From NCBI RefSeq assembly GCF_014396585.1, contig NZ_CP060717.1, forward strand, positions 1,612,001 to 1,676,000: DNA of 64,000 bases, given 5' to 3'. This document shows, piece after piece, positions 1 to 64,000 of this stretch. The position numbers and the translations under genes are program-made. Below the pieces are notes generated by a model that worked only from the letters and a program-made list of their open reading frames with translations, made no database searches and had not been told where the DNA came from. Source of the stretch: Sphingomonas rhizophila. Lineage in GTDB: Bacteria; Pseudomonadota; Alphaproteobacteria; Sphingomonadales; Sphingomonadaceae. The number at the start of each line of letters is the position of its first letter. Position 1 is the first letter of the stretch.

Positions 1-105
1 CGACAGGGCGCGGGTCCAGCCGCCGACTTCGAACGGCGCATTGAGCAGCGCCGCCTCGGTCTGGCGCAGGAACTCAGCGTCGTTCGAAGCCCGGTATGCG
101 GTCAT
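1..105 (-). CDS. N-terminal fragment of an unidentified protein, cut by the left edge
   Basis: The first 35 codons are visible, beginning [18 protein letters not shown]. The ATG overlaps the TGA of the upstream FadJ-like gene (ATGA, 102-105), so it is the last visible member of the acyl-CoA operon and is probably translationally coupled. The spacing of hydrophobic residues in the fragment ([20 protein letters not shown]) is faintly like the start of some LuxR-type regulators, but that is too little to name a family. The fragment continues beyond position 1. Confidence 0.5.
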
Positions 106-2162
106 TTGCCGCTGAATTTGCCTCCCTCGGCCGCCTTGTCCAGCAACAATTGGCTGAACGAGAAATCCTCACCCATGCGCGCTTCCTGCGACTTGAGCCC
201 GTCGACGATCTTCTGAAGCCCCTCGGTGTCCGCCCAGAACATGGGGCCGCCGCGATAGACCGGCCAGCCGTAGCCGTAGACCCACACCACATCGATGTCC
301 GACGCGCGCTGGGCCATTCCTTCTTCCAGGATCTTCGCGCCCTCGTTGACCATCGTGTAGAGCGTGCGCTGGATGATTTCCTCGTCGCTGATTTCCCGCC
401 GCGTCACCCCCTGCTTGGCGGCGAAGTCGTCGATGATCTCCTGGACGCGCGGCGACGGCGACGGCTTCCGCTTGTCGTCATAATCGTAGAAGCCGGCCTG
501 CTTCTTTTGGCCCCAGCGCCCTTCGGCGGCGAGCGCGTCGCGAATGTTCTCGATCCGCGTCGGGTCGCGGTGCCAGCCGATGTCGACCCCGGCGAGGTCG
601 GCCATCTGGAACGGCCCCATGGGCATTCCGAATTCGACATGGACGCGGTCGACCTGTTCCGGGGTCGTACCTTCCAGCAGCAGCTTGGTCGCCTCGACCT
701 GGCGCGGCATCAGCATTCGGTTGCCGATAAAGCCGTGGCAGACGCCGGCAACGACCGCGACCTTTTTGATCCGCTTGGCAAGCTGCATCGCGGTCACCAG
801 CACGTCGGGCGCGGTCTTTGCGCCGCGCACGACCTCCAGCAGCTTCATGATATTGGCGGGCGAGAAGAAGTGGAGGCCGACGACATCCTGCGGCCGCTTC
901 GTCACCGCCGCGATCTCGTCGATGTTAAGGTAGCTGGTGTTGCTGGCGAGGATCGCGCCCGGCTTTGCGATGGCATCGAGGCGCGCAAAAATGTCCTTCT
1001 TCACCTCCATCTGCTCGAACACCGCTTCGATGATCAGGTCGCAGTCGGCGAGCGCGTTGAAATCGAGCGTGGGGTTCAGCGCACCCATTGCCGCCTCGAC
1101 CTGTTCGCCGGTCATTCGGCCCTTGGCGGCGGTTGCTTCGTAATTCTTGCGCATGATCCCGGTGCCGCGGTCGAGCGCTTCCTGCGCCATCTCGACGATC
1201 GTCACCGGGATTCCGGCCGACAGGAAGTTCATCGAAATGCCACCGCCCATCGTGCCGGCGCCGATCACGCCGACCCTCCTGATATCGCGCGGCCTCGTGT
1301 CCTCGGGAATTCCGTCGATTTTCGACGCCTTGCGCTCGGCGAAGAAGAAATATTGCTGGGCGCGGCTTTGCACGCCGGTCATCAGGCCCATGAACAGGTT
1401 GCGTTCGTCGATGACGCCTTCCGCATAGGGCTTGGCGACCGCCGCCTCGATTGCCTTGATGTTCGCCTCCGGCGCCTCGAAGCCGCGAAACTTGCGGGCG
1501 TTGGCCTTGCGGAAGTCGGCGAACACCGACGGGTCGATGTTGCTGACCTTTTCTTGCCGTTCCGACGATTTTGGCAGCGGACGAATGTCCTTCACCTCCT
1601 CGGCATAGGCGACTGCATGCTGGACCAGGTCGCCCTCGACGATCCGGTCGACGAGGCCAAGATCGTGCGCCTCCTTCGCGCCGACCATGCCGCCGCCGGT
1701 GACCATCTCCAGCGCCTTGGGAACGCCAGCGACGCGCGGCAGGCGTTGCGTCCCGCCCGCGCCCGGCAGCAGGCCAAGCTTAACTTCGGGGACGCCCAGC
1801 TTGGCGCTGGGGACGGCGACGCGATAATGGCAGCCGAGCGCCACCTCCAAGCCACCGCCAAGCGCGGTGCCATGGATCGCGGCCACGACCGGCTTCGAGC
1901 AATTCTCGATCGTATCGACCACCGACGGGAGCCACGGCATCACCGGCGGTTTTCCGAATTCGGTGATGTCGGCGCCGGCGAAGAAAGTCTGGCCTTCACA
2001 GCGGATGACGACCGCCTTGATGCTGTCGTCGCCTTCCGCCTGCTCGATCGCCGCGACCAGCCCCTGCCGCACCGCGGCGCCGAGCGCGTTGACCGGCGGA
2101 TTGTTCGACGTGACGACCAGGATGTCGTGATGCTTGGCGGTGGAGATCGGGCTGTCGGTCAT
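102..2162 (-). CDS. Bifunctional enoyl-CoA hydratase / 3-hydroxyacyl-CoA dehydrogenase (FadJ/FadB alpha-subunit type)
   Basis: 686 aa, catalysing two successive beta-oxidation steps: hydration of 2-enoyl-CoA and NAD-linked oxidation of the 3-hydroxyacyl-CoA. The N-terminal crotonase domain (about 1-190) has the oxyanion-hole segments [10 protein letters not shown] and [14 protein letters not shown], and [19 protein letters not shown]. From about residue 290 the NAD-binding Rossmann fold shows [12 protein letters not shown], followed by the 3-hydroxyacyl-CoA dehydrogenase domain ([30 protein letters not shown]). Length is close to that of FadJ/FadB proteins. Its ATG overlaps the stop of the preceding SDR gene (ATGA, 2159-2162). 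No thiolase gene is visible downstream; one lies at 33989-35164. Which chain lengths it prefers cannot be read from the sequence. Confidence 0.93.
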
Positions 2163-2906
2163 GCGGAGGTCCGTCCGTAGCTTTGGTGGTTGAAGGGATG
2201 AGAAGCGCTGAGGCCGCCGTCGACGACGATGGCCTGGCCGTTGACGTAGCTGGACTCGTCGGAAGCGAGGAATAGGGCGGCGTTGGCGATCTCGACCGGC
2301 GCACCCCGCGCTTCATCGGGTTCAGGTGGCCGATCATGGCTTCCTGCCCCTTGGCGCGGGCGCGGTCGAAGATGAATTCGGTCATGCCGGTTTCGATCAG
2401 GCCGGGACAGATAGCGTTCACGCGGATGGCGGATCCGACCATCTGCGTCGCGGCAACCTTTACGAGATTGATGACCCCGCCTTGGATGCGGAATAGGCCG
2501 GGCCGCCGGCGCCCGCGCGGAGCCCCGCGACCGAGGCGGTGGCGAGGATGGATCCGCCGCCGGACGCCTTCATCGCAGGGGCGGCATATTTGATCGCGAG
2601 GAACGGGCCGATCAGGTTGATGCGGAGGATTTCGGCCCAGGCGGCCGCGTCCTGGTCGAAAATGCCGTCGAACCCGCCCGATACGCCGGCGTTGGCGAAC
2701 ATGATGTCGAGCCGGCCATGCTCCGCGACCGTGCGATCGACCAGCGCCTTTACCTGCGCCTCGTCGCCCGCGTCACACTCGACGTCCGCGCCCTTGAGGT
2801 CGGCCCCGACCACTGTCGCGCCCTCGCTTCGGAAGAGATCGACCGAGGCCTTGCCGATGCCGGACCCGGCGCCGGTGACGATGGCAACTTTCCCGTCGAG
2901 CCTCAC
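2159..2906 (-). CDS. Short-chain dehydrogenase/reductase, broken by two single-base deletions in this sequence
   Basis: SDR-family NAD(P)-dependent oxidoreductase. Frame 1 gives [20 protein letters not shown] with the TGxxxGIG cofactor motif, then FANAGVSGG and the catalytic YSASKAG. After YSASK the frame shifts at a C4 run (+ strand 2475-2478) and continues as [12 protein letters not shown] and [16 protein letters not shown] second shift at the C4 run 2304-2307 leads to the normal C-terminus [19 protein letters not shown] and VVDGG. Restoring one base at each place gives 249 aa, a standard SDR length. The GTG start overlaps the upstream TGA (GTGA, 2903-2906) and the stop overlaps the next ATG, so operon coupling is intact. 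All family motifs survive, which fits sequence error better than a pseudogene. Confidence 0.8.
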
Positions 2907-3679
2907 AGGCCGACCCCGATGGTCGAGCCTCCGTCGACGACCAGTGTCTGACCGGTCATGAACGTGGAGGCAGGCGAGGCAAGATAGACGGCCGCGCCGG
3001 CGATCTCCTCGGGCAGGCCGATGCGCCGCAACGGCGTTCCGCGCGTCACCGCCTTCAGCGTATCGGGATTTTCCCACAGGGCGCGGGCGAAGTCGGTCTT
3101 GATGAGGCCCGGCGCGATGCAGTTGACGCGCACCCCGCTCGGCCCGAACTCTGCCGCGAGGTTCCGGGCCAATTGGAAGTCCGCTGCCTTGGAGATGTTG
3201 TAGGCGCCGATTACGGTCGAGCTGGTCAGCCCGCCGATCGAACTGACGATGATGATCGACCCGTCCTTGCGCTCGACCATTTCCGGCGCGACCATCGCGA
3301 TCAGCCAGTGATTGGCGATGACGTTGTTTTCCAGAATCTTGCGGAACTGATCGTCCTCGATCCCCGCCATCGGCCCGTAGTAGGGGTTCGAGGCGGCATT
3401 GCAGACGAGGATGTCGACCTTTCCGAACGCGGCCTTGGTCCGGTCCACCAGCGCCTGGAGCGCCGCCTTGTCGGAGATGCTGGCGGCGACCGCGATCGCC
3501 GCGCCGTCATGCTTCGCGTTGATCGCCGCCGCGACCTCGTCGCACGCGTCCTGCTTGCGGCTGGAGATCACCACCCGAGCCCCCTGGTCGGCCAGCGCCT
3601 CGGCGATTGCACGGCCGATGCCGCGCGACGAGCCGGTGACGATGGCGACCTTGCCGGTCAGGTCGAACAATCCGCTCAT
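2903..3679 (-). CDS. Short-chain dehydrogenase/reductase
   Basis: 258 aa NAD(P)-dependent oxidoreductase. The cofactor loop [12 protein letters not shown] is near residue 16, NAASNPYYG is the NAG-type segment, IIIVSSIGG carries the catalytic Ser, and YNISKAAD is the YxxxK catalytic motif. The C-terminus, with [18 protein letters not shown] and [11 protein letters not shown], is complete. The ATG overlaps the TGA of the upstream acyl-CoA dehydrogenase (3676-3679) and its own stop overlaps the next GTG. Position in this operon suggests a hydroxyacyl or alcohol substrate from acyl-CoA breakdown, which is inference only. Confidence 0.9.
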
Positions 3680-4921
3680 GCCGGCATCTCGGCGTGCTTG
3701 GCGAACTCGATCAGCGCGATCGAGCGGTTGTGGACCTCGTCCGGCCCGTCGGCGAGACGCAGGGTGCGGATCCCCGCCCAGCTTGCCGCCAACGGCGTGT
3801 CCTGGCTGACCCCCGCCCCGCCATGCGCCTGAATGGCGTCGTCGATGACCTTGAGGGCCATTGCCGGCGCCTTGACCTTGATCATCGCGATCTCGGCCTT
3901 GGCCGCCTTGTTGCCGACCTTGTCCATCATGTCGGCGGCCTTGAGGCAAAGGAGGCGCGTGCAGTCGATCTCGATCCGCGCCTCGGCCACGCGCTGCTCC
4001 CAGATGCTGTGGTCGCTGAGGCGCTTGCCGAACGCGACCCGCGACTGAAGCCGCTTGGCCATCAGGCCCAGCGCTTCTTCCGCCGCGCCGATCGTCCGCA
4101 TGCAGTGGTGGATGCGGCCCGGCCCCAGCCGGCCTTGCGCGATCTCGAACCCGCGGCCCTCGCCCAGCAGCAGGTTGGAGGCCGGGATCCGCACGTCCTT
4201 GAGACTGATCTCCATGTGCCCGTGCGGCGCGTCGTCGTAGCCATAGACCGTCAGCGCGCGGTGGATGGTGATGCCGTCGGCGTCCATCGGCACCAGCACC
4301 ATCGACTGCTGCGCGTGGCGGCGAGCCTCGACGTCGGTCTTGCCCATCAGGATCGCGACCTTGCAGCGCGGGTCGCCCGCCCGCTCGACCACCATTTGCG
4401 GCCGTTGATGACATAGTCGTCGCCATCGCGGTCGATGCGGCATTCGATGTTTGTGGCGTCGGAACTGGCGACCCCGGGCTCGGTCATCAGGAAAGCGGAG
4501 CGGATCTCGCCCGCATCAACGGCGCCAGCCAGCGGTCCTTCTGCTCGCGCGTGCCATAGCGGTGGAGGACCTCCATGTTGCCGGTGTCGGGCGCGGAACA
4601 GTTGAACACCTCGCTGGTCCACAGGATGCGTCCCATCTCCTCGGCGCACAGGGCGTATTCGAGGTTGGTGAGTTGCTCGCCCTCGAACGCGAAGCTCTCG
4701 TCGACATGCTGCAGCGCGCCGCCCGGCGGCATGAACAGGTTCCACAAGGCAGCGGCGCGGGCCTTGGCCTTGAGGCCCTCGATCAGGTCGAGCGGCTGCC
4801 AGCGGTCCCCGCTGTCGATCTCTTTCTTATACTCGCCGACTCGCGGACGGATCTCGGTATCGATGAAGGCGCGGACCCGGTCCCGGAAGAAAGCCTGACG
4901 TTCCGTAAGGTCAAAATCCAC
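3676..4921 (-). CDS. Acyl-CoA dehydrogenase (ACAD10/11-like), broken by two single-base deletions in this sequence
   Basis: FAD-dependent acyl-CoA dehydrogenase, first gene of the operon. It is readable in three consecutive frames: [19 protein letters not shown] through KDRWLAPLM; then [20 protein letters not shown], the FAD-binding segment, through NGRKWWSSG; then [15 protein letters not shown] to the end. The shifts lie near + strand 4508-4517 and 4374-4385, each missing one base in G/C-rich runs. Repaired length is about 415 aa. The C-terminal [12 protein letters not shown] and [14 protein letters not shown] are typical of ACAD10/11-like and related long acyl-CoA dehydrogenases. The GTG at 4919-4921 is chosen because family similarity begins there. 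Its stop overlaps the next ATG. Confidence 0.8.
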
Positions 4922-5041
4922 CGTGTCTCTCCCGTTGGTCGAACCGGCAAAGGTCTCGTTCCGAAACGGGCTAGGCCGCCGACGTGACGAGGGCAAGACC
5001 GGTTGCCCGGAACGTCACGGCGCATGGTGGGTTGGCGCCGG

Positions 5042-5644
5042 ATGCGTCTCGTTCTTCCGCTTTCCGCCGCGCTTCTGACCCTCGCCTGCAACGCCGGCGA
5101 CCCGCCGACCGACGGCAACATCGTCGTCGCCGACATGCCTGAGGGCGGCGGGGCGGCAAGCGCCACGAACGCCATTCCTGCCGCCCCGCCCGCGCCGGCC
5201 GGCCCGGGCCTGGCGAATGACGGACCGCCACCTCCCCATCTCGATCCGGAGGCCCCGCCGCCGGCCGCGGAGACGTCCGCCCTGGGGGCCGCCAGACGTG
5301 TCCAGGAATATTGCGATGCCCTGGCGACTCAGCGGTATGGCGACGCCTGGCGGCTATGGGCCGACGGCGGACGGGCGAGCGGGCTGAGCGAGGCCCAGTT
5401 CCGGGATCGCTATCGCGGCGTGCGTATCACCGATTGCGTGATCGGCACCCCCGGCGAAATGCAGGGTGCCGCCGGTTCGATCTACATCGAGGTCCCCAAT
5501 CGTTTCCGCGGCACTGCGCGTAACGGCGGCCCTCTGTCGATCGACGGTCCGGTCGTGCTGCGCCGGGTCAACGACGTCGACGGATCGACCGCCGAACAAC
5601 GCCGCTGGCACATCGCCCGGGCCGAGTTTCCGTCCGAACGCTAG
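5042..5644 (+). CDS. Predicted lipoprotein, Pro/Ala-rich linker plus small globular domain
   Basis: About 200 aa. It begins MRLVLPLSAALLTLAC, a short signal peptide with a lipobox (LTLA|C), so the mature protein is probably lipid-anchored. Residues about 30-80 are a Pro/Ala/Gly-rich low-complexity linker (PAAPPAPAGPG, PPPPHLDPEAPPP). The remainder (YCDALATQRYGDAWRLW through RRWHIARAEF) is a compact domain like those in other small sphingomonad lipoproteins. An in-frame ATG at 5024 would give six more residues. It lies divergently from the minus-strand operon and just upstream of two acyl-CoA dehydrogenases. Function unknown. Confidence 0.75.
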   Translation: MRLVLPLSAALLTLACNAGDPPTDGNIVVADMPEGGGAASATNAIPAAPPAPAGPGLANDGPPPPHLDPEAPPPAAETSALGAARRVQEYCDALATQRYGDAWRLWADGGRASGLSEAQFRDRYRGVRITDCVIGTPGEMQGAAGSIYIEVPNRFRGTARNGGPLSIDGPVVLRRVNDVDGSTAEQRRWHIARAEFPSER

Positions 5645-5717
5645 GGAAAGCTGACCGGTTTGACGCTGCGTTGACCAACGCGCCTCGTCGGCCAATGGTG
5701 TGGTGAGGAGACACCCC

Positions 5718-6875
5718 ATGACCGAGCCACTCGATAACTTCCGCTCCGAAACCCGCGACTGGCTGGAAGCGAACTGCCCGCCCGAAATGCGTACACCGAT
5801 GCGCAGCGAGAAAGACGCGTGCTGGGGAGGACGGCACTTCGAATTCCAGTCGCCGGCGCAGAAACAGTGGCTTGAGGTGATGGGCGCGCGCGGCTGGACC
5901 GTGCCGGACTGGCCCAGCGACTACGGCGGCGGCGGGCTGAGCGCCCCGGAGGCCAAGATCCTTCGCGAGGAAATGGCGCGGATCGGCGCGCGGTCGCCGC
6001 TCACCAGTTTCGGCATTTCGATGCTCGGCCCGGCTTTGCTCAAATACGGCACCGAGGAGCAGAAGAAGCGCTATCTGCCGCAGATCGCGCGCGGTGAGAT
6101 CCGCTGGTGCCAGGGCTATTCGGAACCCGGCGCGGGCAGCGACCTCGCCGGGCTGCAGACCAGGGCCGAAGACCGCGGCGACCACTACCTCGTCAACGGC
6201 CAGAAGGTGTGGACCAGCTACGCCGACCAGGCGGACTGGATCTTCTGCCTGGTGCGCACGTCGAGCGAATCCAAGCACGGCGGGATCAGCTTCCTGCTGT
6301 TCGACATGGAAAGCCCCGGCGTCACGACCAAGCCGATCCTGCTGATCAGCGGCTATTCGCCCTTTTGCGAGACCTTCTTCGACGATGTGAAAGTGCCCAA
6401 GGACCAACTGGTCGGCGAGGAGAACAAGGGCTGGGACGTCGCCAAATATCTTCTCGGTCACGAACGCGAGATGATCAGCGGCATGGGGCTCGGCGGCGGC
6501 AAGGCCACGCTGGGCGACAGCGTCGGGCCGATCGACGATCCGCTGCTTCGCGCCGAACTGGCGGCGTTCGATGTCGACGCGCTGGCCTTCCAGGCGATGA
6601 GCGAGAAGTTCATCGACGAATTGAAGGCCGGCCAGGCCCATCCCGCGATGCCGAGCATGATGAAATATGCCGGGACCGAGCTGAACAAGCGCCGCCACGA
6701 GCTGATCATGGCGGCCGGCGGGTCGGACGCGCTGGAGTGGGACAGCGAACGCTCGAAGGGCGGCAAGCAAGCCCGCGACTGGCTTCGCACCAAGGCCAAT
6801 TCGATCGAAGGCGGCACCTCCGAAATCCAGCTTGGCATCGTCGCCAAGCACATCCTCCGCCTGCCGGGAGCCTGA
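5718..6875 (+). CDS. Acyl-CoA dehydrogenase, probable catalytic-base-bearing subunit of a heteromeric pair
   Basis: 385 aa. GAGGAGACACCCC precedes the ATG, a good ribosome site that decides against the GTG/ATG further upstream. ACAD N-terminal, middle (CQGYSEPGAGSDLAGLQTR, VNGQKVWTSYADQ) and C-terminal domains are all present. The C-terminus has SIEGGTSEIQLGIVAKHIL, whose Glu occupies the usual catalytic-base region of medium-chain-type ACADs. The next gene starts four bases after the stop and is a shorter, divergent ACAD, so the two probably form one enzyme. Substrate unknown. Confidence 0.9.
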   Translation: MTEPLDNFRSETRDWLEANCPPEMRTPMRSEKDACWGGRHFEFQSPAQKQWLEVMGARGWTVPDWPSDYGGGGLSAPEAKILREEMARIGARSPLTSFGISMLGPALLKYGTEEQKKRYLPQIARGEIRWCQGYSEPGAGSDLAGLQTRAEDRGDHYLVNGQKVWTSYADQADWIFCLVRTSSESKHGGISFLLFDMESPGVTTKPILLISGYSPFCETFFDDVKVPKDQLVGEENKGWDVAKYLLGHEREMISGMGLGGGKATLGDSVGPIDDPLLRAELAAFDVDALAFQAMSEKFIDELKAGQAHPAMPSMMKYAGTELNKRRHELIMAAGGSDALEWDSERSKGGKQARDWLRTKANSIEGGTSEIQLGIVAKHILRLPGA

Positions 6876-6879
6876 GCCG

Positions 6880-8010
6880 ATGATGATCCTGACCGACGAC
6901 CAGCGCATGCTGCAGGACACGGTGCGGCCGTTCATGGCCGACGAGGGGGCGATCAAGACGCAGCTTCGCCACTGGCGCGACACCAATTGCAAGGACGGCT
7001 TCGGTCACGGCCTGTGGAAGCAGTTCGCCGAACTTGGCCTGACCGGAATTCTCGTCCCCGAAGCGCAGGGCGGCGCGGGGCTCGGCATGATCGAGGCCGG
7101 CGTCGTGCTGGAGGAGATTGGCCGCAACCTGACGCCCTCCCCGTTCCTGACGACCGCCGTCGCGGCGGTGCGCGCGCTGGAGGGATCGGCGCAGGCGGAG
7201 CGCTGGTTCCCCGGCATCGTCGCGGGTGAAACGGTGGCTGCACTGGCGATCGACGAGGGACGGAACCACGATCCCGCCCGGATCGAATGCCGCGCGGAAC
7301 GGTCGGGGAATGGCTTCACGCTCAGCGGCCAGAAGCAATTCGTGGTTCACGGCGGCAGTGCCGACGTCCTGCTGATCGCGGCGCGAACCGCAGGATCGGC
7401 CGGTGAGCGCGAGGGAGTGACGCTGTTCGCGATCGGCAAGGATGCCAGCGGCCTGACGCTGGACAGTGCCGGGCTTGCGGACTCATCGAAGGCGGCGCGA
7501 ATCACGCTCGACAGGGTGGCGGTCGACGCCGATGCGGTCGTCGGCGACGTCGACGGCGGATGGGCGCCGCTGTCGCGGGCGCTGAATGCAGGGCGCGCGG
7601 GCGCCGCGAGCGAATTGGTCGGCGTCGCCGCCGGTGCCGCGGAAATGACCTTCGACTATCTGAAGCAGCGCAAGCAGTTCGGCCGCCTGATCGGGGAATT
7701 CCAGGCGCTGCAGCATCGCGCCGCGCACCTGTACGGCGAAATCGAGATCGCCCGAGCCGCAGCGCTCAAGGCCGCGCAGTTGCTCGACGCCGGCGACTAC
7801 CGCGCAGAGCTGATGACTTCGGTCGCCAAGGCCAAGGCGGCGCGGGTCGGCGCGCTGGCGGTGCAGGAAGGAGTGCAGATGCACGGCGGCATCGGCATGA
7901 CCGACGAACATGACATCGGCCTCTACATGAAGCGCGAGGCGGTGCTGTCGGAGCTGTTCGGCGGACCCCGCTTCCACGCCGGCGAGGTGGCGCGGCTTAG
8001 CGGCTATTAG
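6880..8010 (+). CDS. Acyl-CoA dehydrogenase, second subunit of the pair
   Basis: 376 aa starting MMILTDDQRMLQDTV. An ACAD fold is evident: LTGILVPEAQGGAGLGMIEAG, LSGQKQFVVHGGSADVLLIAAR, RKQFGRLIGEFQALQHRAAHL, QMHGGIGMTDEHDIGLYMKR. The usual C-terminal EGT/EGG catalytic Glu segment present in its partner is not visible here. In known alpha2beta2 ACADs one subunit lacks the catalytic base, so the same split is inferred. The start codon is four bases downstream of the preceding stop. Its TAG (8008-8010) overlaps the TAA of the convergent thioesterase. Confidence 0.88.
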   Translation: MMILTDDQRMLQDTVRPFMADEGAIKTQLRHWRDTNCKDGFGHGLWKQFAELGLTGILVPEAQGGAGLGMIEAGVVLEEIGRNLTPSPFLTTAVAAVRALEGSAQAERWFPGIVAGETVAALAIDEGRNHDPARIECRAERSGNGFTLSGQKQFVVHGGSADVLLIAARTAGSAGEREGVTLFAIGKDASGLTLDSAGLADSSKAARITLDRVAVDADAVVGDVDGGWAPLSRALNAGRAGAASELVGVAAGAAEMTFDYLKQRKQFGRLIGEFQALQHRAAHLYGEIEIARAAALKAAQLLDAGDYRAELMTSVAKAKAARVGALAVQEGVQMHGGIGMTDEHDIGLYMKREAVLSELFGGPRFHAGEVARLSGY

Positions 8011-8383
8011 GGCCGGTCGAGGAGGAAATTGATGCGCGCGGCCGCGATCGGCTTGGCCCGGTCGCGCTGCCAGGCAATTGCCTCGACATTGGCGATGCGG
8101 TTGCCAAGCCGTTCGATGACGGCCTCGGCATAGGTTTCCCGGGCCATTCCGCCCGCATGTAATCCACCGTCACGGTGACCGGCTTCATCACGACCTGATC
8201 ATCGTCGAGCGCGGCGCGGAGCGTGGTGAATGCGCTGAATTCCAGCAATCCGGCGATGGCGCCGCCGTGGAGCATGCCCGGACGGCCAACGACGTCGTCA
8301 TGGAACGGCATGACGATGCGCTGACGCCCGTTGGCATCATCGGCAAATTCGATCCTGAGCAGGCTTGCGTAGGGCGACTTCAT
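8007..8383 (-). CDS. PaaI-type hotdog thioesterase, broken by one single-base deletion
   Basis: Starts [19 protein letters not shown] and shows the hotdog thioesterase signature [20 protein letters not shown]. Frame 1 is good to TVTVDYMRA; the frame then shifts near + strand 8147-8156. The continuing frame reads [19 protein letters not shown] and ends INFLLDRP, which matches family C-termini. One added base restores 125 aa, a usual length. Likely hydrolyses an acyl-CoA; the neighbouring acyl-CoA dehydrogenases fit that. Probably a sequence error rather than a dead gene. Confidence 0.75.
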
Positions 8384-8416
8384 CGCCGCCGGCTTTAGCG
8401 CGCCGCGTCGGGGAGG

Positions 8417-8614
8417 TCAGCCCTTGCTTTTGTATCCACACACCGATCCCAGGACGAAGCTGGTGAACAGCGCCAGCTGCACCTTGCTTTCGGGATCGGA
8501 CCAGCCGAAATATTGCGCGCCCCAGCCGAAGAGGCCGACGAACATCGCGGCGGCGATGGCGACCAGCATGTTGATCCCTTCCGTTCGGACGAGCCCGATT
8601 GCCCGGCGGTTCAT
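8417..8614 (-). CDS. Small two-helix membrane protein
   Basis: 65 aa from the ATG at 8614 ([17 protein letters not shown]). There are two hydrophobic segments: [21 protein letters not shown] and, near the C-terminus, [18 protein letters not shown] longer reading from 8671 adds 19 residues without membrane or family features, so I prefer the inner start. It resembles short uncharacterised membrane proteins common beside pur genes in alphaproteobacteria, but I cannot name a function. Confidence 0.6.
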
Positions 8615-8709
8615 TGTCTCCGCCAATGGTGAATCAATGGTAAAGCTTGCCCCGCGCGGGCCGCCCGTCATAGGGGCGCCATTCGCCGCCGCGGGAAGGA
8701 GACCAAGCG

Positions 8710-8964
8710 ATGAAAGCGCGAGTATTCGTGACCTTGAAGCCCGGTGTCCTCGATCCGCAGGGCAAGGCCATTCACCATGCGCTGGAAGGGCTTGGCTTTG
8801 GCGGCGTCAACGACGTCCGTGCCGGCAAGCTGATCGAGCTCGACCTCGCCGACGGCACCAGCGACGACGAGATAGCCGAGATGTGCCGCAAGCTGCTGGC
8901 GAATACGGTCATCGAGAATTTCAAGATCGAACGGCAGGGCGCGCCCGCCGCGGCCGACGCCTGA
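8710..8964 (+). CDS. purS: Phosphoribosylformylglycinamidine synthase subunit PurS
   Basis: 84 aa, the small structural subunit of the three-part FGAM synthase (PurS-PurQ-PurL) in purine biosynthesis. [20 protein letters not shown] and [19 protein letters not shown] are the conserved PurS segments. GGAAGGAGACC precedes the ATG. Its TGA overlaps the ATG of purQ (ATGA arrangement at 8961-8966), so the two are translationally coupled. No purL is present in this window. Confidence 0.95.
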
Positions 8965-9628
8965 TGCGCGCCGCGGTCATCGTTTTCCCCGGATCGAACT
9001 GCGACCGCGACCTTGCCGTCGCCATCGGCCAGGCGACCGGCAAGTCACCCGCGATGGTGTGGCATCGCGAGACCGCCTTGCCCGACGGCACCGACCTGAT
9101 CGCGATTCCGGGCGGCTTTTCCTACGGTGACTATCTTCGCTCCGGTGCCATGGCGGCGCGATCGCCGATCATGCAGGCGGTGGTCCAGGCGGCGGGCAAG
9201 GGCGTGCCGGTGCTCGGCATTTGCAACGGGTTCCAGGTCCTGACCGAAGCGGGCCTGCTGCCCGGCGCGCTGATGCGCAATGCCGGCCTGCATTTCGTTT
9301 GCCGGCCGGTCGGCCTGAAAGTCGAAAACAGCCAGTCGATCTTCACCAGCGCCTACCGATCTGGCGAGGACATCACGATCCCCGTCGCCCACCATGATGG
9401 CAATTACCAGGCCGACGCCGAGACCCTCGACCGCCTTGAGGGCGAAGGCCGCGTCGCCTTCCGCTATACCGAAGAGGTCAACGGTTCGGCCCGATCGATC
9501 GCGGGCCTCATCAACGACGGCGGCAATGTGCTCGGCATGATGCCGCACCCGAGCGCGCGTTCGAGCCTGCTCATGGCAACACAGACGGCAGACGCCTGTT
9601 CGAAGGCCTGCTCGAAGCAGTCGCGTAG
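8964..9628 (+). CDS. purQ: Phosphoribosylformylglycinamidine synthase subunit PurQ, with one single-base deletion near the 3' end
   Basis: Class I glutamine amidotransferase that supplies ammonia to PurL. It shows [14 protein letters not shown], the oxyanion segment [15 protein letters not shown], the nucleophile motif [11 protein letters not shown] with catalytic Cys, and the triad His in GMMPHP. Immediately after HP the frame is lost because one G is missing at about 9547-9552. In the next frame the expected end follows: [22 protein letters not shown] and TAG at 9626-9628, giving 221 aa after repair. The uncorrected frame would run to 9674 with an unrelated tail. As purQ is normally needed for purine synthesis, sequence error is likely. 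Confidence 0.88.
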
Positions 9629-9632
9629 TTTT

Positions 9633-9650
9633 CCGGCGCTGCGGCGCCGG
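9633..9650 (+). terminator. Hairpin downstream of purSQ
   Basis: A perfect 7-bp stem, CCGGCGC/GCGCCGG, with a 4-nt loop starts four bases after the corrected purQ stop. Only a weak T-rich stretch follows (GTGTTTGTG), so termination is plausible rather than certain. A second GC hairpin lies at 9704-9718. Confidence 0.4.
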
Positions 9651-9739
9651 GTGCGGTGTTTGTGCAAGGCCTAGCTTCGGAACAATAGGCCTCGGCGGCC
9701 TTGCGGCGCTTCGCGCCGTCGCTAAAGCCAACCGCACGC

Positions 9740-9816
9740 GCGCCCGTAGCTCAGCTGGATAGAGCACGTGCCTTCTAAGCATGAGGTCGCTGGTTCGAAT
9801 CCAGCCGGGCGCGCCA
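9740..9816 (+). tRNA. tRNA-Arg (anticodon TCT)
   Basis: A 77-nt cloverleaf with encoded CCA. The acceptor GCGCCCG pairs with CGGGCGC; the D arm is GCTC/GAGC; the anticodon stem is CGTGC/GCATG around loop CTTCTAA with anticodon TCT at 9774-9776; the T arm is GCTGG/CCAGC around TTCGAAT. The discriminator base is G. Its 3' 45 bases are repeated exactly at 23894-23938, marking it as the integration site of the adjacent element. Confidence 0.97.
9772..9816 (+). repeat. attL: 45-bp direct repeat within tRNA-Arg
   Basis: Identical over 45 bases to 23894-23938, starting at the first base of the anticodon loop and ending at the CCA. The next base differs (G here, T at the right copy). This is the usual outcome of integration by a tyrosine recombinase into the 3' end of a tRNA gene, leaving the tRNA intact on the left. 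Confidence 0.93.
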
Positions 9817-9883
9817 GATTTTGGGGATTTTCTGAGTTTCCTAGTCTCTTCTAGGTATCAAGTAGGGAACTGTGGAGGCGTCC

Positions 9884-10927
9884 GTGTTTCGAAATCGCAC
9901 TGTTTTAATTGTCGGAGCTGGGGCGAGCTTTGAGGCCGACTTTCCGATTGGAGGCGAGCTGCTCGCCCGGTTAGCGAAGTCGCTGAACATCACCTATCAA
10001 TTCAATCAAGTGCAAACAGGCGATACGCGCGTTGAAAATGCGCTTCGTAGGCACTGTATAGAGGCCTTTGGCGGTGATCAGCACGCCGGCCTCGCTCTAA
10101 TGAATCAGTATGCAGCAGCAGGTCGGCGCATAGCTGAAGCGGCTCGCGAGGGAATGTCGATCGATGCCATTATCGATCAACATGAGAATCCAGACATCGA
10201 ACTGGTGGGCAAGGTTGGGATCGTACGAGAGATTCTAAAAGCCGAGGGATCGTCGAAGCTCAAATGTCCCAACGGACGGTATGACGAACTGAGCTTAGAC
10301 TCATGCAAAGACACCTGGCTTCCACGCCTAGGGCGTCTGTTGGTTGAAGGTCGTAAAATCAGTGAGCTAGAGCAGATATTCGACAACCTCACGATCATAA
10401 CATTCAATTACGACCGCAGCATCGAGCATTATCTGCCGTTTTCGCTGGTGAGCCACTACGGGATTACTCTGCAGCGGGCACGTGAACTGGTCTCCAAGCT
10501 TCGTATTTTTCACCCTTTCGGTACCGTCGGTCGCTTGCCTTGGCAGCAAGGGGAAGGAACGATCGTTCAATTCGGAGATTCTGATCAGGCCGACTTGATC
10601 GGGGTAAGTTCACAGATTCGAACTTTCACCGAGCGTTTATCCGACGAGGCCACCCTGAGCGAGATGCACAGCTCCATCAGCATAGCGGACCGTATTGTGA
10701 TGCTAGGTTTTGCCTACCACCGGCCAAACTTGGCGCTGCTTGAGCCGCGGTTTCCGACGGAAGCGAAGCAAATCTTTGGCACGGTCAAAGGCATATCGGC
10801 GCAGGGTCAAAGGGCAGTGAAAGACGAGGTGGCCGGCATGCTCAAGATTGGCGAACAGTACGTCAAACTTTTTGACAGCACCTGTTCGCAGTTATTCGAC
10901 GAAAACTGGCGCAGCCTCACCGCTTAG
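9884..10927 (+). CDS. SIR2-like family protein, candidate anti-phage NADase
   Basis: 347 aa from the GTG at 9884. This start is chosen because GGAGG lies five bases upstream, better than the GTG at 9872. The Rossmann-like NAD-binding start TVLIVGAGASFEADFPIGG is followed by SIDAIIDQHENPDI. TFNYDRSIEHYL contains the conserved Asn of SIR2-like domains (about residue 175), HPFGTVG follows near 210, and a closing strand IVMLGFAYHRPN lies near 270. It lacks an extra effector or transmembrane domain. Related SIR2-like proteins (ThsA, DSR, SIR2-Ago partners) deplete NAD on phage infection; that role is inferred here from family and location at the edge of a mobile element. Convergent with the next gene; the stops overlap. 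Confidence 0.78.
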   Translation: MFRNRTVLIVGAGASFEADFPIGGELLARLAKSLNITYQFNQVQTGDTRVENALRRHCIEAFGGDQHAGLALMNQYAAAGRRIAEAAREGMSIDAIIDQHENPDIELVGKVGIVREILKAEGSSKLKCPNGRYDELSLDSCKDTWLPRLGRLLVEGRKISELEQIFDNLTIITFNYDRSIEHYLPFSLVSHYGITLQRARELVSKLRIFHPFGTVGRLPWQQGEGTIVQFGDSDQADLIGVSSQIRTFTERLSDEATLSEMHSSISIADRIVMLGFAYHRPNLALLEPRFPTEAKQIFGTVKGISAQGQRAVKDEVAGMLKIGEQYVKLFDSTCSQLFDENWRSLTA

Positions 10928-11139
10928 ACGGGCGGCAGGATGTGCATCAACGCCGCCTTCAATCCGCACCGCCCGCACTTCAGCCGCGGCGCTAAAGCGC
11001 GAAGGCTCCCCGCCCCAGCCAACTGAGCGACCTCGTAGCCGCTAAGCGTCCTCGCCGCTCCACGGTCGGCACACTCGATCTTTAGGCCGGCGCCGAAGCG
11101 TACCAGATCAGCCGCGGTGCGAATGTGTTTAGTCGACAT
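10924..11139 (-). CDS. Small protein with a C-terminal CxxC motif
   Basis: 71 aa, beginning MSTKHIRTAADLVRFGAGL. It has an ECADRGAARTLSGYEVAQL segment and ends with APRLKCGRCGLKAALMHILPP; the CGRC could form half of a zinc site with the earlier Cys. Similar short proteins are seen in sphingomonad phage-derived islands, so I take it as real, function unknown. Its stop overlaps that of the SIR2-like gene. Confidence 0.55.
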   Translation of the reverse strand: MSTKHIRTAADLVRFGAGLKIECADRGAARTLSGYEVAQLAGAGSLRALAPRLKCGRCGLKAALMHILPPV

Positions 11140-11191
11140 TCTCGCCAGCTATCGTGCGGAGAACGATTCGAGAACATGCATTTTTTTGGGG

Positions 11192-11419
11192 TCAGTCGAG
11201 GAGGTCGCTCGGATCCCTCGTATTCTGCTCGATTGAGTCGAGATGCATGCGAATGGAGCTGAGCTCATCCGGCAGCACGTCTAGCACCTCCATCATTTTC
11301 AAATGGTCGGCGCGCCTGTCCATGTTCGCGGCATGAATAACCCTCACAATATTGTTGCCGAAGAACCAGATCGTGGCGGCAACCAGCACCGGTCCCCAAT
11401 AAGCGGGATCACTCCACAT
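11192..11419 (-). CDS. Small membrane-anchored protein with C-terminal helical tail
   Basis: 75 aa from the ATG at 11419, which has a run of six G upstream (ribosome site) and is better supported than the upstream ATG at 11473. One transmembrane segment (YWGPVLVAATIWFFGNNIV) near the N-terminus is followed by an amphipathic, probably coiled tail (DHLKMMEVLDVLPDELSSI). Such single-span plus coiled-coil proteins occur in phage modules, for example lysis accessory or holin-like proteins, but no family is recognised. Located inside the integrated element. Confidence 0.5.
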   Translation of the reverse strand: MWSDPAYWGPVLVAATIWFFGNNIVRVIHAANMDRRADHLKMMEVLDVLPDELSSIRMHLDSIEQNTRDPSDLLD

Positions 11420-11592
11420 ATGCCCCCCAGTTAAAACACATCCGCAATCAAACGTCAGACAGTGACGCCGCAATAGTCGATCGAGGGCAGCGATTCCTCA
11501 GCACTCGACTTCACGCAGTGTTGCCCCCTCGACGGCGAGGAATGCGTCGCTGCTCAGCTCGCTAACCGATCGCTCATCGAAACCAAGCCCAC

Positions 11593-12120
11593 TCAGAATT
11601 GCGGCTTAGCTTCAGTGGGAGCACGTGTGCACTGACCACTGAAGTCCCCTGCTTTGCCGGAAATTGAGATCGTCCCAGTCGTCCGATCGATGTAGATCTT
11701 CGGGTTGTTGAATGCGTTGACGGCAGCGCTCGCTGTGATCGTCCTTTCGCTCGCAACAACGTTCTTGAGCTTGAACCAACCATCCTTTCCGCCGCGAATG
11801 GCAGGCAGCATCGTGCGGGGCATCCGAATGCGATCGTCACCGGCAAAAAGCCTAACATCAACTTGACTGTCGAACCCTTGCTGGCGGGACGAATAGACGT
11901 TCGAGAAGCTGTTACCGTAACCACTGACTGGTACGGTCCCAACCGACCCGGACGCGCTAGAATTGCTATTTATCGTGGTCACATTGATCTTGTTGGCGAC
12001 GCCACCACCCATGCACGTCAACTCAAGTGGGACCTGGGATGAGGCTTGCAGCGCAAACGCTTCCGCCATCGCACTAACGCAAATCGTCAATGCGACCGTT
12101 GCGGCATAAAATTGCTTCAT
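11593..12120 (-). CDS. Secreted protein of unknown function, last gene of a four-gene coupled operon
   Basis: 175 aa. The signal peptide MKQFYAATVALTICVSAMAEAFA is followed by a Ser/Asn-rich stretch (TTINSNSSASGSVG). The mature part, with two Cys (ELTCMGG near the start, SGQCTRAP at the end) that could pair, is otherwise beta-rich in appearance (TASAAVNAFNNPKIYIDRTTG, ISISGKAGDFSG). The ATG overlaps the TGA of the nuclease-like gene (12117-12120) and has GGGGAGAG upstream. The C-terminal pattern is that of small periplasmic proteins reporting a relationship of residues to mRNA-free domains unknown to me; no function assigned. Confidence 0.65.
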   Translation of the reverse strand: MKQFYAATVALTICVSAMAEAFALQASSQVPLELTCMGGGVANKINVTTINSNSSASGSVGTVPVSGYGNSFSNVYSSRQQGFDSQVDVRLFAGDDRIRMPRTMLPAIRGGKDGWFKLKNVVASERTITASAAVNAFNNPKIYIDRTTGTISISGKAGDFSGQCTRAPTEAKPQF

Positions 12121-12590
12121 CGACTTCTCTCCCCGTTGGCCCCTCGGCATTTGTGCCCACCCCAATAGCGATCCCATTGAACAGCACCGCCCGCTCTGAT
12201 GACAGCGCAAGATAGGTCCCCAACCGAGGCCGATCGGCACCAAGCCGCCGTGCGCGAGCCGCCAGCGGAGCCTTGAGATTGGCACTGCAACGGTTCACTC
12301 CGAACAACGATGTGTCCTGTGGGAAGCATCCCGCGAGGCCCACCGAGCAGCAGCACAAGCCGATCGCGAGCATCCTTCCCGCTAACTTTGGGGCAGGGCT
12401 GCTCGACCTTACAACTGTCGTCGATCTCTCGTGCCGCGACACCGGCAAGGCGGATGCGCGGTCCTTCTGCGCACCAGATCGGCCCGTCTCCATCCCAAAC
12501 GGCTGTCGGCGTGCAAGTGAAGGTCGTGCCGGCCGCGACGATCGCGGGCGCGGCAAACATTATTGCCAGGAGCACGCCATTTTCCGCCAA
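12117..12590 (-). CDS. Secreted thermonuclease-like (SNase-fold) protein, degenerate
   Basis: 157 aa with a signal peptide (MAENGVLLAIMFAAPAIVAA). The body follows the SNase domain pattern: TFTCTPTAVWDGDGPIWCAEG, then PRIRLAGVAAREIDDSC with the Arg/Glu positions used by SNase enzymes, GKDARDRLVLLLGG, and near the C-terminus SVGDLSCAVIRAGGAVQW. The usual RYGR segment bearing the second catalytic Arg is altered (GSAGGSRTAAWC), so nuclease activity is doubtful. Four or more Cys suggest disulphides. The stop overlaps the next gene; the start lies 31 bases inside the upstream gene's end. Confidence 0.65.
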   Translation of the reverse strand: MAENGVLLAIMFAAPAIVAAGTTFTCTPTAVWDGDGPIWCAEGPRIRLAGVAAREIDDSCKVEQPCPKVSGKDARDRLVLLLGGPRGMLPTGHIVVRSEPLQCQSQGSAGGSRTAAWCRSASVGDLSCAVIRAGGAVQWDRYWGGHKCRGANGERSR

Positions 12591-13012
12591 GCTTCGCCAT
12601 TAGTGCCGGGAACTATTGGATCGGATCGATAGGGTCCGCCTGTCTCGACTATTCCCCCATCCGCCGAATAGGCGATTCTTTTCTCGATCCGGAGCGTGTC
12701 GCGAGTGCAGTCAATAACGACGAGCAGCTTTGATTCTCGGTAATTCACAGACGGGTTTCGCCGATGGTAGCCTCTGACCCAAAGGCGCGGCTTGATGCTT
12801 TTTGAAGTGACGGCTCTATGAAGATCGGTCGCCAGGATGGCGTAATCATCCTTGGCTCCTACCTTGTTGCTGTTGATCCAAAGTTTCCCGTCGAGCGTGA
12901 TGTCTATGCCGTGCGGAGCGCGCTCCATCGCCCACTCCAAAGGGCCGTCGATCTGTGGCTCAGTGGCGGCTTCCTGCGCCAGAGCGAGAGCCGCGAGCAC
13001 CAGAACGCTCAT
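12560..13012 (-). CDS. Secreted protein resembling the surface-adhesin E family
   Basis: 150 aa with a signal peptide (MSVLVLAALALAQEA). Features match the adhesin-E pattern loosely: KLWINSNKVGAKDDYAILATDL, a central RLWVRGYHRRN, SKLLVVIDCTRDTLRIE with one Cys, and a C-terminal Pro-Gly-Glu-Ala-Trp-Cys arrangement (IVPGTNGEAWRKMACSW) with the second Cys. It overlaps the upstream excalibur gene by four bases (ATGA) and the downstream nuclease-like gene by 31. Role unknown; the family name is a resemblance, not a demonstrated function. Confidence 0.6.
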   Translation of the reverse strand: MSVLVLAALALAQEAATEPQIDGPLEWAMERAPHGIDITLDGKLWINSNKVGAKDDYAILATDLHRAVTSKSIKPRLWVRGYHRRNPSVNYRESKLLVVIDCTRDTLRIEKRIAYSADGGIVETGGPYRSDPIVPGTNGEAWRKMACSWQ

Positions 13013-13344
13013 TCGCAGCCCACCCCGTCACCGTCCCGATCGAGGCGTCGCGAATAGCCGGGCTGTCCCTCGCGCACCGGCGCCGCGCCGGCAGCACGAG
13101 CCGCTGCGCAGTTGGGGAATGCCCCGCCTGACGATGACAGTCCGTACGATCGCTTCCGACCCGATGACGATGAAAGTGCGCTCCCGCCACCGCCGCCTCG
13201 ATGGCAGTGGTAGTCGCCCGTCTTGCGATTGTTATGGCAGCCCTGCGCATTAAGGCCCCCGCCATGCGCGACAGCCGGCGCGACCGGCACGCCGAAGGTG
13301 CCCACTCCGAGACATACAGCTACAACGCCCGGTAGCAGCTTCAT
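13009..13344 (-). CDS. Secreted excalibur-domain (calcium-binding) protein
   Basis: 111 aa. The signal peptide runs to about AVAHGGG. A His/Cys-containing CHNNRKTGDYHCHRG segment comes next, then a Gly/Ser linker. The C-terminal excalibur domain (PNCAAARAAGAAPVREGQPG, LDRDGDGVGCE) holds the DxDGDGxxC calcium-loop signature. This domain typically follows SNase domains in secreted nucleases; here the SNase-like domain is a separate gene two positions downstream, so the two may act together. First gene of the coupled run ending at 11593. Confidence 0.85.
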   Translation of the reverse strand: MKLLPGVVAVCLGVGTFGVPVAPAVAHGGGLNAQGCHNNRKTGDYHCHRGGGGGSALSSSSGRKRSYGLSSSGGAFPNCAAARAAGAAPVREGQPGYSRRLDRDGDGVGCE

Positions 13345-13435
13345 GCCTGCCCCCCTGTTAAATTCCGAGCAACCCGATCAGAGCGACAGACGGTCGGAGA
13401 GTCAATCCAGTGCGAAGCAAACTTGGTCAGTCGTT

Positions 13436-13451
13436 TCAGTTAACAAAAATT
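13436..13451 (+). repeat. Leader repeat copy 1 (AGTTAACAAAAATTTA)
   Basis: The 16-mer AGTTAACAAAAATTTA occurs here, about 45 bases before the start of the short secreted ORF at 13498, and again near 13829-13844, about 35 bases before the PEP-CTERM gene. The AT-rich core could be part of a promoter or a regulator site shared by the two genes. Coordinates are accurate to a few bases. Confidence 0.55.
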
Positions 13452-13497
13452 TACCGTAATTGATGTGCCGCCGAGTCGCTTTCGAAGGGGTGGCGTT

Positions 13498-13782
13498 ATG
13501 AGGAAGACTTTATCTGGCGGGCTGGTTGGCTTTGCCTTGACGGTGTTTGGGAGTGGGCCTGCTACCGCGGCGGACTACACAATAGTCGCGAATGTCACCG
13601 GCACGGAATTTACTGTGCCCTGTGATCCGCAGATCCCATCCTGTAATGCCTTCACGCCCTACTCTGCGACCGTCGAACGCTTCGTTTCCCTCGATCTGGT
13701 CACTGGCGACAATCAGTTCTTTTCAGGGACGCGCGACAACGGCGGCCTGCTCAGCGGCACCAATCAGCGGCAAGCGAAATGA
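13498..13782 (+). CDS. Short secreted protein, probably truncated relative of the PEP-CTERM neighbour class
   Basis: 94 aa with a clear signal peptide (MRKTLSGGLVGFALTVFGSG, cleavage after ATAA). GAAGGGGTGG lies upstream of the ATG at 13498. The mature part (YTIVANVTGTEFTVPC through FFSGTRDNGGLLSGTNQ) resembles the start of sphingomonad PEP-CTERM proteins, but the ORF stops with no sorting signal. No nearby frame continues it, so this is not one of the single-base frameshifts. The duplicated 16-mer before the next gene suggests loss of the 3' part by recombination. Confidence 0.5.
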   Translation: MRKTLSGGLVGFALTVFGSGPATAADYTIVANVTGTEFTVPCDPQIPSCNAFTPYSATVERFVSLDLVTGDNQFFSGTRDNGGLLSGTNQRQAK

Positions 13783-13828
13783 AGCAGACACTGATGCTAT
13801 AAAGGTCCTCAAGTCCGAGCTGCTTGTA

Positions 13829-13844
13829 GTTAACAAAAATTTAT
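13829..13844 (+). repeat. Leader repeat copy 2 (AGTTAACAAAAATTTA)
   Basis: Second copy of the 16-mer described at 13436, lying just upstream of the PEPxxWA-CTERM gene. After the shared 16 bases the two flanks diverge. Coordinates are accurate to a few bases. Confidence 0.55.
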
Positions 13845-13877
13845 CGGAGATTGGACTTTCGAATCAGGGAGGTTGGC

Positions 13878-14492
13878 TTGCTGCAGAAATGGAAATGGAG
13901 CCTGAAAGCCCTTTTAACGGCGTTAGTCCTAGCCTCGGCGAGCGCGTCCGAAGCTTCGGATAACCTTATCGCTAACGGCGGTTTCGAGACCGGTGACTTT
14001 ACCTCTTGGATTACCGCAGGCGACTCAGCATTCACGGGCGTCAACGGTTTCGCTACGCATTCCGGAGACTTCGCCGCTTATTTCTCGTCGAACAATCCCT
14101 TCACCATCAGTCAGGATTTCACGACTGACATCGGACGATCCTACACCTTCGGCTTCTGGGCTTGGAGCGTGCAGACTTCGTCGAGTGAGCGGCTGAGCTT
14201 CCTGATCAACGGGGACGCAATTATAACTCTTCTGCCGTGGCCGAACCGCCCTTTCACATATTTTGAGTACACTTGGACCGCCATCTCCGAAGTGACTCAA
14301 ATCGGTTTCACCAGTTCGCGCGGGACGTACCGTCTAGATGACATCACAGTTCTAGCTGCGCCGCCGCTGCCCGCTCCGGAACCCGGCACTTGGGCAATGA
14401 TGCTTTTGGGCTTTGGAGCGATCGGTGCGGGTCTGCGTCGCCGTCGTCAGTTGGACCCGGCTCTTTCAAGGGCTAGAGTACTGCCGCGGTAG
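13878..14492 (+). CDS. PEPxxWA-CTERM sorting-domain exported protein
   Basis: About 204 aa. The start is taken as TTG at 13878 because AGGGAGG lies six bases upstream; the earlier in-frame TTG at 13851 has no such site. A signal peptide (LKALLTALVLASASASEA) is followed by NLIANGGFETGDFTSWITAG, the jelly-roll type domain common in PEP-CTERM proteins, with RLDDITV near its end. The C-terminus has PEPGTWAMMLLGFGAIGAG and RRRR: sorting motif, transmembrane helix, basic tail. Such proteins are processed by an exosortase and often end up in exopolysaccharide or biofilm. Carriage inside a phage-like element is unusual. Confidence 0.87.
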   Translation: MLQKWKWSLKALLTALVLASASASEASDNLIANGGFETGDFTSWITAGDSAFTGVNGFATHSGDFAAYFSSNNPFTISQDFTTDIGRSYTFGFWAWSVQTSSSERLSFLINGDAIITLLPWPNRPFTYFEYTWTAISEVTQIGFTSSRGTYRLDDITVLAAPPLPAPEPGTWAMMLLGFGAIGAGLRRRRQLDPALSRARVLPR

Positions 14493-14697
14493 CTTTGAGA
14501 AATGTCCTGATCCGACGCCTCAACGGCATCTCCGCTTCCCTCTGCCCAAGATGGTTCGCTAACCGGACCATCTGGTTCCATTCCTCTAGCGGCAGTGCGT
14601 AACTCGATGACGGCGACAGTTCTGCTGTCTGCGCCGGCATTGCCTCATCGAAGGCGGGAAACTTTGGTTCAGGTACCGGCATTCCGACACGCTGCAT
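14473..14697 (-). CDS. Hypothetical protein
   Basis: 74 aa from the ATG at 14697 (MQRVGMPVPEPKFPAFD); a longer reading from 14832 would overlap the upstream gene by about 100 bases. The C-terminal half, SYALPLEEWNQMVRLANHLG then MPLRRRIRTFLKATAAVL, looks helical and basic. No family recognised. It follows the 219-aa gene in the same direction, and its end overlaps the end of the PEP-CTERM gene by 20 bases. Confidence 0.45.
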   Translation of the reverse strand: MQRVGMPVPEPKFPAFDEAMPAQTAELSPSSSYALPLEEWNQMVRLANHLGQREAEMPLRRRIRTFLKATAAVL

Positions 14698-14731
14698 CGG
14701 ATCGCCTGTGGCGGCAAGGCGAATGAAAGGC

Positions 14732-15391
14732 TCAGTCGTCCCCAAACAAGCGCTGAAAGTGGACGACCAGCGATGACCGCCAGCGTTCGACAAAGCTCGT
14801 CGCGTCCTGCCCTCCGCCAGCAAATTTCGCATCAGACTTGATCACGCCCATATCACCGAGACCCGCTGCGTAGAGCGCCGACTGGATAAGCGGCACTTCC
14901 TGTCTGGTGCTGCGAACAGTCTGGCAGAAATGAGCGTAGGCCTCGCGACCGCGTGACGGGTCGTCAGCAAACGCAGAGCGATGATCGGAGAGGTGCTCAA
15001 CCGCTCTGTCGATCGCCGCGTTCCGAGCATCAACAATCGGCTTAATCGCGGCGATGTGCTCCATCAGCTTCAGGAAGTGCTCTCCAGCTTCGTCTATGTC
15101 GGCCTTTGCCAGCGCAGCGGACGCAGCTTGGGCGACGCTGATATCGGTGACGGCATTCGCCTCATTCTGCTTCACCTGAGCCGACCAGGCGGATTCCAAA
15201 TCTTCGCGCTGTTTCTTCACCGATGCCAAGGCTCCGGCAATCATGTCTGCTTGGGATTGATCGATCTCGCCGGCGCGGAGTTTTAGCTGAACCTCTGCGT
15301 GACTCTCCTCCCCTTGCTGAATGGCGAAGTTGAAGAACTGCATTTGCGAGACGTAGCTCGCCTCAGTGAGGATTTGACGATGTGCGTTCAT
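14732..15391 (-). CDS. Hypothetical protein, largely alpha-helical / coiled coil
   Basis: 219 aa from the ATG at 15391, which has GAAGGAGCACGACC upstream; this outranks the ATG at 15436. The middle (about 35-140) is strongly helical and heptad-like (KLRAGEIDQSQADMIAGALA, KKQREDLESAWSAQVKQNE). No signal peptide or membrane segment. Not recognised. It sits between the scaffold/terminase module and the cargo, so it could be structural or a partner of the 315-aa protein upstream. Confidence 0.6.
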   Translation of the reverse strand: MNAHRQILTEASYVSQMQFFNFAIQQGEESHAEVQLKLRAGEIDQSQADMIAGALASVKKQREDLESAWSAQVKQNEANAVTDISVAQAASAALAKADIDEAGEHFLKLMEHIAAIKPIVDARNAAIDRAVEHLSDHRSAFADDPSRGREAYAHFCQTVRSTRQEVPLIQSALYAAGLGDMGVIKSDAKFAGGGQDATSFVERWRSSLVVHFQRLFGDD

Positions 15392-15504
15392 GGTCGTGCT
15401 CCTTCGGTTAGGCCGGGAGCACGTCCGAAGGGGCACGTTGATCCCAACGCACTCCCGACCTGGGCACAGGCTTGGAGTGACGAAGAAGATTATTGAATCG
15501 CGGG

Positions 15505-16452
15505 TTAGCTCAGCCGTTCCTCTCCGCGCTCGTCCGGATCAAAGAGCTCGTCCTGCCGATATTGATTCTCGAGCACCTCGACTATTTCCTCTACGACAAA
15601 CGCTTCGGAAATCAGTTCGTTGTCATAACCGTAACGAACCTCCTGGGTAACCGTGCATCGAAGTGCATCACCCGGCCGAACGTCTACCTGCCTAGCTTGG
15701 AATTTCTTCAGCCACTTCTCATCGGTAATTTTCGCGCGGATGGTTCGCTTGCCATGGCGGAACTCCCACTGCGCCGAGCCTAGATAATCGGGGCGCCGGA
15801 CAGCTAGGATCATCGGAGCGGGAGGAACGAGGATCGTTTCTCTGACAGCCAACGAGGCTAGGTCCAATCCTTCCCAATCCATTGAAAGATCGAAATTCTC
15901 GTCACCAGATTTTGAAATGAATGCGGCTTTGTCGGTCGGGGCGAGCCTTGCCAACGCCTTCGATACGTCCGTTGCGCTACTAAGTATGTCGGCGGCGCTG
16001 GGCACTCCGTAGGACGGAATAAATTTCACGTCCGTTTGCTTCGCCAGCGCCAGGAACTCATTCCGTAGGTCAGCCAGCGAGCCGGGACGAGAACGCTCCT
16101 CGCTGTCGTTTACCCAGCGAACAAAAGCGTACTTCGCCGCGACTAGATATTTGCCGACTAGCGGCTTCCAATCGAGCGAGTATAGAGCTTGGTCCTCGGT
16201 TTGCAGAAGCTTGTCACGCAACCAGACCTTAAGGGATCCGGCTTCGATGTCTTCGAGAACCATGACTGGTTCAATCGATGCGTCGATTGAGTGCGCTAAA
16301 ACCTTATCGAGCTTCTCGAAGGCTGAAATAAGGCCCTCGACGGCTTGAAATATCCGTTGCGGATGCTCCGCCGAACGGTCGAAATCGACATATATCGCAA
16401 AGTCAGCGTCAGGGGCCGAAGGCTCGCTTGTTGAGAGGCTAACCGTGGCCAT
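15505..16452 (-). CDS. Hypothetical cytoplasmic protein, 315 aa
   Basis: Begins MATVSLSTSEPSAP. The N-terminal domain reads FAIYVDFDRSAEHPQRIFQA and VMVLEDIEAGSLKVWLRDKL, the kind of 'LEDIExGS' segment seen in a group of uncharacterised proteins from defence-rich and mobile regions. The C-terminal domain has VRRPDYLGSAQWEFRHGKRT and DALRCTVTQEVRYGYDNEL, predicted beta-rich. It ends in an acidic tail (FDPDERGEERLS). No catalytic motif I can name. No membrane segment. It stands alone 113 bases from the next gene. Confidence 0.6.
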   Translation of the reverse strand: MATVSLSTSEPSAPDADFAIYVDFDRSAEHPQRIFQAVEGLISAFEKLDKVLAHSIDASIEPVMVLEDIEAGSLKVWLRDKLLQTEDQALYSLDWKPLVGKYLVAAKYAFVRWVNDSEERSRPGSLADLRNEFLALAKQTDVKFIPSYGVPSAADILSSATDVSKALARLAPTDKAAFISKSGDENFDLSMDWEGLDLASLAVRETILVPPAPMILAVRRPDYLGSAQWEFRHGKRTIRAKITDEKWLKKFQARQVDVRPGDALRCTVTQEVRYGYDNELISEAFVVEEIVEVLENQYRQDELFDPDERGEERLS

Positions 16453-16518
16453 CAGCCATGACTAGCGAACGCGTCACCGACTTTGAATCGAAAATTTGTG
16501 ACCTTCGCATTTGTCGGG

Positions 16519-17085
16519 TCATTGGCGCAGCTTCGCACCCAGACGACGGAACGTCCGGATCATCTCCGGATGATTGCCGAGGCCACTTTCATCCAGAAAC
16601 TCCCGAAACGCCGAGCCCTTCGTCGCGCCAGCCGCATTCAGCGCAGCATCAGCCAGACGCGTCGTCTCGTTCCAATTCGCGCGACCCAACTCGGCGTCGG
16701 CTTTGGCGGTTTTAACCCAGTCGGCCCTGATCTGCGCAAAGGCCTCGTTCTGCCCCTTCAGGATGCGCTCGTGGTACTTCGCCGCGAGGGGCATCAGCCG
16801 GTTCGCGCCATCGTTCGACAATTTCAGTTCCCGAAAGACCGGCTCGGCGTCTGCTATCATGGCGCGATCGAGGACAAAGCCTTCCGGCGCCTGAAGCGAA
16901 TATCCGAAGTCAGGCGCGCCGTGCGGGTTGATGGACGCGGTCTCCTCCTTCGGCATATCGTCCTTGTACAGAACCTCCTCGCGCGGCTTGGCTTCCTCCA
17001 TCGGCGCAGCCACGGCTTCCGTCTTGGGTACGTCGTCGGGGTAGAGCGTCGCCAGGCGCGTGTCGGATTGATCAGTGTCGGTCAT
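16519..17085 (-). CDS. Phage capsid scaffold-like protein
   Basis: 188 aa from the ATG at 17085, preceded by CCGGGGAGGATCGCT (strong ribosome site) and overlapping the TerL end by 14 bases. An acidic, Pro/Glu-rich N-terminal half (YPDDVPKTEAVAAPMEEAKP) leads to LQAPEGFVLDRAMIADAEP and then a helical region. It ends FLDESGLGNHPEMIRTFRRL, a C-terminal pattern found in phage scaffold or head-assembly proteins ('GLGNHPE..R...RIG'). Scaffold proteins guide procapsid assembly, and some satellites use their own to change helper capsid size. No capsid gene accompanies it here. Confidence 0.6.
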   Translation of the reverse strand: MTDTDQSDTRLATLYPDDVPKTEAVAAPMEEAKPREEVLYKDDMPKEETASINPHGAPDFGYSLQAPEGFVLDRAMIADAEPVFRELKLSNDGANRLMPLAAKYHERILKGQNEAFAQIRADWVKTAKADAELGRANWNETTRLADAALNAAGATKGSAFREFLDESGLGNHPEMIRTFRRLGAKLRQ

Positions 17086-18622
17086 AGCGATCCTCCCCGG
17101 AATATCGGTTGTATTGGTCAAGCTCGGCGTAGCGGTCGTATTCCCGCTCCTGCGCGGGCATGAGGTAAGTCGGGAGGGCGCGGGCTTCGACGTGCTCGGC
17201 AAAGGTCAGCGCCAAGGCATCCGAATAGTCCGATGACGGCAGGCCGCGGGCGCGAAGGTGTTCCTTCCGCTCAAGCTGGATCGCGTTGTCGGCGTTGTAG
17301 CCATATTCCAGCGCGGTAAGGTCGTCGGACAGTCGGGTGATGTTTGGCAGGCATCCCCGCTCCAGCCAGGCGCGAAGGTTGGTGTACATCTCGGCTCGCT
17401 TGTTGGCGACGCGGACGCGGTTCACGCCATCCCAGTTCGCCTCGCGGCCCTTGGCGCCGAAGTTGATCTCAAAGATCGGTACGCTCTCGCCGAGAAGCTG
17501 TCTGAGGCGATCGATCACGCCGCCGGCGTTCGGACCGCCAGCATCGACCATGATTGCATCCGGAGAGTAGCGGGCAGCCTCCGCCGCGATGTCGCCGGCA
17601 ATTTCCATCGAGTTGGCGCCGTTCCAGACCTTCCACCGTCTAGATCGGGCATCCCTGCCCTGCCTGATTGCCAGGACCGAACTGTCATCGCCGAAACGGG
17701 CATGGTCGACCCCGAAGATGATCGGGTCGTTGGGAAGGATGGCGCTATCGCGTGAAGGCCGCTCCATCGCCGCCGAAACAGTTTCCGACGCGATGAACTG
17801 CATCGATGATGCCGACGGAAACAAGCCGCGGACCCGGACTTTCACGAAGTCGCTGTCCTCTCCGTACGTATCTACCAGTTCCTGGAGGTGCTGCTTGTTC
17901 GTGCCCTCCACAGTCCGGCTGTCGATGTGGCGGGTCTTCCAGAGATGCCTGTGCTTACTGAAGGCCTCTCTGAAACGACCCGTGTTGCGGCTCGGATTCC
18001 CGAAGGCGATCCAGATGATCTCGGTCTGTTCGTCGGTCAGCGCCCCCTCAGTCACCTCCCAGATGCGGTCGTGGATGTTGGACGCTTCGTCGTAGAAAAT
18101 GACGATGCGGCGGCCCTGATTGTGCAAGCCGGCGAAAGCCTCCGGCGAATGGATCGACCAAGGGATGAGATCAGCTCTCCAGCTTCGCTCGTGCCCCTTC
18201 TGCGTCGACGTGATCGAAGTGACGGACTGCCGAAACCAGCTCTTGGTGATCGAGAGATTGTGCCACTTGGCCAGCTCTGGCGACGTTTTGGTCTGAAGCT
18301 GTCCATCCGTGTTCGCGGTGATGACGATGCGAGTATCGGGGCAAGTGTCCAGCGCCCATTTGCAGAGCATGCCGATAGCGGCGGACTTGCCGGGGCCGTG
18401 ACCGGACGCGACGGCGATGCGGAGCGGTGTGAAGCGCGTTTCAGGGTTGCTCAGGTGATCCCCGATCTCGCGCATGACTTCGATCTGCCAACGACGGGGG
18501 CCTTCAATGCCCTGAAGCGCTCCCTCGCCCCACGGGAAGGCGTACAGCGCATAGCGGTAGGGATTGGCCGCAAACCCCGCGATGTCCTCTGCAAGGCGTC
18601 TCTGAGCGCCACCAGCCGTCAT
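17072..18622 (-). CDS. Phage terminase large subunit (TerL)
   Basis: 516 aa DNA-packaging motor. The ATPase domain has Walker A SGHGPGKS at 73-80 and Walker B IVIFYDEA at 173-180. The RNase-H-like nuclease domain begins near 300, with GVDHARFGDDSSVLAIR carrying the first acidic residue (D306) and a second segment IMVDAGGPNAGG. It ends at DRYDRH. The ATG overlaps the TerS stop (18619-18622), the usual TerS-TerL coupling. Motifs are intact, so the protein is probably functional. In phages it docks on a portal; no portal gene is present in this element. Confidence 0.92.
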   Translation of the reverse strand: MTAGGAQRRLAEDIAGFAANPYRYALYAFPWGEGALQGIEGPRRWQIEVMREIGDHLSNPETRFTPLRIAVASGHGPGKSAAIGMLCKWALDTCPDTRIVITANTDGQLQTKTSPELAKWHNLSITKSWFRQSVTSITSTQKGHERSWRADLIPWSIHSPEAFAGLHNQGRRIVIFYDEASNIHDRIWEVTEGALTDEQTEIIWIAFGNPSRNTGRFREAFSKHRHLWKTRHIDSRTVEGTNKQHLQELVDTYGEDSDFVKVRVRGLFPSASSMQFIASETVSAAMERPSRDSAILPNDPIIFGVDHARFGDDSSVLAIRQGRDARSRRWKVWNGANSMEIAGDIAAEAARYSPDAIMVDAGGPNAGGVIDRLRQLLGESVPIFEINFGAKGREANWDGVNRVRVANKRAEMYTNLRAWLERGCLPNITRLSDDLTALEYGYNADNAIQLERKEHLRARGLPSSDYSDALALTFAEHVEARALPTYLMPAQEREYDRYAELDQYNRYSGEDRYDRH

Positions 18623-19050
18623 CGCGAGGCATCCGGCAGTGCTGGCTGGTCTTGGCCTTCCAGCGCGCGTTGACGGCGCTTGTCGATGACCGCGGCCAGG
18701 TCGAAGGTGTGATCGACCGTCATGTCTATGCGGTCTCCGTATTTCGATGGCGCCTGCTTGCTCGCTCGCCACTGAAGGTTGCTGAGTTGGACCTTGGCCG
18801 CGGCGGCACTGTCACGATCGATCGCCGTCTTTGCGATGCGATCCATCTCCGCATCGAACCACTCGCCTTGGGCATTGCGAGCGTGGGTGTAGGCCGCAGC
18901 TAGCTTCTCGTCCCTGGCTACCCAATCGAGGAAAGTACGGACTGCCGGCATCCCTTCCGAGCGGCAGATTGCGGCCAGCGGTTCGCCAGCTTCCAGGCGC
19001 TCGAAGATGTTTTCCGCGACTTCGGTAGAGTACGTTGAGGGACGTGCCAT
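18619..19050 (-). CDS. Phage terminase small subunit-like protein (TerS)
   Basis: 143 aa beginning MARPSTYSTEVAENIFERLE. The N-terminal helix-turn-helix part (LAAICRSEGMPAVRTFLDWV) would recognise the packaging site; a helical middle (AAAYTHARNAQGEWFDAEMD, then IDRDSAAAAKVQLSNLQWRA) is typical of oligomerising TerS proteins. The stop overlaps the TerL ATG. The promoter region at 19051-19200 contains two TAGGTAAC repeats. A satellite-specific TerS can direct helper packaging to satellite DNA; that is inference here. Confidence 0.82.
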   Translation of the reverse strand: MARPSTYSTEVAENIFERLEAGEPLAAICRSEGMPAVRTFLDWVARDEKLAAAYTHARNAQGEWFDAEMDRIAKTAIDRDSAAAAKVQLSNLQWRASKQAPSKYGDRIDMTVDHTFDLAAVIDKRRQRALEGQDQPALPDASR

Positions 19051-19159
19051 GAGGACACGTTAAGAGGCTCACCACATGCTTGAATCGCGAAGCGCTCAGA
19101 GGCCGATTTTTGAGCGACAAGCTAGTTAGGCTTGTGGTTTGTGAGGGAACAAACCTTGC

Positions 19160-19178
19160 TAGGTAACGCATAGGTAAC
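19160..19178 (+). promoter_or_regulatory. Two direct TAGGTAAC repeats, 11 bp apart, upstream of terS
   Basis: TAGGTAAC at 19160-19167 and 19171-19178, start-to-start 11 bases (about one helical turn), 110-128 bases upstream of the leftward terS start. The same octamer recurs at 23708-23795 upstream of the leftward integrase operon. Placement on one face of the helix is what a dimeric or cooperative repressor/activator site would show. Confidence 0.6.
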
Positions 19179-19230
19179 TGACGGCCAATTCTCGCGCGTA
19201 ATTGTTTGAACGGAATACGTCGATTGCCGT

Positions 19231-19416
19231 TCAGCGAAGATGGCAGATTCCCTTGCGACGAGAGTTGCTTTGCTCCGCGTGATGGTTCGTTAGAGCGAGA
19301 TGCAGGCGCGAATGAGCCTCGATCGTGAGGTTCGAGACGCCCATTATGACGAGGCCACGCTGCACAGGGGCGAGATCGCGATGCTCCAGCGCCCTCGCGT
19401 GCGCGCGCCCGATCAC
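19231..19416 (-). CDS. Possible small protein (weak)
   Basis: 61 codons starting MIGRAHARALEHRDLAPVQR, 12 bases after the DUF3631 ATPase stop, same direction. It has an EAHSRLHLALTNHHAEQSNS stretch. No recognised family; the frame may be fortuitous. Spacing after the upstream gene is the main reason to list it. Confidence 0.3.
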   Translation of the reverse strand: MIGRAHARALEHRDLAPVQRGLVIMGVSNLTIEAHSRLHLALTNHHAEQSNSRRKGICHLR

Positions 19417-19428
19417 TGCGGAAATGGG

Positions 19429-20640
19429 TCATCCCTTGGCCTCCAAGTAGGCGTTTGTTGCGGATGTTGCGGATGTTGCGGTTCTCAGACGAGACGCTGG
19501 GGAAGCGTCCACAGTTGCCCCCGAACTCGCCTCGTATCCAACGTATCCTAAGGATTGGGGTAGATACCGTGACCAAGCATCAGCAAAGTCCGATCGAGCG
19601 TAGCCCTTGGGTGTCGATCCGCTCAAACGAATGGTCGTTGGCCTGATCTCGTAGTCCCGGAGTCGCTTTGCGAGACCTCGGTCATCCAGTGGCTTTCCGC
19701 GAATGTCACCCCATGGAGACTCTTCAATGGCATGGAGGCCTTCGAGAATGTCCTTCGTGCGAAGAAGGGAGGGTCGATCGCCGACAACATCGGGCCTATC
19801 GAAGATGGTGCGGATGTCCAGGAGCAGCCTTACTCCCTGGCTAGGAGTGCTCTCCTTAGATGCCGCAACGAGCGCAACAGCCGCCGCACGAGCGGCGTTG
19901 GGCCAATCTCCGCCAGCCAAGTCCGCAACGGCTAACAGCGGCTCCCAGACGTCAGCATCGCGGTCCTGAATCGCGGCAGGAATCTCAGGCCACATCGCAC
20001 TTGCGTCAGACCTGACGATATTGGCCCAACTCTCAATCGCCTCCTTGAGACGCGTTCCCTCTGGCTCGTGTAGACGCCTCCGAAAAGGCTCCACGCGCTC
20101 GCTCGGCGCCCGACGCCGCATTCGAACAATTACGGAGCGGGTCAGAATTGTGTCGGGAAGATTTCCAAGACCGGCCATCGCCAGCGGACAAAATGCCGGT
20201 ATCTCCTCCGTCTCGATTTGCTTCCCTTTAACAACACAGCGACCGGCCTTCGCGCCACGACGGTGGCCAGCGTTGAGCAGGCCGCGAATTTCTTCGTTGT
20301 CCTTGGCCTTTGGTCCAAAGACGGTGTCGATCTCGTCAAAGAGAATGGTCGGCATGCCCTCTAGAGCTCCCACCTTCCGAAACAGGTACGCCGGAGTGAC
20401 GTTCACTGCCTCAACGGGCCGAGGGACGAGCAATTCGGTGACCTCAAGAGCGCGCGTTTTCCCACTCCCTGGCTCCGGAGAAAGGAATGCAATCCGTGGT
20501 GTCGATTCCCAAGCTTCCATCAGATGGCAGTGAATAATCCACAGTGTGTGCGCGACCTTAGTTTCGGCTGAAGGATACGCTACGAACCTGCCCAAGAAGC
20601 CGGAAACCTGATCAAGTAGCTGCGCTGGAGAGTGTGTCAT
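19429..20640 (-). CDS. DUF3631-type P-loop ATPase (phage/plasmid primase-helicase-associated)
   Basis: 403 aa from the ATG at 20640. Walker A PEPGSGKT lies at 55-62, Walker B MPTILFDEID near 97-105, then LNAGHRRGAKAGRCVVKGK and FCPLAMAGLGNLPDTILTRS with sensor-type residues, as in DUF3631 ATPases found behind primase domains of phages and satellites. Here the primase part is absent and the ATPase stands alone. A low-complexity tail (TATSATSATN) comes from GCGGATGTT repeats at 19458-19480. The ATG overlaps the upstream gene's TGA. Likely serves element replication. Confidence 0.8.
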   Translation of the reverse strand: MTHSPAQLLDQVSGFLGRFVAYPSAETKVAHTLWIIHCHLMEAWESTPRIAFLSPEPGSGKTRALEVTELLVPRPVEAVNVTPAYLFRKVGALEGMPTILFDEIDTVFGPKAKDNEEIRGLLNAGHRRGAKAGRCVVKGKQIETEEIPAFCPLAMAGLGNLPDTILTRSVIVRMRRRAPSERVEPFRRRLHEPEGTRLKEAIESWANIVRSDASAMWPEIPAAIQDRDADVWEPLLAVADLAGGDWPNAARAAAVALVAASKESTPSQGVRLLLDIRTIFDRPDVVGDRPSLLRTKDILEGLHAIEESPWGDIRGKPLDDRGLAKRLRDYEIRPTTIRLSGSTPKGYARSDFADAWSRYLPQSLGYVGYEASSGATVDASPASRLRTATSATSATNAYLEAKG

Positions 20641-20930
20641 TGACCCGCCTCCTCGCGCTCGAAGCAATCAGCGGCGACAAAGATGCGAACTATCGCGTTC
20701 GCAATGTCTCGGAGTTGATCGGCCTGCGCATTTGCGAAGCACCACCGGTTAGCCGCCTCATTGGCGAACCAAAAGAGCTCGCGCGCAGCTTCCGATGACG
20801 CTCTGATTGCCCTAGCGGCGGCTTTGTCGCGACCTCGACAGAGGCGGCGTCGCAGATGCTTTAGTTCTCCACTCTCCCAAGGTCGGAAGAGCTCTACAGG
20901 GTCTGCAAGGCGGCTGAGGGGCGCGTTCAT
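20637..20930 (-). CDS. Hypothetical protein in the AlpA-DUF3631 operon
   Basis: 97 aa from the ATG at 20930 (MNAPLSRLADPVELFRPWES). Basic and helical, with KHLRRRLCRGRDKAAARAIR and two Cys; ends FVAADCFEREEAGQ. The ATG overlaps the stop of the 56-aa gene upstream and its stop overlaps the DUF3631 ATG, so translation of the four genes is chained. No family recognised. Confidence 0.65.
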   Translation of the reverse strand: MNAPLSRLADPVELFRPWESGELKHLRRRLCRGRDKAAARAIRASSEAARELFWFANEAANRWCFANAQADQLRDIANAIVRIFVAADCFEREEAGQ

Positions 20931-21097
20931 GGCCGTGCCTCGATCCATACGCCGCCGCAATTGCACCGCGGGCGCCGAAGCGAGCGGATTGAACGGCGAT
21001 TCCTGATGCTGTAGAAGATGCTGGTCTGTTGCTGGCTAGCGATCAGATTGAGGGAGTCCTGCCAGGGGCTCCCTTTTCGATTGAGCCGGCCGCTCAT
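20927..21097 (-). CDS. 56-aa protein with a CxCGG motif, between the AlpA-like gene and the 97-aa gene
   Basis: Short gene starting MSGRLNRKGSPWQDSLNLIA and ending RRPRCNCGGVWIEARP. The ATG (21095-21097) overlaps the AlpA-like TGA (21094-21096) and its TGA overlaps the next ATG (20927-20930), so it fits exactly into an ATGA chain, which strongly supports that it is real. The Cys-x-Cys-Gly-Gly near the end could bind metal together with a partner. Function unknown. Confidence 0.7.
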   Translation of the reverse strand: MSGRLNRKGSPWQDSLNLIASQQQTSIFYSIRNRRSIRSLRRPRCNCGGVWIEARP

Positions 21098-21291
21098 GCC
21101 GCGGCTCGCTCAGCTATGCGTTCAGAAATCCAAGCGTCGATTTCTTCTGCAGGCCATGCGATCGCGCGGGCATTTGGCCCGAGCTTCACTGGCTTTGGAA
21201 AGGTGCCCGCCGAGATCGCCGCGTAAAGTCCGCTACGGCTCAAGCCCGTGCGTTGAAGTGCTTCAGGAAGTCGAAGAAGTTGCATTGCCAT
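21094..21291 (-). CDS. AlpA-family DNA-binding regulator
   Basis: 65 aa, MAMQLLRLPEALQRTGLSRS. A winged helix-turn-helix of the AlpA/MerR-like kind: RTGLSRSGLYAAISAGTFPK, then VKLGPNARAIAWPAEEIDAW. AlpA proteins regulate integrase/excision genes of P4-like and CP4-57-like elements. It heads the coupled operon running to the DUF3631 ATPase. It is the obvious element-encoded candidate to bind the TAGGTAAC sites, which is inference. Confidence 0.87.
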   Translation of the reverse strand: MAMQLLRLPEALQRTGLSRSGLYAAISAGTFPKPVKLGPNARAIAWPAEEIDAWISERIAERAAA

Positions 21292-21355
21292 TGCTCCACT
21301 GAGTCCAATGGCATCTTGAGGTACTCACATTTTTGCGAGTTTGAATCGCGATCAC

Positions 21356-21369
21356 GGTTGGTCGCAACC
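21356..21369. promoter_or_regulatory. Small dyad upstream of the alpA operon
   Basis: GGTTG-GTCG-CAACC inverted repeat, 65-78 bases upstream of the alpA start and just beyond the end of the leftward 196-aa gene. No T-run follows, so an operator is as likely as a terminator. Confidence 0.3.
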
Positions 21370-21373
21370 AAAA

Positions 21374-21964
21374 TTAGATTAGCTGGGCGCTGCCCGCTGC
21401 CATCTTCCGAATTTCAACCTGACACTCGGCTTCGGTCATCGATCGTCCAGCGATCGTCGCTTCGCGCAAATCGATGCTATCCTCGGCCTCGGCATCGCAA
21501 TCATCGAACCATTTTCGTACCTGCTGCCAGGTCACTTTCGGACGTTGGGCGCGCTCCGGAGATTCGTTGAATAATTGCGCGACCCGCTTGCTTGCCGCTT
21601 TGGTGTCCATGTCGAAATGGGGCCGAAGAAGAGCGACCGCCTTTGCGACAAGGAACCGTCCGATCCGCTCCCACTCATTCAGTTTCACGCCCGAACGCGA
21701 CTTCACGCCCTCAAAGGTCAATGGGCTTCTGCGCCCGCCCGAAAGTGCGCTTTGGACGGCAAGCAAGCAATGACGCGCGAAGTGCAATTGCTGTGAGGTG
21801 AGAGGGAGCCGATTGAGCGCGACCATCAACCAGAACAGCGTCTCCTCCCCGGTGTCGATGATGGCGTGATTACGCGCGGCTCCAGTACTTAGCAGACTTT
21901 CATACAGTTGATTGGTGTCGCCCAATCCTCGCGCGAGCCTTTCATCAAATTCTGCCAAGGTCAT
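21374..21964 (-). CDS. Hypothetical protein downstream of the integrase
   Basis: 196 aa from the ATG at 21964 (MTLAEFDERLARGLGDTNQL); the longer frame from 22078 would overlap the integrase. Helical, with HAIIDTGEETLFWLMVALNR and a basic middle (GRFLVAKAVALLRPHFDMDT), ending CQVEIRKMAAGSAQLI. No family recognised. It follows the integrase by 37 bases in the same direction and may be co-expressed with it. Confidence 0.55.
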   Translation of the reverse strand: MTLAEFDERLARGLGDTNQLYESLLSTGAARNHAIIDTGEETLFWLMVALNRLPLTSQQLHFARHCLLAVQSALSGGRRSPLTFEGVKSRSGVKLNEWERIGRFLVAKAVALLRPHFDMDTKAASKRVAQLFNESPERAQRPKVTWQQVRKWFDDCDAEAEDSIDLREATIAGRSMTEAECQVEIRKMAAGSAQLI

Positions 21965-22001
21965 AGTCAGATCAATTGGCACCTGCTCGAAGATGTCTTC
22001 C

Positions 22002-23162
22002 TCAGCCACGGATCGAAACAACCGTACTGCCCGATGCTCCGTCAATTGCGCGGGCAAGGTCAGCCGCCCACCGATCAAGCGCGCTGCGCTTCTCTGGTGC
22101 GTAGCTGTGGAGTGCGTAGACCTTTGCTGTGACGCCCTTCACCGCATGATTGAGGATGCGACCGACGACTTCTTCTGACACGCCAAGGCGGACCATATGC
22201 GTGGCCGCAGTCCTGCGAAGATCGTGCAGCGTCCAAGGCTTCAATACCGCACCCGATGCCTTCAAAAACTTGTCGAGCCGAGCCTTACCTTTGGCAAAGC
22301 CGCTGATGTGGGTCTCGCCATCCGACGTGAACACAAACGGGCCGATCCGCGGGACGGCCTTCAGGATTTCAACGACGGGCCGCGAGAGTGGCACAAGCGT
22401 CGCCCGATCGCCTTTCGTGTCCTCAGCGGTAAGCGTCCACGTCCCTGCATCCAGGTCGACCGCATCCCATCGCATCGCCGCAACTTCCGTCCGGCGCTGC
22501 GCGGTCAGTTGAAGCACACGAACGTATGGGCCGAACGGATAACCCATGTGTTCGGCAGCTTCCCACACCGCTTTGCTCTCGTTCATATCGAGAACGCGGT
22601 CACGCGGCGTTTCGGACTTCGGCTTCTCGATACCCTCGATTGGCGACGCTTCGATCCAGTCGCGCGAAAGGGCGAAGCGAAAGATCGTCTTCACTTGCGA
22701 GAGCACCCGATTGGGAAGCACGTCCCCTTCGATACCCTCGATCAGTTCGCGAACGTCAGACCGTTTGATGCTCTGAATTTTGCGCTCTCCCCAAGTCGGC
22801 AGCACGTGCATCTCCAGGCGGCGCTCTTGGAGCTTCCAGCTATCATTCTTTGGCTTGGCGACCTTCTCGATCCAAGTCTCCGCCACGGCGCCGAAGGTGC
22901 GGTCCAGCGCGTCGGTCGTGCCGTCGCTCGCCAAGGCTTCCAGAATGCGCTCAGCGGCCTTCCTGGCGGCTGCCAAGCCCATCGGCGGATAAGTGCCGAC
23001 CTTCTTGTTCAACACCTTCGGACCAACACGGCGTCGTACGATCCACGTCTTCTTGCCCGAAGAGCCGATGCGAAGCCGCAGCCCTGTCACCTTGTGATCG
23101 GGATGCTCGGCTTGGCCGGCGACTGGCGGCTTCAGCGCCGCGATCTTCGCATCGGTCAGCAT
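22002..23162 (-). CDS. Tyrosine recombinase/integrase of the element
   Basis: 386 aa. An N-terminal DUF4102-like arm-binding part (LTDAKIAALKPP, TGLRLRIGSSGKKTWIVRRR) is followed by a core-binding domain (about 88-170) and the catalytic domain with QRRTEVAAMRWDAVDL (Arg near 223), HDLRRTAATHM (HxxR at 313-316), LNHAVKGVTAKVYALHSY (catalytic Tyr 349 or 354). This is the P4-type integrase class that targets tRNA 3' ends, matching the 45-bp repeats. It lies at the end away from the intact tRNA, and is preceded closely by the 157-aa gene. Confidence 0.94.
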   Translation of the reverse strand: MLTDAKIAALKPPVAGQAEHPDHKVTGLRLRIGSSGKKTWIVRRRVGPKVLNKKVGTYPPMGLAAARKAAERILEALASDGTTDALDRTFGAVAETWIEKVAKPKNDSWKLQERRLEMHVLPTWGERKIQSIKRSDVRELIEGIEGDVLPNRVLSQVKTIFRFALSRDWIEASPIEGIEKPKSETPRDRVLDMNESKAVWEAAEHMGYPFGPYVRVLQLTAQRRTEVAAMRWDAVDLDAGTWTLTAEDTKGDRATLVPLSRPVVEILKAVPRIGPFVFTSDGETHISGFAKGKARLDKFLKASGAVLKPWTLHDLRRTAATHMVRLGVSEEVVGRILNHAVKGVTAKVYALHSYAPEKRSALDRWAADLARAIDGASGSTVVSIRG

Positions 23163-23165
23163 GGC

Positions 23166-23639
23166 TCAAGCCGCTTTCGCAACATGGCCGGTCCGCAACC
23201 GGCGACGCTCTGACACAATGCATTCGGACCTGTGGAAAATGCCCACGTTTTCGTTGTGATCGACTTCGTCACACATGAAATCAAACAGCGTGTCCGAGGC
23301 GATCGAGACCGCCTTAACCTCCTCGGCTGTCATCTCGCTATTCGGATCGGTGATGCAGTTGATGTGAAACTGTAGGATCAGGGCATCCACCCAAGTGGTA
23401 GGCACTTGATGTAGGATCGCCAGCCGGAGCGCATCGGTTTCGCCGCTGTTCTGGAGCATAGCGTCGCGATATCGAAACTGAAGAAGTCGCTCGCTTTCGT
23501 TCTTATCCGAGAGTGCGGTGGAAGCCTCGTCGACCCGATTATACTCTTCCCAGGCGCGCTCGTATCGCTCGTGCATTGCTTCGATCAGCGACTGATAGTT
23601 GGCCGCTTTAGGTTCATTGGATAGATTGGGAGTAGCCAT
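23166..23639 (-). CDS. Hypothetical protein upstream of the integrase
   Basis: 157 aa, MATPNLSNEPKAANYQSLIE. Helical, with YERAWEEYNRVDEASTALSD and LQFHINCITDPNSEMTAEEV; two Cys near the end (DFMCDEVDHNENVG, RSECIVSERRR). Its stop is three bases before the integrase ATG, so the pair is co-transcribed. The leader upstream contains four TAGGTAAC-type sites. It is larger than typical excisionases and has no obvious helix-turn-helix. Function unknown. Confidence 0.6.
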   Translation of the reverse strand: MATPNLSNEPKAANYQSLIEAMHERYERAWEEYNRVDEASTALSDKNESERLLQFRYRDAMLQNSGETDALRLAILHQVPTTWVDALILQFHINCITDPNSEMTAEEVKAVSIASDTLFDFMCDEVDHNENVGIFHRSECIVSERRRLRTGHVAKAA

Positions 23640-23707
23640 TGATCGTCTCCTAAGGACGGTTTTGGTCAGGGGCGGCCCAGCGGTACCAGCGCTGTGTCGT
23701 CCCGCCT

Positions 23708-23795
23708 GTTACCTACTGAGTAGCCTGACATGTGGCCGCTGATATGACCCCGTGTCTGGTTACCTAGCTGGCGAGCAGGTAACGATTTAGGTAAC
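23708..23795. promoter_or_regulatory. Cluster of four TAGGTAAC/GTTACCTA sites upstream of the integrase operon, next to attR
   Basis: GTTACCTA at 23708-23715 and 23759-23766 (one orientation), CAGGTAAC at 23776-23783 and TAGGTAAC at 23788-23795 (opposite orientation, 12 bases apart). They lie 69-156 bases upstream of the leftward 157-aa gene and within 190 bases of attR. They could be operators shared with the terminase promoter, or arm-type integrase sites. The rest of 23640-23893 shows no gene. Confidence 0.6.
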
Positions 23796-23893
23796 AAAAC
23801 TCAAAACACTACGCAACCCCCTCGGACTTATCTGGACGGTTTACAGAGGGGAGATGGACAGACTTGGACGTTGGCGCACACTAGCTGGCAAGG

Positions 23894-23938
23894 CTTCTAA
23901 GCATGAGGTCGCTGGTTCGAATCCAGCCGGGCGCGCCA
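23894..23938 (+). repeat. attR: 45-bp direct repeat of the tRNA-Arg 3' end
   Basis: Exact copy of 9772-9816 (anticodon loop to CCA) without the 5' half of the tRNA, so it is not itself a tRNA gene. It marks the right end of the integrated element; chromosomal sequence resumes at 23939. Confidence 0.93.
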
Positions 23939-24023
23939 TTCCCGTTCAACGAGGCGGGCACGAACCCACGACTAGGTGACTTTCCCGATATGACCGCGGC
24001 CGTTGCCGGGTGAAGGTCGCGGG

Positions 24024-24989
24024 ATGAAAAGCCTAACCGCCCTGCTGCTGGCCATCCTGCTTGGCGCCAGCGCTCCTGCACCGGTCGAGCTTGGAGGTCG
24101 GTCGGTTCTCGAGGCGGCTTCAAGCCTGAAAACCGGGGACTTCATCTGGGCGCCGGAATTGGCGCCACAAGGCCCGGCCCTGCTGGTCGTCAACGTCGAT
24201 ACGCAACGCGCCGTCCTGTTCCGCAATGGAGTTCCGATCGCAGCGACGACCCTTTCGACCGGGCGACCGGGGTACGACACCCCGACCGGCGTCTTCACCA
24301 TCCTCCAGAAGCATGTGGAGCATTACTCCAACAAATATGACAATGCGCCGATGCCCTTCATGCAGCGGCTGACGTGGACGGGCGTCGCGCTGCACGCCGG
24401 CCATCTGCCCGGCTACCCGGCGTCGCACGGCTGCATCCGCCTGCCGAAAGAATTTGCACGCCTGCTCTACGGCGTGACGAAGCTGGGGATGACGGTGGTG
24501 ATCACCCAGCTCCCGACGGCATTGAAGGCGACGGACGAGATCCCCCTGGCTGCCAAGCCGATCGCGGACGCGAATATCGCTTCGGCGCCCTTTCGATGGA
24601 ACCCCGGGCTAGCCCCGACGGGCATGACTTCCGTCATTGTCAGCGTGGCGGACCAGCGCGCGATCGTGCTGCGCGGCGGGACGATCATCGGTTCTGCCCC
24701 GGTCCGCGTCACCGGACCGGTCGATGGGGCCTGGGCATACCTGCTCCATCGCTCGGACAAGGACGGCCGCCATTGGCTGAAGCTGAAATTCGACGGCGAC
24801 TCATCGACCGGGATGGAAGTCGCGCCAAGAGAGGCCGCCCGCTTCCAACTTCCGGATGGCTTTCGCGAGGCGGTGATCCCCGTTCTTCGTCCGGGGAGCA
24901 TGATCGTCGTCACCCCCGCGCCGCTGCGATTTGGAAACATCGGAGCCCCGGCTGTGGTAATCGAGGACGAACCCCCGACATCGGATTAG
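24024..24989 (+). CDS. YkuD-type L,D-transpeptidase
   Basis: 321 aa from the ATG at 24024. It has a signal peptide (MKSLTALLLAILLGASAPAP), so it acts in the periplasm on peptidoglycan, forming 3-3 cross-links or attaching proteins. The YkuD domain (about 50-165) has VDTQRAVLFRNGVPIAATTL, GRPGYDTPTGVFTI and HAGHLPGYPASHGCIRLPKE with the catalytic His/Cys/Arg. The C-terminal 150 residues resemble a second, degenerate YkuD-like half (VADQRAIVLRGGTIIGSAPV) without the Cys. First chromosomal gene after attR. Confidence 0.92.
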   Translation: MKSLTALLLAILLGASAPAPVELGGRSVLEAASSLKTGDFIWAPELAPQGPALLVVNVDTQRAVLFRNGVPIAATTLSTGRPGYDTPTGVFTILQKHVEHYSNKYDNAPMPFMQRLTWTGVALHAGHLPGYPASHGCIRLPKEFARLLYGVTKLGMTVVITQLPTALKATDEIPLAAKPIADANIASAPFRWNPGLAPTGMTSVIVSVADQRAIVLRGGTIIGSAPVRVTGPVDGAWAYLLHRSDKDGRHWLKLKFDGDSSTGMEVAPREAARFQLPDGFREAVIPVLRPGSMIVVTPAPLRFGNIGAPAVVIEDEPPTSD

Positions 24990-25059
24990 GGGGAAATGCG
25001 GACAGACAGGGCGGTCCGTGTCGGCCACCCTACATCCCGCCATGGCTCGGGAGAGGCGA

Positions 25060-25500
25060 ATGTACCGAAGTATCCTGATTCCGATCGATCTCGACGAGCC
25101 GGATAGCTGGAAGACGGTCTTTGCGACGGCATCGTCGATCGCCGACTGCTTCTCGGCCAAGGTGACGATCTGCTCGGTGGTGTCCGACGCCGAAGCGATC
25201 CGTCATGGTCAATGGCTGCCCATCAGCGTCGAAGAGCGCATGTTCGATGCGCGTGCGCGACTGGAAGGCATTGCTGCATCCGGCGCCCTTCCAGGCTGCC
25301 ATGTCGAAGTCGCGTCCGGTACGATTGCCGGCGGAATCCTGCGTATTGCCGAGCGTGTGCGGGCCGACCTCGTCATCCTGGCGTCGCACCAGCCCGGGGT
25401 TGGCGATTATCTCAGGGCGGCCAATGCCATTCGCGTTGCGAGGCGGGCACCATGCTCGGTGCTCATCGCCAGAAGCACGGGGCCAGAGCGTCATGCCTAA
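25060..25500 (+). CDS. Universal stress protein (UspA family)
   Basis: 146 aa from the ATG at 25060, preceded by GGGAGAGGCGA; in-frame ATGs at 25018 and 25042 lack a site. Usp fold: MYRSILIPIDLDEPDSWKTV at the start, then RADLVILASHQPGVGDYL and APCSVLIARS at the end. The canonical ATP-binding GxxGx9GS loop is altered, so nucleotide binding is uncertain. The last bases overlap the start of the metallo-beta-lactamase gene. Confidence 0.85.
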   Translation: MYRSILIPIDLDEPDSWKTVFATASSIADCFSAKVTICSVVSDAEAIRHGQWLPISVEERMFDARARLEGIAASGALPGCHVEVASGTIAGGILRIAERVRADLVILASHQPGVGDYLRAANAIRVARRAPCSVLIARSTGPERHA

Positions 25501-27073
25501 CCCGTCCGTCACCATCTATGGGGCCGCCCAGACAGTCACCGGCTCCTGCTTCGAGATTGCAGCCGGGCGGCGAAGGTTGCTGGTCGACTGCGGGTTGTTT
25601 CAGGGCTCGCGCTCGCTGGAGGCGCTCAACCGGGAACCGTTCCAGTTCGAACCCGGGCAGTTGAGCGGCGTGCTGCTCACCCATGCCCACCTCGATCATA
25701 GCGGCTTGCTTCCGAGGCTGGTCGCCGAAGGATTCCACGGCACCATCTGGTGCACGAAGCCAACGCTCGACCTGCTGGCCGTGATGCTGCCCGATGCGGC
25801 GAAGATCGAACAACAGGAAACGGAGCGTCGCAATCGCCGGGCAGACCGGGCCGGCGAGCGGCCGTTCGAGCCGCTCTACACGCTCCGCCATGTCGAACGG
25901 CTCCTGGACCTCGTACGAACGATTGAAATCGAGCAGTCGTTCGAGCCCGCGCCGGGCGTGACCGCCCGATTGTGGAATGCCGGACACATATTGGGGGCTG
26001 CGTCGATCGAGGTGACCGTCGACGGCGTGGACCTTCTGTTTTCCGGCGACCTCGGCCCGGAGCACAAGAGCTTCCACCTCGACCCGACGGGCCCGCGCGG
26101 GATCGATCACCTTTTCTGTGAATGCACTTACGGAGACCGTGAGCGAGACGTCCTGACGTTCGAAGACCGGCGCGCTCTGCTCAATGCCGAGGTCAAGAAG
26201 GCGCTGGCCAAGGGTGGCAACCTCGTCATTCCGGTCTTCGCCCTGGAACGGACCCAGGAACTGCTCCTCGACCTCGCGACCCTGATGAACCGCGGCGAGC
26301 TGGCACGAACGCCGGTGTTCATCGATTCACCGCTGGCCAGCCGTGCGACAGCCGTGTTCCAGAAGCATCGCGACGAGCTTGAGGACGTCGGGGACGCCGA
26401 TGTCTTCCGACACCCGTCGTTCCATTTCGTGGAAACGGTGGAAGCGTCGATGCGCCTCAAGTCCATGTCGGGTGCCATTATCCTGGCGGCATCGGGCATG
26501 TGCGAAGGAGGCCGAATCCGCTACCACCTGATGGATAACCTGCCCCGCAGCGATTCCACCGTGCTGTTCGTCGGTTTCCAGGCGCAGGGAACCCTTGGCC
26601 GGGCGATCCTCGAAGGTGCACGGCGAGTTCGCATATCGGGCCGGGATGCCGTCGTCCGCGCCGACATTCGCCGGATCGACAGCTATTCGGCCCACGCCGA
26701 CCGGAACGAGCTGGTCGACTGGCTGGAAGCGCGCCGGCCGGTGCGCGGCAGCCTGTTCCTGGTGCACGGAGAGCCTTCCGCGACCCAAAGCTTGCACGCC
26801 GGGTTGCGCGCACGCTTCCCATCGCTCATCGAGCCGGAAATCGGTGAACGCTATGAACTGCCGGCAGGGGCACCGGCACGCCGGCTCGCCACGGGTCGCA
26901 CCGACATCCGCGGCGCCCTGGGCCGCGACTGGCAGAACAAATACGCCGACTTTGCCGCCAACCTGAAACGGGACCTTCAACGGATTCCGAGCGCCGAGCA
27001 GCGGGACCGGGCCCTGGAACAGATGCGCGCCGTCCTGGAGGACTATGCGGGCGGCGAATCACCGCGGCGTTGA
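25493..27073 (+). CDS. Metallo-beta-lactamase / beta-CASP RNase-like protein
   Basis: 526 aa. The MBL fold has THAHLDHSG (HxHxDH), WNAGHILGAASIEV and LLFSGDLG; the beta-CASP and RMMBL parts follow with ECTYGDRER, FALERTQELLLDLA, ASGMCEGGRIRYHL, VGFQAQGTLGRAIL and YSAHADRNELVDWL. This set matches the YsH/CPSF73-like RNA-processing exonucleases found in bacterial stress gene clusters. The ATG at 25493 overlaps the usp stop (ATG..TAA, 25493-25500), so the two are coupled. A C-terminal tail of about 55 residues is charged and helical. Confidence 0.9.
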   Translation: MPNPSVTIYGAAQTVTGSCFEIAAGRRRLLVDCGLFQGSRSLEALNREPFQFEPGQLSGVLLTHAHLDHSGLLPRLVAEGFHGTIWCTKPTLDLLAVMLPDAAKIEQQETERRNRRADRAGERPFEPLYTLRHVERLLDLVRTIEIEQSFEPAPGVTARLWNAGHILGAASIEVTVDGVDLLFSGDLGPEHKSFHLDPTGPRGIDHLFCECTYGDRERDVLTFEDRRALLNAEVKKALAKGGNLVIPVFALERTQELLLDLATLMNRGELARTPVFIDSPLASRATAVFQKHRDELEDVGDADVFRHPSFHFVETVEASMRLKSMSGAIILAASGMCEGGRIRYHLMDNLPRSDSTVLFVGFQAQGTLGRAILEGARRVRISGRDAVVRADIRRIDSYSAHADRNELVDWLEARRPVRGSLFLVHGEPSATQSLHAGLRARFPSLIEPEIGERYELPAGAPARRLATGRTDIRGALGRDWQNKYADFAANLKRDLQRIPSAEQRDRALEQMRAVLEDYAGGESPRR

Positions 27074-27132
27074 AGGCGCGTGCATTCAGCGAGGCCAGTG
27101 CATCGCCAGCGGCAGGGCACGGGTACCTGGGA

Positions 27133-29606
27133 TCACGCTCGGATTAGTGTCCGTTTGGCGACCGCGAACCAGCCGCCAGCGGCAATTCCGATGAGGACGC
27201 CTGCCCCGACAATCCATGGTTCGAGCGGCGAAAACCGAAGAATGTCCCTCATGGCTGGCAAGGATAGCGACAAGATCAACACCAACGCTGCCGCACCGCC
27301 GATCGCCCAGAACACCAGTCGATCACGGGAGAACAGACGTCCACCGTCGCCTCCGCTGACCGAAAGCGCCAGGCTGAGATGGCCGGTTACGAGAGCAATG
27401 AAGGCGGCCGATCGAGCCTCGCCGGTCGCCAGGCCCATGCCGTTCAGCCACGCGTAGAACCCCAGCGTTGCGGCCAACAGCACGGAGCCCTCCAATGCGG
27501 CGATGGTGATCTGCTGCGATCCGAAAAGAGGTTCGCCGCGATTGCGCGGCGGTTTCCGCATCGCATCCGGGTCGCCCGGCTCACTTTCGAAGACCAGTGC
27601 GCACAGCGGATCGATGAGCAATTCCAGAAGCACCAGGTGCATCGGGTACAGCATGGGGGCAGGCCAAGCAGAATGGGCAGCAGTGCCAGACCCGCAACCG
27701 GGACATGGACCGCGGTGATATAGATCATCGCCCGGCGAAGGTTGGCGAAGATTCGCCTGCCGAGCCGGATCCCACCGACGATCGAAGCGAATTGATCGTC
27801 GAGCAGGATGAGGTCGGCGGCTTCCCGCGCAACGTCGGTTCCGCGCCGGCCCATCGCGATGCCGACGTCGGCTGCCGCCAACGCCGGCGCGTCGTTGATG
27901 CCATCCCCGGTCATGGCGACGACATGCCCTGCCCGTTGAAAGCCCTCGACCAGCGTCAGCTTTTGCTCGGGCCGGATTCGAGCAAACACCCTCGCTTCGA
28001 CGGACGGCAACGTCCCCGACTTCAGGTCGTCCCCGGTCACTGCACCGCTTGCGGTGTCGATCCCGGCAAACTTGGCCGCCGCAAGCGCGGTCGGGGCAAA
28101 GTCGCCGGTGATCATCGCGACGCCGACGCCGGCCTCTACAGCTTCCTTCAAGGCGCCCGGAACATCCGAACGGACGGGGTCCCGAAAACCCAGCAATCCT
28201 TCCAACCTGTAAGTGATTTGATCGGGAGTTTGCTGTGGATCGGTCGGAAACCGCGCGGTGGCCACCGCGAGGACGCGCATGCCCTGTTCACCCAGCGAGT
28301 CGGCCGCGGCCCTGGCCGCAGCGATCACGGCAGGCTCCTCGCGGCACAGGTTCAGGACGGTCTCGTGAGCACCCTTGGCGGCGTAAATGACCCCGCCACT
28401 CGCGGGCCAAACCTGGCAAAAAGCCAGGAAGTCCGGCTTCAGCGGATAGGAGCGAAGCGGTTTCCCATCAGGCGAGGCCGACCGTGCGTTCTGGATCGCC
28501 AGGTCCATAGGATCGTGAGGGTGAAGCGCGGAGGCCAGCCGGGCTGCCCCGAGGAGGGTGCCGGTTTCCGATGAAGCGCGACCAAGGTCGTGAAACGCGC
28601 CCGATTGCCAGAGGCAGCTCAGTTCCATCCTGTTTTCGGTGATGGTGCCCGTCTTGTCGACGCACAGGAGGGTCGTTGCACCGAGCGTTTCGATCACGGC
28701 CGATCGCCTGACGAGGACGTTTCGCCTGGCGAGCCGAAGCGCTCCCAACGCCATGAAGATGGTGAGGACCATCGGGAACTCTTCGGGGACGAGCGAGATC
28801 GCCAGCGTCAGCCCGCTGAGAGCGCCGGCGAACCAGTCATCCCTCAACACGCCATAGGCCAGTGCGACCAGCAGGCAGGCAGCGAACGCGAGCGTGCCAA
28901 TGATCCTGACCAGGCGGCGGATATCCCGCTGCAAGAGCGTCGGAGCCTCGGAAATATCGGCGAGCTCGACACCGATGCGCCCGACCTCGGTGGCCGCGCC
29001 GGTCCGGGTGACCTGCGCCACGCCCTGGCCCCGCGCGACGAGCGTCGCGGCGAACAGCGCGGAGCCCGTTTCATCGGCCAGCGTGGGGTGGCGCGCTTGT
29101 TCGGTGGCAGCGGCTGCCGGCCGCTTGGTGACCGCAATGGATTCACCCGTCAGTGCCGATTCGTCCACTTCCAGCACGTCACCATCGATGAGGATCGCGT
29201 CAGCGGGAACCCGTGCTCCCTCGCCGACGATGACGAGGTCGCCCGGCACGATCCGGGTGACGGGCACAGACCGCCGCTGCCCTCCACGGATCACGGTGGC
29301 CCTTGGCTCGGCGAGGGCGTTGAGGGCCTGAAGCGCGTGCTCGCTGCGCGCCTCCTGGACGATGACCAGGCCCAGCGCCAGCAAGGCGCCGATCGAAAGG
29401 AAGATGCCTTCGGCCAGGTCGCCAACCAGCAAGTAGAGCCCGGCAGCGACGACCAGCAGGAGGAACATCGGCTCGCGCAGCGTGTCCCGTGCAATTTGCA
29501 GCACCGTCCTCCGCTTCGATTCATGGACAAGGTTTGGACCATGGCGTGCCAGTCGAGCCGCAGCCTCGACATCCGTTAACCCCTGGAGATGCGCGGCAAC
29601 ATCCAT
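27133..29606 (-). CDS. P-type cation-transporting ATPase, with one single-base deletion near the C-terminus
   Basis: Membrane ATP-driven cation pump of the P2/Ca-ATPase-like type. It has the cation-ATPase N-terminal domain (LTDVEAAARLARHGPN), actuator motif LTGES (152-156), membrane-helix motif PEEFP (274-278), phosphorylation site CVDKTGTITEN with Asp317, and TGDGINDAPAL in the P domain. Frame 1 fails at a G5 run on the + strand (27655-27659); the next frame continues YPMHLVLLELLIDPLCALVF and the last four membrane helices to ALVLILSLSLPAMRDIL. One added base gives 824 aa. The start at 29606 is where family similarity begins. Ion unknown. Confidence 0.85.
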
Positions 29607-29782
29607 TTCCAAGCCTGCCTTCTCCTCTCGCCGGGATGGACTACGCCATTCCACTCCGATGCATTAGGCATGACGCCGGCGACCCTATCGTTACGGGAGT
29701 CTACCTATTATCGCGAAGACGCTTCGGGCCTAGCTGTTAACCATGGCTGGCCCTGACGGTCGGCCTGTCACGGAGACGGTCC

Positions 29783-30688
29783 ATGGCCACCGACCAGATT
29801 CAGCTCGACCGGATCGACACCGCCGCGTCCGACACGCAGCGCGACATCGTCGCAGGCGTCAAGACGATCCTTCTCCACGTCCAGAACGACAAGGCGCTCG
29901 ACCAGACGCTGGAATCGGCCTTGTCGCTGGCGCGGGCCTGTGATGCCCACCTGGACTGCCTGCATGTGACGCCGATCCAGGCCTATACGTCGTTCGATGC
30001 CTTCGGCGGGACGTTCGTCATGAGTGAGGTCATCAAATCGATCGATGAGGAAGAGAAGCTTCTCAGCGAGCGTCTTTCCGCCAAGCTGAGGAAGGAAGGC
30101 GTCAGCTGGGATTATACCCAGGTCACCGGTGATGTCGCGAGCCAGATCATTGGCCGCGCGGCCCTGGCGGACCTGGTCGTCACCGGCCGTCAGCCAAAGC
30201 GTACGGCGTTCCAGGGCCCCACCATCGGATTGCTGGGCGACCTGCTCCACCGATCGCGGACCCCACTTTTCATCGCAGCGGATGACGGCAAATTGCCCGA
30301 TCCCAATGGACGGGTGCTGATCGCCTGGAACGGCAGCTTCGAAGCGGCCAATGCCGTCCGGTCGGCGGTCGGCCTGCTGAGATTGGCGTCAGAGGTCCGG
30401 GTCGTGCGGATCGACGAGCAGAAGGACGAGACATTCCCGTCGACGCGCCTGCTGGAGTATCTGTCCCGACAGGGGATCAACGCCGACCTGAAGGTCGAGG
30501 TCGCGGACCCGATGCCGCTCGATACGGATTTCGCCTACGCCTGCCTGATGTCCGAAGCCGAGCGAATGGAAGCCGGTTACGTCGTCATGGGCGGATACGG
30601 CCACAGCCGCGTCAGCGAATATATGTTCGGGGGCCTGACGCGCTCGGTGTTGGGCGGATGCTCCGTCCCTCTCTTCATCGCACACTGA
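29783..30688 (+). CDS. Tandem universal stress protein (two Usp domains)
   Basis: 301 aa, two Usp domains of about 140 residues. Domain 1: VKTILLHVQNDKALDQTLES, DLVVTGRQPKRTAF. Domain 2: GRVLIAWNGSFEAANAVRSA, then AGYVVMGGYGHSRVSEYMFG and GLTRSVLGGCSVPLFIAH, with a recognisable nucleotide-binding GGYGHSR...GG loop. It is divergent from the ATPase gene; upstream 29607-29782 would hold both promoters. Likely part of a stress/low-energy gene set. Confidence 0.9.
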   Translation: MATDQIQLDRIDTAASDTQRDIVAGVKTILLHVQNDKALDQTLESALSLARACDAHLDCLHVTPIQAYTSFDAFGGTFVMSEVIKSIDEEEKLLSERLSAKLRKEGVSWDYTQVTGDVASQIIGRAALADLVVTGRQPKRTAFQGPTIGLLGDLLHRSRTPLFIAADDGKLPDPNGRVLIAWNGSFEAANAVRSAVGLLRLASEVRVVRIDEQKDETFPSTRLLEYLSRQGINADLKVEVADPMPLDTDFAYACLMSEAERMEAGYVVMGGYGHSRVSEYMFGGLTRSVLGGCSVPLFIAH

Positions 30689-30704
30689 CAATCGGGGGTG
30701 AGCC

Positions 30705-30929
30705 ATGATGCATGCAAAAATCCTCGAGACGCCGAAGCCTGCCGAGAGCAAGGCACAACCGACCAGGGCGTTCCCGCCATTTCCTGCGAAGACTGAGCCG
30801 GCGGACCGGGATTACTATCACCGACGCCTGGCGCAGGAACATGACGCCGCGCAGGCCGCATCGTGCCACGAGGCGCGGATGGCGCATGAGGAGCTTGCGC
30901 GAGCCTACAGCCTCCTGTGCGGCCAGTAA
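30705..30929 (+). CDS. Small hydrophilic protein
   Basis: 74 aa, MMHAKILETPKPAESKAQPT, with GGGGGTGAGCC upstream. Pro-rich N-terminal half, then RRLAQEHDAAQAASCHEARM and an AHEELARAYSLLCGQ end. Probably helical in the C-terminal half. No family recognised. Close spacing puts it in the same operon as the Usp gene. Confidence 0.6.
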   Translation: MMHAKILETPKPAESKAQPTRAFPPFPAKTEPADRDYYHRRLAQEHDAAQAASCHEARMAHEELARAYSLLCGQ

Positions 30930-31006
30930 TCGGCCCGGCAATTCTGCTTGCAGCCCGGAAAATCATTCCAAGTCAGTCCGAAATCCCAAGCATCAGGAGG
31001 CCAGCC

Positions 31007-31336
31007 ATGCCCGAGCATAGCGCAGCGGAAACCCAACTTCGGTCGCGGCTCACCGAGCTGGAGAGCCGTCGAGAGCGGATCGTGCAGGATCTATCGCAGC
31101 CCCTCGACGCCGACCCATCGGAGCAGGCTGTCGAAATGGAAGACGACATTGCGCTTGAAGGCCAGGCGGCGCTCGTCGAGCGGGAGATCGAATCGGTGAG
31201 GCGCGCCTTGGCACGGATCGGTGACGGCAGTTACGGGCAGTGCGTTCGGTGCGGCGCGGAGATCGCTTCCGCGCGCCTCGCAGCCCGACCGGAGGCTGCC
31301 CTTTGTCTGGAGTGCGCCACCCAGGACGGCACTTAA
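31007..31336 (+). CDS. DksA/TraR-family zinc-finger protein
   Basis: 109 aa, starting MPEHSAAETQLRSRLTELES, after AGGAGGCCAGCC. It has a coiled-coil N-terminal part and a C4 zinc finger (C79, C82, C100, C103: CVRCG ... CLEC). DksA/TraR proteins bind the RNA polymerase secondary channel and change promoter choice during stress; the short length is closer to TraR/DksA2-type. The neighbours (Usp, Hsp20) support a stress role. Confidence 0.88.
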   Translation: MPEHSAAETQLRSRLTELESRRERIVQDLSQPLDADPSEQAVEMEDDIALEGQAALVEREIESVRRALARIGDGSYGQCVRCGAEIASARLAARPEAALCLECATQDGT

Positions 31337-31408
31337 GGACTAACCCGTATCGCCGCGCCGCTCGCGTCCGGGCATTCTTTCCACGCTACCCAATGCAAGG
31401 AGGTCCCA

Positions 31409-31912
31409 ATGTCACGAACCAATCAAGTGATGGACAGGCCAGTTGCTCGCCGTGGCGTACCCAGCTTCACCGAATCCCTCGTCGAGCCGTTGGCAAGGCT
31501 CCGTAGCGAGGTCGACCGGATGTTCGACGACTTCCCGCCGCGCCTGCCGGCCATGAGGTTCGTGCTGCCGAAAGGGATGCTCGTCCCCGCGGTCGAAATG
31601 ACGGAAACGAAAAAGACGTACAAACTGAACGTCGAAGTTCCGGGCATGGATGCCACGGACATCGAGATGCACGTCCAGGAGGATGCGATCCTGATTTCCG
31701 GCGAGAAGAAGGAATATCGTGACGAGGACGAGAAGGGATATTCCTATTCCGAACGGTCGTACGGCGTGTTCGAACGCCGCATCGAGCTTCCGCCCGGTGC
31801 CGACGCAAAGGGCATAAAGGCCAAGGTCCGCAACGGGGTTCTTCACATCACGGTGCCGAAGAAGCCCGAGGCCGCCAGCGAACGGAAGCGGATCGAGATC
31901 GAGTCCGCGTGA
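31409..31912 (+). CDS. Hsp20-family small heat-shock protein
   Basis: 167 aa with AAGGAGGTCCCA before the ATG. The alpha-crystallin domain (about 60-155) includes VPAVEMTETKKTYKLNVEVP, ILISGEKKEYRDEDEKGYSY, RSYGVFERRIELPPGADAKG and KAKVRNGVLHITVPK. The N-terminal arm (FTESLVEPLARLRSEVDRMF) is typical. ATP-independent holdase. No ROSE-like element was identified in the short leader, but I could not fold it. Confidence 0.93.
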   Translation: MSRTNQVMDRPVARRGVPSFTESLVEPLARLRSEVDRMFDDFPPRLPAMRFVLPKGMLVPAVEMTETKKTYKLNVEVPGMDATDIEMHVQEDAILISGEKKEYRDEDEKGYSYSERSYGVFERRIELPPGADAKGIKAKVRNGVLHITVPKKPEAASERKRIEIESA

Positions 31913-31920
31913 GGCGCGCA

Positions 31921-31943
31921 GGCTCCCCGCCGGGCGGGGAGCC
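31921..31943. terminator. Hairpin between convergent hsp20 and NRAMP genes
   Basis: Perfect 10-bp stem GGCTCCCCGC / GCGGGGAGCC with loop CGG, directly between the two convergent genes. No T-run follows in either direction, so it would be an atypical terminator or a transcript-end stabiliser. Confidence 0.45.
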
Positions 31944-31956
31944 GCACCGTCGCCCG

Positions 31957-33256
31957 TCAGATCAGTGAGGCAAAAAAGACGGCCGTCGCGCCCGCCATCA
32001 CCAGGGTGGCCAACCAGCCCAGGATCGTCAGCGCCGGCGACAGGGTGAGTTCCCCCATCGCGCGCCGGTTGCGCACGATCAGCATCATGATCGCCATCAA
32101 CGGAGCGGCAAGGACGCCATTGACCACGGCTGCCCAGTAAAGCGCCTTGATGGGGCTGATTCCGATCGAATTGAGCGATGCGCCCGCGAACGTGGCGGCG
32201 ACAATCGTGGCATAGAAGAGCCGGGCCTTGCGGGCTTGAAGTCGAGCCCGCCCGAAACCCCGAACATCTCGGTAATCGCATAGGCCGCCGAACCGGCCAG
32301 GACGGGGACGGCGAGCATGCCCGTGCCGAGGATGCCCAAGGCAAACAGGATCATCGCGAAATCGCCGGCCAGTGGTCGAAGCGCTTCCGCCGCCTCGGCC
32401 GACGACCCGACAGCGGTGATGCCGTTTGCGTTCAGCGTCGAGGCGGTGGCGAACACGATCGCCACGGAGATGATCGTGCTGAACGCCATGCCGACCAGCG
32501 TGTCCATCTGGATTTGCTTAAGCTCGGGTCCCGCGGACTTGGGTGTCCGAAACAGCGGCTTGGCATGGTGGCGCCGTTCCTCCTCGATCTCCTGGGCTGC
32601 TTGCCAGAAGAATAGATAGGGACTGATGGTGGTGCCGAGGATGGCGACGACGCCGGTCGCGTAGGCCGCGTTCCATGAGAATTCGGGGGTGACGAGCGAT
32701 CTCAGTGCAGTGGCCCACGGCACGTTGGCGACCGCCACGACACCGACATAGGCGAACAGCGACAAGGTGCTCCATTTGAGGACCGAGGCGTAGGTCCGGT
32801 AGGGAAGGAAAACCTCCAGCAGCACGCAGATACTGCCGAGGACGATCGTGTGGACGCCCGCACTTCCACCGACAAGCAGGGTGAGTGCGTCGCCCATCGC
32901 GCTCAAATCCGCGCCCAGGTTGATGACGTTCGCGATCAATAGCAGCGCGACCGCCGACCAGAGCAGTGGGCGCGGATAATGCCGCCGAAGGTTGGCGGCG
33001 ATCCCCCGGCCGGTCACGCGTCCGATTTCCGCCGACACGATCTGGATGACCGAAAGTAGCGGAAGAGTCAGGGTGAAGGTCCACGACATCGCATAGCCGA
33101 ACTGCGCGCCGACCTGACTATGAGTGCCAATTCCGCTGGGTCGTCATCGGCGGCGCCCGTGACAAGGCCCGGGCCCAGCCTCGAAAGAAAACTGCGCGAT
33201 GTCTTGGCCGGTTGTCCGGCCTTCCCGGCTTCGTGGTGCGAATTTGCTGGCTTCAC
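31957..33256 (-). CDS. NRAMP-family divalent metal transporter, broken by two single-base deletions
   Basis: Eleven-or-so-helix membrane protein importing Mn/Fe-type divalent ions. GTG at 33256 with GGGGGA five bases upstream is taken as start. The N-terminal frame gives RLGPGLVTGAADDDPA (the NRAMP DPSG-like metal motif). It then shifts near 33129-33137 to GTHSQVGAQFGYAMSWTFTL and the main part with NVINLGADLSAMGDALTLLV and GTTISPYLFFWQAAQEIEEE. A second shift near 32222-32230 gives the last helices (NSIGISPIKALYWAAVVNGV, ILGWLATLVMAGATAVFFAS). Repaired length is 433 aa, normal for the family. All motifs survive, again pointing to sequence errors. Confidence 0.78.
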
Positions 33257-33443
33257 GCGAGTCCCCCAAGCGTGGAAACTTCGACGACTTGCTAACTCGC
33301 TGTAGACCAAGCCGCAAATTGACGGCCCGGTCCGCGTCGCGCGGCCCGCCGGCGCGGATGCAAAGTGGCCATCATAAGGGTAGTCATTCGTCCGATCGGG
33401 TTTGCTCGGGGCGTCCCGACGATTGATGTTGGGGAGAACGGCA

Positions 33444-33974
33444 GTGGCTACGCTTGTGTTCGGGATGAACCAGTCGCTCGACGGCTTTGTCGACCACACC
33501 GAATTCGCGCCGAGCCCCACCCTGTTCCGCCATTTCATTGCCGAGGCCGAACAGCAGGCCGGAAGCATCTACGGTCGCAAGATGTACGACCTGATGCGCT
33601 ACTGGGACGACGACCAGCCGGAATGGGGCGAGGACGAACGCGCATTCGCCGCTGCGTGGCGGAGGCAGCCGAAATGGGTCGTCTCACGCGGTTCGCCGTC
33701 ACTTGGCCCGAACGCGACGCTCGTTGGCAGCGATCTCAAGCGATCGATTGAACGGATCAGGGACAGCCACGACGGAGAGATCGAGGTGGCCGGAACGCAG
33801 CTTGCGGATGCCCTCACCCAACTCGGCCTGATCGACGAATACCGGATCTACCTGCATCCGGTCGTGCTCGGTACCGGTGCGCCTTACTTCGCGGACAGGA
33901 GGCCACCGCTTCGGCTGATCGCGCACGACCGGATCGGCGAGGATGTCCTTCGGCTTCGCTACGTGCCCCGCTGA
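33444..33974 (+). CDS. Dihydrofolate reductase-like / RibD C-terminal domain protein
   Basis: 176 aa from the GTG at 33444, six bases after GGGGAGAA. VATLVFGMNQSLDGFVDHTE is the first strand and active-site loop of the RibD-C fold; IYGRKMYDLMRYWDDD, ATLVGSDLKRSIERIRDSHD and EIEVAGTQLADALTQLGLID follow, then YLHPVVLGTGAPYFA. These single-domain relatives of YwjB/YyaP are NADPH-binding reductases of unknown substrate. It is divergent from the NRAMP gene. Confidence 0.83.
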   Translation: MATLVFGMNQSLDGFVDHTEFAPSPTLFRHFIAEAEQQAGSIYGRKMYDLMRYWDDDQPEWGEDERAFAAAWRRQPKWVVSRGSPSLGPNATLVGSDLKRSIERIRDSHDGEIEVAGTQLADALTQLGLIDEYRIYLHPVVLGTGAPYFADRRPPLRLIAHDRIGEDVLRLRYVPR

Positions 33975-33988
33975 CAGCCGAGCGGGGA

Positions 33989-35164
33989 CTACAGCGCCTC
34001 GACGATCGTGAGGTTGGCGATGCCGCCGCCCTCGCACATGGTCTGCAGGCCGAAGCGCTTGCCGCGAGCCCTGAGCGCGTGGACCAGCGTCGCCATCAAC
34101 TTCGTGCCGCTGGCACCGAGTGGATGGCCGAGGGCGATGGCCCCGCCGTTGACGTTGAGCCGGTCCGGATCGGCCTCCAGCTCCCGAAGCCAGGCCAGCG
34201 GAACCGGCGCGAACGCCTCGTTGACCTCGAACAGGTCGATATCGCCGATGGCGCGGCCGGACCGCTCCAGGGCGCGACGGGTGGCGGGGATCGGCTCCAT
34301 CAGCATGATGACCGGGTCGCCCGCCGTGACCGTCAGATGATCGATTCGGGCGATCGGCGTCAGGCCATGGTCTTTGACCGCCCGCTCCGACGCGATCAGC
34401 ACACCCGACGCACCGTCGCAGATCTGGCTGGCATTGCCGGCGGTGATGACTCCGTCGGCGACCAGCGTCTTTAGGTCTGCCAGCCCTTCCATCGTCGCGT
34501 TGCCGCGAACGCCCTCGTCGCGGTCGTGGCGGATGGTGGCTCCTTCCCGGTCGAGCCCTTCGAGGACCAGGATCTCGTCGGCGAAGGCGCCGGCCTCGAT
34601 CGCCTCGGCCCCCTTGCGATGACTGTCGAGCGCAAAGCTGTCGAGCTGGTCGCGGGTGAAGCCATAGTGGCGGGCGATCATCTCGGCGCCTGTGAATTGG
34701 CTGAATTCAGTGACGCCATATCGCTGCTTGATCGACGCCGGCCACGGACCGGTACCGATGCCGGCCTGCATCGGCAGGATCACCGGGGTTCCCATCGGAA
34801 CGCGGGTCATGCTCTCGACGCCAGCGGCGATGACGACGTCCTGAGTCCCGCTCATCACCGCCTGCGCCGCGAAGTGCACCGCCTGCTGCGAGCTTCCGCA
34901 CTGGCGGTCGATGCTGACCGCCGGGACGCTGTCGGGCAACGATGAGGCCATCACCATGTTGCGGCCGATGTGGAAGCTCTGCTCGCCCACCTGGCTGACG
35001 CAGCCAACGATGACATCGTCGATCGCCGACGGGTCGATGCCCGACCGCTCGGCCAGCGCGTCGAGGATCGATGCGCCGAGGTCGGCCGGATGCCAGTCGC
35101 GCAGTGCCCCGCCCCGCTTTCCGCCGGCCGTCCGGCGCGCGTCGATGATGTAGGCTGCGGACAT
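33989..35164 (-). CDS. Acetyl-CoA acyltransferase (thiolase)
   Basis: 391 aa. The nucleophile segment SIDRQCGSSQQAVHFAAQAV holds the active Cys; the second active-site region is NVNGGAIALGHPLGASGTK with the catalytic His, and CEGGGIANLTI supplies the other Cys. Length is normal for degradative or biosynthetic thiolases; the sequence does not say which. It would complete a beta-oxidation set with the FadJ-like gene at the left end. 10 bases separate it from the FAD oxidase upstream. Confidence 0.94.
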   Translation of the reverse strand: MSAAYIIDARRTAGGKRGGALRDWHPADLGASILDALAERSGIDPSAIDDVIVGCVSQVGEQSFHIGRNMVMASSLPDSVPAVSIDRQCGSSQQAVHFAAQAVMSGTQDVVIAAGVESMTRVPMGTPVILPMQAGIGTGPWPASIKQRYGVTEFSQFTGAEMIARHYGFTRDQLDSFALDSHRKGAEAIEAGAFADEILVLEGLDREGATIRHDRDEGVRGNATMEGLADLKTLVADGVITAGNASQICDGASGVLIASERAVKDHGLTPIARIDHLTVTAGDPVIMLMEPIPATRRALERSGRAIGDIDLFEVNEAFAPVPLAWLRELEADPDRLNVNGGAIALGHPLGASGTKLMATLVHALRARGKRFGLQTMCEGGGIANLTIVEAL

Positions 35165-35174
35165 GGGGGTTCCT

Positions 35175-37641
<2,467 letters not shown>

Positions 37642-37681
37642 AGTATTCCCCCCAAGCGGAGGAAGAATGCCGAAACGCCGC

Positions 37682-38326
37682 CTAGCTGTCGAGGATGGCG
37701 TCGATCGCCGCAGCGACCTCCTCGACGGATGCCATGCCATCGACCCGGCGCACCAGGCCCTTTTCCTCATAATAGGGAAGGATCGGCGCTGTCTTGGCGC
37801 GATACTCCGCCATGCGGGTGCGCACCGTCTGCTCGTTATCGTCGGGCCGGCGCTTGAAATTGTGGCTGCCGCAGACGTCGCACGTACCTTCGACCTTCGG
37901 CGGGTTCAGCGTATCGTGGTAAGGTGCACCGCACTTTTCGCAGGTGAAGCGCCCGACGATCCGTTCGACCAGCGCTTCCTCGTCGACAACGAGTTCGATC
38001 ACATAGTCCAGCTTGCGATGCCGTTCGGCGAGCAGGATCTCCAGCGCTTCGGCCTGGTGGCCGGTACGCGGGAAGCCGTCGAAGATCGCGCCGGTCCCCG
38101 ACGCGCTGTCCAGGCGCTCGCCGATCAGGGCGGACACGATGGCGTCACTGACCAGCTCGCCAGCGGCCATCACCGCCTTGGCCTTGAGGCCGACCGGCGT
38201 GCCCTTGGCGACCGCTTCGCGAAGCATGTCGCCGGTCGACAGCTGGATCATGCCGCGCTTTTGCTGCAGCCGCTGGGCCTGCGTGCCCTTGCCGGCGCCC
38301 GGCGGTCCCAGAAGAATGATGTCCAC
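37682..38326 (-). CDS. adk: Adenylate kinase
   Basis: 214 aa from the GTG at 38326 with GGGGGCAAGCC just before; an ATG at 38344 would add six unlike residues. P-loop ILLGPPGAGKGTQAQ, STGDMLREAV, GFPRTGHQAEAL. The LID domain carries a zinc site of four Cys (FTCEKCGAPYHD, EGTCDVCGSHNF), the Gram-positive-like variant also found in many alphaproteobacteria. Last gene of the spc operon, after secY. Confidence 0.95.
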   Translation of the reverse strand: MDIILLGPPGAGKGTQAQRLQQKRGMIQLSTGDMLREAVAKGTPVGLKAKAVMAAGELVSDAIVSALIGERLDSASGTGAIFDGFPRTGHQAEALEILLAERHRKLDYVIELVVDEEALVERIVGRFTCEKCGAPYHDTLNPPKVEGTCDVCGSHNFKRRPDDNEQTVRTRMAEYRAKTAPILPYYEEKGLVRRVDGMASVEEVAAAIDAILDS

Positions 38327-38354
38327 GGCTTGCCCCCGTTTCAACGACGCAACA

Positions 38355-39722
38355 CTAGCGGCGGCGACTGCCCTTGAGCTTCGCCTTCTTGATCAAATCG
38401 CCATATTGGTGGGCGATCAAGTGGCTCTGGATCTGGCTGACGGTATCCATCGTCACGTTGACGACGATCAGCAGGCTGGTGCCGCCAAGGTAGAACGGCA
38501 CGCCGGCCTGGCTGAAGGCGATTTCCGGCACCAGGCAAATCAGCGTCAGGTAGGCCGCGCCGATGACCGTGATGCGGTTCAGCAGATAATCGAAATATTG
38601 CTCGGTCGCCTTGCCAGGACGGATGCCGGGGATGAAGCCGCCGTGGCGCTTCAAATTCTCGGCTGTCTCTTCCGAATTGAACTGCACCGAGGTGTAGAAG
38701 AAGCAGAAGAAGATGATGCCCGCGCCGTAGAGGAACATGAAGAGCGGCGAGCCATGCTGAAGGTAGGTCGACAGCGTGATGAGGAAGTCGCTCGACGACG
38801 AATCCGTCGCGGTCTTGGCCCCGGCCATCTGCAGCACCGTCAGCGGCATCAGCAGGAGGGACGAGGCGAAGATCGGCGGGATGACGCCGGCGGTGTTGAG
38901 CTTGATCGGCAGGTGGCTGCGCTCGGCCTGCATCAGGCCGCGCGCGGTCTGGCGCTTCGGATACTGGATCAGTACGCGGCGCTGCGCCCGCTCCATGAAG
39001 CAGATGAACAGGACGAGTGCGACGACCAGCGCGATGATGGTGACGACCAGCAGCGGGTCCATCGTGCCGGTGCGGCCGCCTTCCAAAAGCTGCGCGACGT
39101 GGCGCGGCATGGAGGCCACGATGCCGGCCATGATGATCAGCGAGACGCCGTTGCCGATGCCTCGGCTGGTGATCTGCTCACCCACCCACATCAGAAACAG
39201 CGTGCCGCCGACGAGGCTGATCGTCGCGGTGACCCGGAACAGCATGCCCGGCTCGACGACCGCGCCGATGCCTTGCGTGGCTCCAAGGCTCTCGAGACCG
39301 ACGGCGATGAAATAGCCCTGCACGGTGGTCAGCACGACCGTCAGGTAGCGCGTGTACTGGTTGAGCTTCTTGCGCCCGACCTCGCCTTCCTTCTTCAGCG
39401 CCATCCACGGGCCGTAGAGCGACCCGCCGAGCTGAACGACGATCGAGGCGGTGATGTACGGCATGACGCCGAGCGCGATGATCGACATGCGCTCCAGGCT
39501 GCCGCCGGAGAAGGTGTTGAAGAAATCGAGGACGCCGCCCTGCTGCGTCTGGAACAGGCTGCCCAGCGCGCGCGGGTCGATGCCGGGGATCGGCACGAAC
39601 GACAGCAGGCGGAACAGCACCAGCGCGCCCAGCGTGAACCACAGCCGCTTCTTGAGCTCGGTCGCCTTGGAGAAGCTGCCCCAGCTGATGTTGGAAGCGA
39701 GTTGTTCGGCTGCGGATGCCAT
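38355..39722 (-). CDS. secY: Preprotein translocase subunit SecY
   Basis: 455 aa, ten transmembrane helices, the protein-conducting channel of the Sec translocon. Start MASAAEQLASNISWGSFSKA, plug region FLSFVPIPGIDPRALG, LQTQQGGVLDFFN; C-terminal QYGDLIKKAKLKGSRRR. Position between rplO and adk is standard. The basic tail is usual. Confidence 0.97.
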   Translation of the reverse strand: MASAAEQLASNISWGSFSKATELKKRLWFTLGALVLFRLLSFVPIPGIDPRALGSLFQTQQGGVLDFFNTFSGGSLERMSIIALGVMPYITASIVVQLGGSLYGPWMALKKEGEVGRKKLNQYTRYLTVVLTTVQGYFIAVGLESLGATQGIGAVVEPGMLFRVTATISLVGGTLFLMWVGEQITSRGIGNGVSLIIMAGIVASMPRHVAQLLEGGRTGTMDPLLVVTIIALVVALVLFICFMERAQRRVLIQYPKRQTARGLMQAERSHLPIKLNTAGVIPPIFASSLLLMPLTVLQMAGAKTATDSSSSDFLITLSTYLQHGSPLFMFLYGAGIIFFCFFYTSVQFNSEETAENLKRHGGFIPGIRPGKATEQYFDYLLNRITVIGAAYLTLICLVPEIAFSQAGVPFYLGGTSLLIVVNVTMDTVSQIQSHLIAHQYGDLIKKAKLKGSRRR

Positions 39723-39832
39723 CGATCAATCCTGGAAATTATGAAACGGGCGACGACGGACCGAGGCCCCCCGCCGCCCGATATAGTGTGCGTTCTCGGC
39801 TTGCGAAGCCCCCGAACCGCGCAAAAGGCAGG

Positions 39833-40390
39833 TCAGGCCTTCTTGCCCGACTTGGCCGCCTTGTCGGCGAGGCGCGCTTCGCGGGCCTTGCCCTTCTTGG
39901 CAGCGGCCAGTTCCGAGGGAACCTTGCGCTCGATCAGTTCGACCGAACCGCCGGCCTTTTCGATCGCTTCGCGCGCGCCCTTCGACACGCCGGCGACCTT
40001 GAAGTTCAGCTTGGCGGAGAAATCGCCCTTGCCGAGAATGCGGACGCCGTCCTTGCCGCCACGACCGACACCGGCGGCCTTGAGCGCCGCATGGTCGATC
40101 GTGCCCTTGCCGTCGAGCGCCTTGGCATCGACCAGCTTCTGGATCGCGCCCAGGTTCACCTCGGCAAAATCCTTGGCGAAGATGTTGTTGAAGCCGCGCT
40201 TCGGCAGCCGCATGTGCAGCGGCATCTGGCCGCCTTCGAAGCCCTTGATGGACACGCCCGAGCGGCTCTTCTGGCCCTTCTGGCCACGGCCACCGGTCTT
40301 GCCCAGGCCCGAACCGATGCCACGGCCGACACGGACGCGACCCTTGCGGGCGCCGTCGTTGTCGCGGAGTTCGTTGAGTTTGATCGTCAT
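39833..40390 (-). CDS. rplO: 50S ribosomal protein L15
   Basis: 185 aa, longer than the roughly 145-160 common elsewhere because of a Lys/Ala-rich tail ([20 protein letters not shown]). Core [40 protein letters not shown]. 57 bases of the + strand separate it from rpmD. Confidence 0.96.
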
Positions 40391-40465
40391 GTCAGTGCAC
40401 TCGCTTTCGCTTTTGTCGCGCCAGAAGCGAGCGAACCGAAGTCCGCCGCCCCTATACTTGGGTGA

Positions 40466-40642
40466 TTAATTCTCGACCTTGATCAGGTGAGCGACCTTGC
40501 GCACCTGGCCCATCACTTCCGGGGTCGCTTCGACCTCGACCGTGCGGTGCATCTTGTTGAGGCCGAGACCGACTAGGGTCGCCCGCTGCGTCTTGTGACG
40601 GCGGATCGGCGAACCCGTCTGCGTGATCTTGATCTTCGCCAT
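40466..40642 (-). CDS. rpmD: 50S ribosomal protein L30
   Basis: 58 aa, [40 protein letters not shown], ending HLIKVEN. Sits between rpsE and rplO as expected, five bases after the rpsE stop. Confidence 0.96.
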
Positions 40643-40647
40643 GATGC

Positions 40648-41361
40648 TTACTCCGTGACCGCTTCAGCGGCCGCTTCCGCTTCGGCCTGGTTCAAGCCGC
40701 CACGGCCGAGAAGGTCGCTGACCTTCTTGCCACGGCGCTGAGCAACCGAACGGGGGCTGGTCTGATCCTTAAGCGCCTCGAACGTGGCGCGGATCATGTT
40801 GTAGGGGTTTGACGTGCCGACCGACTTGGTCACCACGTCGGCAACGCCCAAGCTTTCGAACACGGCGCGCATCGGACCGCCGGCGATGATGCCGGTACCC
40901 GCCGGAGCGGTACGGACCGTGACGCGGCCGGCACCGAAGTGGCCGAGACCGTCATGGTGAAGCGTGCGGCCGTCCTTGAGCGGAACGCGAACCATCGCCT
41001 TCTTGGCGGCGGCTGTCGCCTTGCTGATGGCTTCCGGCACTTCGCGGGCCTTGCCGTGACCGAAGCCGGCGCGGCCCTTGCCGTCGCCAACCACGACCAG
41101 CGCGGCGAAACCGAAGCGCTTGCCGCCCTTCACGGTCTTCGAGACGCGGTTGATGTGGACCAGCTTCTCGATCAGCTCTTCGCCGTCGTCCTCACGCGGA
41201 CGGCGGTCGTCGCGACGGCCACGGCCGCCACCACGTCCGTCGCGGTTGCCGCCACCACGGCCGCCACGCGGACCGCGCGGGCCACGGCCTTCGGTCGGGG
41301 CTGCTTCGGTCGCCTCGGGCGCCGCGTCGGCGACCTGCGGGGTTTCGTTTTCGTCAGCCAT
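40648..41361 (-). CDS. rpsE: 30S ribosomal protein S5
   Basis: 237 aa. It has an unusual low-complexity N-terminal extension of about 65 residues rich in Gly, Arg and Asp ([20 protein letters not shown]). The S5 core follows: [60 protein letters not shown]. The extension resembles those of other sphingomonads. Confidence 0.96.
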
Positions 41362-41718
41362 TTAGAACTCCAATCCGCCTTCGCGGGCGGCATCGGCCAG
41401 GGCCTTCACCCGGCCATGGAAAAGGAAACCGCCACGGTCGAACACGACCGCCGACACACCGGCCTTCTTGGCCCGCTCGGCGAGTGCCTTGCCGACCGAA
41501 GCCGCGGCATCGCGGGTCGCGGAGCCAGTGGCCTTCTTGAGGTCCTTGTCCAGCGTCGAAGCAGCGGCAATCGTCTTGCCGGCGGCATCGTCGATGAGCT
41601 GGGCGTAAATGTGCTTGCCCGAACGGTGGACCGACAGGCGGGGCTTGCCCGAAGCGCGCGCACGAAGCGCGGTGCGGACACGGCGCCGGCGGCGATCGAA
41701 GAGAGAGAGTTTAGCCAT
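41362..41718 (-). CDS. rplR: 50S ribosomal protein L18
   Basis: 118 aa, [40 protein letters not shown], ending AREGGLEF. It abuts rpsE: the stop and next ATG are immediately adjacent (41361/41362). Confidence 0.97.
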
Positions 41719-41721
41719 GGC

Positions 41722-42258
41722 TTACTTCTTCTTGCCTTCTTTGCGGAAGATGAACTCGCCGCGATACTTGATGCCCTTGCCCTTGTAAGGCTCCGGCTTG
41801 CGCCAGCGGCGGATCTCGGCGGCCAGCTGGCCGACCTTCTGGCGATCGATGCCGCTGATCTCGACGGTCGTGTTGTCCGGGGTCTTGACCTCCAGGCCTT
41901 CCGGAACATCGACGTTCACGTCGTGGCTGTAGCCGAGCTGCAGCTTCAGGGTCTTGCCCTGGGCCTGCGCGCGGTAGCCGACGCCGGTGATCTCAAGCAC
42001 CTTCGAGAAACCTTCGGTGACACCGGTCACCAGGTTCTGGACGTTGGTGCGCTGCATGCCCCACGCCGCGCGATTGCGCTGCGCCTGGGTGATCGGCTGG
42101 ACGCTGATCTGGCTGTCTTCGACCTTGTACGAGACGAGGTCGTCCATCAGCGGCATGCTGAGCGAGCCCTTCGGGCCCTTCACGGTCAGGGTCGACCCAT
42201 CGATCGAGGCAGTGACGCCCGACGGGATCGCGACCGGCTTTTTACCGATGCGGCTCAT
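41722..42258 (-). CDS. rplF: 50S ribosomal protein L6
   Basis: 178 aa, [21 protein letters not shown]-terminal [20 protein letters not shown]. The ATG touches the rpsH stop. Confidence 0.97.
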
Positions 42259-42653
42259 TAGAACACCTCCGCCAGCACTTCGCCGCCGACGTTCTGGTCG
42301 CGCGCTTCCGCGTCCGACAGAACGCCGCGAGGCGTCGAAACGATGGTCATGCCAAGGCCATTGCGGATACGCGGGAGATCCTGCGAACCCGAATAGACGC
42401 GGCGGCCCGGCTTCGAGATCCGAGCGAGATGCTGGATCGCCGGCTGGCCTTCGAAATATTTGAGCTCGATGCGCAGGCCCTTCTGGCCGGCGAGCTGCTC
42501 TTCGGAATATCCGCGGATGTAGCCTTCGCGCTGAAGCACGTCGAGCACATTGGCGCGCAGCTTCGACGCGGGCGTCAGGATCGAATCCTTGCGCGCCTGC
42601 TGGCCGTTGCGGATGCGGGTGAGCATATCACCCAAGGGATCGGTCATCGGCAT
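42258..42653 (-). CDS. rpsH: 30S ribosomal protein S8
   Basis: 131 aa, [21 protein letters not shown]-terminal [20 protein letters not shown]. The start could also be at the second Met (MTDPLG). Confidence 0.97.
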
Positions 42654-42662
42654 AGCGTGCCC

Positions 42663-42968
42663 TTACCAGCTCGACTTGGTGAGACCGGGAATCAGGCCCT
42701 TGTTGCCCATTTCCCGAAGCATGATCCGCGACAGGCGGAACTTGCGATAGAAGCCGCGCGACCGTCCGGTCAGTTCGCAGCGGTTGCGGATGCGGGTCGC
42801 GTTGCCGTTACGCGGCAACTCGGCCATCTTCAGGCGCGCGATCAGACGCTCGGTCTCGTCGACCGATTCATCATTCGCCTTCGCCTTGAGCTTCGCATAT
42901 TTCGCCGCGGTCTTCGCGACGAGCTTCTTGCGACGCTCGTTCTTGTTCACGGAACTCAGTTTCGCCAT
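42663..42968 (-). CDS. rpsN: 30S ribosomal protein S14
   Basis: 101 aa, the zinc-free long form: only one Cys ([20 protein letters not shown]). [20 protein letters not shown] start; ends [10 protein letters not shown]. Confidence 0.96.
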
Positions 42969-42991
42969 GACTTAAGTTCTCCAGGCGCCGC

Positions 42992-43582
42992 TTACGCGGC
43001 TTCTTTCTGTTCGTCGGCCGGGAAGGGGAAGTTGAAGAGGCGCAGCAGTTCGCGCGCTTCCTCGTCCGTCTTCGCGGTCGTGGTGATGATGATGTCCATG
43101 CCCCGGACCTTGTCGATCTGGTCATAGTTGATCTCGGGGAACACGATCTGTTCCTTGAGACCCATTGCGTAGTTGCCGCGGCCGTCGAACGACTTGGCGT
43201 TGAGGCCACGGAAGTCGCGGACGCGCGGCAGGGCGATGGTCACCAGGCGGTCGAGGAACTCGTACATGCGTTCGCGGCGCAGGGTGACCTTGCAACCGAT
43301 CGGCATGCCTTCACGCAGCTTGAACTGCGCGATCGACTTCTTCGCCTTGGTGATGACCGGCTTCTGGCCCGAGATCTTTTCCATCTCGGCCGCGGCCTGC
43401 TCGACCTTCTTCTTGTCCTGGGTCGCCTCGCCGACGCCCATGTTGATCACGATCTTCTCGAGCTTCGGGATTTCAAGAGCATTCTTGTACCCGAACTTCT
43501 CGGTCATCGCCTTGGCGATGCGATCGTCGTAATCCTGGCGCAGACGCGGCGTGTACGCCTTGTTGCTGTCGGCCTTAGCCAT
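42992..43582 (-). CDS. rplE: 50S ribosomal protein L5
   Basis: 196 aa from the ATG at 43582 ([20 protein letters not shown]), which lies within the end of rplX by eight bases. [40 protein letters not shown]. The longer upstream frame is a shadow of rplX. Confidence 0.96.
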
Positions 43583-43898
43583 CGATCTTCTCCCCGGAAC
43601 GCGCCGCAACGCGAACCTTCTTGCCGTCCTTCGACGTCTCGAAGCGCACGCGGGTCGCCTTGCCGTCCTTGGGGTCGACAATCGCGACCTTCGAAACGTG
43701 CAGCGGCGCTTCCTTGCGCTCCAGGCCGCCCTGCGGATTGACTTGGGTCGCCTTGCGGTGACGGGTGGCGACATTCACCCCCGCCACGACGACCTTGCCG
43801 TCCTTGGGCATCGAAACGGTGACTTCGCCGGTCTTGCCCTTGTCCTTGCCGGACAGAACGATGACCTTGTCACCCTTGCGGATTTTCGCAGCCGACAT
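43575..43898 (-). CDS. rplX: 50S ribosomal protein L24
   Basis: 107 aa, [20 protein letters not shown] with the KOW motif ([18 protein letters not shown]). It overlaps the rplE start by eight bases; one base separates it from rplN. Confidence 0.97.
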
Positions 43899-43899
43899 G

Positions 43900-44268
43900 T
43901 TACAGCACCTCCGGCGCGAGGCTGATGATCTTCATGTGCTTCTTCGCGCGCAGTTCGCGAACCACCGGGCCGAAAATACGGGTGCCGATCGGCTCTTCGT
44001 TCTTGTTGACCAGGACGGCGGCGTTCGTGTCGAAACGAATGACCGAGCCGTCCGGACGGCGGATGTCCTTTGCGGTGCGGACGATGACGGCGCGGTGAAC
44101 GTCGCCCTTCTTCACACGGCCGCGCGGCTGGGCTTCCTTGACCGAGACGACGATGATGTCGCCGACGCCGGCCACCCGGCGCTTGGAGCCGCCGAGCACC
44201 TTGATGCACTGGACGCGCTTGGCGCCGCTGTTGTCCGCAACCTCGAGGTTGGACTGCATCTGAATCAT
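43900..44268 (-). CDS. rplN: 50S ribosomal protein L14
   Basis: 122 aa, [21 protein letters not shown]-terminal [19 protein letters not shown]. Intact. Confidence 0.97.
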
Positions 44269-44284
44269 GGGTCAGTCCTTCCTG

Positions 44285-44641
44285 TTAAGCGTCGGTGGCC
44301 GCGGGCTCGGCCTTGGCCTTACCCTTGGTCGCCTTGGCCGGCTTTTCGGCCGGGGTCGGGGTTGCAACCGTGTCGTCGCGCAGTTCGACGGCCACCGCTT
44401 GGGCGGCGCCGATGCGGTCAAGCACGGTCCAGCTCTTGTTCTTCGAAATCGGCGCGCATTCCTGAATGCGAACCTGTTCGCCGGTGGCGTAGGCATTGGC
44501 CTCGTCGTGGGCGTGGTACTTCTTCGACAGCTTGATGATCTTGCCGTACAGCGGGTGCTTCACCCGACGTTCGACGCGGACCACGATGGTCTTGTCACCC
44601 TTGTCGGACACCACGGTGCCGGTGAGGACGCGCTTTGGCAT
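44285..44641 (-). CDS. rpsQ: 30S ribosomal protein S17 with a C-terminal extension
   Basis: 118 aa, about 30 more than usual. Core [20 protein letters not shown] to [20 protein letters not shown]. The extra tail is Ala/Pro/Lys-rich ([20 protein letters not shown]). Confidence 0.95.
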
Positions 44642-44654
44642 CTCAATAGTCTCC

Positions 44655-44861
44655 TTACGCCTTCGACGCAGCGCTGGCGCGCTGGGTCTGGAGCGTCTTG
44701 ATCCGGGCGATGGTGCGACGAACTTCGCGCACGCGGCTCGGCTTTTCGAGCTGGTTGGTCGCCGACTGGAAGCGCAGGTTGAACTGCTCGCGCTTCAATT
44801 CGCCAAGCTGGGTAGCCAGCTGGTCATCAGTCTTCACCGACAGATTTTCCTTAGCCGCCAT
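44655..44861 (-). CDS. rpmC: 50S ribosomal protein L29
   Basis: 68 aa, [20 protein letters not shown] and [17 protein letters not shown]. Intact. Confidence 0.96.
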
Positions 44862-44863
44862 GA

Positions 44864-45295
44864 TTAGTCCTCCACGACCAGCGTTTCACCCAGGCGGGCG
44901 ACGACCTTGACCTTGATCGGCAGCTTCTCAGCGGCGCGCTCGAAGGCGGTCTTGGCCAGCGGGCCGGGAACACCGTCGAGCTCGAACAGGATGCGGCCGG
45001 GCTTGACGCGGGCGACCCAGAATTCCGGCGAACCCTTACCCGAGCCCATGCGGACTTCGGCCGGCTTCGACGACACGGGGACGTCCGGGAAAATGCGGAT
45101 CCACAAGCGGCCCTGACGGCGGATGTGACGCGTGATCGCGCGGCGGGCCGCCTCGATCTGACGCGCGGTGATCCGCTCCGGCTCCATGGCCTTCAGGCCA
45201 AAGGCGCCGAAGTTCAGTTCGGTGCCACCCTTGGCGTTGCCGTGGATGCGGCCCTTGAAGGCCTTGCGGAACTTGGTGCGTTTAGGTTGCAGCAT
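44864..45295 (-). CDS. rplP: 50S ribosomal protein L16
   Basis: 143 aa, [60 protein letters not shown]. Intact. Confidence 0.97.
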
Positions 45296-45306
45296 CTTCT
45301 AGTTCC

Positions 45307-46014
45307 TTAGCGACGATCGTCGCGCATCGGGCGGACGCCCGAAGTCTGCGCTTCCATCATGAGGCGGTCCTGCGCGAGCGGGTCGTGACCCAGGATTTCG
45401 CCCTTGAAGACCCACACCTTGACGCCGCAGACACCGTAAGCGGTGTGCGCCTGCGCTTCGGCATAGTCGACGTTACCGCGCAGCGTGTGCAACGGAACGC
45501 GGCCTTCGCGGTACCATTCGGTCCGGGCGATTTCCGCGCCGCCGAGACGGCCGGCGCAGGTGATGCGGATGCCTTCCGCGCCGAGGCGCAGCGCCGACTG
45601 CACCGCGCGCTTCATGGCACGGCGGAACGCGACGCGGCGTTCGAGCTGGTCGGCGACGCCCTGCGCGACGAGGCGCGCATCGACTTCCGGCTTGCGGATT
45701 TCGACGATGTTCAGGCTGACGTCCGACGAAGTCATCTTGGCGAGCTTCGCCTTGAGCTTCTCGATGTCCGAGCCCTTCTTGCCGATGATCACGCCGGGGC
45801 GCGCGGCATAGATCGACACGCGGCACAGCTTGGCCGGACGCTCGATCACCACCTTCGAGATCGCGGCCTGCGGCAGCGTCTTGATGATGTACTGGCGGAT
45901 CTTGAGATCTTCCAGCAGCTGCTTGCCATAGGCCTGGCCTTCGGCGAACCAACGGCTGTCCCAGGTGCGGTTGATCTGCAGACGCAGGCCGACGGGGTTG
46001 GATTTTTGACCCAT
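45307..46014 (-). CDS. rpsC: 30S ribosomal protein S3
   Basis: 235 aa, [22 protein letters not shown]-type [40 protein letters not shown]. Its ATG abuts the rplV stop. Confidence 0.97.
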
Positions 46015-46390
46015 TACGCTTCTTCCTGCTCGCGAACGACAACGCGAAGGCGGCTGAACGGCTTCTCGATACGGGTCGAGCGGCCACGCGCGCGGGTCGC
46101 GAAACGCTTCATGGTGATCGACTTGCCGACCGACGCCTCGGCGACGACGAGCGCGTCGACATCGAGGTTGTGGTTGTTTTCGGCGTTGGCGACGGCCGAG
46201 GCCAGCACCTTGTACACATCCGTCGCCATGCCCTTCGGGCTGAACTTCAGGATGTTGAGGGCTTCTTCGACCTTGCGGCCGCGGATCAGGCCCGCGACCA
46301 GGTTGAGCTTCTGCGCCGAGCCACGGATCATCGTGCCGACGGCGAGCGCTTCCTTGTCACCGACCTTGCGGGGGATGCGGGCTTCGACAT
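46014..46390 (-). CDS. rplV: 50S ribosomal protein L22, with a single-base deletion near the N-terminus
   Basis: The ATG at 46388-46390 overlaps the rpsS stop (TAATG) and gives MSKPASP, then loses the frame at a G5 run on the + strand (46370-46374). The next frame supplies [40 protein letters not shown] and the full C-terminus to VVREQEEA. One added base gives 125 aa, the usual length. A frameshift in an essential single-copy ribosomal gene is best explained by sequence error, which also colours the other frameshifts here. In the uncorrected sequence the frame can be read from 46451. Confidence 0.92.
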
Positions 46391-46665
46391 TAGCGCTTAC
46401 CCTTCTTGTCGGCCGCGTGGCCGGGGAAATAACGCGTCGGCGCGAACTCACCCAGCTTCATGCCGACCATGTCCTCGTTGACCGACACCGGCACGAACTT
46501 GCGGCCGTTGTAGACATTGAAGGTCAGGCCGACGAACTGCGGCAGGATGGTCGAGCGGCGCGACCAGGTCTTGATCGGCGCGCGCTTCGTCGTTTCCTGA
46601 GCGGCTTCCGCCTTCTTCAGGAGCGACAGCTCGACGAACGGACCTTTCCAAATGGAGCGAGCCAT
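46390..46665 (-). CDS. rpsS: 30S ribosomal protein S19
   Basis: 91 aa, [40 protein letters not shown], ending HAADKKGKR. Its stop overlaps the rplV ATG. Confidence 0.97.
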
Positions 46666-46668
46666 CGT

Positions 46669-47505
46669 TTAGCCCTTCTTCTTCGCGTGGCGGCTACGGA
46701 TGATGAACTTGTCCGTCGCCTTGTTGTGGCGGGTGCGCGCACCCTTGGTCGGCTTGCCCCACGGGGTGACCGGGTGACGGCCGCCCGAGGTCCGGCCTTC
46801 ACCACCGCCGTGCGGGTGGTCGACCGGGTTCTTGGCGACACCGCGGGTCAGCGGACGGCGGCCCAGCCAGCGAACGCGACCGGCCTTGGCCAACGTCTGG
46901 TTGCCGTTGTCCGGGTTGGACACCGCACCGACGGTCGCCATGCAGTCCGAGCGGACATAGCGCTGCTCGCCCGAGTTCAGGCGAACGATGACCATGCCCT
47001 TGTCGCGGCCGACGACCTGAACGTAGGTGCCGGCGGCGCGGGCGATCTGGCCACCCTTGCCCGGCTTCAGCTCGACGTTGTGAACGATCGTGCCGACCGG
47101 CATCTGACCGATTTCCATCGCGTTGCCCGGCTTCACGTCGACCTTCTTGCCGGCGACAACCTTGTCGCCCGGCGCGAGGCGCTGCGGCGCGAGGATGTAG
47201 GCCTGCTCGCCGCCCTCGTACGTCACCAGCGCGATGAACGCCGAACGGTTCGGGTCATATTCCAGGCGCTCGACGGTGGCCGAGACGTCCCACGTGCGAC
47301 GCTTGAAGTCGATGATGCGATACTTCTGCTTGTGACCGCCGGCGATACCGCGCGAGGTCACATGGCCCTTGTTGTTGCGGCCGCCGGTCTTGCGCTTACC
47401 TTCGGTCAGCGACTTGACGGGCTTGCCCTTCCAAAGGCTCGACTTGTCGACGAGGATCAGGCCGCGGCGGGCCGGACTGGTCGGCTTATATTGCTTCAGT
47501 GCCAT
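46669..47505 (-). CDS. rplB: 50S ribosomal protein L2
   Basis: 278 aa, [20 protein letters not shown]; the conserved [20 protein letters not shown] near the C-terminus contains the functional His. Intact. Confidence 0.98.
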
Positions 47506-47508
47506 CGG

Positions 47509-47826
47509 TTAGATCCCGCTCGTAATGTCGATCGAGTCACCCTCGGCGAGGGTGATGATCGCCTTCTTGACGTCCGAACGCTTGTAGGCCTGGCCCTTCC
47601 AGCGCTTGGACTTGCCCTTGGCCACGAGCGTGTTCACGCCCTTGACGCTGACGCCATAGATGGCCTCGATCGCTTCCTTGATCTGCGGCTTGGACGCGGT
47701 TCCGGCGACCTTGAACACCACCGCATTATATTCCGACACCATGGTCGACTTTTCGGTGATGTAGGGCGCCAGGACGACGTCGTAGTGACGGTTCTCGACC
47801 GTCTTGGTGGCAGGCTTCTTAGCCAT
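47509..47826 (-). CDS. rplW: 50S ribosomal protein L23
   Basis: 105 aa, [40 protein letters not shown]. Eight-base overlap with the end of rplD. Confidence 0.97.
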
Positions 47827-48448
47827 TGAACCGGGCCTCCAGCTTTTCGACCGCGGCGCGGGTCAGGACCAGCGTCTCGTGGCGCATGATGTCATAGACG
47901 TTCGCGCCGACCGCCGGCATCAGGTTGACGCCTTCGAGGTTGGACGAAGCGCGGGCGAAGCCGACGTTGAGCGCGTCACCGTCGATCACCAGCGCGGTCT
48001 TGCCGAAGCCCAGCTTGCCGAGCTTCGCCTTGAGCGCCTTGGTCTTGGCGTCCTCGCCCATGTCGAGGTTGTCGAGAACGACCAGCTGACCGCCCTGGGC
48101 TTTCGCCGACAGCGCCATCTTCAGGCCGAGCGCGCGGATCTTCTTGTTGAGGCTCGCGGTGAACTCGCGGACCCGCGGGCCGTGAGCCTTGCCACCGCCG
48201 ATGAAGATCGGTGCACGGCGATCGCCGTGACGAGCCGTACCGCCGCCCTTCTGGCGACCGAACTTCTTGCCCGTGCGGGCAACATCCGAACGCTCACGGG
48301 CGCCGCGGGCGGTGCCGCGACGATTGAGCAGCTGCCACGTCACGACGCGGTGCAGGATGTCCGCGCGCGGATCGACACCGAACACGGCGTCGTCCAGCTG
48401 GATGTCCCCACCCGCCTTGGCGTCGAGGGTCTGAACCTTGACCTTCAT
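47819..48448 (-). CDS. rplD: 50S ribosomal protein L4
   Basis: 209 aa, [60 protein letters not shown]. Intact. Confidence 0.97.
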
Positions 48449-48451
48449 CGC

Positions 48452-49327
48452 TTAGCCTTCCTTGCTCTCGTCGGCGGCGGGGGTCTCACCCTCGGCCGAA
48501 CCGGCATCATTGTTTTCCGCGGCGTCAGCCTGGGCGCCCGCTTCCTGCTCGGCGGCGATCGCGGCGACTTCCTCGTCGCTCGGCATCACCGGCAGCGCTT
48601 CGACCGCGGCCTCATCGACCAGGCCCAGCGGGGTTTCTTCGATCTTCTCGCCCTTGACGATCAGGCCCGCCGGATAGGGGACGTTCTCGTTGCGCGGCAG
48701 CTTGATCGCGTCGGTGACCGTCAGCCAGCCACCCTTCGAGCCCGGAACCGAGCCCTTGATGAACAGCAGGCCGCGGGCCGCGTCCGTGCCGACAACCAGC
48801 AGGTTCTGCTGGGTACGGTTGCGGGCGCCCATGTGGCCGGCCATCTTCTTGTTCTTGAACACGCGGCCCGGGTCCTGGCGGTTACCGGTCGAGCCGTGCG
48901 AGCGGTGCGAGACCGAAACGCCGTGCGTCGCGCGCAGACCGCCGAAGCCCCAGCGCTTCATGGCGCCGGCGAAGCCCTTACCCTGGGTCACGCCCTGGAT
49001 GTCGACATGCTGACCGGCGACGAAGTGATCGGCGCTGATGGTCGCGCCCAGATCGAGCAGCGCATCTTCGGCGACACGGAATTCGACGACGCGAGCCTTG
49101 GGCTCGACCGAGGCCTTGCCGAACGCTTCGCGCTGCGGCTTGTTGACGTTCTTCGCCTTGGCCTTGCCGGCGCCGAGCGCGACGGCGGTGTAGCCGTCCT
49201 TATCTTGTTCGCGGCGAGCGACGACCTGCACGTCTTCCAGCTGCAGGACGGTTACCGGAACGTGCCGGCCGTCCGCCTGGAACAGGCGAGTCATCCCCAT
49301 TTTCTTCGCGATCACGCCAGTGCGCAT
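48452..49327 (-). CDS. rplC: 50S ribosomal protein L3 with an acidic C-terminal extension
   Basis: 291 aa from the ATG at 49327 ([20 protein letters not shown]); family L3 is about 210. [20 protein letters not shown] and [20 protein letters not shown] are the core. About 55 residues of Glu/Ala-rich tail follow residue 230 ([20 protein letters not shown]). The longer frame to 49930 runs into the leader and rpsJ shadow and is rejected. Confidence 0.96.
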
Positions 49328-49514
49328 GATCCACACTCCCAATACAGAGGCCCTTCCGCGAATGCCGCGAAAGGGCGTGCCGACCCGTGAAAATATACGT
49401 GCCCCGCTTGGGCCATTCCTGCCGAAGCAGGATGCGGGGGACGCAGGCCGGGATGCTCGAAAGCGTCCCGCGGTATCCCTTTGATCCGATGTTGCGCCGC
49501 TGAGGCGCCACTCC

Positions 49515-49548
49515 GATTCCGAAGAATCGCGCGGCCGAATCTGGCCGC
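49515..49548. other. Hairpins in the rpsJ-rplC spacer
   Basis: The 233-base gap between rpsJ and rplC holds two inverted repeats: GATTC-CGAA-GAATC at 49515-49528 and GCGGCC-GAATCT-GGCCGC at 49531-49548. Genes of this operon usually sit close together, so the gap may hold a processing, attenuation or internal promoter site. No T-run supports simple termination. Confidence 0.4.
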
Positions 49549-49560
49549 GGTGCCAGCCCC

Positions 49561-49872
49561 TTAAGCCAGCTTGATCTCGACGTCCACCCCGGCAGCGAGA
49601 TCGAGCTTCATCAAAGCGTCGACCGTCTGGGGCGTCGGCTGAACAATGTCGAGCAGCCGCTTGTAGGTGCGCACCTCGAACTGTTCGCGCGACTTCTTGT
49701 CGACGTGCGGCGAACGGTTGACGGTGAACTTCTCGATGCGCGTCGGCAGCGGAATGGGGCCGCGGATAAGAGCACCCGTGCGCCGAGCGGTGTCGGCGAT
49801 GTCCCCGGTGGCCTGATCGAGCACTCGGTGATCGAAAGCCTTGAGGCGAATCCGGATATTCTGCGTTTCCAT
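49561..49872 (-). CDS. rpsJ: 30S ribosomal protein S10
   Basis: 103 aa, [20 protein letters not shown] from the ATG at 49872; an ATG six bases upstream is possible. [20 protein letters not shown] is conserved. Intact. Confidence 0.97.
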
Positions 49873-49992
49873 GTCCACTACCGATGCGAAAGAGCCAAAC
49901 CCGTCCCCGCCGAAGCGGTTGGGGCAACAAAAAACGGGGATCAGCGGCTTCCTAGACCCAGGGGCCTGAACGCCGCCTTACCCGTGCAAACT

Positions 49993-50034
49993 CGAAAAGC
50001 GGGCCGCGCGATCTCTTGAGAGAATCGCGCGGCC
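49993..50034 (-). terminator. Rho-independent terminator after tuf
   Basis: An 11-bp GC stem (GGCCGCGCGAT at 50002-50012 with ATCGCGCGGCC at 50024-50034), extended by CTC/GAG, with a TTTT run on the minus strand at 49993-49998. It lies just downstream of the tuf stop, so rpsJ may have its own promoter. Confidence 0.65.
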
Positions 50035-50046
50035 GAGCGCCCTATA

Positions 50047-51237
50047 TTACTTCGTGATCTCGCCGACAACCCCGGCGCCGACCGTACGGCCACCTTCGCG
50101 GATCGCGAAGCGGAGGCCCTCGTCCATGGCGATCGGAGCGATGAGCTTGACCTGCAGCGACACGTTATCGCCCGGCATGACCATCTCGGTGCCTTCCGGC
50201 AGGACCACTTCGCCCGTCACGTCGGTCGTGCGGAAGTAGAACTGCGGACGGTAGTTGGCGAAGAACGGCGTGTGACGGCCGCCTTCGTCCTTCGACAGGA
50301 CGTAGACGTTCGCCTTGAAGTCGGTGTGCGGCGTAACCGAACCCGGCTTCGCCAGGACCTGGCCACGCTCGACCTCTTCACGGCCGACGCCGCGGATCAG
50401 CGCACCGATGTTGTCGCCGGCTTCGCCCTGGTCGAGCAGCTTGCGGAACATTTCGACGCCGGTGACGACAGTCTTCTTGGTGTCCTTGATGCCGACGATT
50501 TCGACTTCTTCACCAACCTTGACCACGCCGGTTTCGACGCGGCCGGTGACGACCGTGCCACGGCCCGAGATCGAGAACACGTCTTCGATCGGCATCAGGA
50601 ACGGCTTGTCGAGCGGACGCTCCGGCTGCGGAATCCAGTCGTCGACGGCCTTCATCAGCTCCATGATCTTGTCTTCGCCGATGTTGGCATCGCGATCTTC
50701 GAGGGCGGCCAGCGCCGAGCCCGCGACGATCGGAATGTTGTCACCGTCGAAGCCACGCTTCGAAAGCTCTTCACGGATTTCCAGCTCGACGAGCTCGAGC
50801 AGCTCGGGATCGTCAACCTGGTCGACCTTGTTGAGGAAGACGACCATGGTCGGAACGCCGACCTGCGCCGCGAGCAGGATGTGCTCCTTGGTCTGCGGCA
50901 TCGGGCCGTCGGCGGCCGACACGACGAGGATCGCGCCGTCCATCTGGGCGGCACCGGTGATCATGTTCTTCACATAGTCGGCGTGGCCCGGGCAATCGAC
51001 GTGCGCATAGTGGCGGGCCGGGGTCTCATACTCGACGTGGGCGGTCGAGATGGTGATGCCGCGCTCGCGCTCTTCCGGCGCCTTGTCGATGTTGGCGAAG
51101 TCGACGGCGACGCCGCCGCCATGCTTCGACAGCACCTTGGTGATGGCGGCCGTCAGCGACGTCTTGCCGTGGTCGACGTGACCGATGGTGCCGATGTTGC
51201 AGTGCGGCTTGTTCCGCTCAAACTTTGCCTTCGCCAT
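50047..51237 (-). CDS. tuf: Translation elongation factor EF-Tu
   Basis: 396 aa. P-loop [16 protein letters not shown], switch [38 protein letters not shown] with the guanine-binding NKxD. C-terminus ends [11 protein letters not shown]. Delivers aminoacyl-tRNA to the ribosome. Intact. Confidence 0.98.
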
Positions 51238-51256
51238 TTTTGCCTCTTCTACTTTG

Positions 51257-51291
51257 AAAAAACCGGGGGCGCCCGATGTGCGAGCGCGCCC
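51257..51291 (-). terminator. Terminator-like hairpin between fusA and tuf
   Basis: Stem GGGCGC (51267-51272) with GCGCCC (51286-51291) and a six-T run on the minus strand (51257-51262). It may partly separate tuf expression from fusA. Confidence 0.45.
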
Positions 51292-51309
51292 ATAGCCACA
51301 AAAATCAGG

Positions 51310-53403
<2,094 letters not shown>

Positions 53404-53504
53404 GGGAGAGCTTCCTTACGAATGTGGGAGGACCGGCGAACCGATCCCCCTGAATATAGGTACGAAATTTACCAGCGCCACCCGTCGGTCGCGCCGGCGG
53501 GCCT

Positions 53505-53975
53505 TTACCAACGATAATGGCTGAAGGCGCGGTTCGCTTCGGCCATGCGATGGGTGTCTTCACGCTTCTTCACGGCGTTGCCGCGGTTCTGCGAAGCGTC
53601 CATCAGTTCGCCTGACAGGCGGCCGGCCATGGTCTTTTCCGACCGCGCACGGGCGGCGGTGATCAGCCAGCGGATGGCCAGCGCCTGGGCGCGCTCGCTG
53701 CGCACCTCGACCGGCACCTGGTAGGTCGCACCGCCGACACGGCGGCTGCGGACCTCGATGCCCGGCTTGATGTTGTTCAGCGCCTCGTGGAACACCGACA
53801 ACGGATCCTTCTTCAGGCGGGTCTCGACGGTATCGAGCGCACCGTACACGATGCTCTCGGCGACCGACTTCTTGCCGTCGAGCATGACCGAATTCATGAA
53901 CTTCGACAGTGTGATGTCCCCGAACTTGGGATCGGGAAGGATGACGCGCTTTTCCGGGCGACGACGACGGGACAT
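53505..53975 (-). CDS. rpsG: 30S ribosomal protein S7
   Basis: 156 aa, [40 protein letters not shown]. Intact. 101 bases separate it from fusA. Confidence 0.98.
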
Positions 53976-54036
53976 AGGATATTCCTTTCAGAGCGGCGCG
54001 CCTGCCATCGAGGGCGGCGCGGCCGGCGAAACCAGC

Positions 54037-54408
54037 TTACTTCGGGCGCTTGGCGCCGTACTTCGAGCGCGACTGACGACGGTCCTTGACACCCTGGGTG
54101 TCGAGCACGCCGCGAAGCACGTGGTAGCGAACACCCGGAAGGTCGCGCACACGGCCGCCACGGATCAGCACCACCGAGTGCTCCTGGAGGTTGTGGCCTT
54201 CGCCCGGGATGTAGCTGATGACTTCGCGCTGGTTGGTCAGGCGGACCTTGGCCACCTTGCGAAGCGCCGAGTTCGGCTTCTTCGGGGTCGTCGTGTAGAC
54301 GCGGGTGCAAACGCCACGCTTCTGCGGGTTCTGTTCCATCGCAGGGACCTTCGACTTGGCCTTCTGCGGGTCGCGACCCTTGCGGATCAGCTGGTTAATC
54401 GTCGGCAT
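54037..54408 (-). CDS. rpsL: 30S ribosomal protein S12
   Basis: 123 aa from the ATG at 54408 ([20 protein letters not shown]). [20 protein letters not shown] carries Lys residues at the streptomycin-resistance region in the usual sensitive form; [20 protein letters not shown] follows. The 54409-54667 region upstream would contain the str operon promoter, but I see no clear consensus. Confidence 0.98.
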
Positions 54409-54667
54409 GAAGCCTTCACCTTCCAAATGGTTACTTTGCGCCACGAAAAAACGCACGACCATCCGGCAGCCTTGCGGTCACCGGGGATCGCGTCGTGGAG
54501 CAATGTTCAGCTCTTGTCCTTTGCCGCTAGCGAGAATCGCGGGAGGCGCGGACAGGCGGCCCCTTACGGGTAGGACGGGCGAAGGTCAACCGCAGGACTG
54601 TTCACGATTTCTTTGCAATGACCGTCGCATAGCGCCCCAGTGCCGAGTGTCGTAGGGGAAGCATTGC

Positions 54668-54904
54668 GTGGGTAAGATTCATTATTTCCTGGTCGGCTTC
54701 GGGGTCCTGTTCATCGGCGTGAACTGGTATCTCGACTTTCCATTCGGCATGGCCGGCATGGGCATTGCGCTGGGATCGATCGTCCTTGGCATTCGCCAAT
54801 GGTTCATGGCCAGCGCCCACCAGGCGCGCGCGGACAATGCCTTTTCCAACGCTTATGTCGGGTCCGACCGCAAGAAACTGACATACCACGGTCCGGACTG
54901 GTGA
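54668..54904 (+). CDS. Small two-helix membrane protein
   Basis: 78 aa from a GTG with AGGGGAAG eight bases upstream. Helices FLVGFGVLFIGVNWYLDF and MAGMGIALGSIVLGIRQWFM are followed by a polar tail ending KLTYHGPDW. Function unknown. Confidence 0.6.
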   Translation: MGKIHYFLVGFGVLFIGVNWYLDFPFGMAGMGIALGSIVLGIRQWFMASAHQARADNAFSNAYVGSDRKKLTYHGPDW

Positions 54905-54920
54905 GTAGCGGGCGGGAAGG

Positions 54921-55322
54921 CTACTCGGTCGTCTCGCCGTCCCATTCCTCGTCGTGGTGACGCCGCTCGGCCTCTTCCTTGGTCGACTGGACGACGCCAT
55001 CCTTGTGCTCGGGCGGGCCATAAAGGGTGTAGAGCTTCAGCGGCCCGGAGCCTGAGTTGCGGACGTTATGCCGCGAACCCGCGGGCACGATGATGCCGCT
55101 GCCATCGACAACCTTGTACTCGTTGTCGTCGATGAAGACGGTTCCCTCGCCTTCTTCGAAGCGGAAGAATTGGTCACGGTCCTTGTGGACCTCCGACCCG
55201 ATCTCCTCGCCAGACTGGAGCGTCATCAGCACCAGCTGAAGGTGCTTCCCGGTGTAAAGCACCCGCCGGAAATCATCGTTGCCGGTGGTCTGCTTCTCGA
55301 TGTCGTCGTGATAGCCCTTCAT
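54921..55322 (-). CDS. Cupin-domain protein
   Basis: 133 aa from the ATG at 55322 (MKGYHDDIEKQTTGNDDFRR). Single cupin barrel: SGEEIGSEVHKDRDQFFRFE, EGTVFIDDNEYKVVDGSGII and VPAGSRHNVRNSG with the metal-ligand His/Glu. Acidic tail. Probably a metal-dependent small enzyme or sensor; substrate unknown. Eight bases downstream of the DUF3140 gene, same operon. Confidence 0.82.
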   Translation of the reverse strand: MKGYHDDIEKQTTGNDDFRRVLYTGKHLQLVLMTLQSGEEIGSEVHKDRDQFFRFEEGEGTVFIDDNEYKVVDGSGIIVPAGSRHNVRNSGSGPLKLYTLYGPPEHKDGVVQSTKEEAERRHHDEEWDGETTE

Positions 55323-55330
55323 GTCGTCCC

Positions 55331-55684
55331 CTACTTCTTCATCGGGTCGTGACCCCAATTCTTCAGGCTGTAGCGCCAGCGCGACCCTTCCGGATCCGCC
55401 GGTCGCTGCTTCAGGTGACGGTGCACATAGCCGACGACCTTGCGCATATGGTCGTAGTCGCCGTCGGTTAGGTCCGCGACCTTCTTCTCCTTGATGCGCA
55501 GGATATGGCGGCCGCTGGCGTGCCCGACGCTTTCGCCGCCGCCATCGCCATCCTCGCCCTTCCAGCCCACTTCTCTGCTCTCGTCGGTCTTGAGCCAAGC
55601 CTCAAGCTCGGACGGGGACATGTTGACCGCTTCGGCAAAGTCCTTGCGGACGTCGGCGCGTTCCTCGGTGTCGGTGGTGGCCAT
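55331..55684 (-). CDS. DUF3140-family protein
   Basis: 117 aa, DFAEAVNMSPSELEAWLKTD and YDHMRKVVGYVHRHLKQRPA, a compact helical protein often annotated as DNA-binding in relatives but without known function. Ends WRYSLKNWGHDPMKK. Confidence 0.75.
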   Translation of the reverse strand: MATTDTEERADVRKDFAEAVNMSPSELEAWLKTDESREVGWKGEDGDGGGESVGHASGRHILRIKEKKVADLTDGDYDHMRKVVGYVHRHLKQRPADPEGSRWRYSLKNWGHDPMKK

Positions 55685-55741
55685 CGTTCCTGCCTCGTTT
55701 GCGAAAGCTGAACCCCGGCCGGTCGATTTGGTTCAAACAAC

Positions 55742-57157
55742 CTAGATGTGAAGAACGCGCCCATACGCGGCGAGGACGCTCTCGTGCATCATCTCGCTCA
55801 GCGTCGGGTGCGGGTAGACGGTGTTGATGAAGTCCGTCTCGACCAGTTCGGCCTGCTTGCCGACGGTGTAGCCCTGGATCAGCTCGGTGACCTCGGCGCC
55901 GATCATGTGCGCGCCAAGCAGTTCGCCGGTCTTGGCGTCGAACACGGTCTTGATGAAGCCCTCGACCTCGCCCAGCGCGATAGCCTTGCCGTTGCCGATG
56001 AAGGGGAATTTGCCAACCTTCACCTCATGGCCGGCTTCCTTGGCCTTGGCCTCCGTCAGGCCGACACTGGCGACCTGCGGGTGGCAATAGGTGCAGCCCG
56101 GGATGTTCCTGACGTCCATCGCATGCGGGTGCACGTCCTTGTTGCCGAGAGCCTGCGCGATCGCCTCGACCGCGATGATCCCCTCATGGCTCGCCTTGTG
56201 CGCCAGCCACGGCGGCGCGGTGACGTCGCCGATCGCGGAAATGCCGGCGACGTTGGTGCGGCACATCGCGTCGGTGTCGATATGGCCCTTGGTCGTCTTG
56301 ATGCCGAGCTTCTCCAGGCCGATGTTCTCGGTATTGGGCACGATGCCGACCGCGACGATGCAGTGCGAGAAGCGTTGCTCCGCGACCTTGCCGTCGGCGG
56401 TCTTGATCTTGGCCGCGACGCCCTTTCCATCGCTCGACAGGCTTTCGACCCCCGCGCCGGTCAGCAGGGTCATGCCCTGCTTGGTCAGGCTCTTGGCGAG
56501 TTGGGCGGAGATTTCCGAATCCTCGACCGGGACGATGCGGTCGAGCATTTCGACCACCGTCACCTTGGCGCCAAGGTCGTTGTAGAAACTGGCGAACTCG
56601 ATCCCGATCGCGCCCGAGCCGATGACCAGAAGCTCAGTCGGCATTTCCTTCGGGGTCATCGCGTGGCGGTAGGTCCAGACGCGTTCGCCGTCCGCTTTCG
56701 CAAACGGCAGCTCACGGGCGCGGGCGCCGGTGGCCACGATGATGTGCCTGGCGCTCAGCTCGGCGGCCTTGCCGTCGGCACCGGTGACCTTCATCTTGCC
56801 CGGCGCGGTGATTTCGCCAACGCCCATGTGAACCGCGATCTTGTTCTTCTTCATCAGGCCGGTGACGCCCTGGTTCAGCTGCTTGGCGACACCGCGGCTG
56901 CGCGCGACGACCTTGGCGAGGTCAGCCTTGGGTTCGCTTGCCGACAGGCCGTAGGCGTCGGCATGCTTCATGTTGTGAAGCACCTCGGCCGAGCGGAGCA
57001 GCGCCTTGGTCGGGATACATCCCCAGTTGAGGCAGATGCCGCCCAGGCTTTCGCGTTCGACGATCGCGGTCTTGAGGCCGAGCTGGCTGGCGCGGATCGC
57101 CGCGACATAGCCGCCCGGTCCCGAACCGAGCACAATCAGGTCGTAGGCGTCCGCCAT
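55742..57157 (-). CDS. lpd: Dihydrolipoyl dehydrogenase (E3)
   Basis: 471 aa from the ATG at 57157. FAD motif DLIVLGSGPGGYVAAIRASQ, redox-active disulphide GGICLNWGCIPTKALLR, NAD-binding LVIGSGAIGIEFASF, and C-terminal YPHPTLSEMMHESV with the active-site His/Glu. Reoxidises the lipoyl groups of E2; pdhC lies three genes away on the same strand. Intact. Confidence 0.96.
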   Translation of the reverse strand: MADAYDLIVLGSGPGGYVAAIRASQLGLKTAIVERESLGGICLNWGCIPTKALLRSAEVLHNMKHADAYGLSASEPKADLAKVVARSRGVAKQLNQGVTGLMKKNKIAVHMGVGEITAPGKMKVTGADGKAAELSARHIIVATGARARELPFAKADGERVWTYRHAMTPKEMPTELLVIGSGAIGIEFASFYNDLGAKVTVVEMLDRIVPVEDSEISAQLAKSLTKQGMTLLTGAGVESLSSDGKGVAAKIKTADGKVAEQRFSHCIVAVGIVPNTENIGLEKLGIKTTKGHIDTDAMCRTNVAGISAIGDVTAPPWLAHKASHEGIIAVEAIAQALGNKDVHPHAMDVRNIPGCTYCHPQVASVGLTEAKAKEAGHEVKVGKFPFIGNGKAIALGEVEGFIKTVFDAKTGELLGAHMIGAEVTELIQGYTVGKQAELVETDFINTVYPHPTLSEMMHESVLAAYGRVLHI

Positions 57158-57235
57158 CGCTTTCTCCACTTCAGAACAGCTGCCGACTAAAGACCCGAAC
57201 GAAGCCGAACAACCCCCGACGCATCCCGAAGGTCG

Positions 57236-57604
57236 TCAGCCGGTCACCGCCCTCGGCCGGTTGTCGGCATCCAACGCGACGAAGGTGAAGGTGCCCGCTG
57301 CGATCGGGAACGTCCGTTCCCCATCGCGCTCGCGCGCTTCGGCGTCGGCGCGGATCGTCAGCGACGATCGGCCCCGTCGCTCGATCGACGCATAGATGCT
57401 GATTTCGTCGCCCACGCTTGGCGCCCCCGGGAATGTCAGGTCATTCGCCGCGACGACGACGCATTTTCCCCTGGCTGTCCGCGATGCCAGACTGCCGGCG
57501 GCCAGGGCCATCTGGCTCATCAGCCAGCCGCCGAAGATCCCGCCGTAAGGATTGGTATCGGCGGGCATTGCGGTAACGCGGATATGCGGGACCCGCTCGC
57601 TCAA
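57236..57604 (-). CDS. YciA-type acyl-CoA thioesterase (hotdog)
   Basis: 122 aa, ADTNPYGGIFGGWLMSQMAL is the hotdog catalytic region, then CVVVAANDLTFPGAPSVGDE and GTFTFVALDADNRP. Hydrolyses acyl-CoA. It sits between lpd and pdhC. Confidence 0.86.
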   Translation of the reverse strand: MSERVPHIRVTAMPADTNPYGGIFGGWLMSQMALAAGSLASRTARGKCVVVAANDLTFPGAPSVGDEISIYASIERRGRSSLTIRADAEARERDGERTFPIAAGTFTFVALDADNRPRAVTG

Positions 57605-57611
57605 GCCGGCC

Positions 57612-57824
57612 TCAGCCGCCGTGCCAGTTGAAGAACAATCGCAGGCCGATGGCGGAAATCAGGAACACCGGGATCGAAAACAGGAGTCCGGGCGAGCTGG
57701 CAATCGGATGAATGGTCCAGGTTTCGGTCCAACCGGTCATCCAGACGCCGTCCCGTCCGCCAAGCGACATCGGCAGGACGACCGCCAGGATCGCGCCGAT
57801 CATGATCGCGGTCATCCACTTCAT
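57612..57824 (-). CDS. Small two-helix membrane protein
   Basis: 70 aa, MKWMTAIMIGAILAVVLPMS and LLFSIPVFLISAIGLRLFFN, ending WHGG. Its neighbours are metabolic. Function unknown. Confidence 0.6.
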   Translation of the reverse strand: MKWMTAIMIGAILAVVLPMSLGGRDGVWMTGWTETWTIHPIASSPGLLFSIPVFLISAIGLRLFFNWHGG

Positions 57825-57825
57825 G

Positions 57826-59130
57826 TCAGGCCACCAGTCCGAGCGGGGACTCGCACAACTCCTTGAACGCCTTCATCAGCCGCGCGCCATCGGCACCGTC
57901 GATGGCGCGGTGGTCGAAGCTGCCGGTCGCCGACATGATGCTGGCGATCTGCAGGCTGTCGTCAATGACGTAGGGACGCTTCTCGCCCGCGCCGATCGCC
58001 ATGATCATCGCCTGTGGCGGATTAATCACCGCTTCGAACTGCTTGATGCCGAACATGCCCATGTTGCTGAGCGACGCGGTGCCGCCCTGATATTCGTGCG
58101 GCTGCAGCTTGCCTTCCTTGGCCCGCCCGGCGAGATCACCCATTTCCTTGCTGATCGCCGAAATCGCCTTACTGTCGGCGCCCGCGATGATCGGCGTGAT
58201 GAGCCCGCCCGGGATACTGACCGCGACCGATATATCGGCGCGGCTGTACTTGATCAGCGTGTCGCCGGCGAAGCTGACATTGCATTCCGGCACCTCGATC
58301 AGCGACAAAGCGAGCGCCTTGATCAGCATGTCGTTGACGCTGAGCTTGACCCCGCGCGACGCCAGGCCGGCGTTGAGTTCGCCACGTAGCTTCAGCAACG
58401 CGTCGAGGCGCACATCGACCGTCAGATAGATGTGCGGGATCTGCTGCTTCGATTCGGTCAATCGGCGCGCGATCGTCTTGCGCATGTTGCTGAGCTTGAC
58501 GGCCTCGTGCGGAATGTCGGTCTCGAACGGCTGGACCGGTGCCGCGGCAGGCGCCGGGGCCGCCGTTGGCGCGGACGTGGCAGCGGCGGCGGGCTTGGCC
58601 GCGCCGCCGGCCTTGTCCCCAAGGTCGGCACGGACGATCCGACCGCCCGGACCGCTGCCGGTCAACGAGGAAAGGTCGATCCCTTGCGCTTCGGCCAGGC
58701 GGCGCGCCAGCGGGCTCGCCTTGATGCGGTCGCCGGTGTCGGCTTTTGGCGCGGGCGCGGCCGGTGCGGCGGGTGCCGCCGGCGTCTCGCCGCCGCCCTT
58801 CGCGGGCGGTGCGGGCTCGGGCGCCTTGGCTTCTTCCTTGGCGGGCGCGGCGGCCGGCGCCGCAGCAGGCACAGCAGAGGCATCTTCACCCTCACCGGCG
58901 AGTACCGCAATCGGCGTCCCGACCTTCACCCCGTCGGACCCCTCGGGGACCAGGATCTTGGCGATCGTGCCTTCGTCGACCGCTTCGAATTCCATCGTCG
59001 CCTTGTCGGTTTCGATTTCCGCCAGGATGTCGCCGCTGGAAACGCTGTCGCCTTCCTTGACCAACCATTTGGCGAGCGTCCCTTCCTCCATCGTAGGCGA
59101 AAGGGCGGGCATCTTCAGTTCGAGCGGCAT
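57826..59130 (-). CDS. pdhC: Pyruvate dehydrogenase complex E2, dihydrolipoamide acetyltransferase
   Basis: 434 aa from the ATG at 59130. The single lipoyl domain has [10 protein letters not shown] with Lys43 lipoylated; Ala/Pro-rich linker (about 100-140); subunit-binding domain [20 protein letters not shown]; catalytic domain with [20 protein letters not shown] and [21 protein letters not shown]1 genes are not in this window. Confidence 0.95.
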
Positions 59131-59266
59131 GGCAACTTCCAACAGGGGCAGACTCGATGGGCACAAACGCCAAAGCGGTGCGTCGGGTCAAGCCTTCCAC
59201 CAAATAAGCCGTGCTTGTCTTGGCCGCGCATTTGACGCAGCGTTCTTGCGACAGAGGGGACTTTCC

Positions 59267-59719
59267 ATGGCACGCACCTATCTGGTGGTGGTCGACGACA
59301 GCGACGAAGCGCGCGTCGCGCTGCGCTTCGCGTCGCGCCGCGCGTCGAAAACCGGCGGCACGATCGAGGTGCTGGCCGTCGTACAGCCGCAGGACTTCGT
59401 TCAATGGGGCGGCGTCCAGGCGGCGATCGAGGAGGAGCAGCGGCTCCGCATCGAAGCCAGCGTCACCGCCTCGGTCGGCGAAATTCTCGACGCCAAGTCG
59501 ATCGACATCGTCGTCCAGGAAGGCGATCCGGTGACCGTGGTCCGCGCTTATGTCGGCACCCGCGACGATATCGCGGCGCTGGTGCTGGGGGCTGCACCGT
59601 CCGGCGATCCGGGACCGCTGGTCGCGAACTTCACGGGCCATGATGCCGGCAAGTTGCCCTGCCCGGTCATGATCGTGCCCGGCAGCCTCAGCGACGAGGA
59701 ACTCGACAAGCTGAGTTGA
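59267..59719 (+). CDS. Universal stress protein
   Basis: 150 aa, MARTYLVVVDDSDEARVALR, then DIAALVLGAAPSGDPGPLV and KLPCPVMIVPG. Single Usp domain. Start ATG at 59267 after GAGGGGACTTTCC. Confidence 0.85.
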   Translation: MARTYLVVVDDSDEARVALRFASRRASKTGGTIEVLAVVQPQDFVQWGGVQAAIEEEQRLRIEASVTASVGEILDAKSIDIVVQEGDPVTVVRAYVGTRDDIAALVLGAAPSGDPGPLVANFTGHDAGKLPCPVMIVPGSLSDEELDKLS

Positions 59720-60006
59720 GATTCATTGGGAGGGGAAGTCTGATAAGCGAGGGTCGCACACCATCCTACCGCGAGTGCTTCGGCACGATCGCCCTGGGCC
59801 TGACGCCCATCTTCCTGTTGCTCGGCATCGCCGCAGTGGCGGGTTCGAATACGGTCACCTGGAACAATCAGTACGTCCACGGCCCTTCCGCGATCCCGGT
59901 GGCGCTGCTGGTCGTCCTGTTCTTTTCCGTCGTCCTCGGCGGGGTGCAGAAGCTAGGCTACCTGATCTACGGCCTGTTCCGCCGAAAGAACGCGCCAGCC
60001 GCCTAG
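59716..60006 (+). CDS. Small two-helix membrane protein
   Basis: 96 aa if read from TTG 59716; GGGAGGGGA precedes a CTG at 59740 which is the better-placed start (88 aa). Helices ALGLTPIFLLLGIAAVAGS and PVALLVVLFFSVVLGGVQKL, then LIYGLFRRKNAPAA. Function unknown. It overlaps the Usp stop. Confidence 0.5.
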   Translation: MRFIGRGSLISEGRTPSYRECFGTIALGLTPIFLLLGIAAVAGSNTVTWNNQYVHGPSAIPVALLVVLFFSVVLGGVQKLGYLIYGLFRRKNAPAA

Positions 60007-60485
60007 ATCGCGCCCGCCATGATCTCGGCGATTCGGAGACAGCCGGCGCGGTCGTCCTCGTCGAACCGGGCCAGGGTCGGGCTGTCGATGTCGAGCACGC
60101 CGAGCAATTCGCCGTCGCGGATGATCGGGACGACGATCTCGCTGTTCGATGCGCTGTCGCAGGCGATGTGGCCGGGAAAGGCGTGGACGTCCTCGACCAG
60201 CTGGATTTCGCGGGTCGCCGCGGCGGTGCCGCACACGCCGTCGCCAAAGGCGATGCGGATGCAGGCGGGACGGCCCTGGAACGGACCGACGACCAGCCCG
60301 CCCTCGACGTTGCGATAGAATCCGACCCAGTTAATGTCCGGCAGCGTTTCCCACAGCAGCGCGGCGGCGTTGGCCATGTTGGCGATGCCATCGCTCTCCC
60401 CCGCGACCAGCCCTTGCAGCGCGCTCGACAAGTCACGGTAAAGCGTCGGCTTGTCGGCCGCTTCGATGCGGAAGTCGTAGCTCAT
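60003..60485 (-). CDS. msrC: Free methionine-(R)-sulfoxide reductase (GAF domain)
   Basis: 160 aa GAF-domain enzyme. NWVGFYRNVEGGLVVGPFQG, IRIAFGDGVCGTAAATREIQ with the active Cys, VEDVHAFPGHIACDSASNSE with the second Cys, and GVLDIDSPTLARFDEDD. Reduces free Met-R-sulfoxide. The ATG overlaps the arfB stop (TGA within ATGA). Confidence 0.9.
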   Translation of the reverse strand: MSYDFRIEAADKPTLYRDLSSALQGLVAGESDGIANMANAAALLWETLPDINWVGFYRNVEGGLVVGPFQGRPACIRIAFGDGVCGTAAATREIQLVEDVHAFPGHIACDSASNSEIVVPIIRDGELLGVLDIDSPTLARFDEDDRAGCLRIAEIMAGAI

Positions 60486-60910
60486 TCCCAATTCACCTTT
60501 CCGCGGCCCTGCTTGACCGCGCTTCGGCCCTTCTTCTGGTCGACGCGCTTCGCCTTGGCCGCTCGCGACGGCTTGGTCGGCCGCCGCTTCGCCTGGACGA
60601 TATGGGCCTCGGCGATCAGTTCCGCCAGCCGACGCCGCGCATCCTCGCGGTTCGCCTCCTGCGTTCGGTATCGGCGCGCGGTGATCAGCAACTCCCCGCC
60701 GGCGGTCATCTTCGATCCGGCGATGACCTTGAGGCGCTGGTAGGCGTCCGGGTTCAGCCCCAGCCTGAAGACGTCGCAGCGCAGCTGGCAGGCGGTCGCG
60801 ACCTTGTTGACATTCTGGCCGCCCGGACCCGTCGCCGCCAGGAACCGCTCGCTCAGCGCATCCTCGGGAATGGCGACGTCTTCCGGCCTCACGCCACGAA
60901 GTCCAGCCAT
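60482..60910 (-). CDS. arfB: Alternative ribosome-rescue factor ArfB
   Basis: 142 aa peptidyl-tRNA hydrolase that frees stalled ribosomes. ATGPGGQNVNKVATACQLRC with GGQ at 30-32. A basic C-terminal tail (KRRPTKPSRAAKAKRVDQKK) that in ArfB inserts into the mRNA channel. Confidence 0.93.
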   Translation of the reverse strand: MAGLRGVRPEDVAIPEDALSERFLAATGPGGQNVNKVATACQLRCDVFRLGLNPDAYQRLKVIAGSKMTAGGELLITARRYRTQEANREDARRRLAELIAEAHIVQAKRRPTKPSRAAKAKRVDQKKGRSAVKQGRGKVNWE

Positions 60911-61578
60911 CGGCCGAAGCGCTCCGGCAAGGGTGCGGTCACATCGATCGGGTCGCGCGGGGAGCGCGGGACGACGAGGCGCGAGGCGTGCAGCAACATG
61001 CCGCTGTCGGGCAGAACCATCTCGCCCGGTTCGTCGTCATCCTCGTCACGCGAATAGACCGGGTCGCCAACGATCGCCGCGCCCAGCCCACGGGCGGCAT
61101 GGACGCGGATCTGGTGGGTCCGGCCGGTCGCGGGCTTGAACTCGACCAGGCTCTGGCCGTCCGCCACGCCGATCCGCCGCCAATGGGTCAACGCGTCCTT
61201 ACCGCCCTTGTCGACCACCATTCGCCACCCGCGTGCAGGCGTCGAGAACTTCGCGACCGGAAGGTCGATCGTCCCCTCCTCCTCTGTCAGTTCCTTGTCG
61301 ATCACCGCAAGGTAGGTCTTTTCGACCGCGCCCTGCTCGAACGCCTGCTGGAATCTGGCGCGGGCCTTCGGGTTGCGCGCGAACAGCAGGCAGCCCGAGG
61401 TATCGCGGTCCAGACGGTGCATGGCGACGGGCGGCCGAGCGAAGCCCAGCGTCAATTCCCCGATCCGCCGTTCGATGCTGTCCCCGCCAAGGCGCGGCGC
61501 ATCGACCGCGAGGCCGGCGGGCTTGTCGATGACAATCGCCTCGCCATCGATGAACAGGATCAGGTCTTCCAAGGTCAT
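60889..61578 (-). CDS. RluA-family pseudouridine synthase
   Basis: 229 aa from the ATG at 61578 (MTLEDLILFIDGEAIVIDKP). Catalytic motif MHRLDRDTSGCLLFARN with Asp; TGRTHQIRVHAARGLGAAIV is the second conserved part. It lacks an S4 domain, as in RluA-type. Target RNA unknown. Its end overlaps the arfB start by 22 bases. Confidence 0.9.
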   Translation of the reverse strand: MTLEDLILFIDGEAIVIDKPAGLAVDAPRLGGDSIERRIGELTLGFARPPVAMHRLDRDTSGCLLFARNPKARARFQQAFEQGAVEKTYLAVIDKELTEEEGTIDLPVAKFSTPARGWRMVVDKGGKDALTHWRRIGVADGQSLVEFKPATGRTHQIRVHAARGLGAAIVGDPVYSRDEDDDEPGEMVLPDSGMLLHASRLVVPRSPRDPIDVTAPLPERFGRWLDFVA

Positions 61579-61633
61579 GCCCCGGCCATGGCAATTGTTG
61601 GCCCGCGGCGCAAACACGCCGCGTGCGCCTTGT

Positions 61634-61684
61634 GACTCAGGCGCAACGGTATGAACCCATCTTAACCTTTCACTCCTTATTAAC
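61634..61684 (+). promoter_or_regulatory. ctrA upstream region: GANTC site and TTAACC repeats
   Basis: GACTC (a CcrM methylation site, GANTC) at 61634-61638, then two direct TTAACC elements at 61662-61667 and 61680-61685, 98-149 bases before the ctrA ATG. Caulobacter ctrA is controlled by CcrM methylation and CtrA, whose box is TTAA-N7-TTAA. The spacing here (18 bases) does not match that consensus exactly. Confidence 0.45.
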
Positions 61685-61782
61685 CTTTTACGGTCAGACA
61701 GGGCATGGTTAATGGACGCTTAGACGTCGTTAAGATCGTGCACCCAGCACGGATCGCGGGCGGACTAACAGGGGTGATTCAG

Positions 61783-62490
61783 ATGCGGGTATTGCTGATC
61801 GAAGATGAGGCGACCATCGCCAAGAGCATCGAGCTGATGCTCGGCACGGAGGGCTTCAACGTCTACACCACCGACCTGGGCGAGGAAGGCCTCGATCTGG
61901 GCAAGCTGTACGATTACGACATCATCCTACTCGACCTCAACCTTCCCGACATGCACGGCTACGACGTGCTCAAGAAGCTGCGCACCGCCAAGGTGACGAC
62001 GCCGGTCCTGATCCTGTCGGGCATCGGCGAAATGGATTCAAAGGTCCGCGCGCTGGGCTTCGGCGCCGACGACTATGTCACCAAGCCGTTCCATCGTGAC
62101 GAGCTGGTGGCCCGCATTCACGCTATCGTCCGCCGTTCGAAGGGCCACAGCCAGTCGGTCATCCGCACCGGCAAGCTGGCCGTGAACCTGGACGCCAAGA
62201 CCGTCGAAGTCGACGGCAGCCGCGTTCACCTGACCGGCAAGGAATATGCGATGCTCGAGCTGCTATCGCTCCGCAAGGGCACGACCCTGACCAAGGAAAT
62301 GTTCCTCAACCACCTGTACGGCGGAATGGACGAACCCGAACTCAAGATCATCGACGTCTTCATCTGCAAGCTGCGCAAGAAGCTCGCGCTGGCGTGCGGC
62401 GGCGAAAATTACATCGAGACGGTGTGGGGTCGCGGCTATGTGCTTCGCGACGTCGAGGCGGATACCGCGCCGGAGGCAGCGGTCGCCTAA
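61783..62490 (+). CDS. ctrA: Cell-cycle response regulator CtrA
   Basis: 235 aa from the ATG at 61783; family proteins start MRVLLIEDE. Receiver domain with phosphorylation site Asp51 ([16 protein letters not shown]); OmpR-type winged helix with [20 protein letters not shown] and [18 protein letters not shown]. Master regulator of cell cycle, motility and polarity in alphaproteobacteria. Confidence 0.97.
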
Positions 62491-62514
62491 GACCGTCATC
62501 CGGGGGAAAAGAGG

Positions 62515-62542
62515 CGGCGGGCGCGGAAGCGCCTCGCCGTTT
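62515..62542 (+). terminator. Possible terminator after ctrA
   Basis: CGGCGGGCGC-GGAA-GCGCC-T-CGCCG stem with a bulge, followed by only a short TTTC. Confidence 0.45.
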
Positions 62543-62678
62543 CACTTTGGGACATCGGCACAATCCGCCGCCGCGCCTTAGGATTTCATCAACCAAATGA
62601 TCGCAAAACGGATGCACTCGGATGCGCCGATTGAAGCTCGTTCTGCTTGGCGCCTGTCCCGACCAGAGGAGAAGAACG

Positions 62679-62831
62679 ATGAAAAAGTTTCTGAAGAACA
62701 ACAAGGGCGCGACCGCCATTGAATACGGCCTGATTGCCGCGCTGATCGCGGTTGCCGCCATCGGCGCGATGCAGAGCATCGGTTCGAAGCTGGGCACCAC
62801 GTTCAACAACGTGTCGTCGCAGCTCGGCTAA
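62679..62831 (+). CDS. Flp/Tad-type pilin, copy 1
   Basis: 50 aa, MKKFLKNNKGATAIEYGLIA with the prepilin-peptidase site before the helix (GATAIEYGL). The rest is hydrophobic then IGSKLGTTFNNVSSQLG. It has AGGAGAAGA before the ATG. Flp pilins form Tad pili used in adhesion. A longer frame from 62622 is not needed. Confidence 0.95.
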   Translation: MKKFLKNNKGATAIEYGLIAALIAVAAIGAMQSIGSKLGTTFNNVSSQLG

Positions 62832-62855
62832 GCCGACGCGTCTTCGGACAAGGAA

Positions 62856-62888
62856 GCGGCGGTCCCTTCGGGGCCGCCGTTTTTCTTT
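62856..62888 (+). terminator. Rho-independent terminator after flp copy 1
   Basis: GC stem-loop CGGCGGTCCC-TTCG-GGGCCGCCG followed by TTTTTCTTT. Confidence 0.8.
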
Positions 62889-63026
62889 GTATCGTTAAAA
62901 CGACTTAGCCACGTTTTCCGTGTCGTCTTAAGTCTTTTTCAACGTTTGCCTGACTAAATGGACTGACATCGGAGGCGGTGGATAGCGGCCGATGGAAATC
63001 GCCGCATTGGCGTTAGGAGAACGACC

Positions 63027-63179
63027 ATGAAGAAGTTTCTGAAGAACAACAAAGGTGCGACGGCCATCGAATACGGCCTGATCGCTGCGCTGATCGCCGT
63101 TGCGGCGATTGCCGCGATGCAGAGCGTTGGCTCGAAGCTCGGCACGACGTTCAACAACGTTTCGTCGAAGCTCGGCTAA
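63027..63179 (+). CDS. Flp/Tad-type pilin, copy 2
   Basis: 50 aa, differing from copy 1 at only three positions (AAIAA for AAIGA, SVG for SIG, SSK for SSQ), although many codons differ at the third base. GGAGAACGACC precedes the ATG. So the duplication is older than drift at silent sites, and protein sequence is constrained. Confidence 0.95.
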   Translation: MKKFLKNNKGATAIEYGLIAALIAVAAIAAMQSVGSKLGTTFNNVSSKLG

Positions 63180-63202
63180 GCCGAACGACCCTAGTTCGAA
63201 GG

Positions 63203-63237
63203 ACGGCGGTGCCCTTGTGGCGCCGCCGTTTCTTTTT
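63203..63237 (+). terminator. Rho-independent terminator after flp copy 2
   Basis: ACGGCGGTGCC-CTTGT-GGCGCCGCCGT stem with one G-U pair, followed by TTCTTTTT. Confidence 0.8.
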
Positions 63238-63266
63238 GTGCGTGAACGATCGCTGGCCGCGGCAGC

Positions 63267-64000
63267 CTAGGCGTCGACCAGGATCCGTTTGGGCGACCGG
63301 GCGGGGAGTTGGACTTCGGTTGCGGGCGCGCTCGCCGGCTTCGTCGTCGTCAGCGGTTGCCAACCGTCGCGGCCCAGCCGCTCCATCGGACGGAAATTGG
63401 TCTTGTAGGCCATCCGGTCCGAACCCTCGACCCAGTAGCCAAGGTAGACATAGGGCAGCCCCGCCCGCGCGGCGCGGACGATGTGGTCCAGGATGATGAA
63501 GGTGCCGAGGCCCTTGCGCGCGCCCTCCCCCACATCAAAGAAGCTGTAGATCATCGACAAGCCGTCGCCCTGCTGATCGCTGAGGCAGGCTCCGACCAGC
63601 TTGCCGGGACGACCATCGACCGACGGCTCGCGATATTCGATGACGTAGGAGCGGACCGGCGTCTGCTCGATCATGTCGGCAAAATCGCTTTCGTCCATGT
63701 CGATCATGCCCCCGCCAGGATGGCGCGAGGCGAGATATGTACGGAGCAGCGCGTATTGCTCCTCCGTCGACCAGGGCTTGCAGGCCGAGACCTCAAGGTC
63801 CGAATGGCGCCGGATCAGCTTTCGCTGGGTGGCGTTGGGTTCGAAGCGGTCGGCGACGACGCGGACCGACACGCAGGCGCTGCAATCGATGCACGACGGA
63901 CGGTAGGCCACCGATTGCGACCGGCGGAAGCCGATCCGGCCCAGCGCTTCGTTGAGCTCGCCGGCGTTGCGGCCGTTGAGTTCCGTGAAGACTTTCCGTT
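63267..64000 (-). CDS. bpt: Leucyl-transferase (Bpt), 5' end outside the window
   Basis: Aminoacyl-tRNA-protein transferase that marks proteins with N-terminal Asp/Glu by Leu for ClpS-ClpAP degradation. In frame to the right edge as [20 protein letters not shown] and then [20 protein letters not shown], the Cys-rich N-terminal motif of the family. Later [40 protein letters not shown] and [20 protein letters not shown]. Reading it as a shorter gene starting at 63911 would lose conserved sequence. About the first 20-30 codons are missing. Confidence 0.93.

Follow-up and report, generated by a model that had tools for sequence, protein, structure and literature searches.

The window, that is, the whole stretch of 64,000 nucleotides analysed here from Sphingomonas rhizophila, holds an integrated element of 14.1 kb at tRNA-Arg(TCT), bounded by perfectly identical direct repeats of 45 bp (9772–9816 and 23894–23938) spaced 14,122 bp apart. 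With its own integrase, a specific att site, a tRNA called by ARAGORN and a G+C content of 58.3% against 65.0% for the remainder of the window, this is indeed the 14-kb tRNA-Arg element that had been delimited from the letters of the DNA alone (the sequence-only reading). An empty-site comparison through the gene to the right of attR was of no use because each genome contains many matches to that gene. The features along the element are the following:

9740–9816, + strand: tRNA-Arg(TCT), the integration site (ARAGORN)
9772–9816, + strand: attL core, the 3' part of tRNA-Arg(TCT), identical 45-bp direct repeat
9872–10927, + strand: weakly SIR2-like protein of 351 aa, candidate anti-phage cargo (PADLOC, Pfam)
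10924–14832, no strand assigned: small-protein cargo (Pfam, PHROGs, homologues in island L247, coding score)
14732–15391, − strand: 219-aa protein from an open frame that shows coding signal, without a match better than 0.01
15505–16452, − strand: 315-aa accessory protein, candidate defence gene (PADLOC PDC-S42, 1e-8)
16519–17085, − strand: putative scaffold protein of 188 aa, epsilon15 gp6 type (phrog_458, 1.9e-35; epsilon15 gp6 match; helical model)
17072–18622, − strand: large terminase TerL of 516 aa, epsilon15 type (phrog_2, 2.4e-40), overlapping the scaffold start by 14 nt
18619–19050, − strand: small terminase TerS of 143 aa, Sf6 type (PF20901, 4.6e-29), overlapping the TerL start by 4 nt
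19429–20667, − strand: DUF3631 ATPase, probable replication protein (PF12307, 1.5e-61)
20637–20966, − strand: conserved small protein of 109 aa (contig L026 has a 36% identical homologue in the matching position)
21094–21291, − strand: AlpA-type excisionase/regulator (PF05930, 5.8e-16)
21374–22078, − strand: 234-aa protein from an open frame lying between int and alpA, without a match better than 0.01
22002–23162, − strand: tyrosine integrase (PF00589, 2.9e-18; PF13356)
23166–23639, − strand: 157-aa protein with coding signal, no match better than 0.01
23894–23938, + strand: attR core, identical 45-bp direct repeat

The integrase, the AlpA-type regulator and the DUF3631 ATPase, all named in the sequence-only reading, were recovered by Pfam at the values listed. 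Three further genomes of the genus have integrases 55–64% identical, one of which is interrupted by an in-frame stop, and homologues of the DUF3631 ATPase, judged by its family a probable replication protein, are found both in capsid-bearing elements (L224 and L225) and in minimal int-AlpA elements. On the left lies the cargo. The 351-aa protein matches SIR2 in PADLOC (2e-4) and SIR2_2 in Pfam at 0.034, below the cut-off; the small-protein region comprises a 71-aa ORF, a 157-aa ORF (phrog_18798), an Excalibur protein, a PEP-CTERM protein and a 119-aa ORF, and the coding score gives a weak signal in part of this left arm. Another tRNA-Arg island, L247, has homologues of the 71-aa, 119-aa, Excalibur and 157-aa (phrog_18798) ORFs. 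As for the 315-aa protein, homologues lie amid ordinary-looking genes in two other genomes (246 examined), a homologue in L283 stands about 1 kb from a 62-bit match to epsilon15 gp15, and the predicted structure is alpha/beta at low confidence, with no capsid-named match among the 50 listed of 431. The idea of a disguised capsid protein was rejected on the strength of the ordinary-looking neighbours and these model matches, and the protein is probably not a capsid protein.

No gene for a portal, capsid or tail was found in the element by Pfam (20 ORFs), by PHROGs (19 of those plus the ORF at 14473–14832) or by tblastn at E 0.01 with 191 protein queries drawn from related phages and from capsid-bearing elements, and the genes for a complete virion are thus lacking among those recognised, in agreement with the sequence-only reading. 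Here 'portal' denotes the epsilon15 gp4 family, which the gp4 record and PHROGs name a head-tail adaptor. Apart from TerS, TerL and the scaffold, tblastn gave one match within the element, at 14422–14517, where two capsid-protein queries align over 32 residues (34%, E 0.002); it overlaps the end of the PEP-CTERM gene in a different frame and was taken for chance. The scaffold excepted, no capsid-remodelling gene was recognised among the ORFs with Pfam or PHROGs. P4-like satellites are marked by sid, psu, delta and the alpha-primase; no Pfam match so named appeared among the 20 ORFs, and Pfam may not hold all of these families. The host genome likewise yielded no portal or capsid gene of epsilon15 type.

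The closest counterpart is a metagenomic contig of 8 kb (L026) that carries int, an AlpA-like HTH gene, the 109-aa homologue, an AAA_25 ATPase, TerS, TerL and the scaffold, in the order seen in the window and with the last three again forming a portal-less block; the contig ends inside the scaffold, so that a capsid gene further on is possible. Among 110 distinct scaffold loci, 78 read TerL-portal-scaffold-capsid, one reads TerL-portal-scaffold at a contig end, two (the window and L026) read TerL-scaffold and 29 have no TerL in view. A portal gene therefore separates TerL from the scaffold at 79 of the 81 distinct loci that show both and is missing only in the window and L026; the epsilon15-like prophage order, TerL-portal-scaffold-capsid, is not that of the window. 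Starting from TerL, 30 of 131 loci scoring at least 200 bits have no epsilon15-type portal or scaffold match; 21 of these hold less than 3 kb after TerL (G011 among them) and nine hold more, one of which, L033, is another phage type. Scans of viral contigs with TerL, the scaffold, the 109-aa protein, the L026-type ATPase and TerS returned only L026 of this kind (in one scan, among the best 80 of 313 matches), and one scan of genome contigs gave three phage-type loci. Only two members of this arrangement were found, then, the window and L026, one of them an 8-kb fragment.

Both terminase genes are intact, as had been noticed at the outset, and so is the TerL of L026. The TerL frame of the window is stop-free and agrees at 74 of the 79 columns whose conservation among 93 other TerLs reaches 95% or more, including residues that we take to be Walker A and B and three nuclease aspartates. 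In a tree of 95 rows, the TerLs of the window and L026 are sisters (100/99) within the epsilon15-like phages, which points to a common origin of the two; next to the pair stands phage L093 (100/98), which carries a portal gene, scaffold and capsid. The TerS proteins of the window and L026 share 60% identity (173 bits), whereas the best phage-side TerS in view scores 68–72 bits against that of the window; by these scores the pair stands apart from the phage TerS available for comparison, the contig of the nearest phage, L093, reaching only 302 nt ahead of its TerL match and not as far as its TerS. Relatives of TerS in G486, G446 and G365 sit in what, judged by the gene runs, seem to be ordinary phage loci. 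With dN/dS of about 0.17 for TerL and about 0.22 for TerS, at dS near saturation, both genes look to be under purifying selection.

The families of the 188-aa protein are labelled 'protease' in PHROG and GenBank; we read it as a scaffold, its model having a helical core with the first 60 residues disordered. The scaffold-like protein with a C-terminal GNHP that had been pointed out beforehand is well supported by the phrog_458 and epsilon15 gp6 matches. Its profile matches one solved chain (dTor_6x35L, 9e-5), and a fold search of PDB with the model returned nothing at E 0.001. Only 15 residues follow GNHP, as against 35–50 in 79 of the 79 other distinct complete scaffolds with this motif. The LYP-type motif that ends those other scaffolds is found twice at the N-terminus of the window scaffold (19.2 bits; 0 of 500 shuffles as good), and the last 14 residues of the L094 scaffold align at 79% to its residues 10–23 (E 0.005). 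By these alignments, the protein is rearranged, with the end motif moved to the N-terminus and doubled and the C-terminal tail absent. The corresponding score in L026 (5.2 bits, reached by 7% of shuffles) is not significant and no better than those of the phages L047 (5.7) and L179 (4.3), and in phage L152 the motif scores strongly at the N-terminus (18.0) besides standing at the C-terminus. Two tblastn alignments extend 6–8 codons beyond the stop, with little likeness, so the tail may have been lost through a stop; size itself is a weak argument, since 5 of 104 complete scaffolds, with uncertain starts, are called shorter.

Within the genus, TerL matches were confined to 3 of 71 genomes, namely the host, G445, where the locus is of prophage type with TerL, portal gene, scaffold and capsid, and G925, where the match is distant (7.1e-20). 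Three more tRNA-Arg islands of the genus carry, respectively, a capsid gene with HNH, a TerS, and no recognised head gene. The satellite proposed in the sequence-only reading accordingly finds backing in its relatives (the L026 block, the TerL clade, the TerS pair and the genus islands with other head genes), and the gene set at tRNA-Arg(TCT), whose recurrence that reading had proposed to look for, was not found elsewhere among the 71 genomes.

It seems unlikely that an integrative genomic island of int-AlpA-DUF3631 type with defence cargo captured three phage head genes, as passengers or for some other use, and does not travel in particles. The same kind of chassis does exist without recognised terminase or scaffold in L247, L287 and L288, the last two having no recognised head genes at all, and cargo ORFs are held in common with L247. 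In G011, moreover, an intact TerL outside the window's clade lies near a TerL fragment with a stop, and the stretches read there gave no match to a portal or scaffold, so that the family does include solitary TerL remnants. Mere capture, however, sits poorly with a portal-less TerS-TerL-scaffold block that recurs in L026 beside a different ATPase, with TerLs of one clade, with tightly overlapping genes, with terminase subunits that look selected and with the different head genes found on two further tRNA-Arg islands in the genus.

We regard as very improbable a block serving as an anti-phage weapon, one that poisons the packaging or assembly of epsilon15-like phages by dominant interference and does not serve transfer of the element itself. 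The two candidate defence genes on the element, and a scaffold that joins a conserved core to a rearranged end motif, would suit such a role, but in our judgement a full TerL with conserved residues and a separate TerS exceed the needs of a decoy. A prophage stripped of its structural genes, to which the descent of TerL and scaffold from epsilon15-like phages might point and whose relatives do have a portal gene between these two genes as decay would predict, is an exceedingly improbable account and was rejected as the main reading because tblastn gave no portal, capsid or tail remnant and the arrangement recurs in L026, while the degenerate TerLs expected of decay were not seen, the att repeats are perfect and DUF3631 with int and AlpA occurs in islands and capsid-bearing elements.

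A packaging motor and an altered scaffold, with no recognisable shell, portal or tail genes, look like those of a parasite that fills the particles of another phage, and we consider the element a probable phage satellite whose own terminase would pack its DNA into the particles of an epsilon15-like helper, while its scaffold probably alters their shell. It may have arisen when the TerL-scaffold part of an epsilon15-like podovirus was joined to an int-AlpA-ATPase chassis, the TerS being its own. In the cycle that we propose, an epsilon15-like helper would enter or be induced, excision from tRNA-Arg would follow through AlpA and Int, and replication through the DUF3631 protein. The element's TerS would then mark its DNA and its TerL, presumably close enough to that of the helper, would dock on the helper portal and fill the particle. 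The scaffold would bind the helper capsid protein through its conserved core and LYP-type motif and, with that motif at the opposite end and the tail absent, might compete with the helper scaffold and probably give a smaller shell. The size ratio, 14.1/39.7 kb or 0.36, is near those of P4 to P2 and SaPI1 to 80alpha.

Compared with known systems, the element shares with SaPI1-type islands, as far as they are described in PMC6893505, its own TerS, a similar size and an internal scaffold with a short helper-scaffold motif, such a motif being retained there by CpmB. It differs in having TerL as well, in a scaffold core with homology to epsilon15 gp6 and in a doubled motif at the N-terminus instead of a C-terminal one, and nothing like CpmA was recognised among its ORFs with Pfam and PHROGs. 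With cf-PICIs it has in common int, AlpA, a replication ATPase, TerS and TerL, yet the capsid, protease, portal and connector genes by which the account in PMC10690885 defines them are lacking; the DUF3631 relatives L224 and L225 do have a cf-PICI-like make-up, and the L026-type ATPase occurs in capsid-bearing L257. Like the PICMI of Vibrionaceae, it has int, AlpA and an enzyme for replication close to att; those elements, in the portrayal of PMC10803314, lack capsid-remodelling genes, are integrated at fis and rely on primases of other Pfam families, unlike our element with its scaffold, tRNA-Arg site and DUF3631, and L288 resembles them most. From the epsilon15-like podoviruses (Uetakevirus and sphingomonad relatives), whose TerL and scaffold families it shares, it is set apart by the absence of portal, capsid and tail genes, a TerS distant from those in view and the rearranged scaffold.

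The combination of motor and scaffold without shell is absent from the satellites compared here, which either borrow the head proteins of a helper or make their own head; it lies between the two. We suggest, as a tentative possibility, a distinct class with a full packaging motor, a rearranged scaffold and a borrowed portal, shell and tail, one of several alphaproteobacterial tRNA-Arg satellites with different fragments of the head module (motor and scaffold, capsid and HNH, or TerS only). Literature searches on phage satellites in Alphaproteobacteria and Sphingomonas found, by title and abstract, no study devoted to sphingomonad satellites, and the satellite reading would place them in this group of bacteria. 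Furthermore, a scaffold with its end motif at the opposite terminus would be a natural experiment on how shell size is set by an internal scaffold.

The element is bounded at 9772 and 23938 by identical 45-bp repeats, and the left copy is the 3' part of tRNA-Arg(TCT), which bears out the sequence-only reading of an element with 45-bp att repeats at a tRNA-Arg. Its G+C content is 58.3%, against 65.0% in the remaining window, and the host genome is one 2.56-Mb contig.

Gene order of the element, from the right end inward
Minus strand: 157-aa ORF, integrase, 234-aa ORF, AlpA, 109-aa ORF, DUF3631 ATPase
Minus strand, continuing: TerS, TerL, scaffold, 315-aa ORF, 219-aa ORF
Next: cargo arm
Plus strand: weakly SIR2-like gene, beyond the cargo arm, beside tRNA-Arg(TCT)

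By gene coordinates, TerL shares 4 nt with TerS and 14 nt with the scaffold gene. The 315-aa protein (15505-16452) matches PADLOC PDC-S42 and has homologues in 2 other genomes of the 246.

Judged by sequence similarity, TerL and the scaffold are both assigned to the epsilon15-like podovirus type, TerL being matched by 379 phage records (the top-ranked 47% identical) and the scaffold by 81 at E 0.01. The epsilon15 record has the order TerS, TerL, gp4, gp6 and capsid gp7; gp4 is labelled head-tail adaptor there and in PHROGs (phrog_332) and gp6 is labelled protease, and we take them to be portal and scaffold. Among the matches listed, 78 of the 110 distinct scaffold-match loci, all found by similarity to the window and partly through a search represented by its best 80 of 313, have the order TerL-portal-scaffold-capsid; one has TerL-portal-scaffold at a contig end, 29 lack TerL in the stretch covered, and TerL-scaffold without a portal gene occurs in two, the window and the viral contig L026.

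L026 is an 8,087-bp IMG/VR contig, incomplete at either end, which reads integrase, a gene of unknown type, AlpA-like HTH_17, a homologue of the 109-aa ORF, AAA_25 ATPase (in the place of DUF3631), TerS, TerL, 144-aa ORF and scaffold before the contig ends. Its TerL is 67% identical to that of the window, and its scaffold 54% (MAFFT) or 49% (tblastn). Positions 2471-2740 are related to phage genes located before TerS/TerL, a region that the window does not have. A maximum-likelihood tree was built from 95 TerLs, taken from 126 loci by score, coverage and open-frame limits with near-identical sequences merged. It pairs the window with L026 as sisters (100/99), and their next neighbour (100/98) is the phage L093, which carries a portal gene, scaffold and capsid; the portal-less pair therefore appears to have a single origin within phages. 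The TerS comparison agrees with this pairing, the two proteins being 60% identical (173 bits, tblastn) and the best other matches (L030, L108, L253, L280) reaching 68-72 bits, in a comparison without the nearest phage, L093, whose contig ends before its TerS. A profile of the two TerS proteins hit 19 of the 120 TerL loci having at least 800 nt before TerL at <1e-5; three of these belong to L026 and to window copies, whose own scores prove nothing since the profile was made from them, and the remaining 16 reach at most 70 bits. The TerS scan of viral contigs gave no confirmed member besides L026. Between window and L026, TerL has a dN/dS of about 0.17 and TerS one of about 0.22, the two genes for which it was computable (the scaffold value was not), with dS at 1.7, near saturation.

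Sequence comparison also indicates that the window scaffold is rebuilt and rearranged relative to phage scaffolds. A GNHP-like motif is found in 80 of 83 distinct complete scaffold ends (a count omitting L026 and L127, whose scaffolds run off the contig), followed by 35-50 residues in 79 scaffolds versus 15 in the window. In the 36 phage scaffolds aligned, taken from 64 cluster representatives with a minimum length of 185 aa, the tail ends with a hydrophobic-Y/F stretch, which reads LYP in 17 cases. In place of this C-terminal motif, the window scaffold has RLATLYPDDVPK and REEVLYKDDMPK close to its N-terminus. A phage-tail profile built from 35 of those 36 (the other lacked an anchor) gives 19.2 bits at this place, matched by 0 of 500 shuffles. 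The N-terminal motif of L026 scores 5.2 bits, attained in 7% of shuffles and not significant. N-terminal matches also occur in the phage scaffolds L152 (18.0 bits), L047 (5.7) and L179 (4.3), which all retain the C-terminal motif. The L152 scaffold (9998-10678) bears an LYP-type motif at both termini; it is a possible intermediate toward the window arrangement. In an independent tblastn, the last 14 residues of the L094 scaffold align to window residues 10-23 (79%, E 0.005). The core alignments of L094 and L105 extend 6-8 codons beyond the window scaffold stop, with little likeness in the one viewed, and the tail loss may be due to a chance stop or to design. In the AlphaFold2 model, residues 61-188 form a helical core predicted with confidence, whereas the N-terminus is disordered; seven BFVD matches fall below 0.001, two of them named putative protease.

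Relatives of the integrase (E 1e-40) are present in 13 of the 71 genomes of the genus, host included. Of the stretches around these genes, nine were covered by tblastn and six by gene calling, and the three examined for repeats are all tRNA-Arg islands with perfect repeats; they are listed with a tRNA-Met island and a solitary TerL.

Islands and loci compared
L248 (G077), 1392-11977: tRNA-Arg(TCT) as in the window, 49-bp repeats, 10.5 kb; AlpA, HNH, HK97-type capsid protein (5958-7373)
L253 (G411), 1689-12530: tRNA-Arg(ACG), 50-bp repeats, 10.8 kb; integrase, AlpA-like gene, Sf6-type TerS
L247 (G920), 928-14586: tRNA-Arg(ACG), 54-bp repeats, 13.6 kb; AlpA, AbiU2-like and DUF3800 genes
L288 (G113), 10218-15506: tRNA-Met, perfect 49-bp repeats, 5.2 kb; integrase, 201-aa ORF, AlpA, DUF3631, 301-aa ORF
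L017 (G011), 1495-3024: intact epsilon15-type TerL, adjoining a TerS-like gene

Neither TerL nor portal was found among 12 ORFs of L248 scanned with PHROGs. SaPIbov5 encodes a capsid-protein homologue, and by analogy the L248 protein may alter a helper's shell. L253 also encodes a C-5 DNA methylase and Mrr-type nuclease pair. L247, in which a PHROGs scan of 10 ORFs recognised no head gene, shares cargo with the window (71-aa, 119-aa, 157-aa and Excalibur ORFs). L249 (G921), whose integrase has an in-frame stop and which shows no tRNA and no core match, looks like a decayed island.

The ATPases connect the element's integrase-AlpA-ATPase chassis to capsid-bearing elements. DUF3631 relatives are encoded by L224, which has TerS, protease and capsid, and by L225, which has capsid, portal and TerL; the L026-type AAA_25 ATPase is encoded by L257 (TerL, capsid, portal, integrase, tRNA-Glu). 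These three are viral-contig elements of cf-PICI-like make-up. The tie is limited, because DUF3631, integrase and AlpA also occur together in L287, with large cargo genes, and in L288, a minimal chassis with no head gene recognised in its 5.2 kb. The family does contain TerL remnants that stand alone, as G011 demonstrates: its intact TerL falls outside the window clade, no portal or scaffold match was found in the stretches read around it, and a broken TerL fragment lies 2.4 kb away.

The best reading of the element, and a fairly probable one, is a phage satellite that brings its own motor and has a rearranged scaffold; our confidence is slightly lowered by the solitary TerL of G011, the truncation of L093 before its TerS and the insignificant L026 motif. 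The element differs from cf-PICIs, and is not one, because it is without capsid, portal or connectors. On indirect evidence, an assignment to SaPI type 1 or to the P4-like satellites is not supported, and an intact epsilon15-like prophage it is not. In the literature covered, which takes in a minority of subscription papers and no bioRxiv preprints, we found no satellite that has TerL and scaffold while lacking capsid and portal.

For such a satellite, a candidate helper locus, combining TerL, a portal gene, scaffold and capsid, exists in the host's genus (G445), with similar loci in six more genomes of the family (G008, G122, G393, G462, G465, G508), that of G122 without a TerL match in the stretch covered. 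The host genome gave 0 portal and 0 capsid hits, a weak result as the search had no positive control, and no scaffold beyond the element's own. Satellites need their own TerS to mark their DNA. The element is 0.36 of the length of epsilon15, and P4 and SaPI1 stand in a similar size ratio to their helpers. The shells made with these two satellites go to T=4 (PMC6893505). SaPI1 CpmB and the helper scaffold have a common C-terminal motif binding capsid protein, and CpmB competes with that scaffold for the capsid-protein site (PMC6893505, PMC5644958). By analogy, the window scaffold could act like CpmB, competing for the capsid protein of a helper phage.
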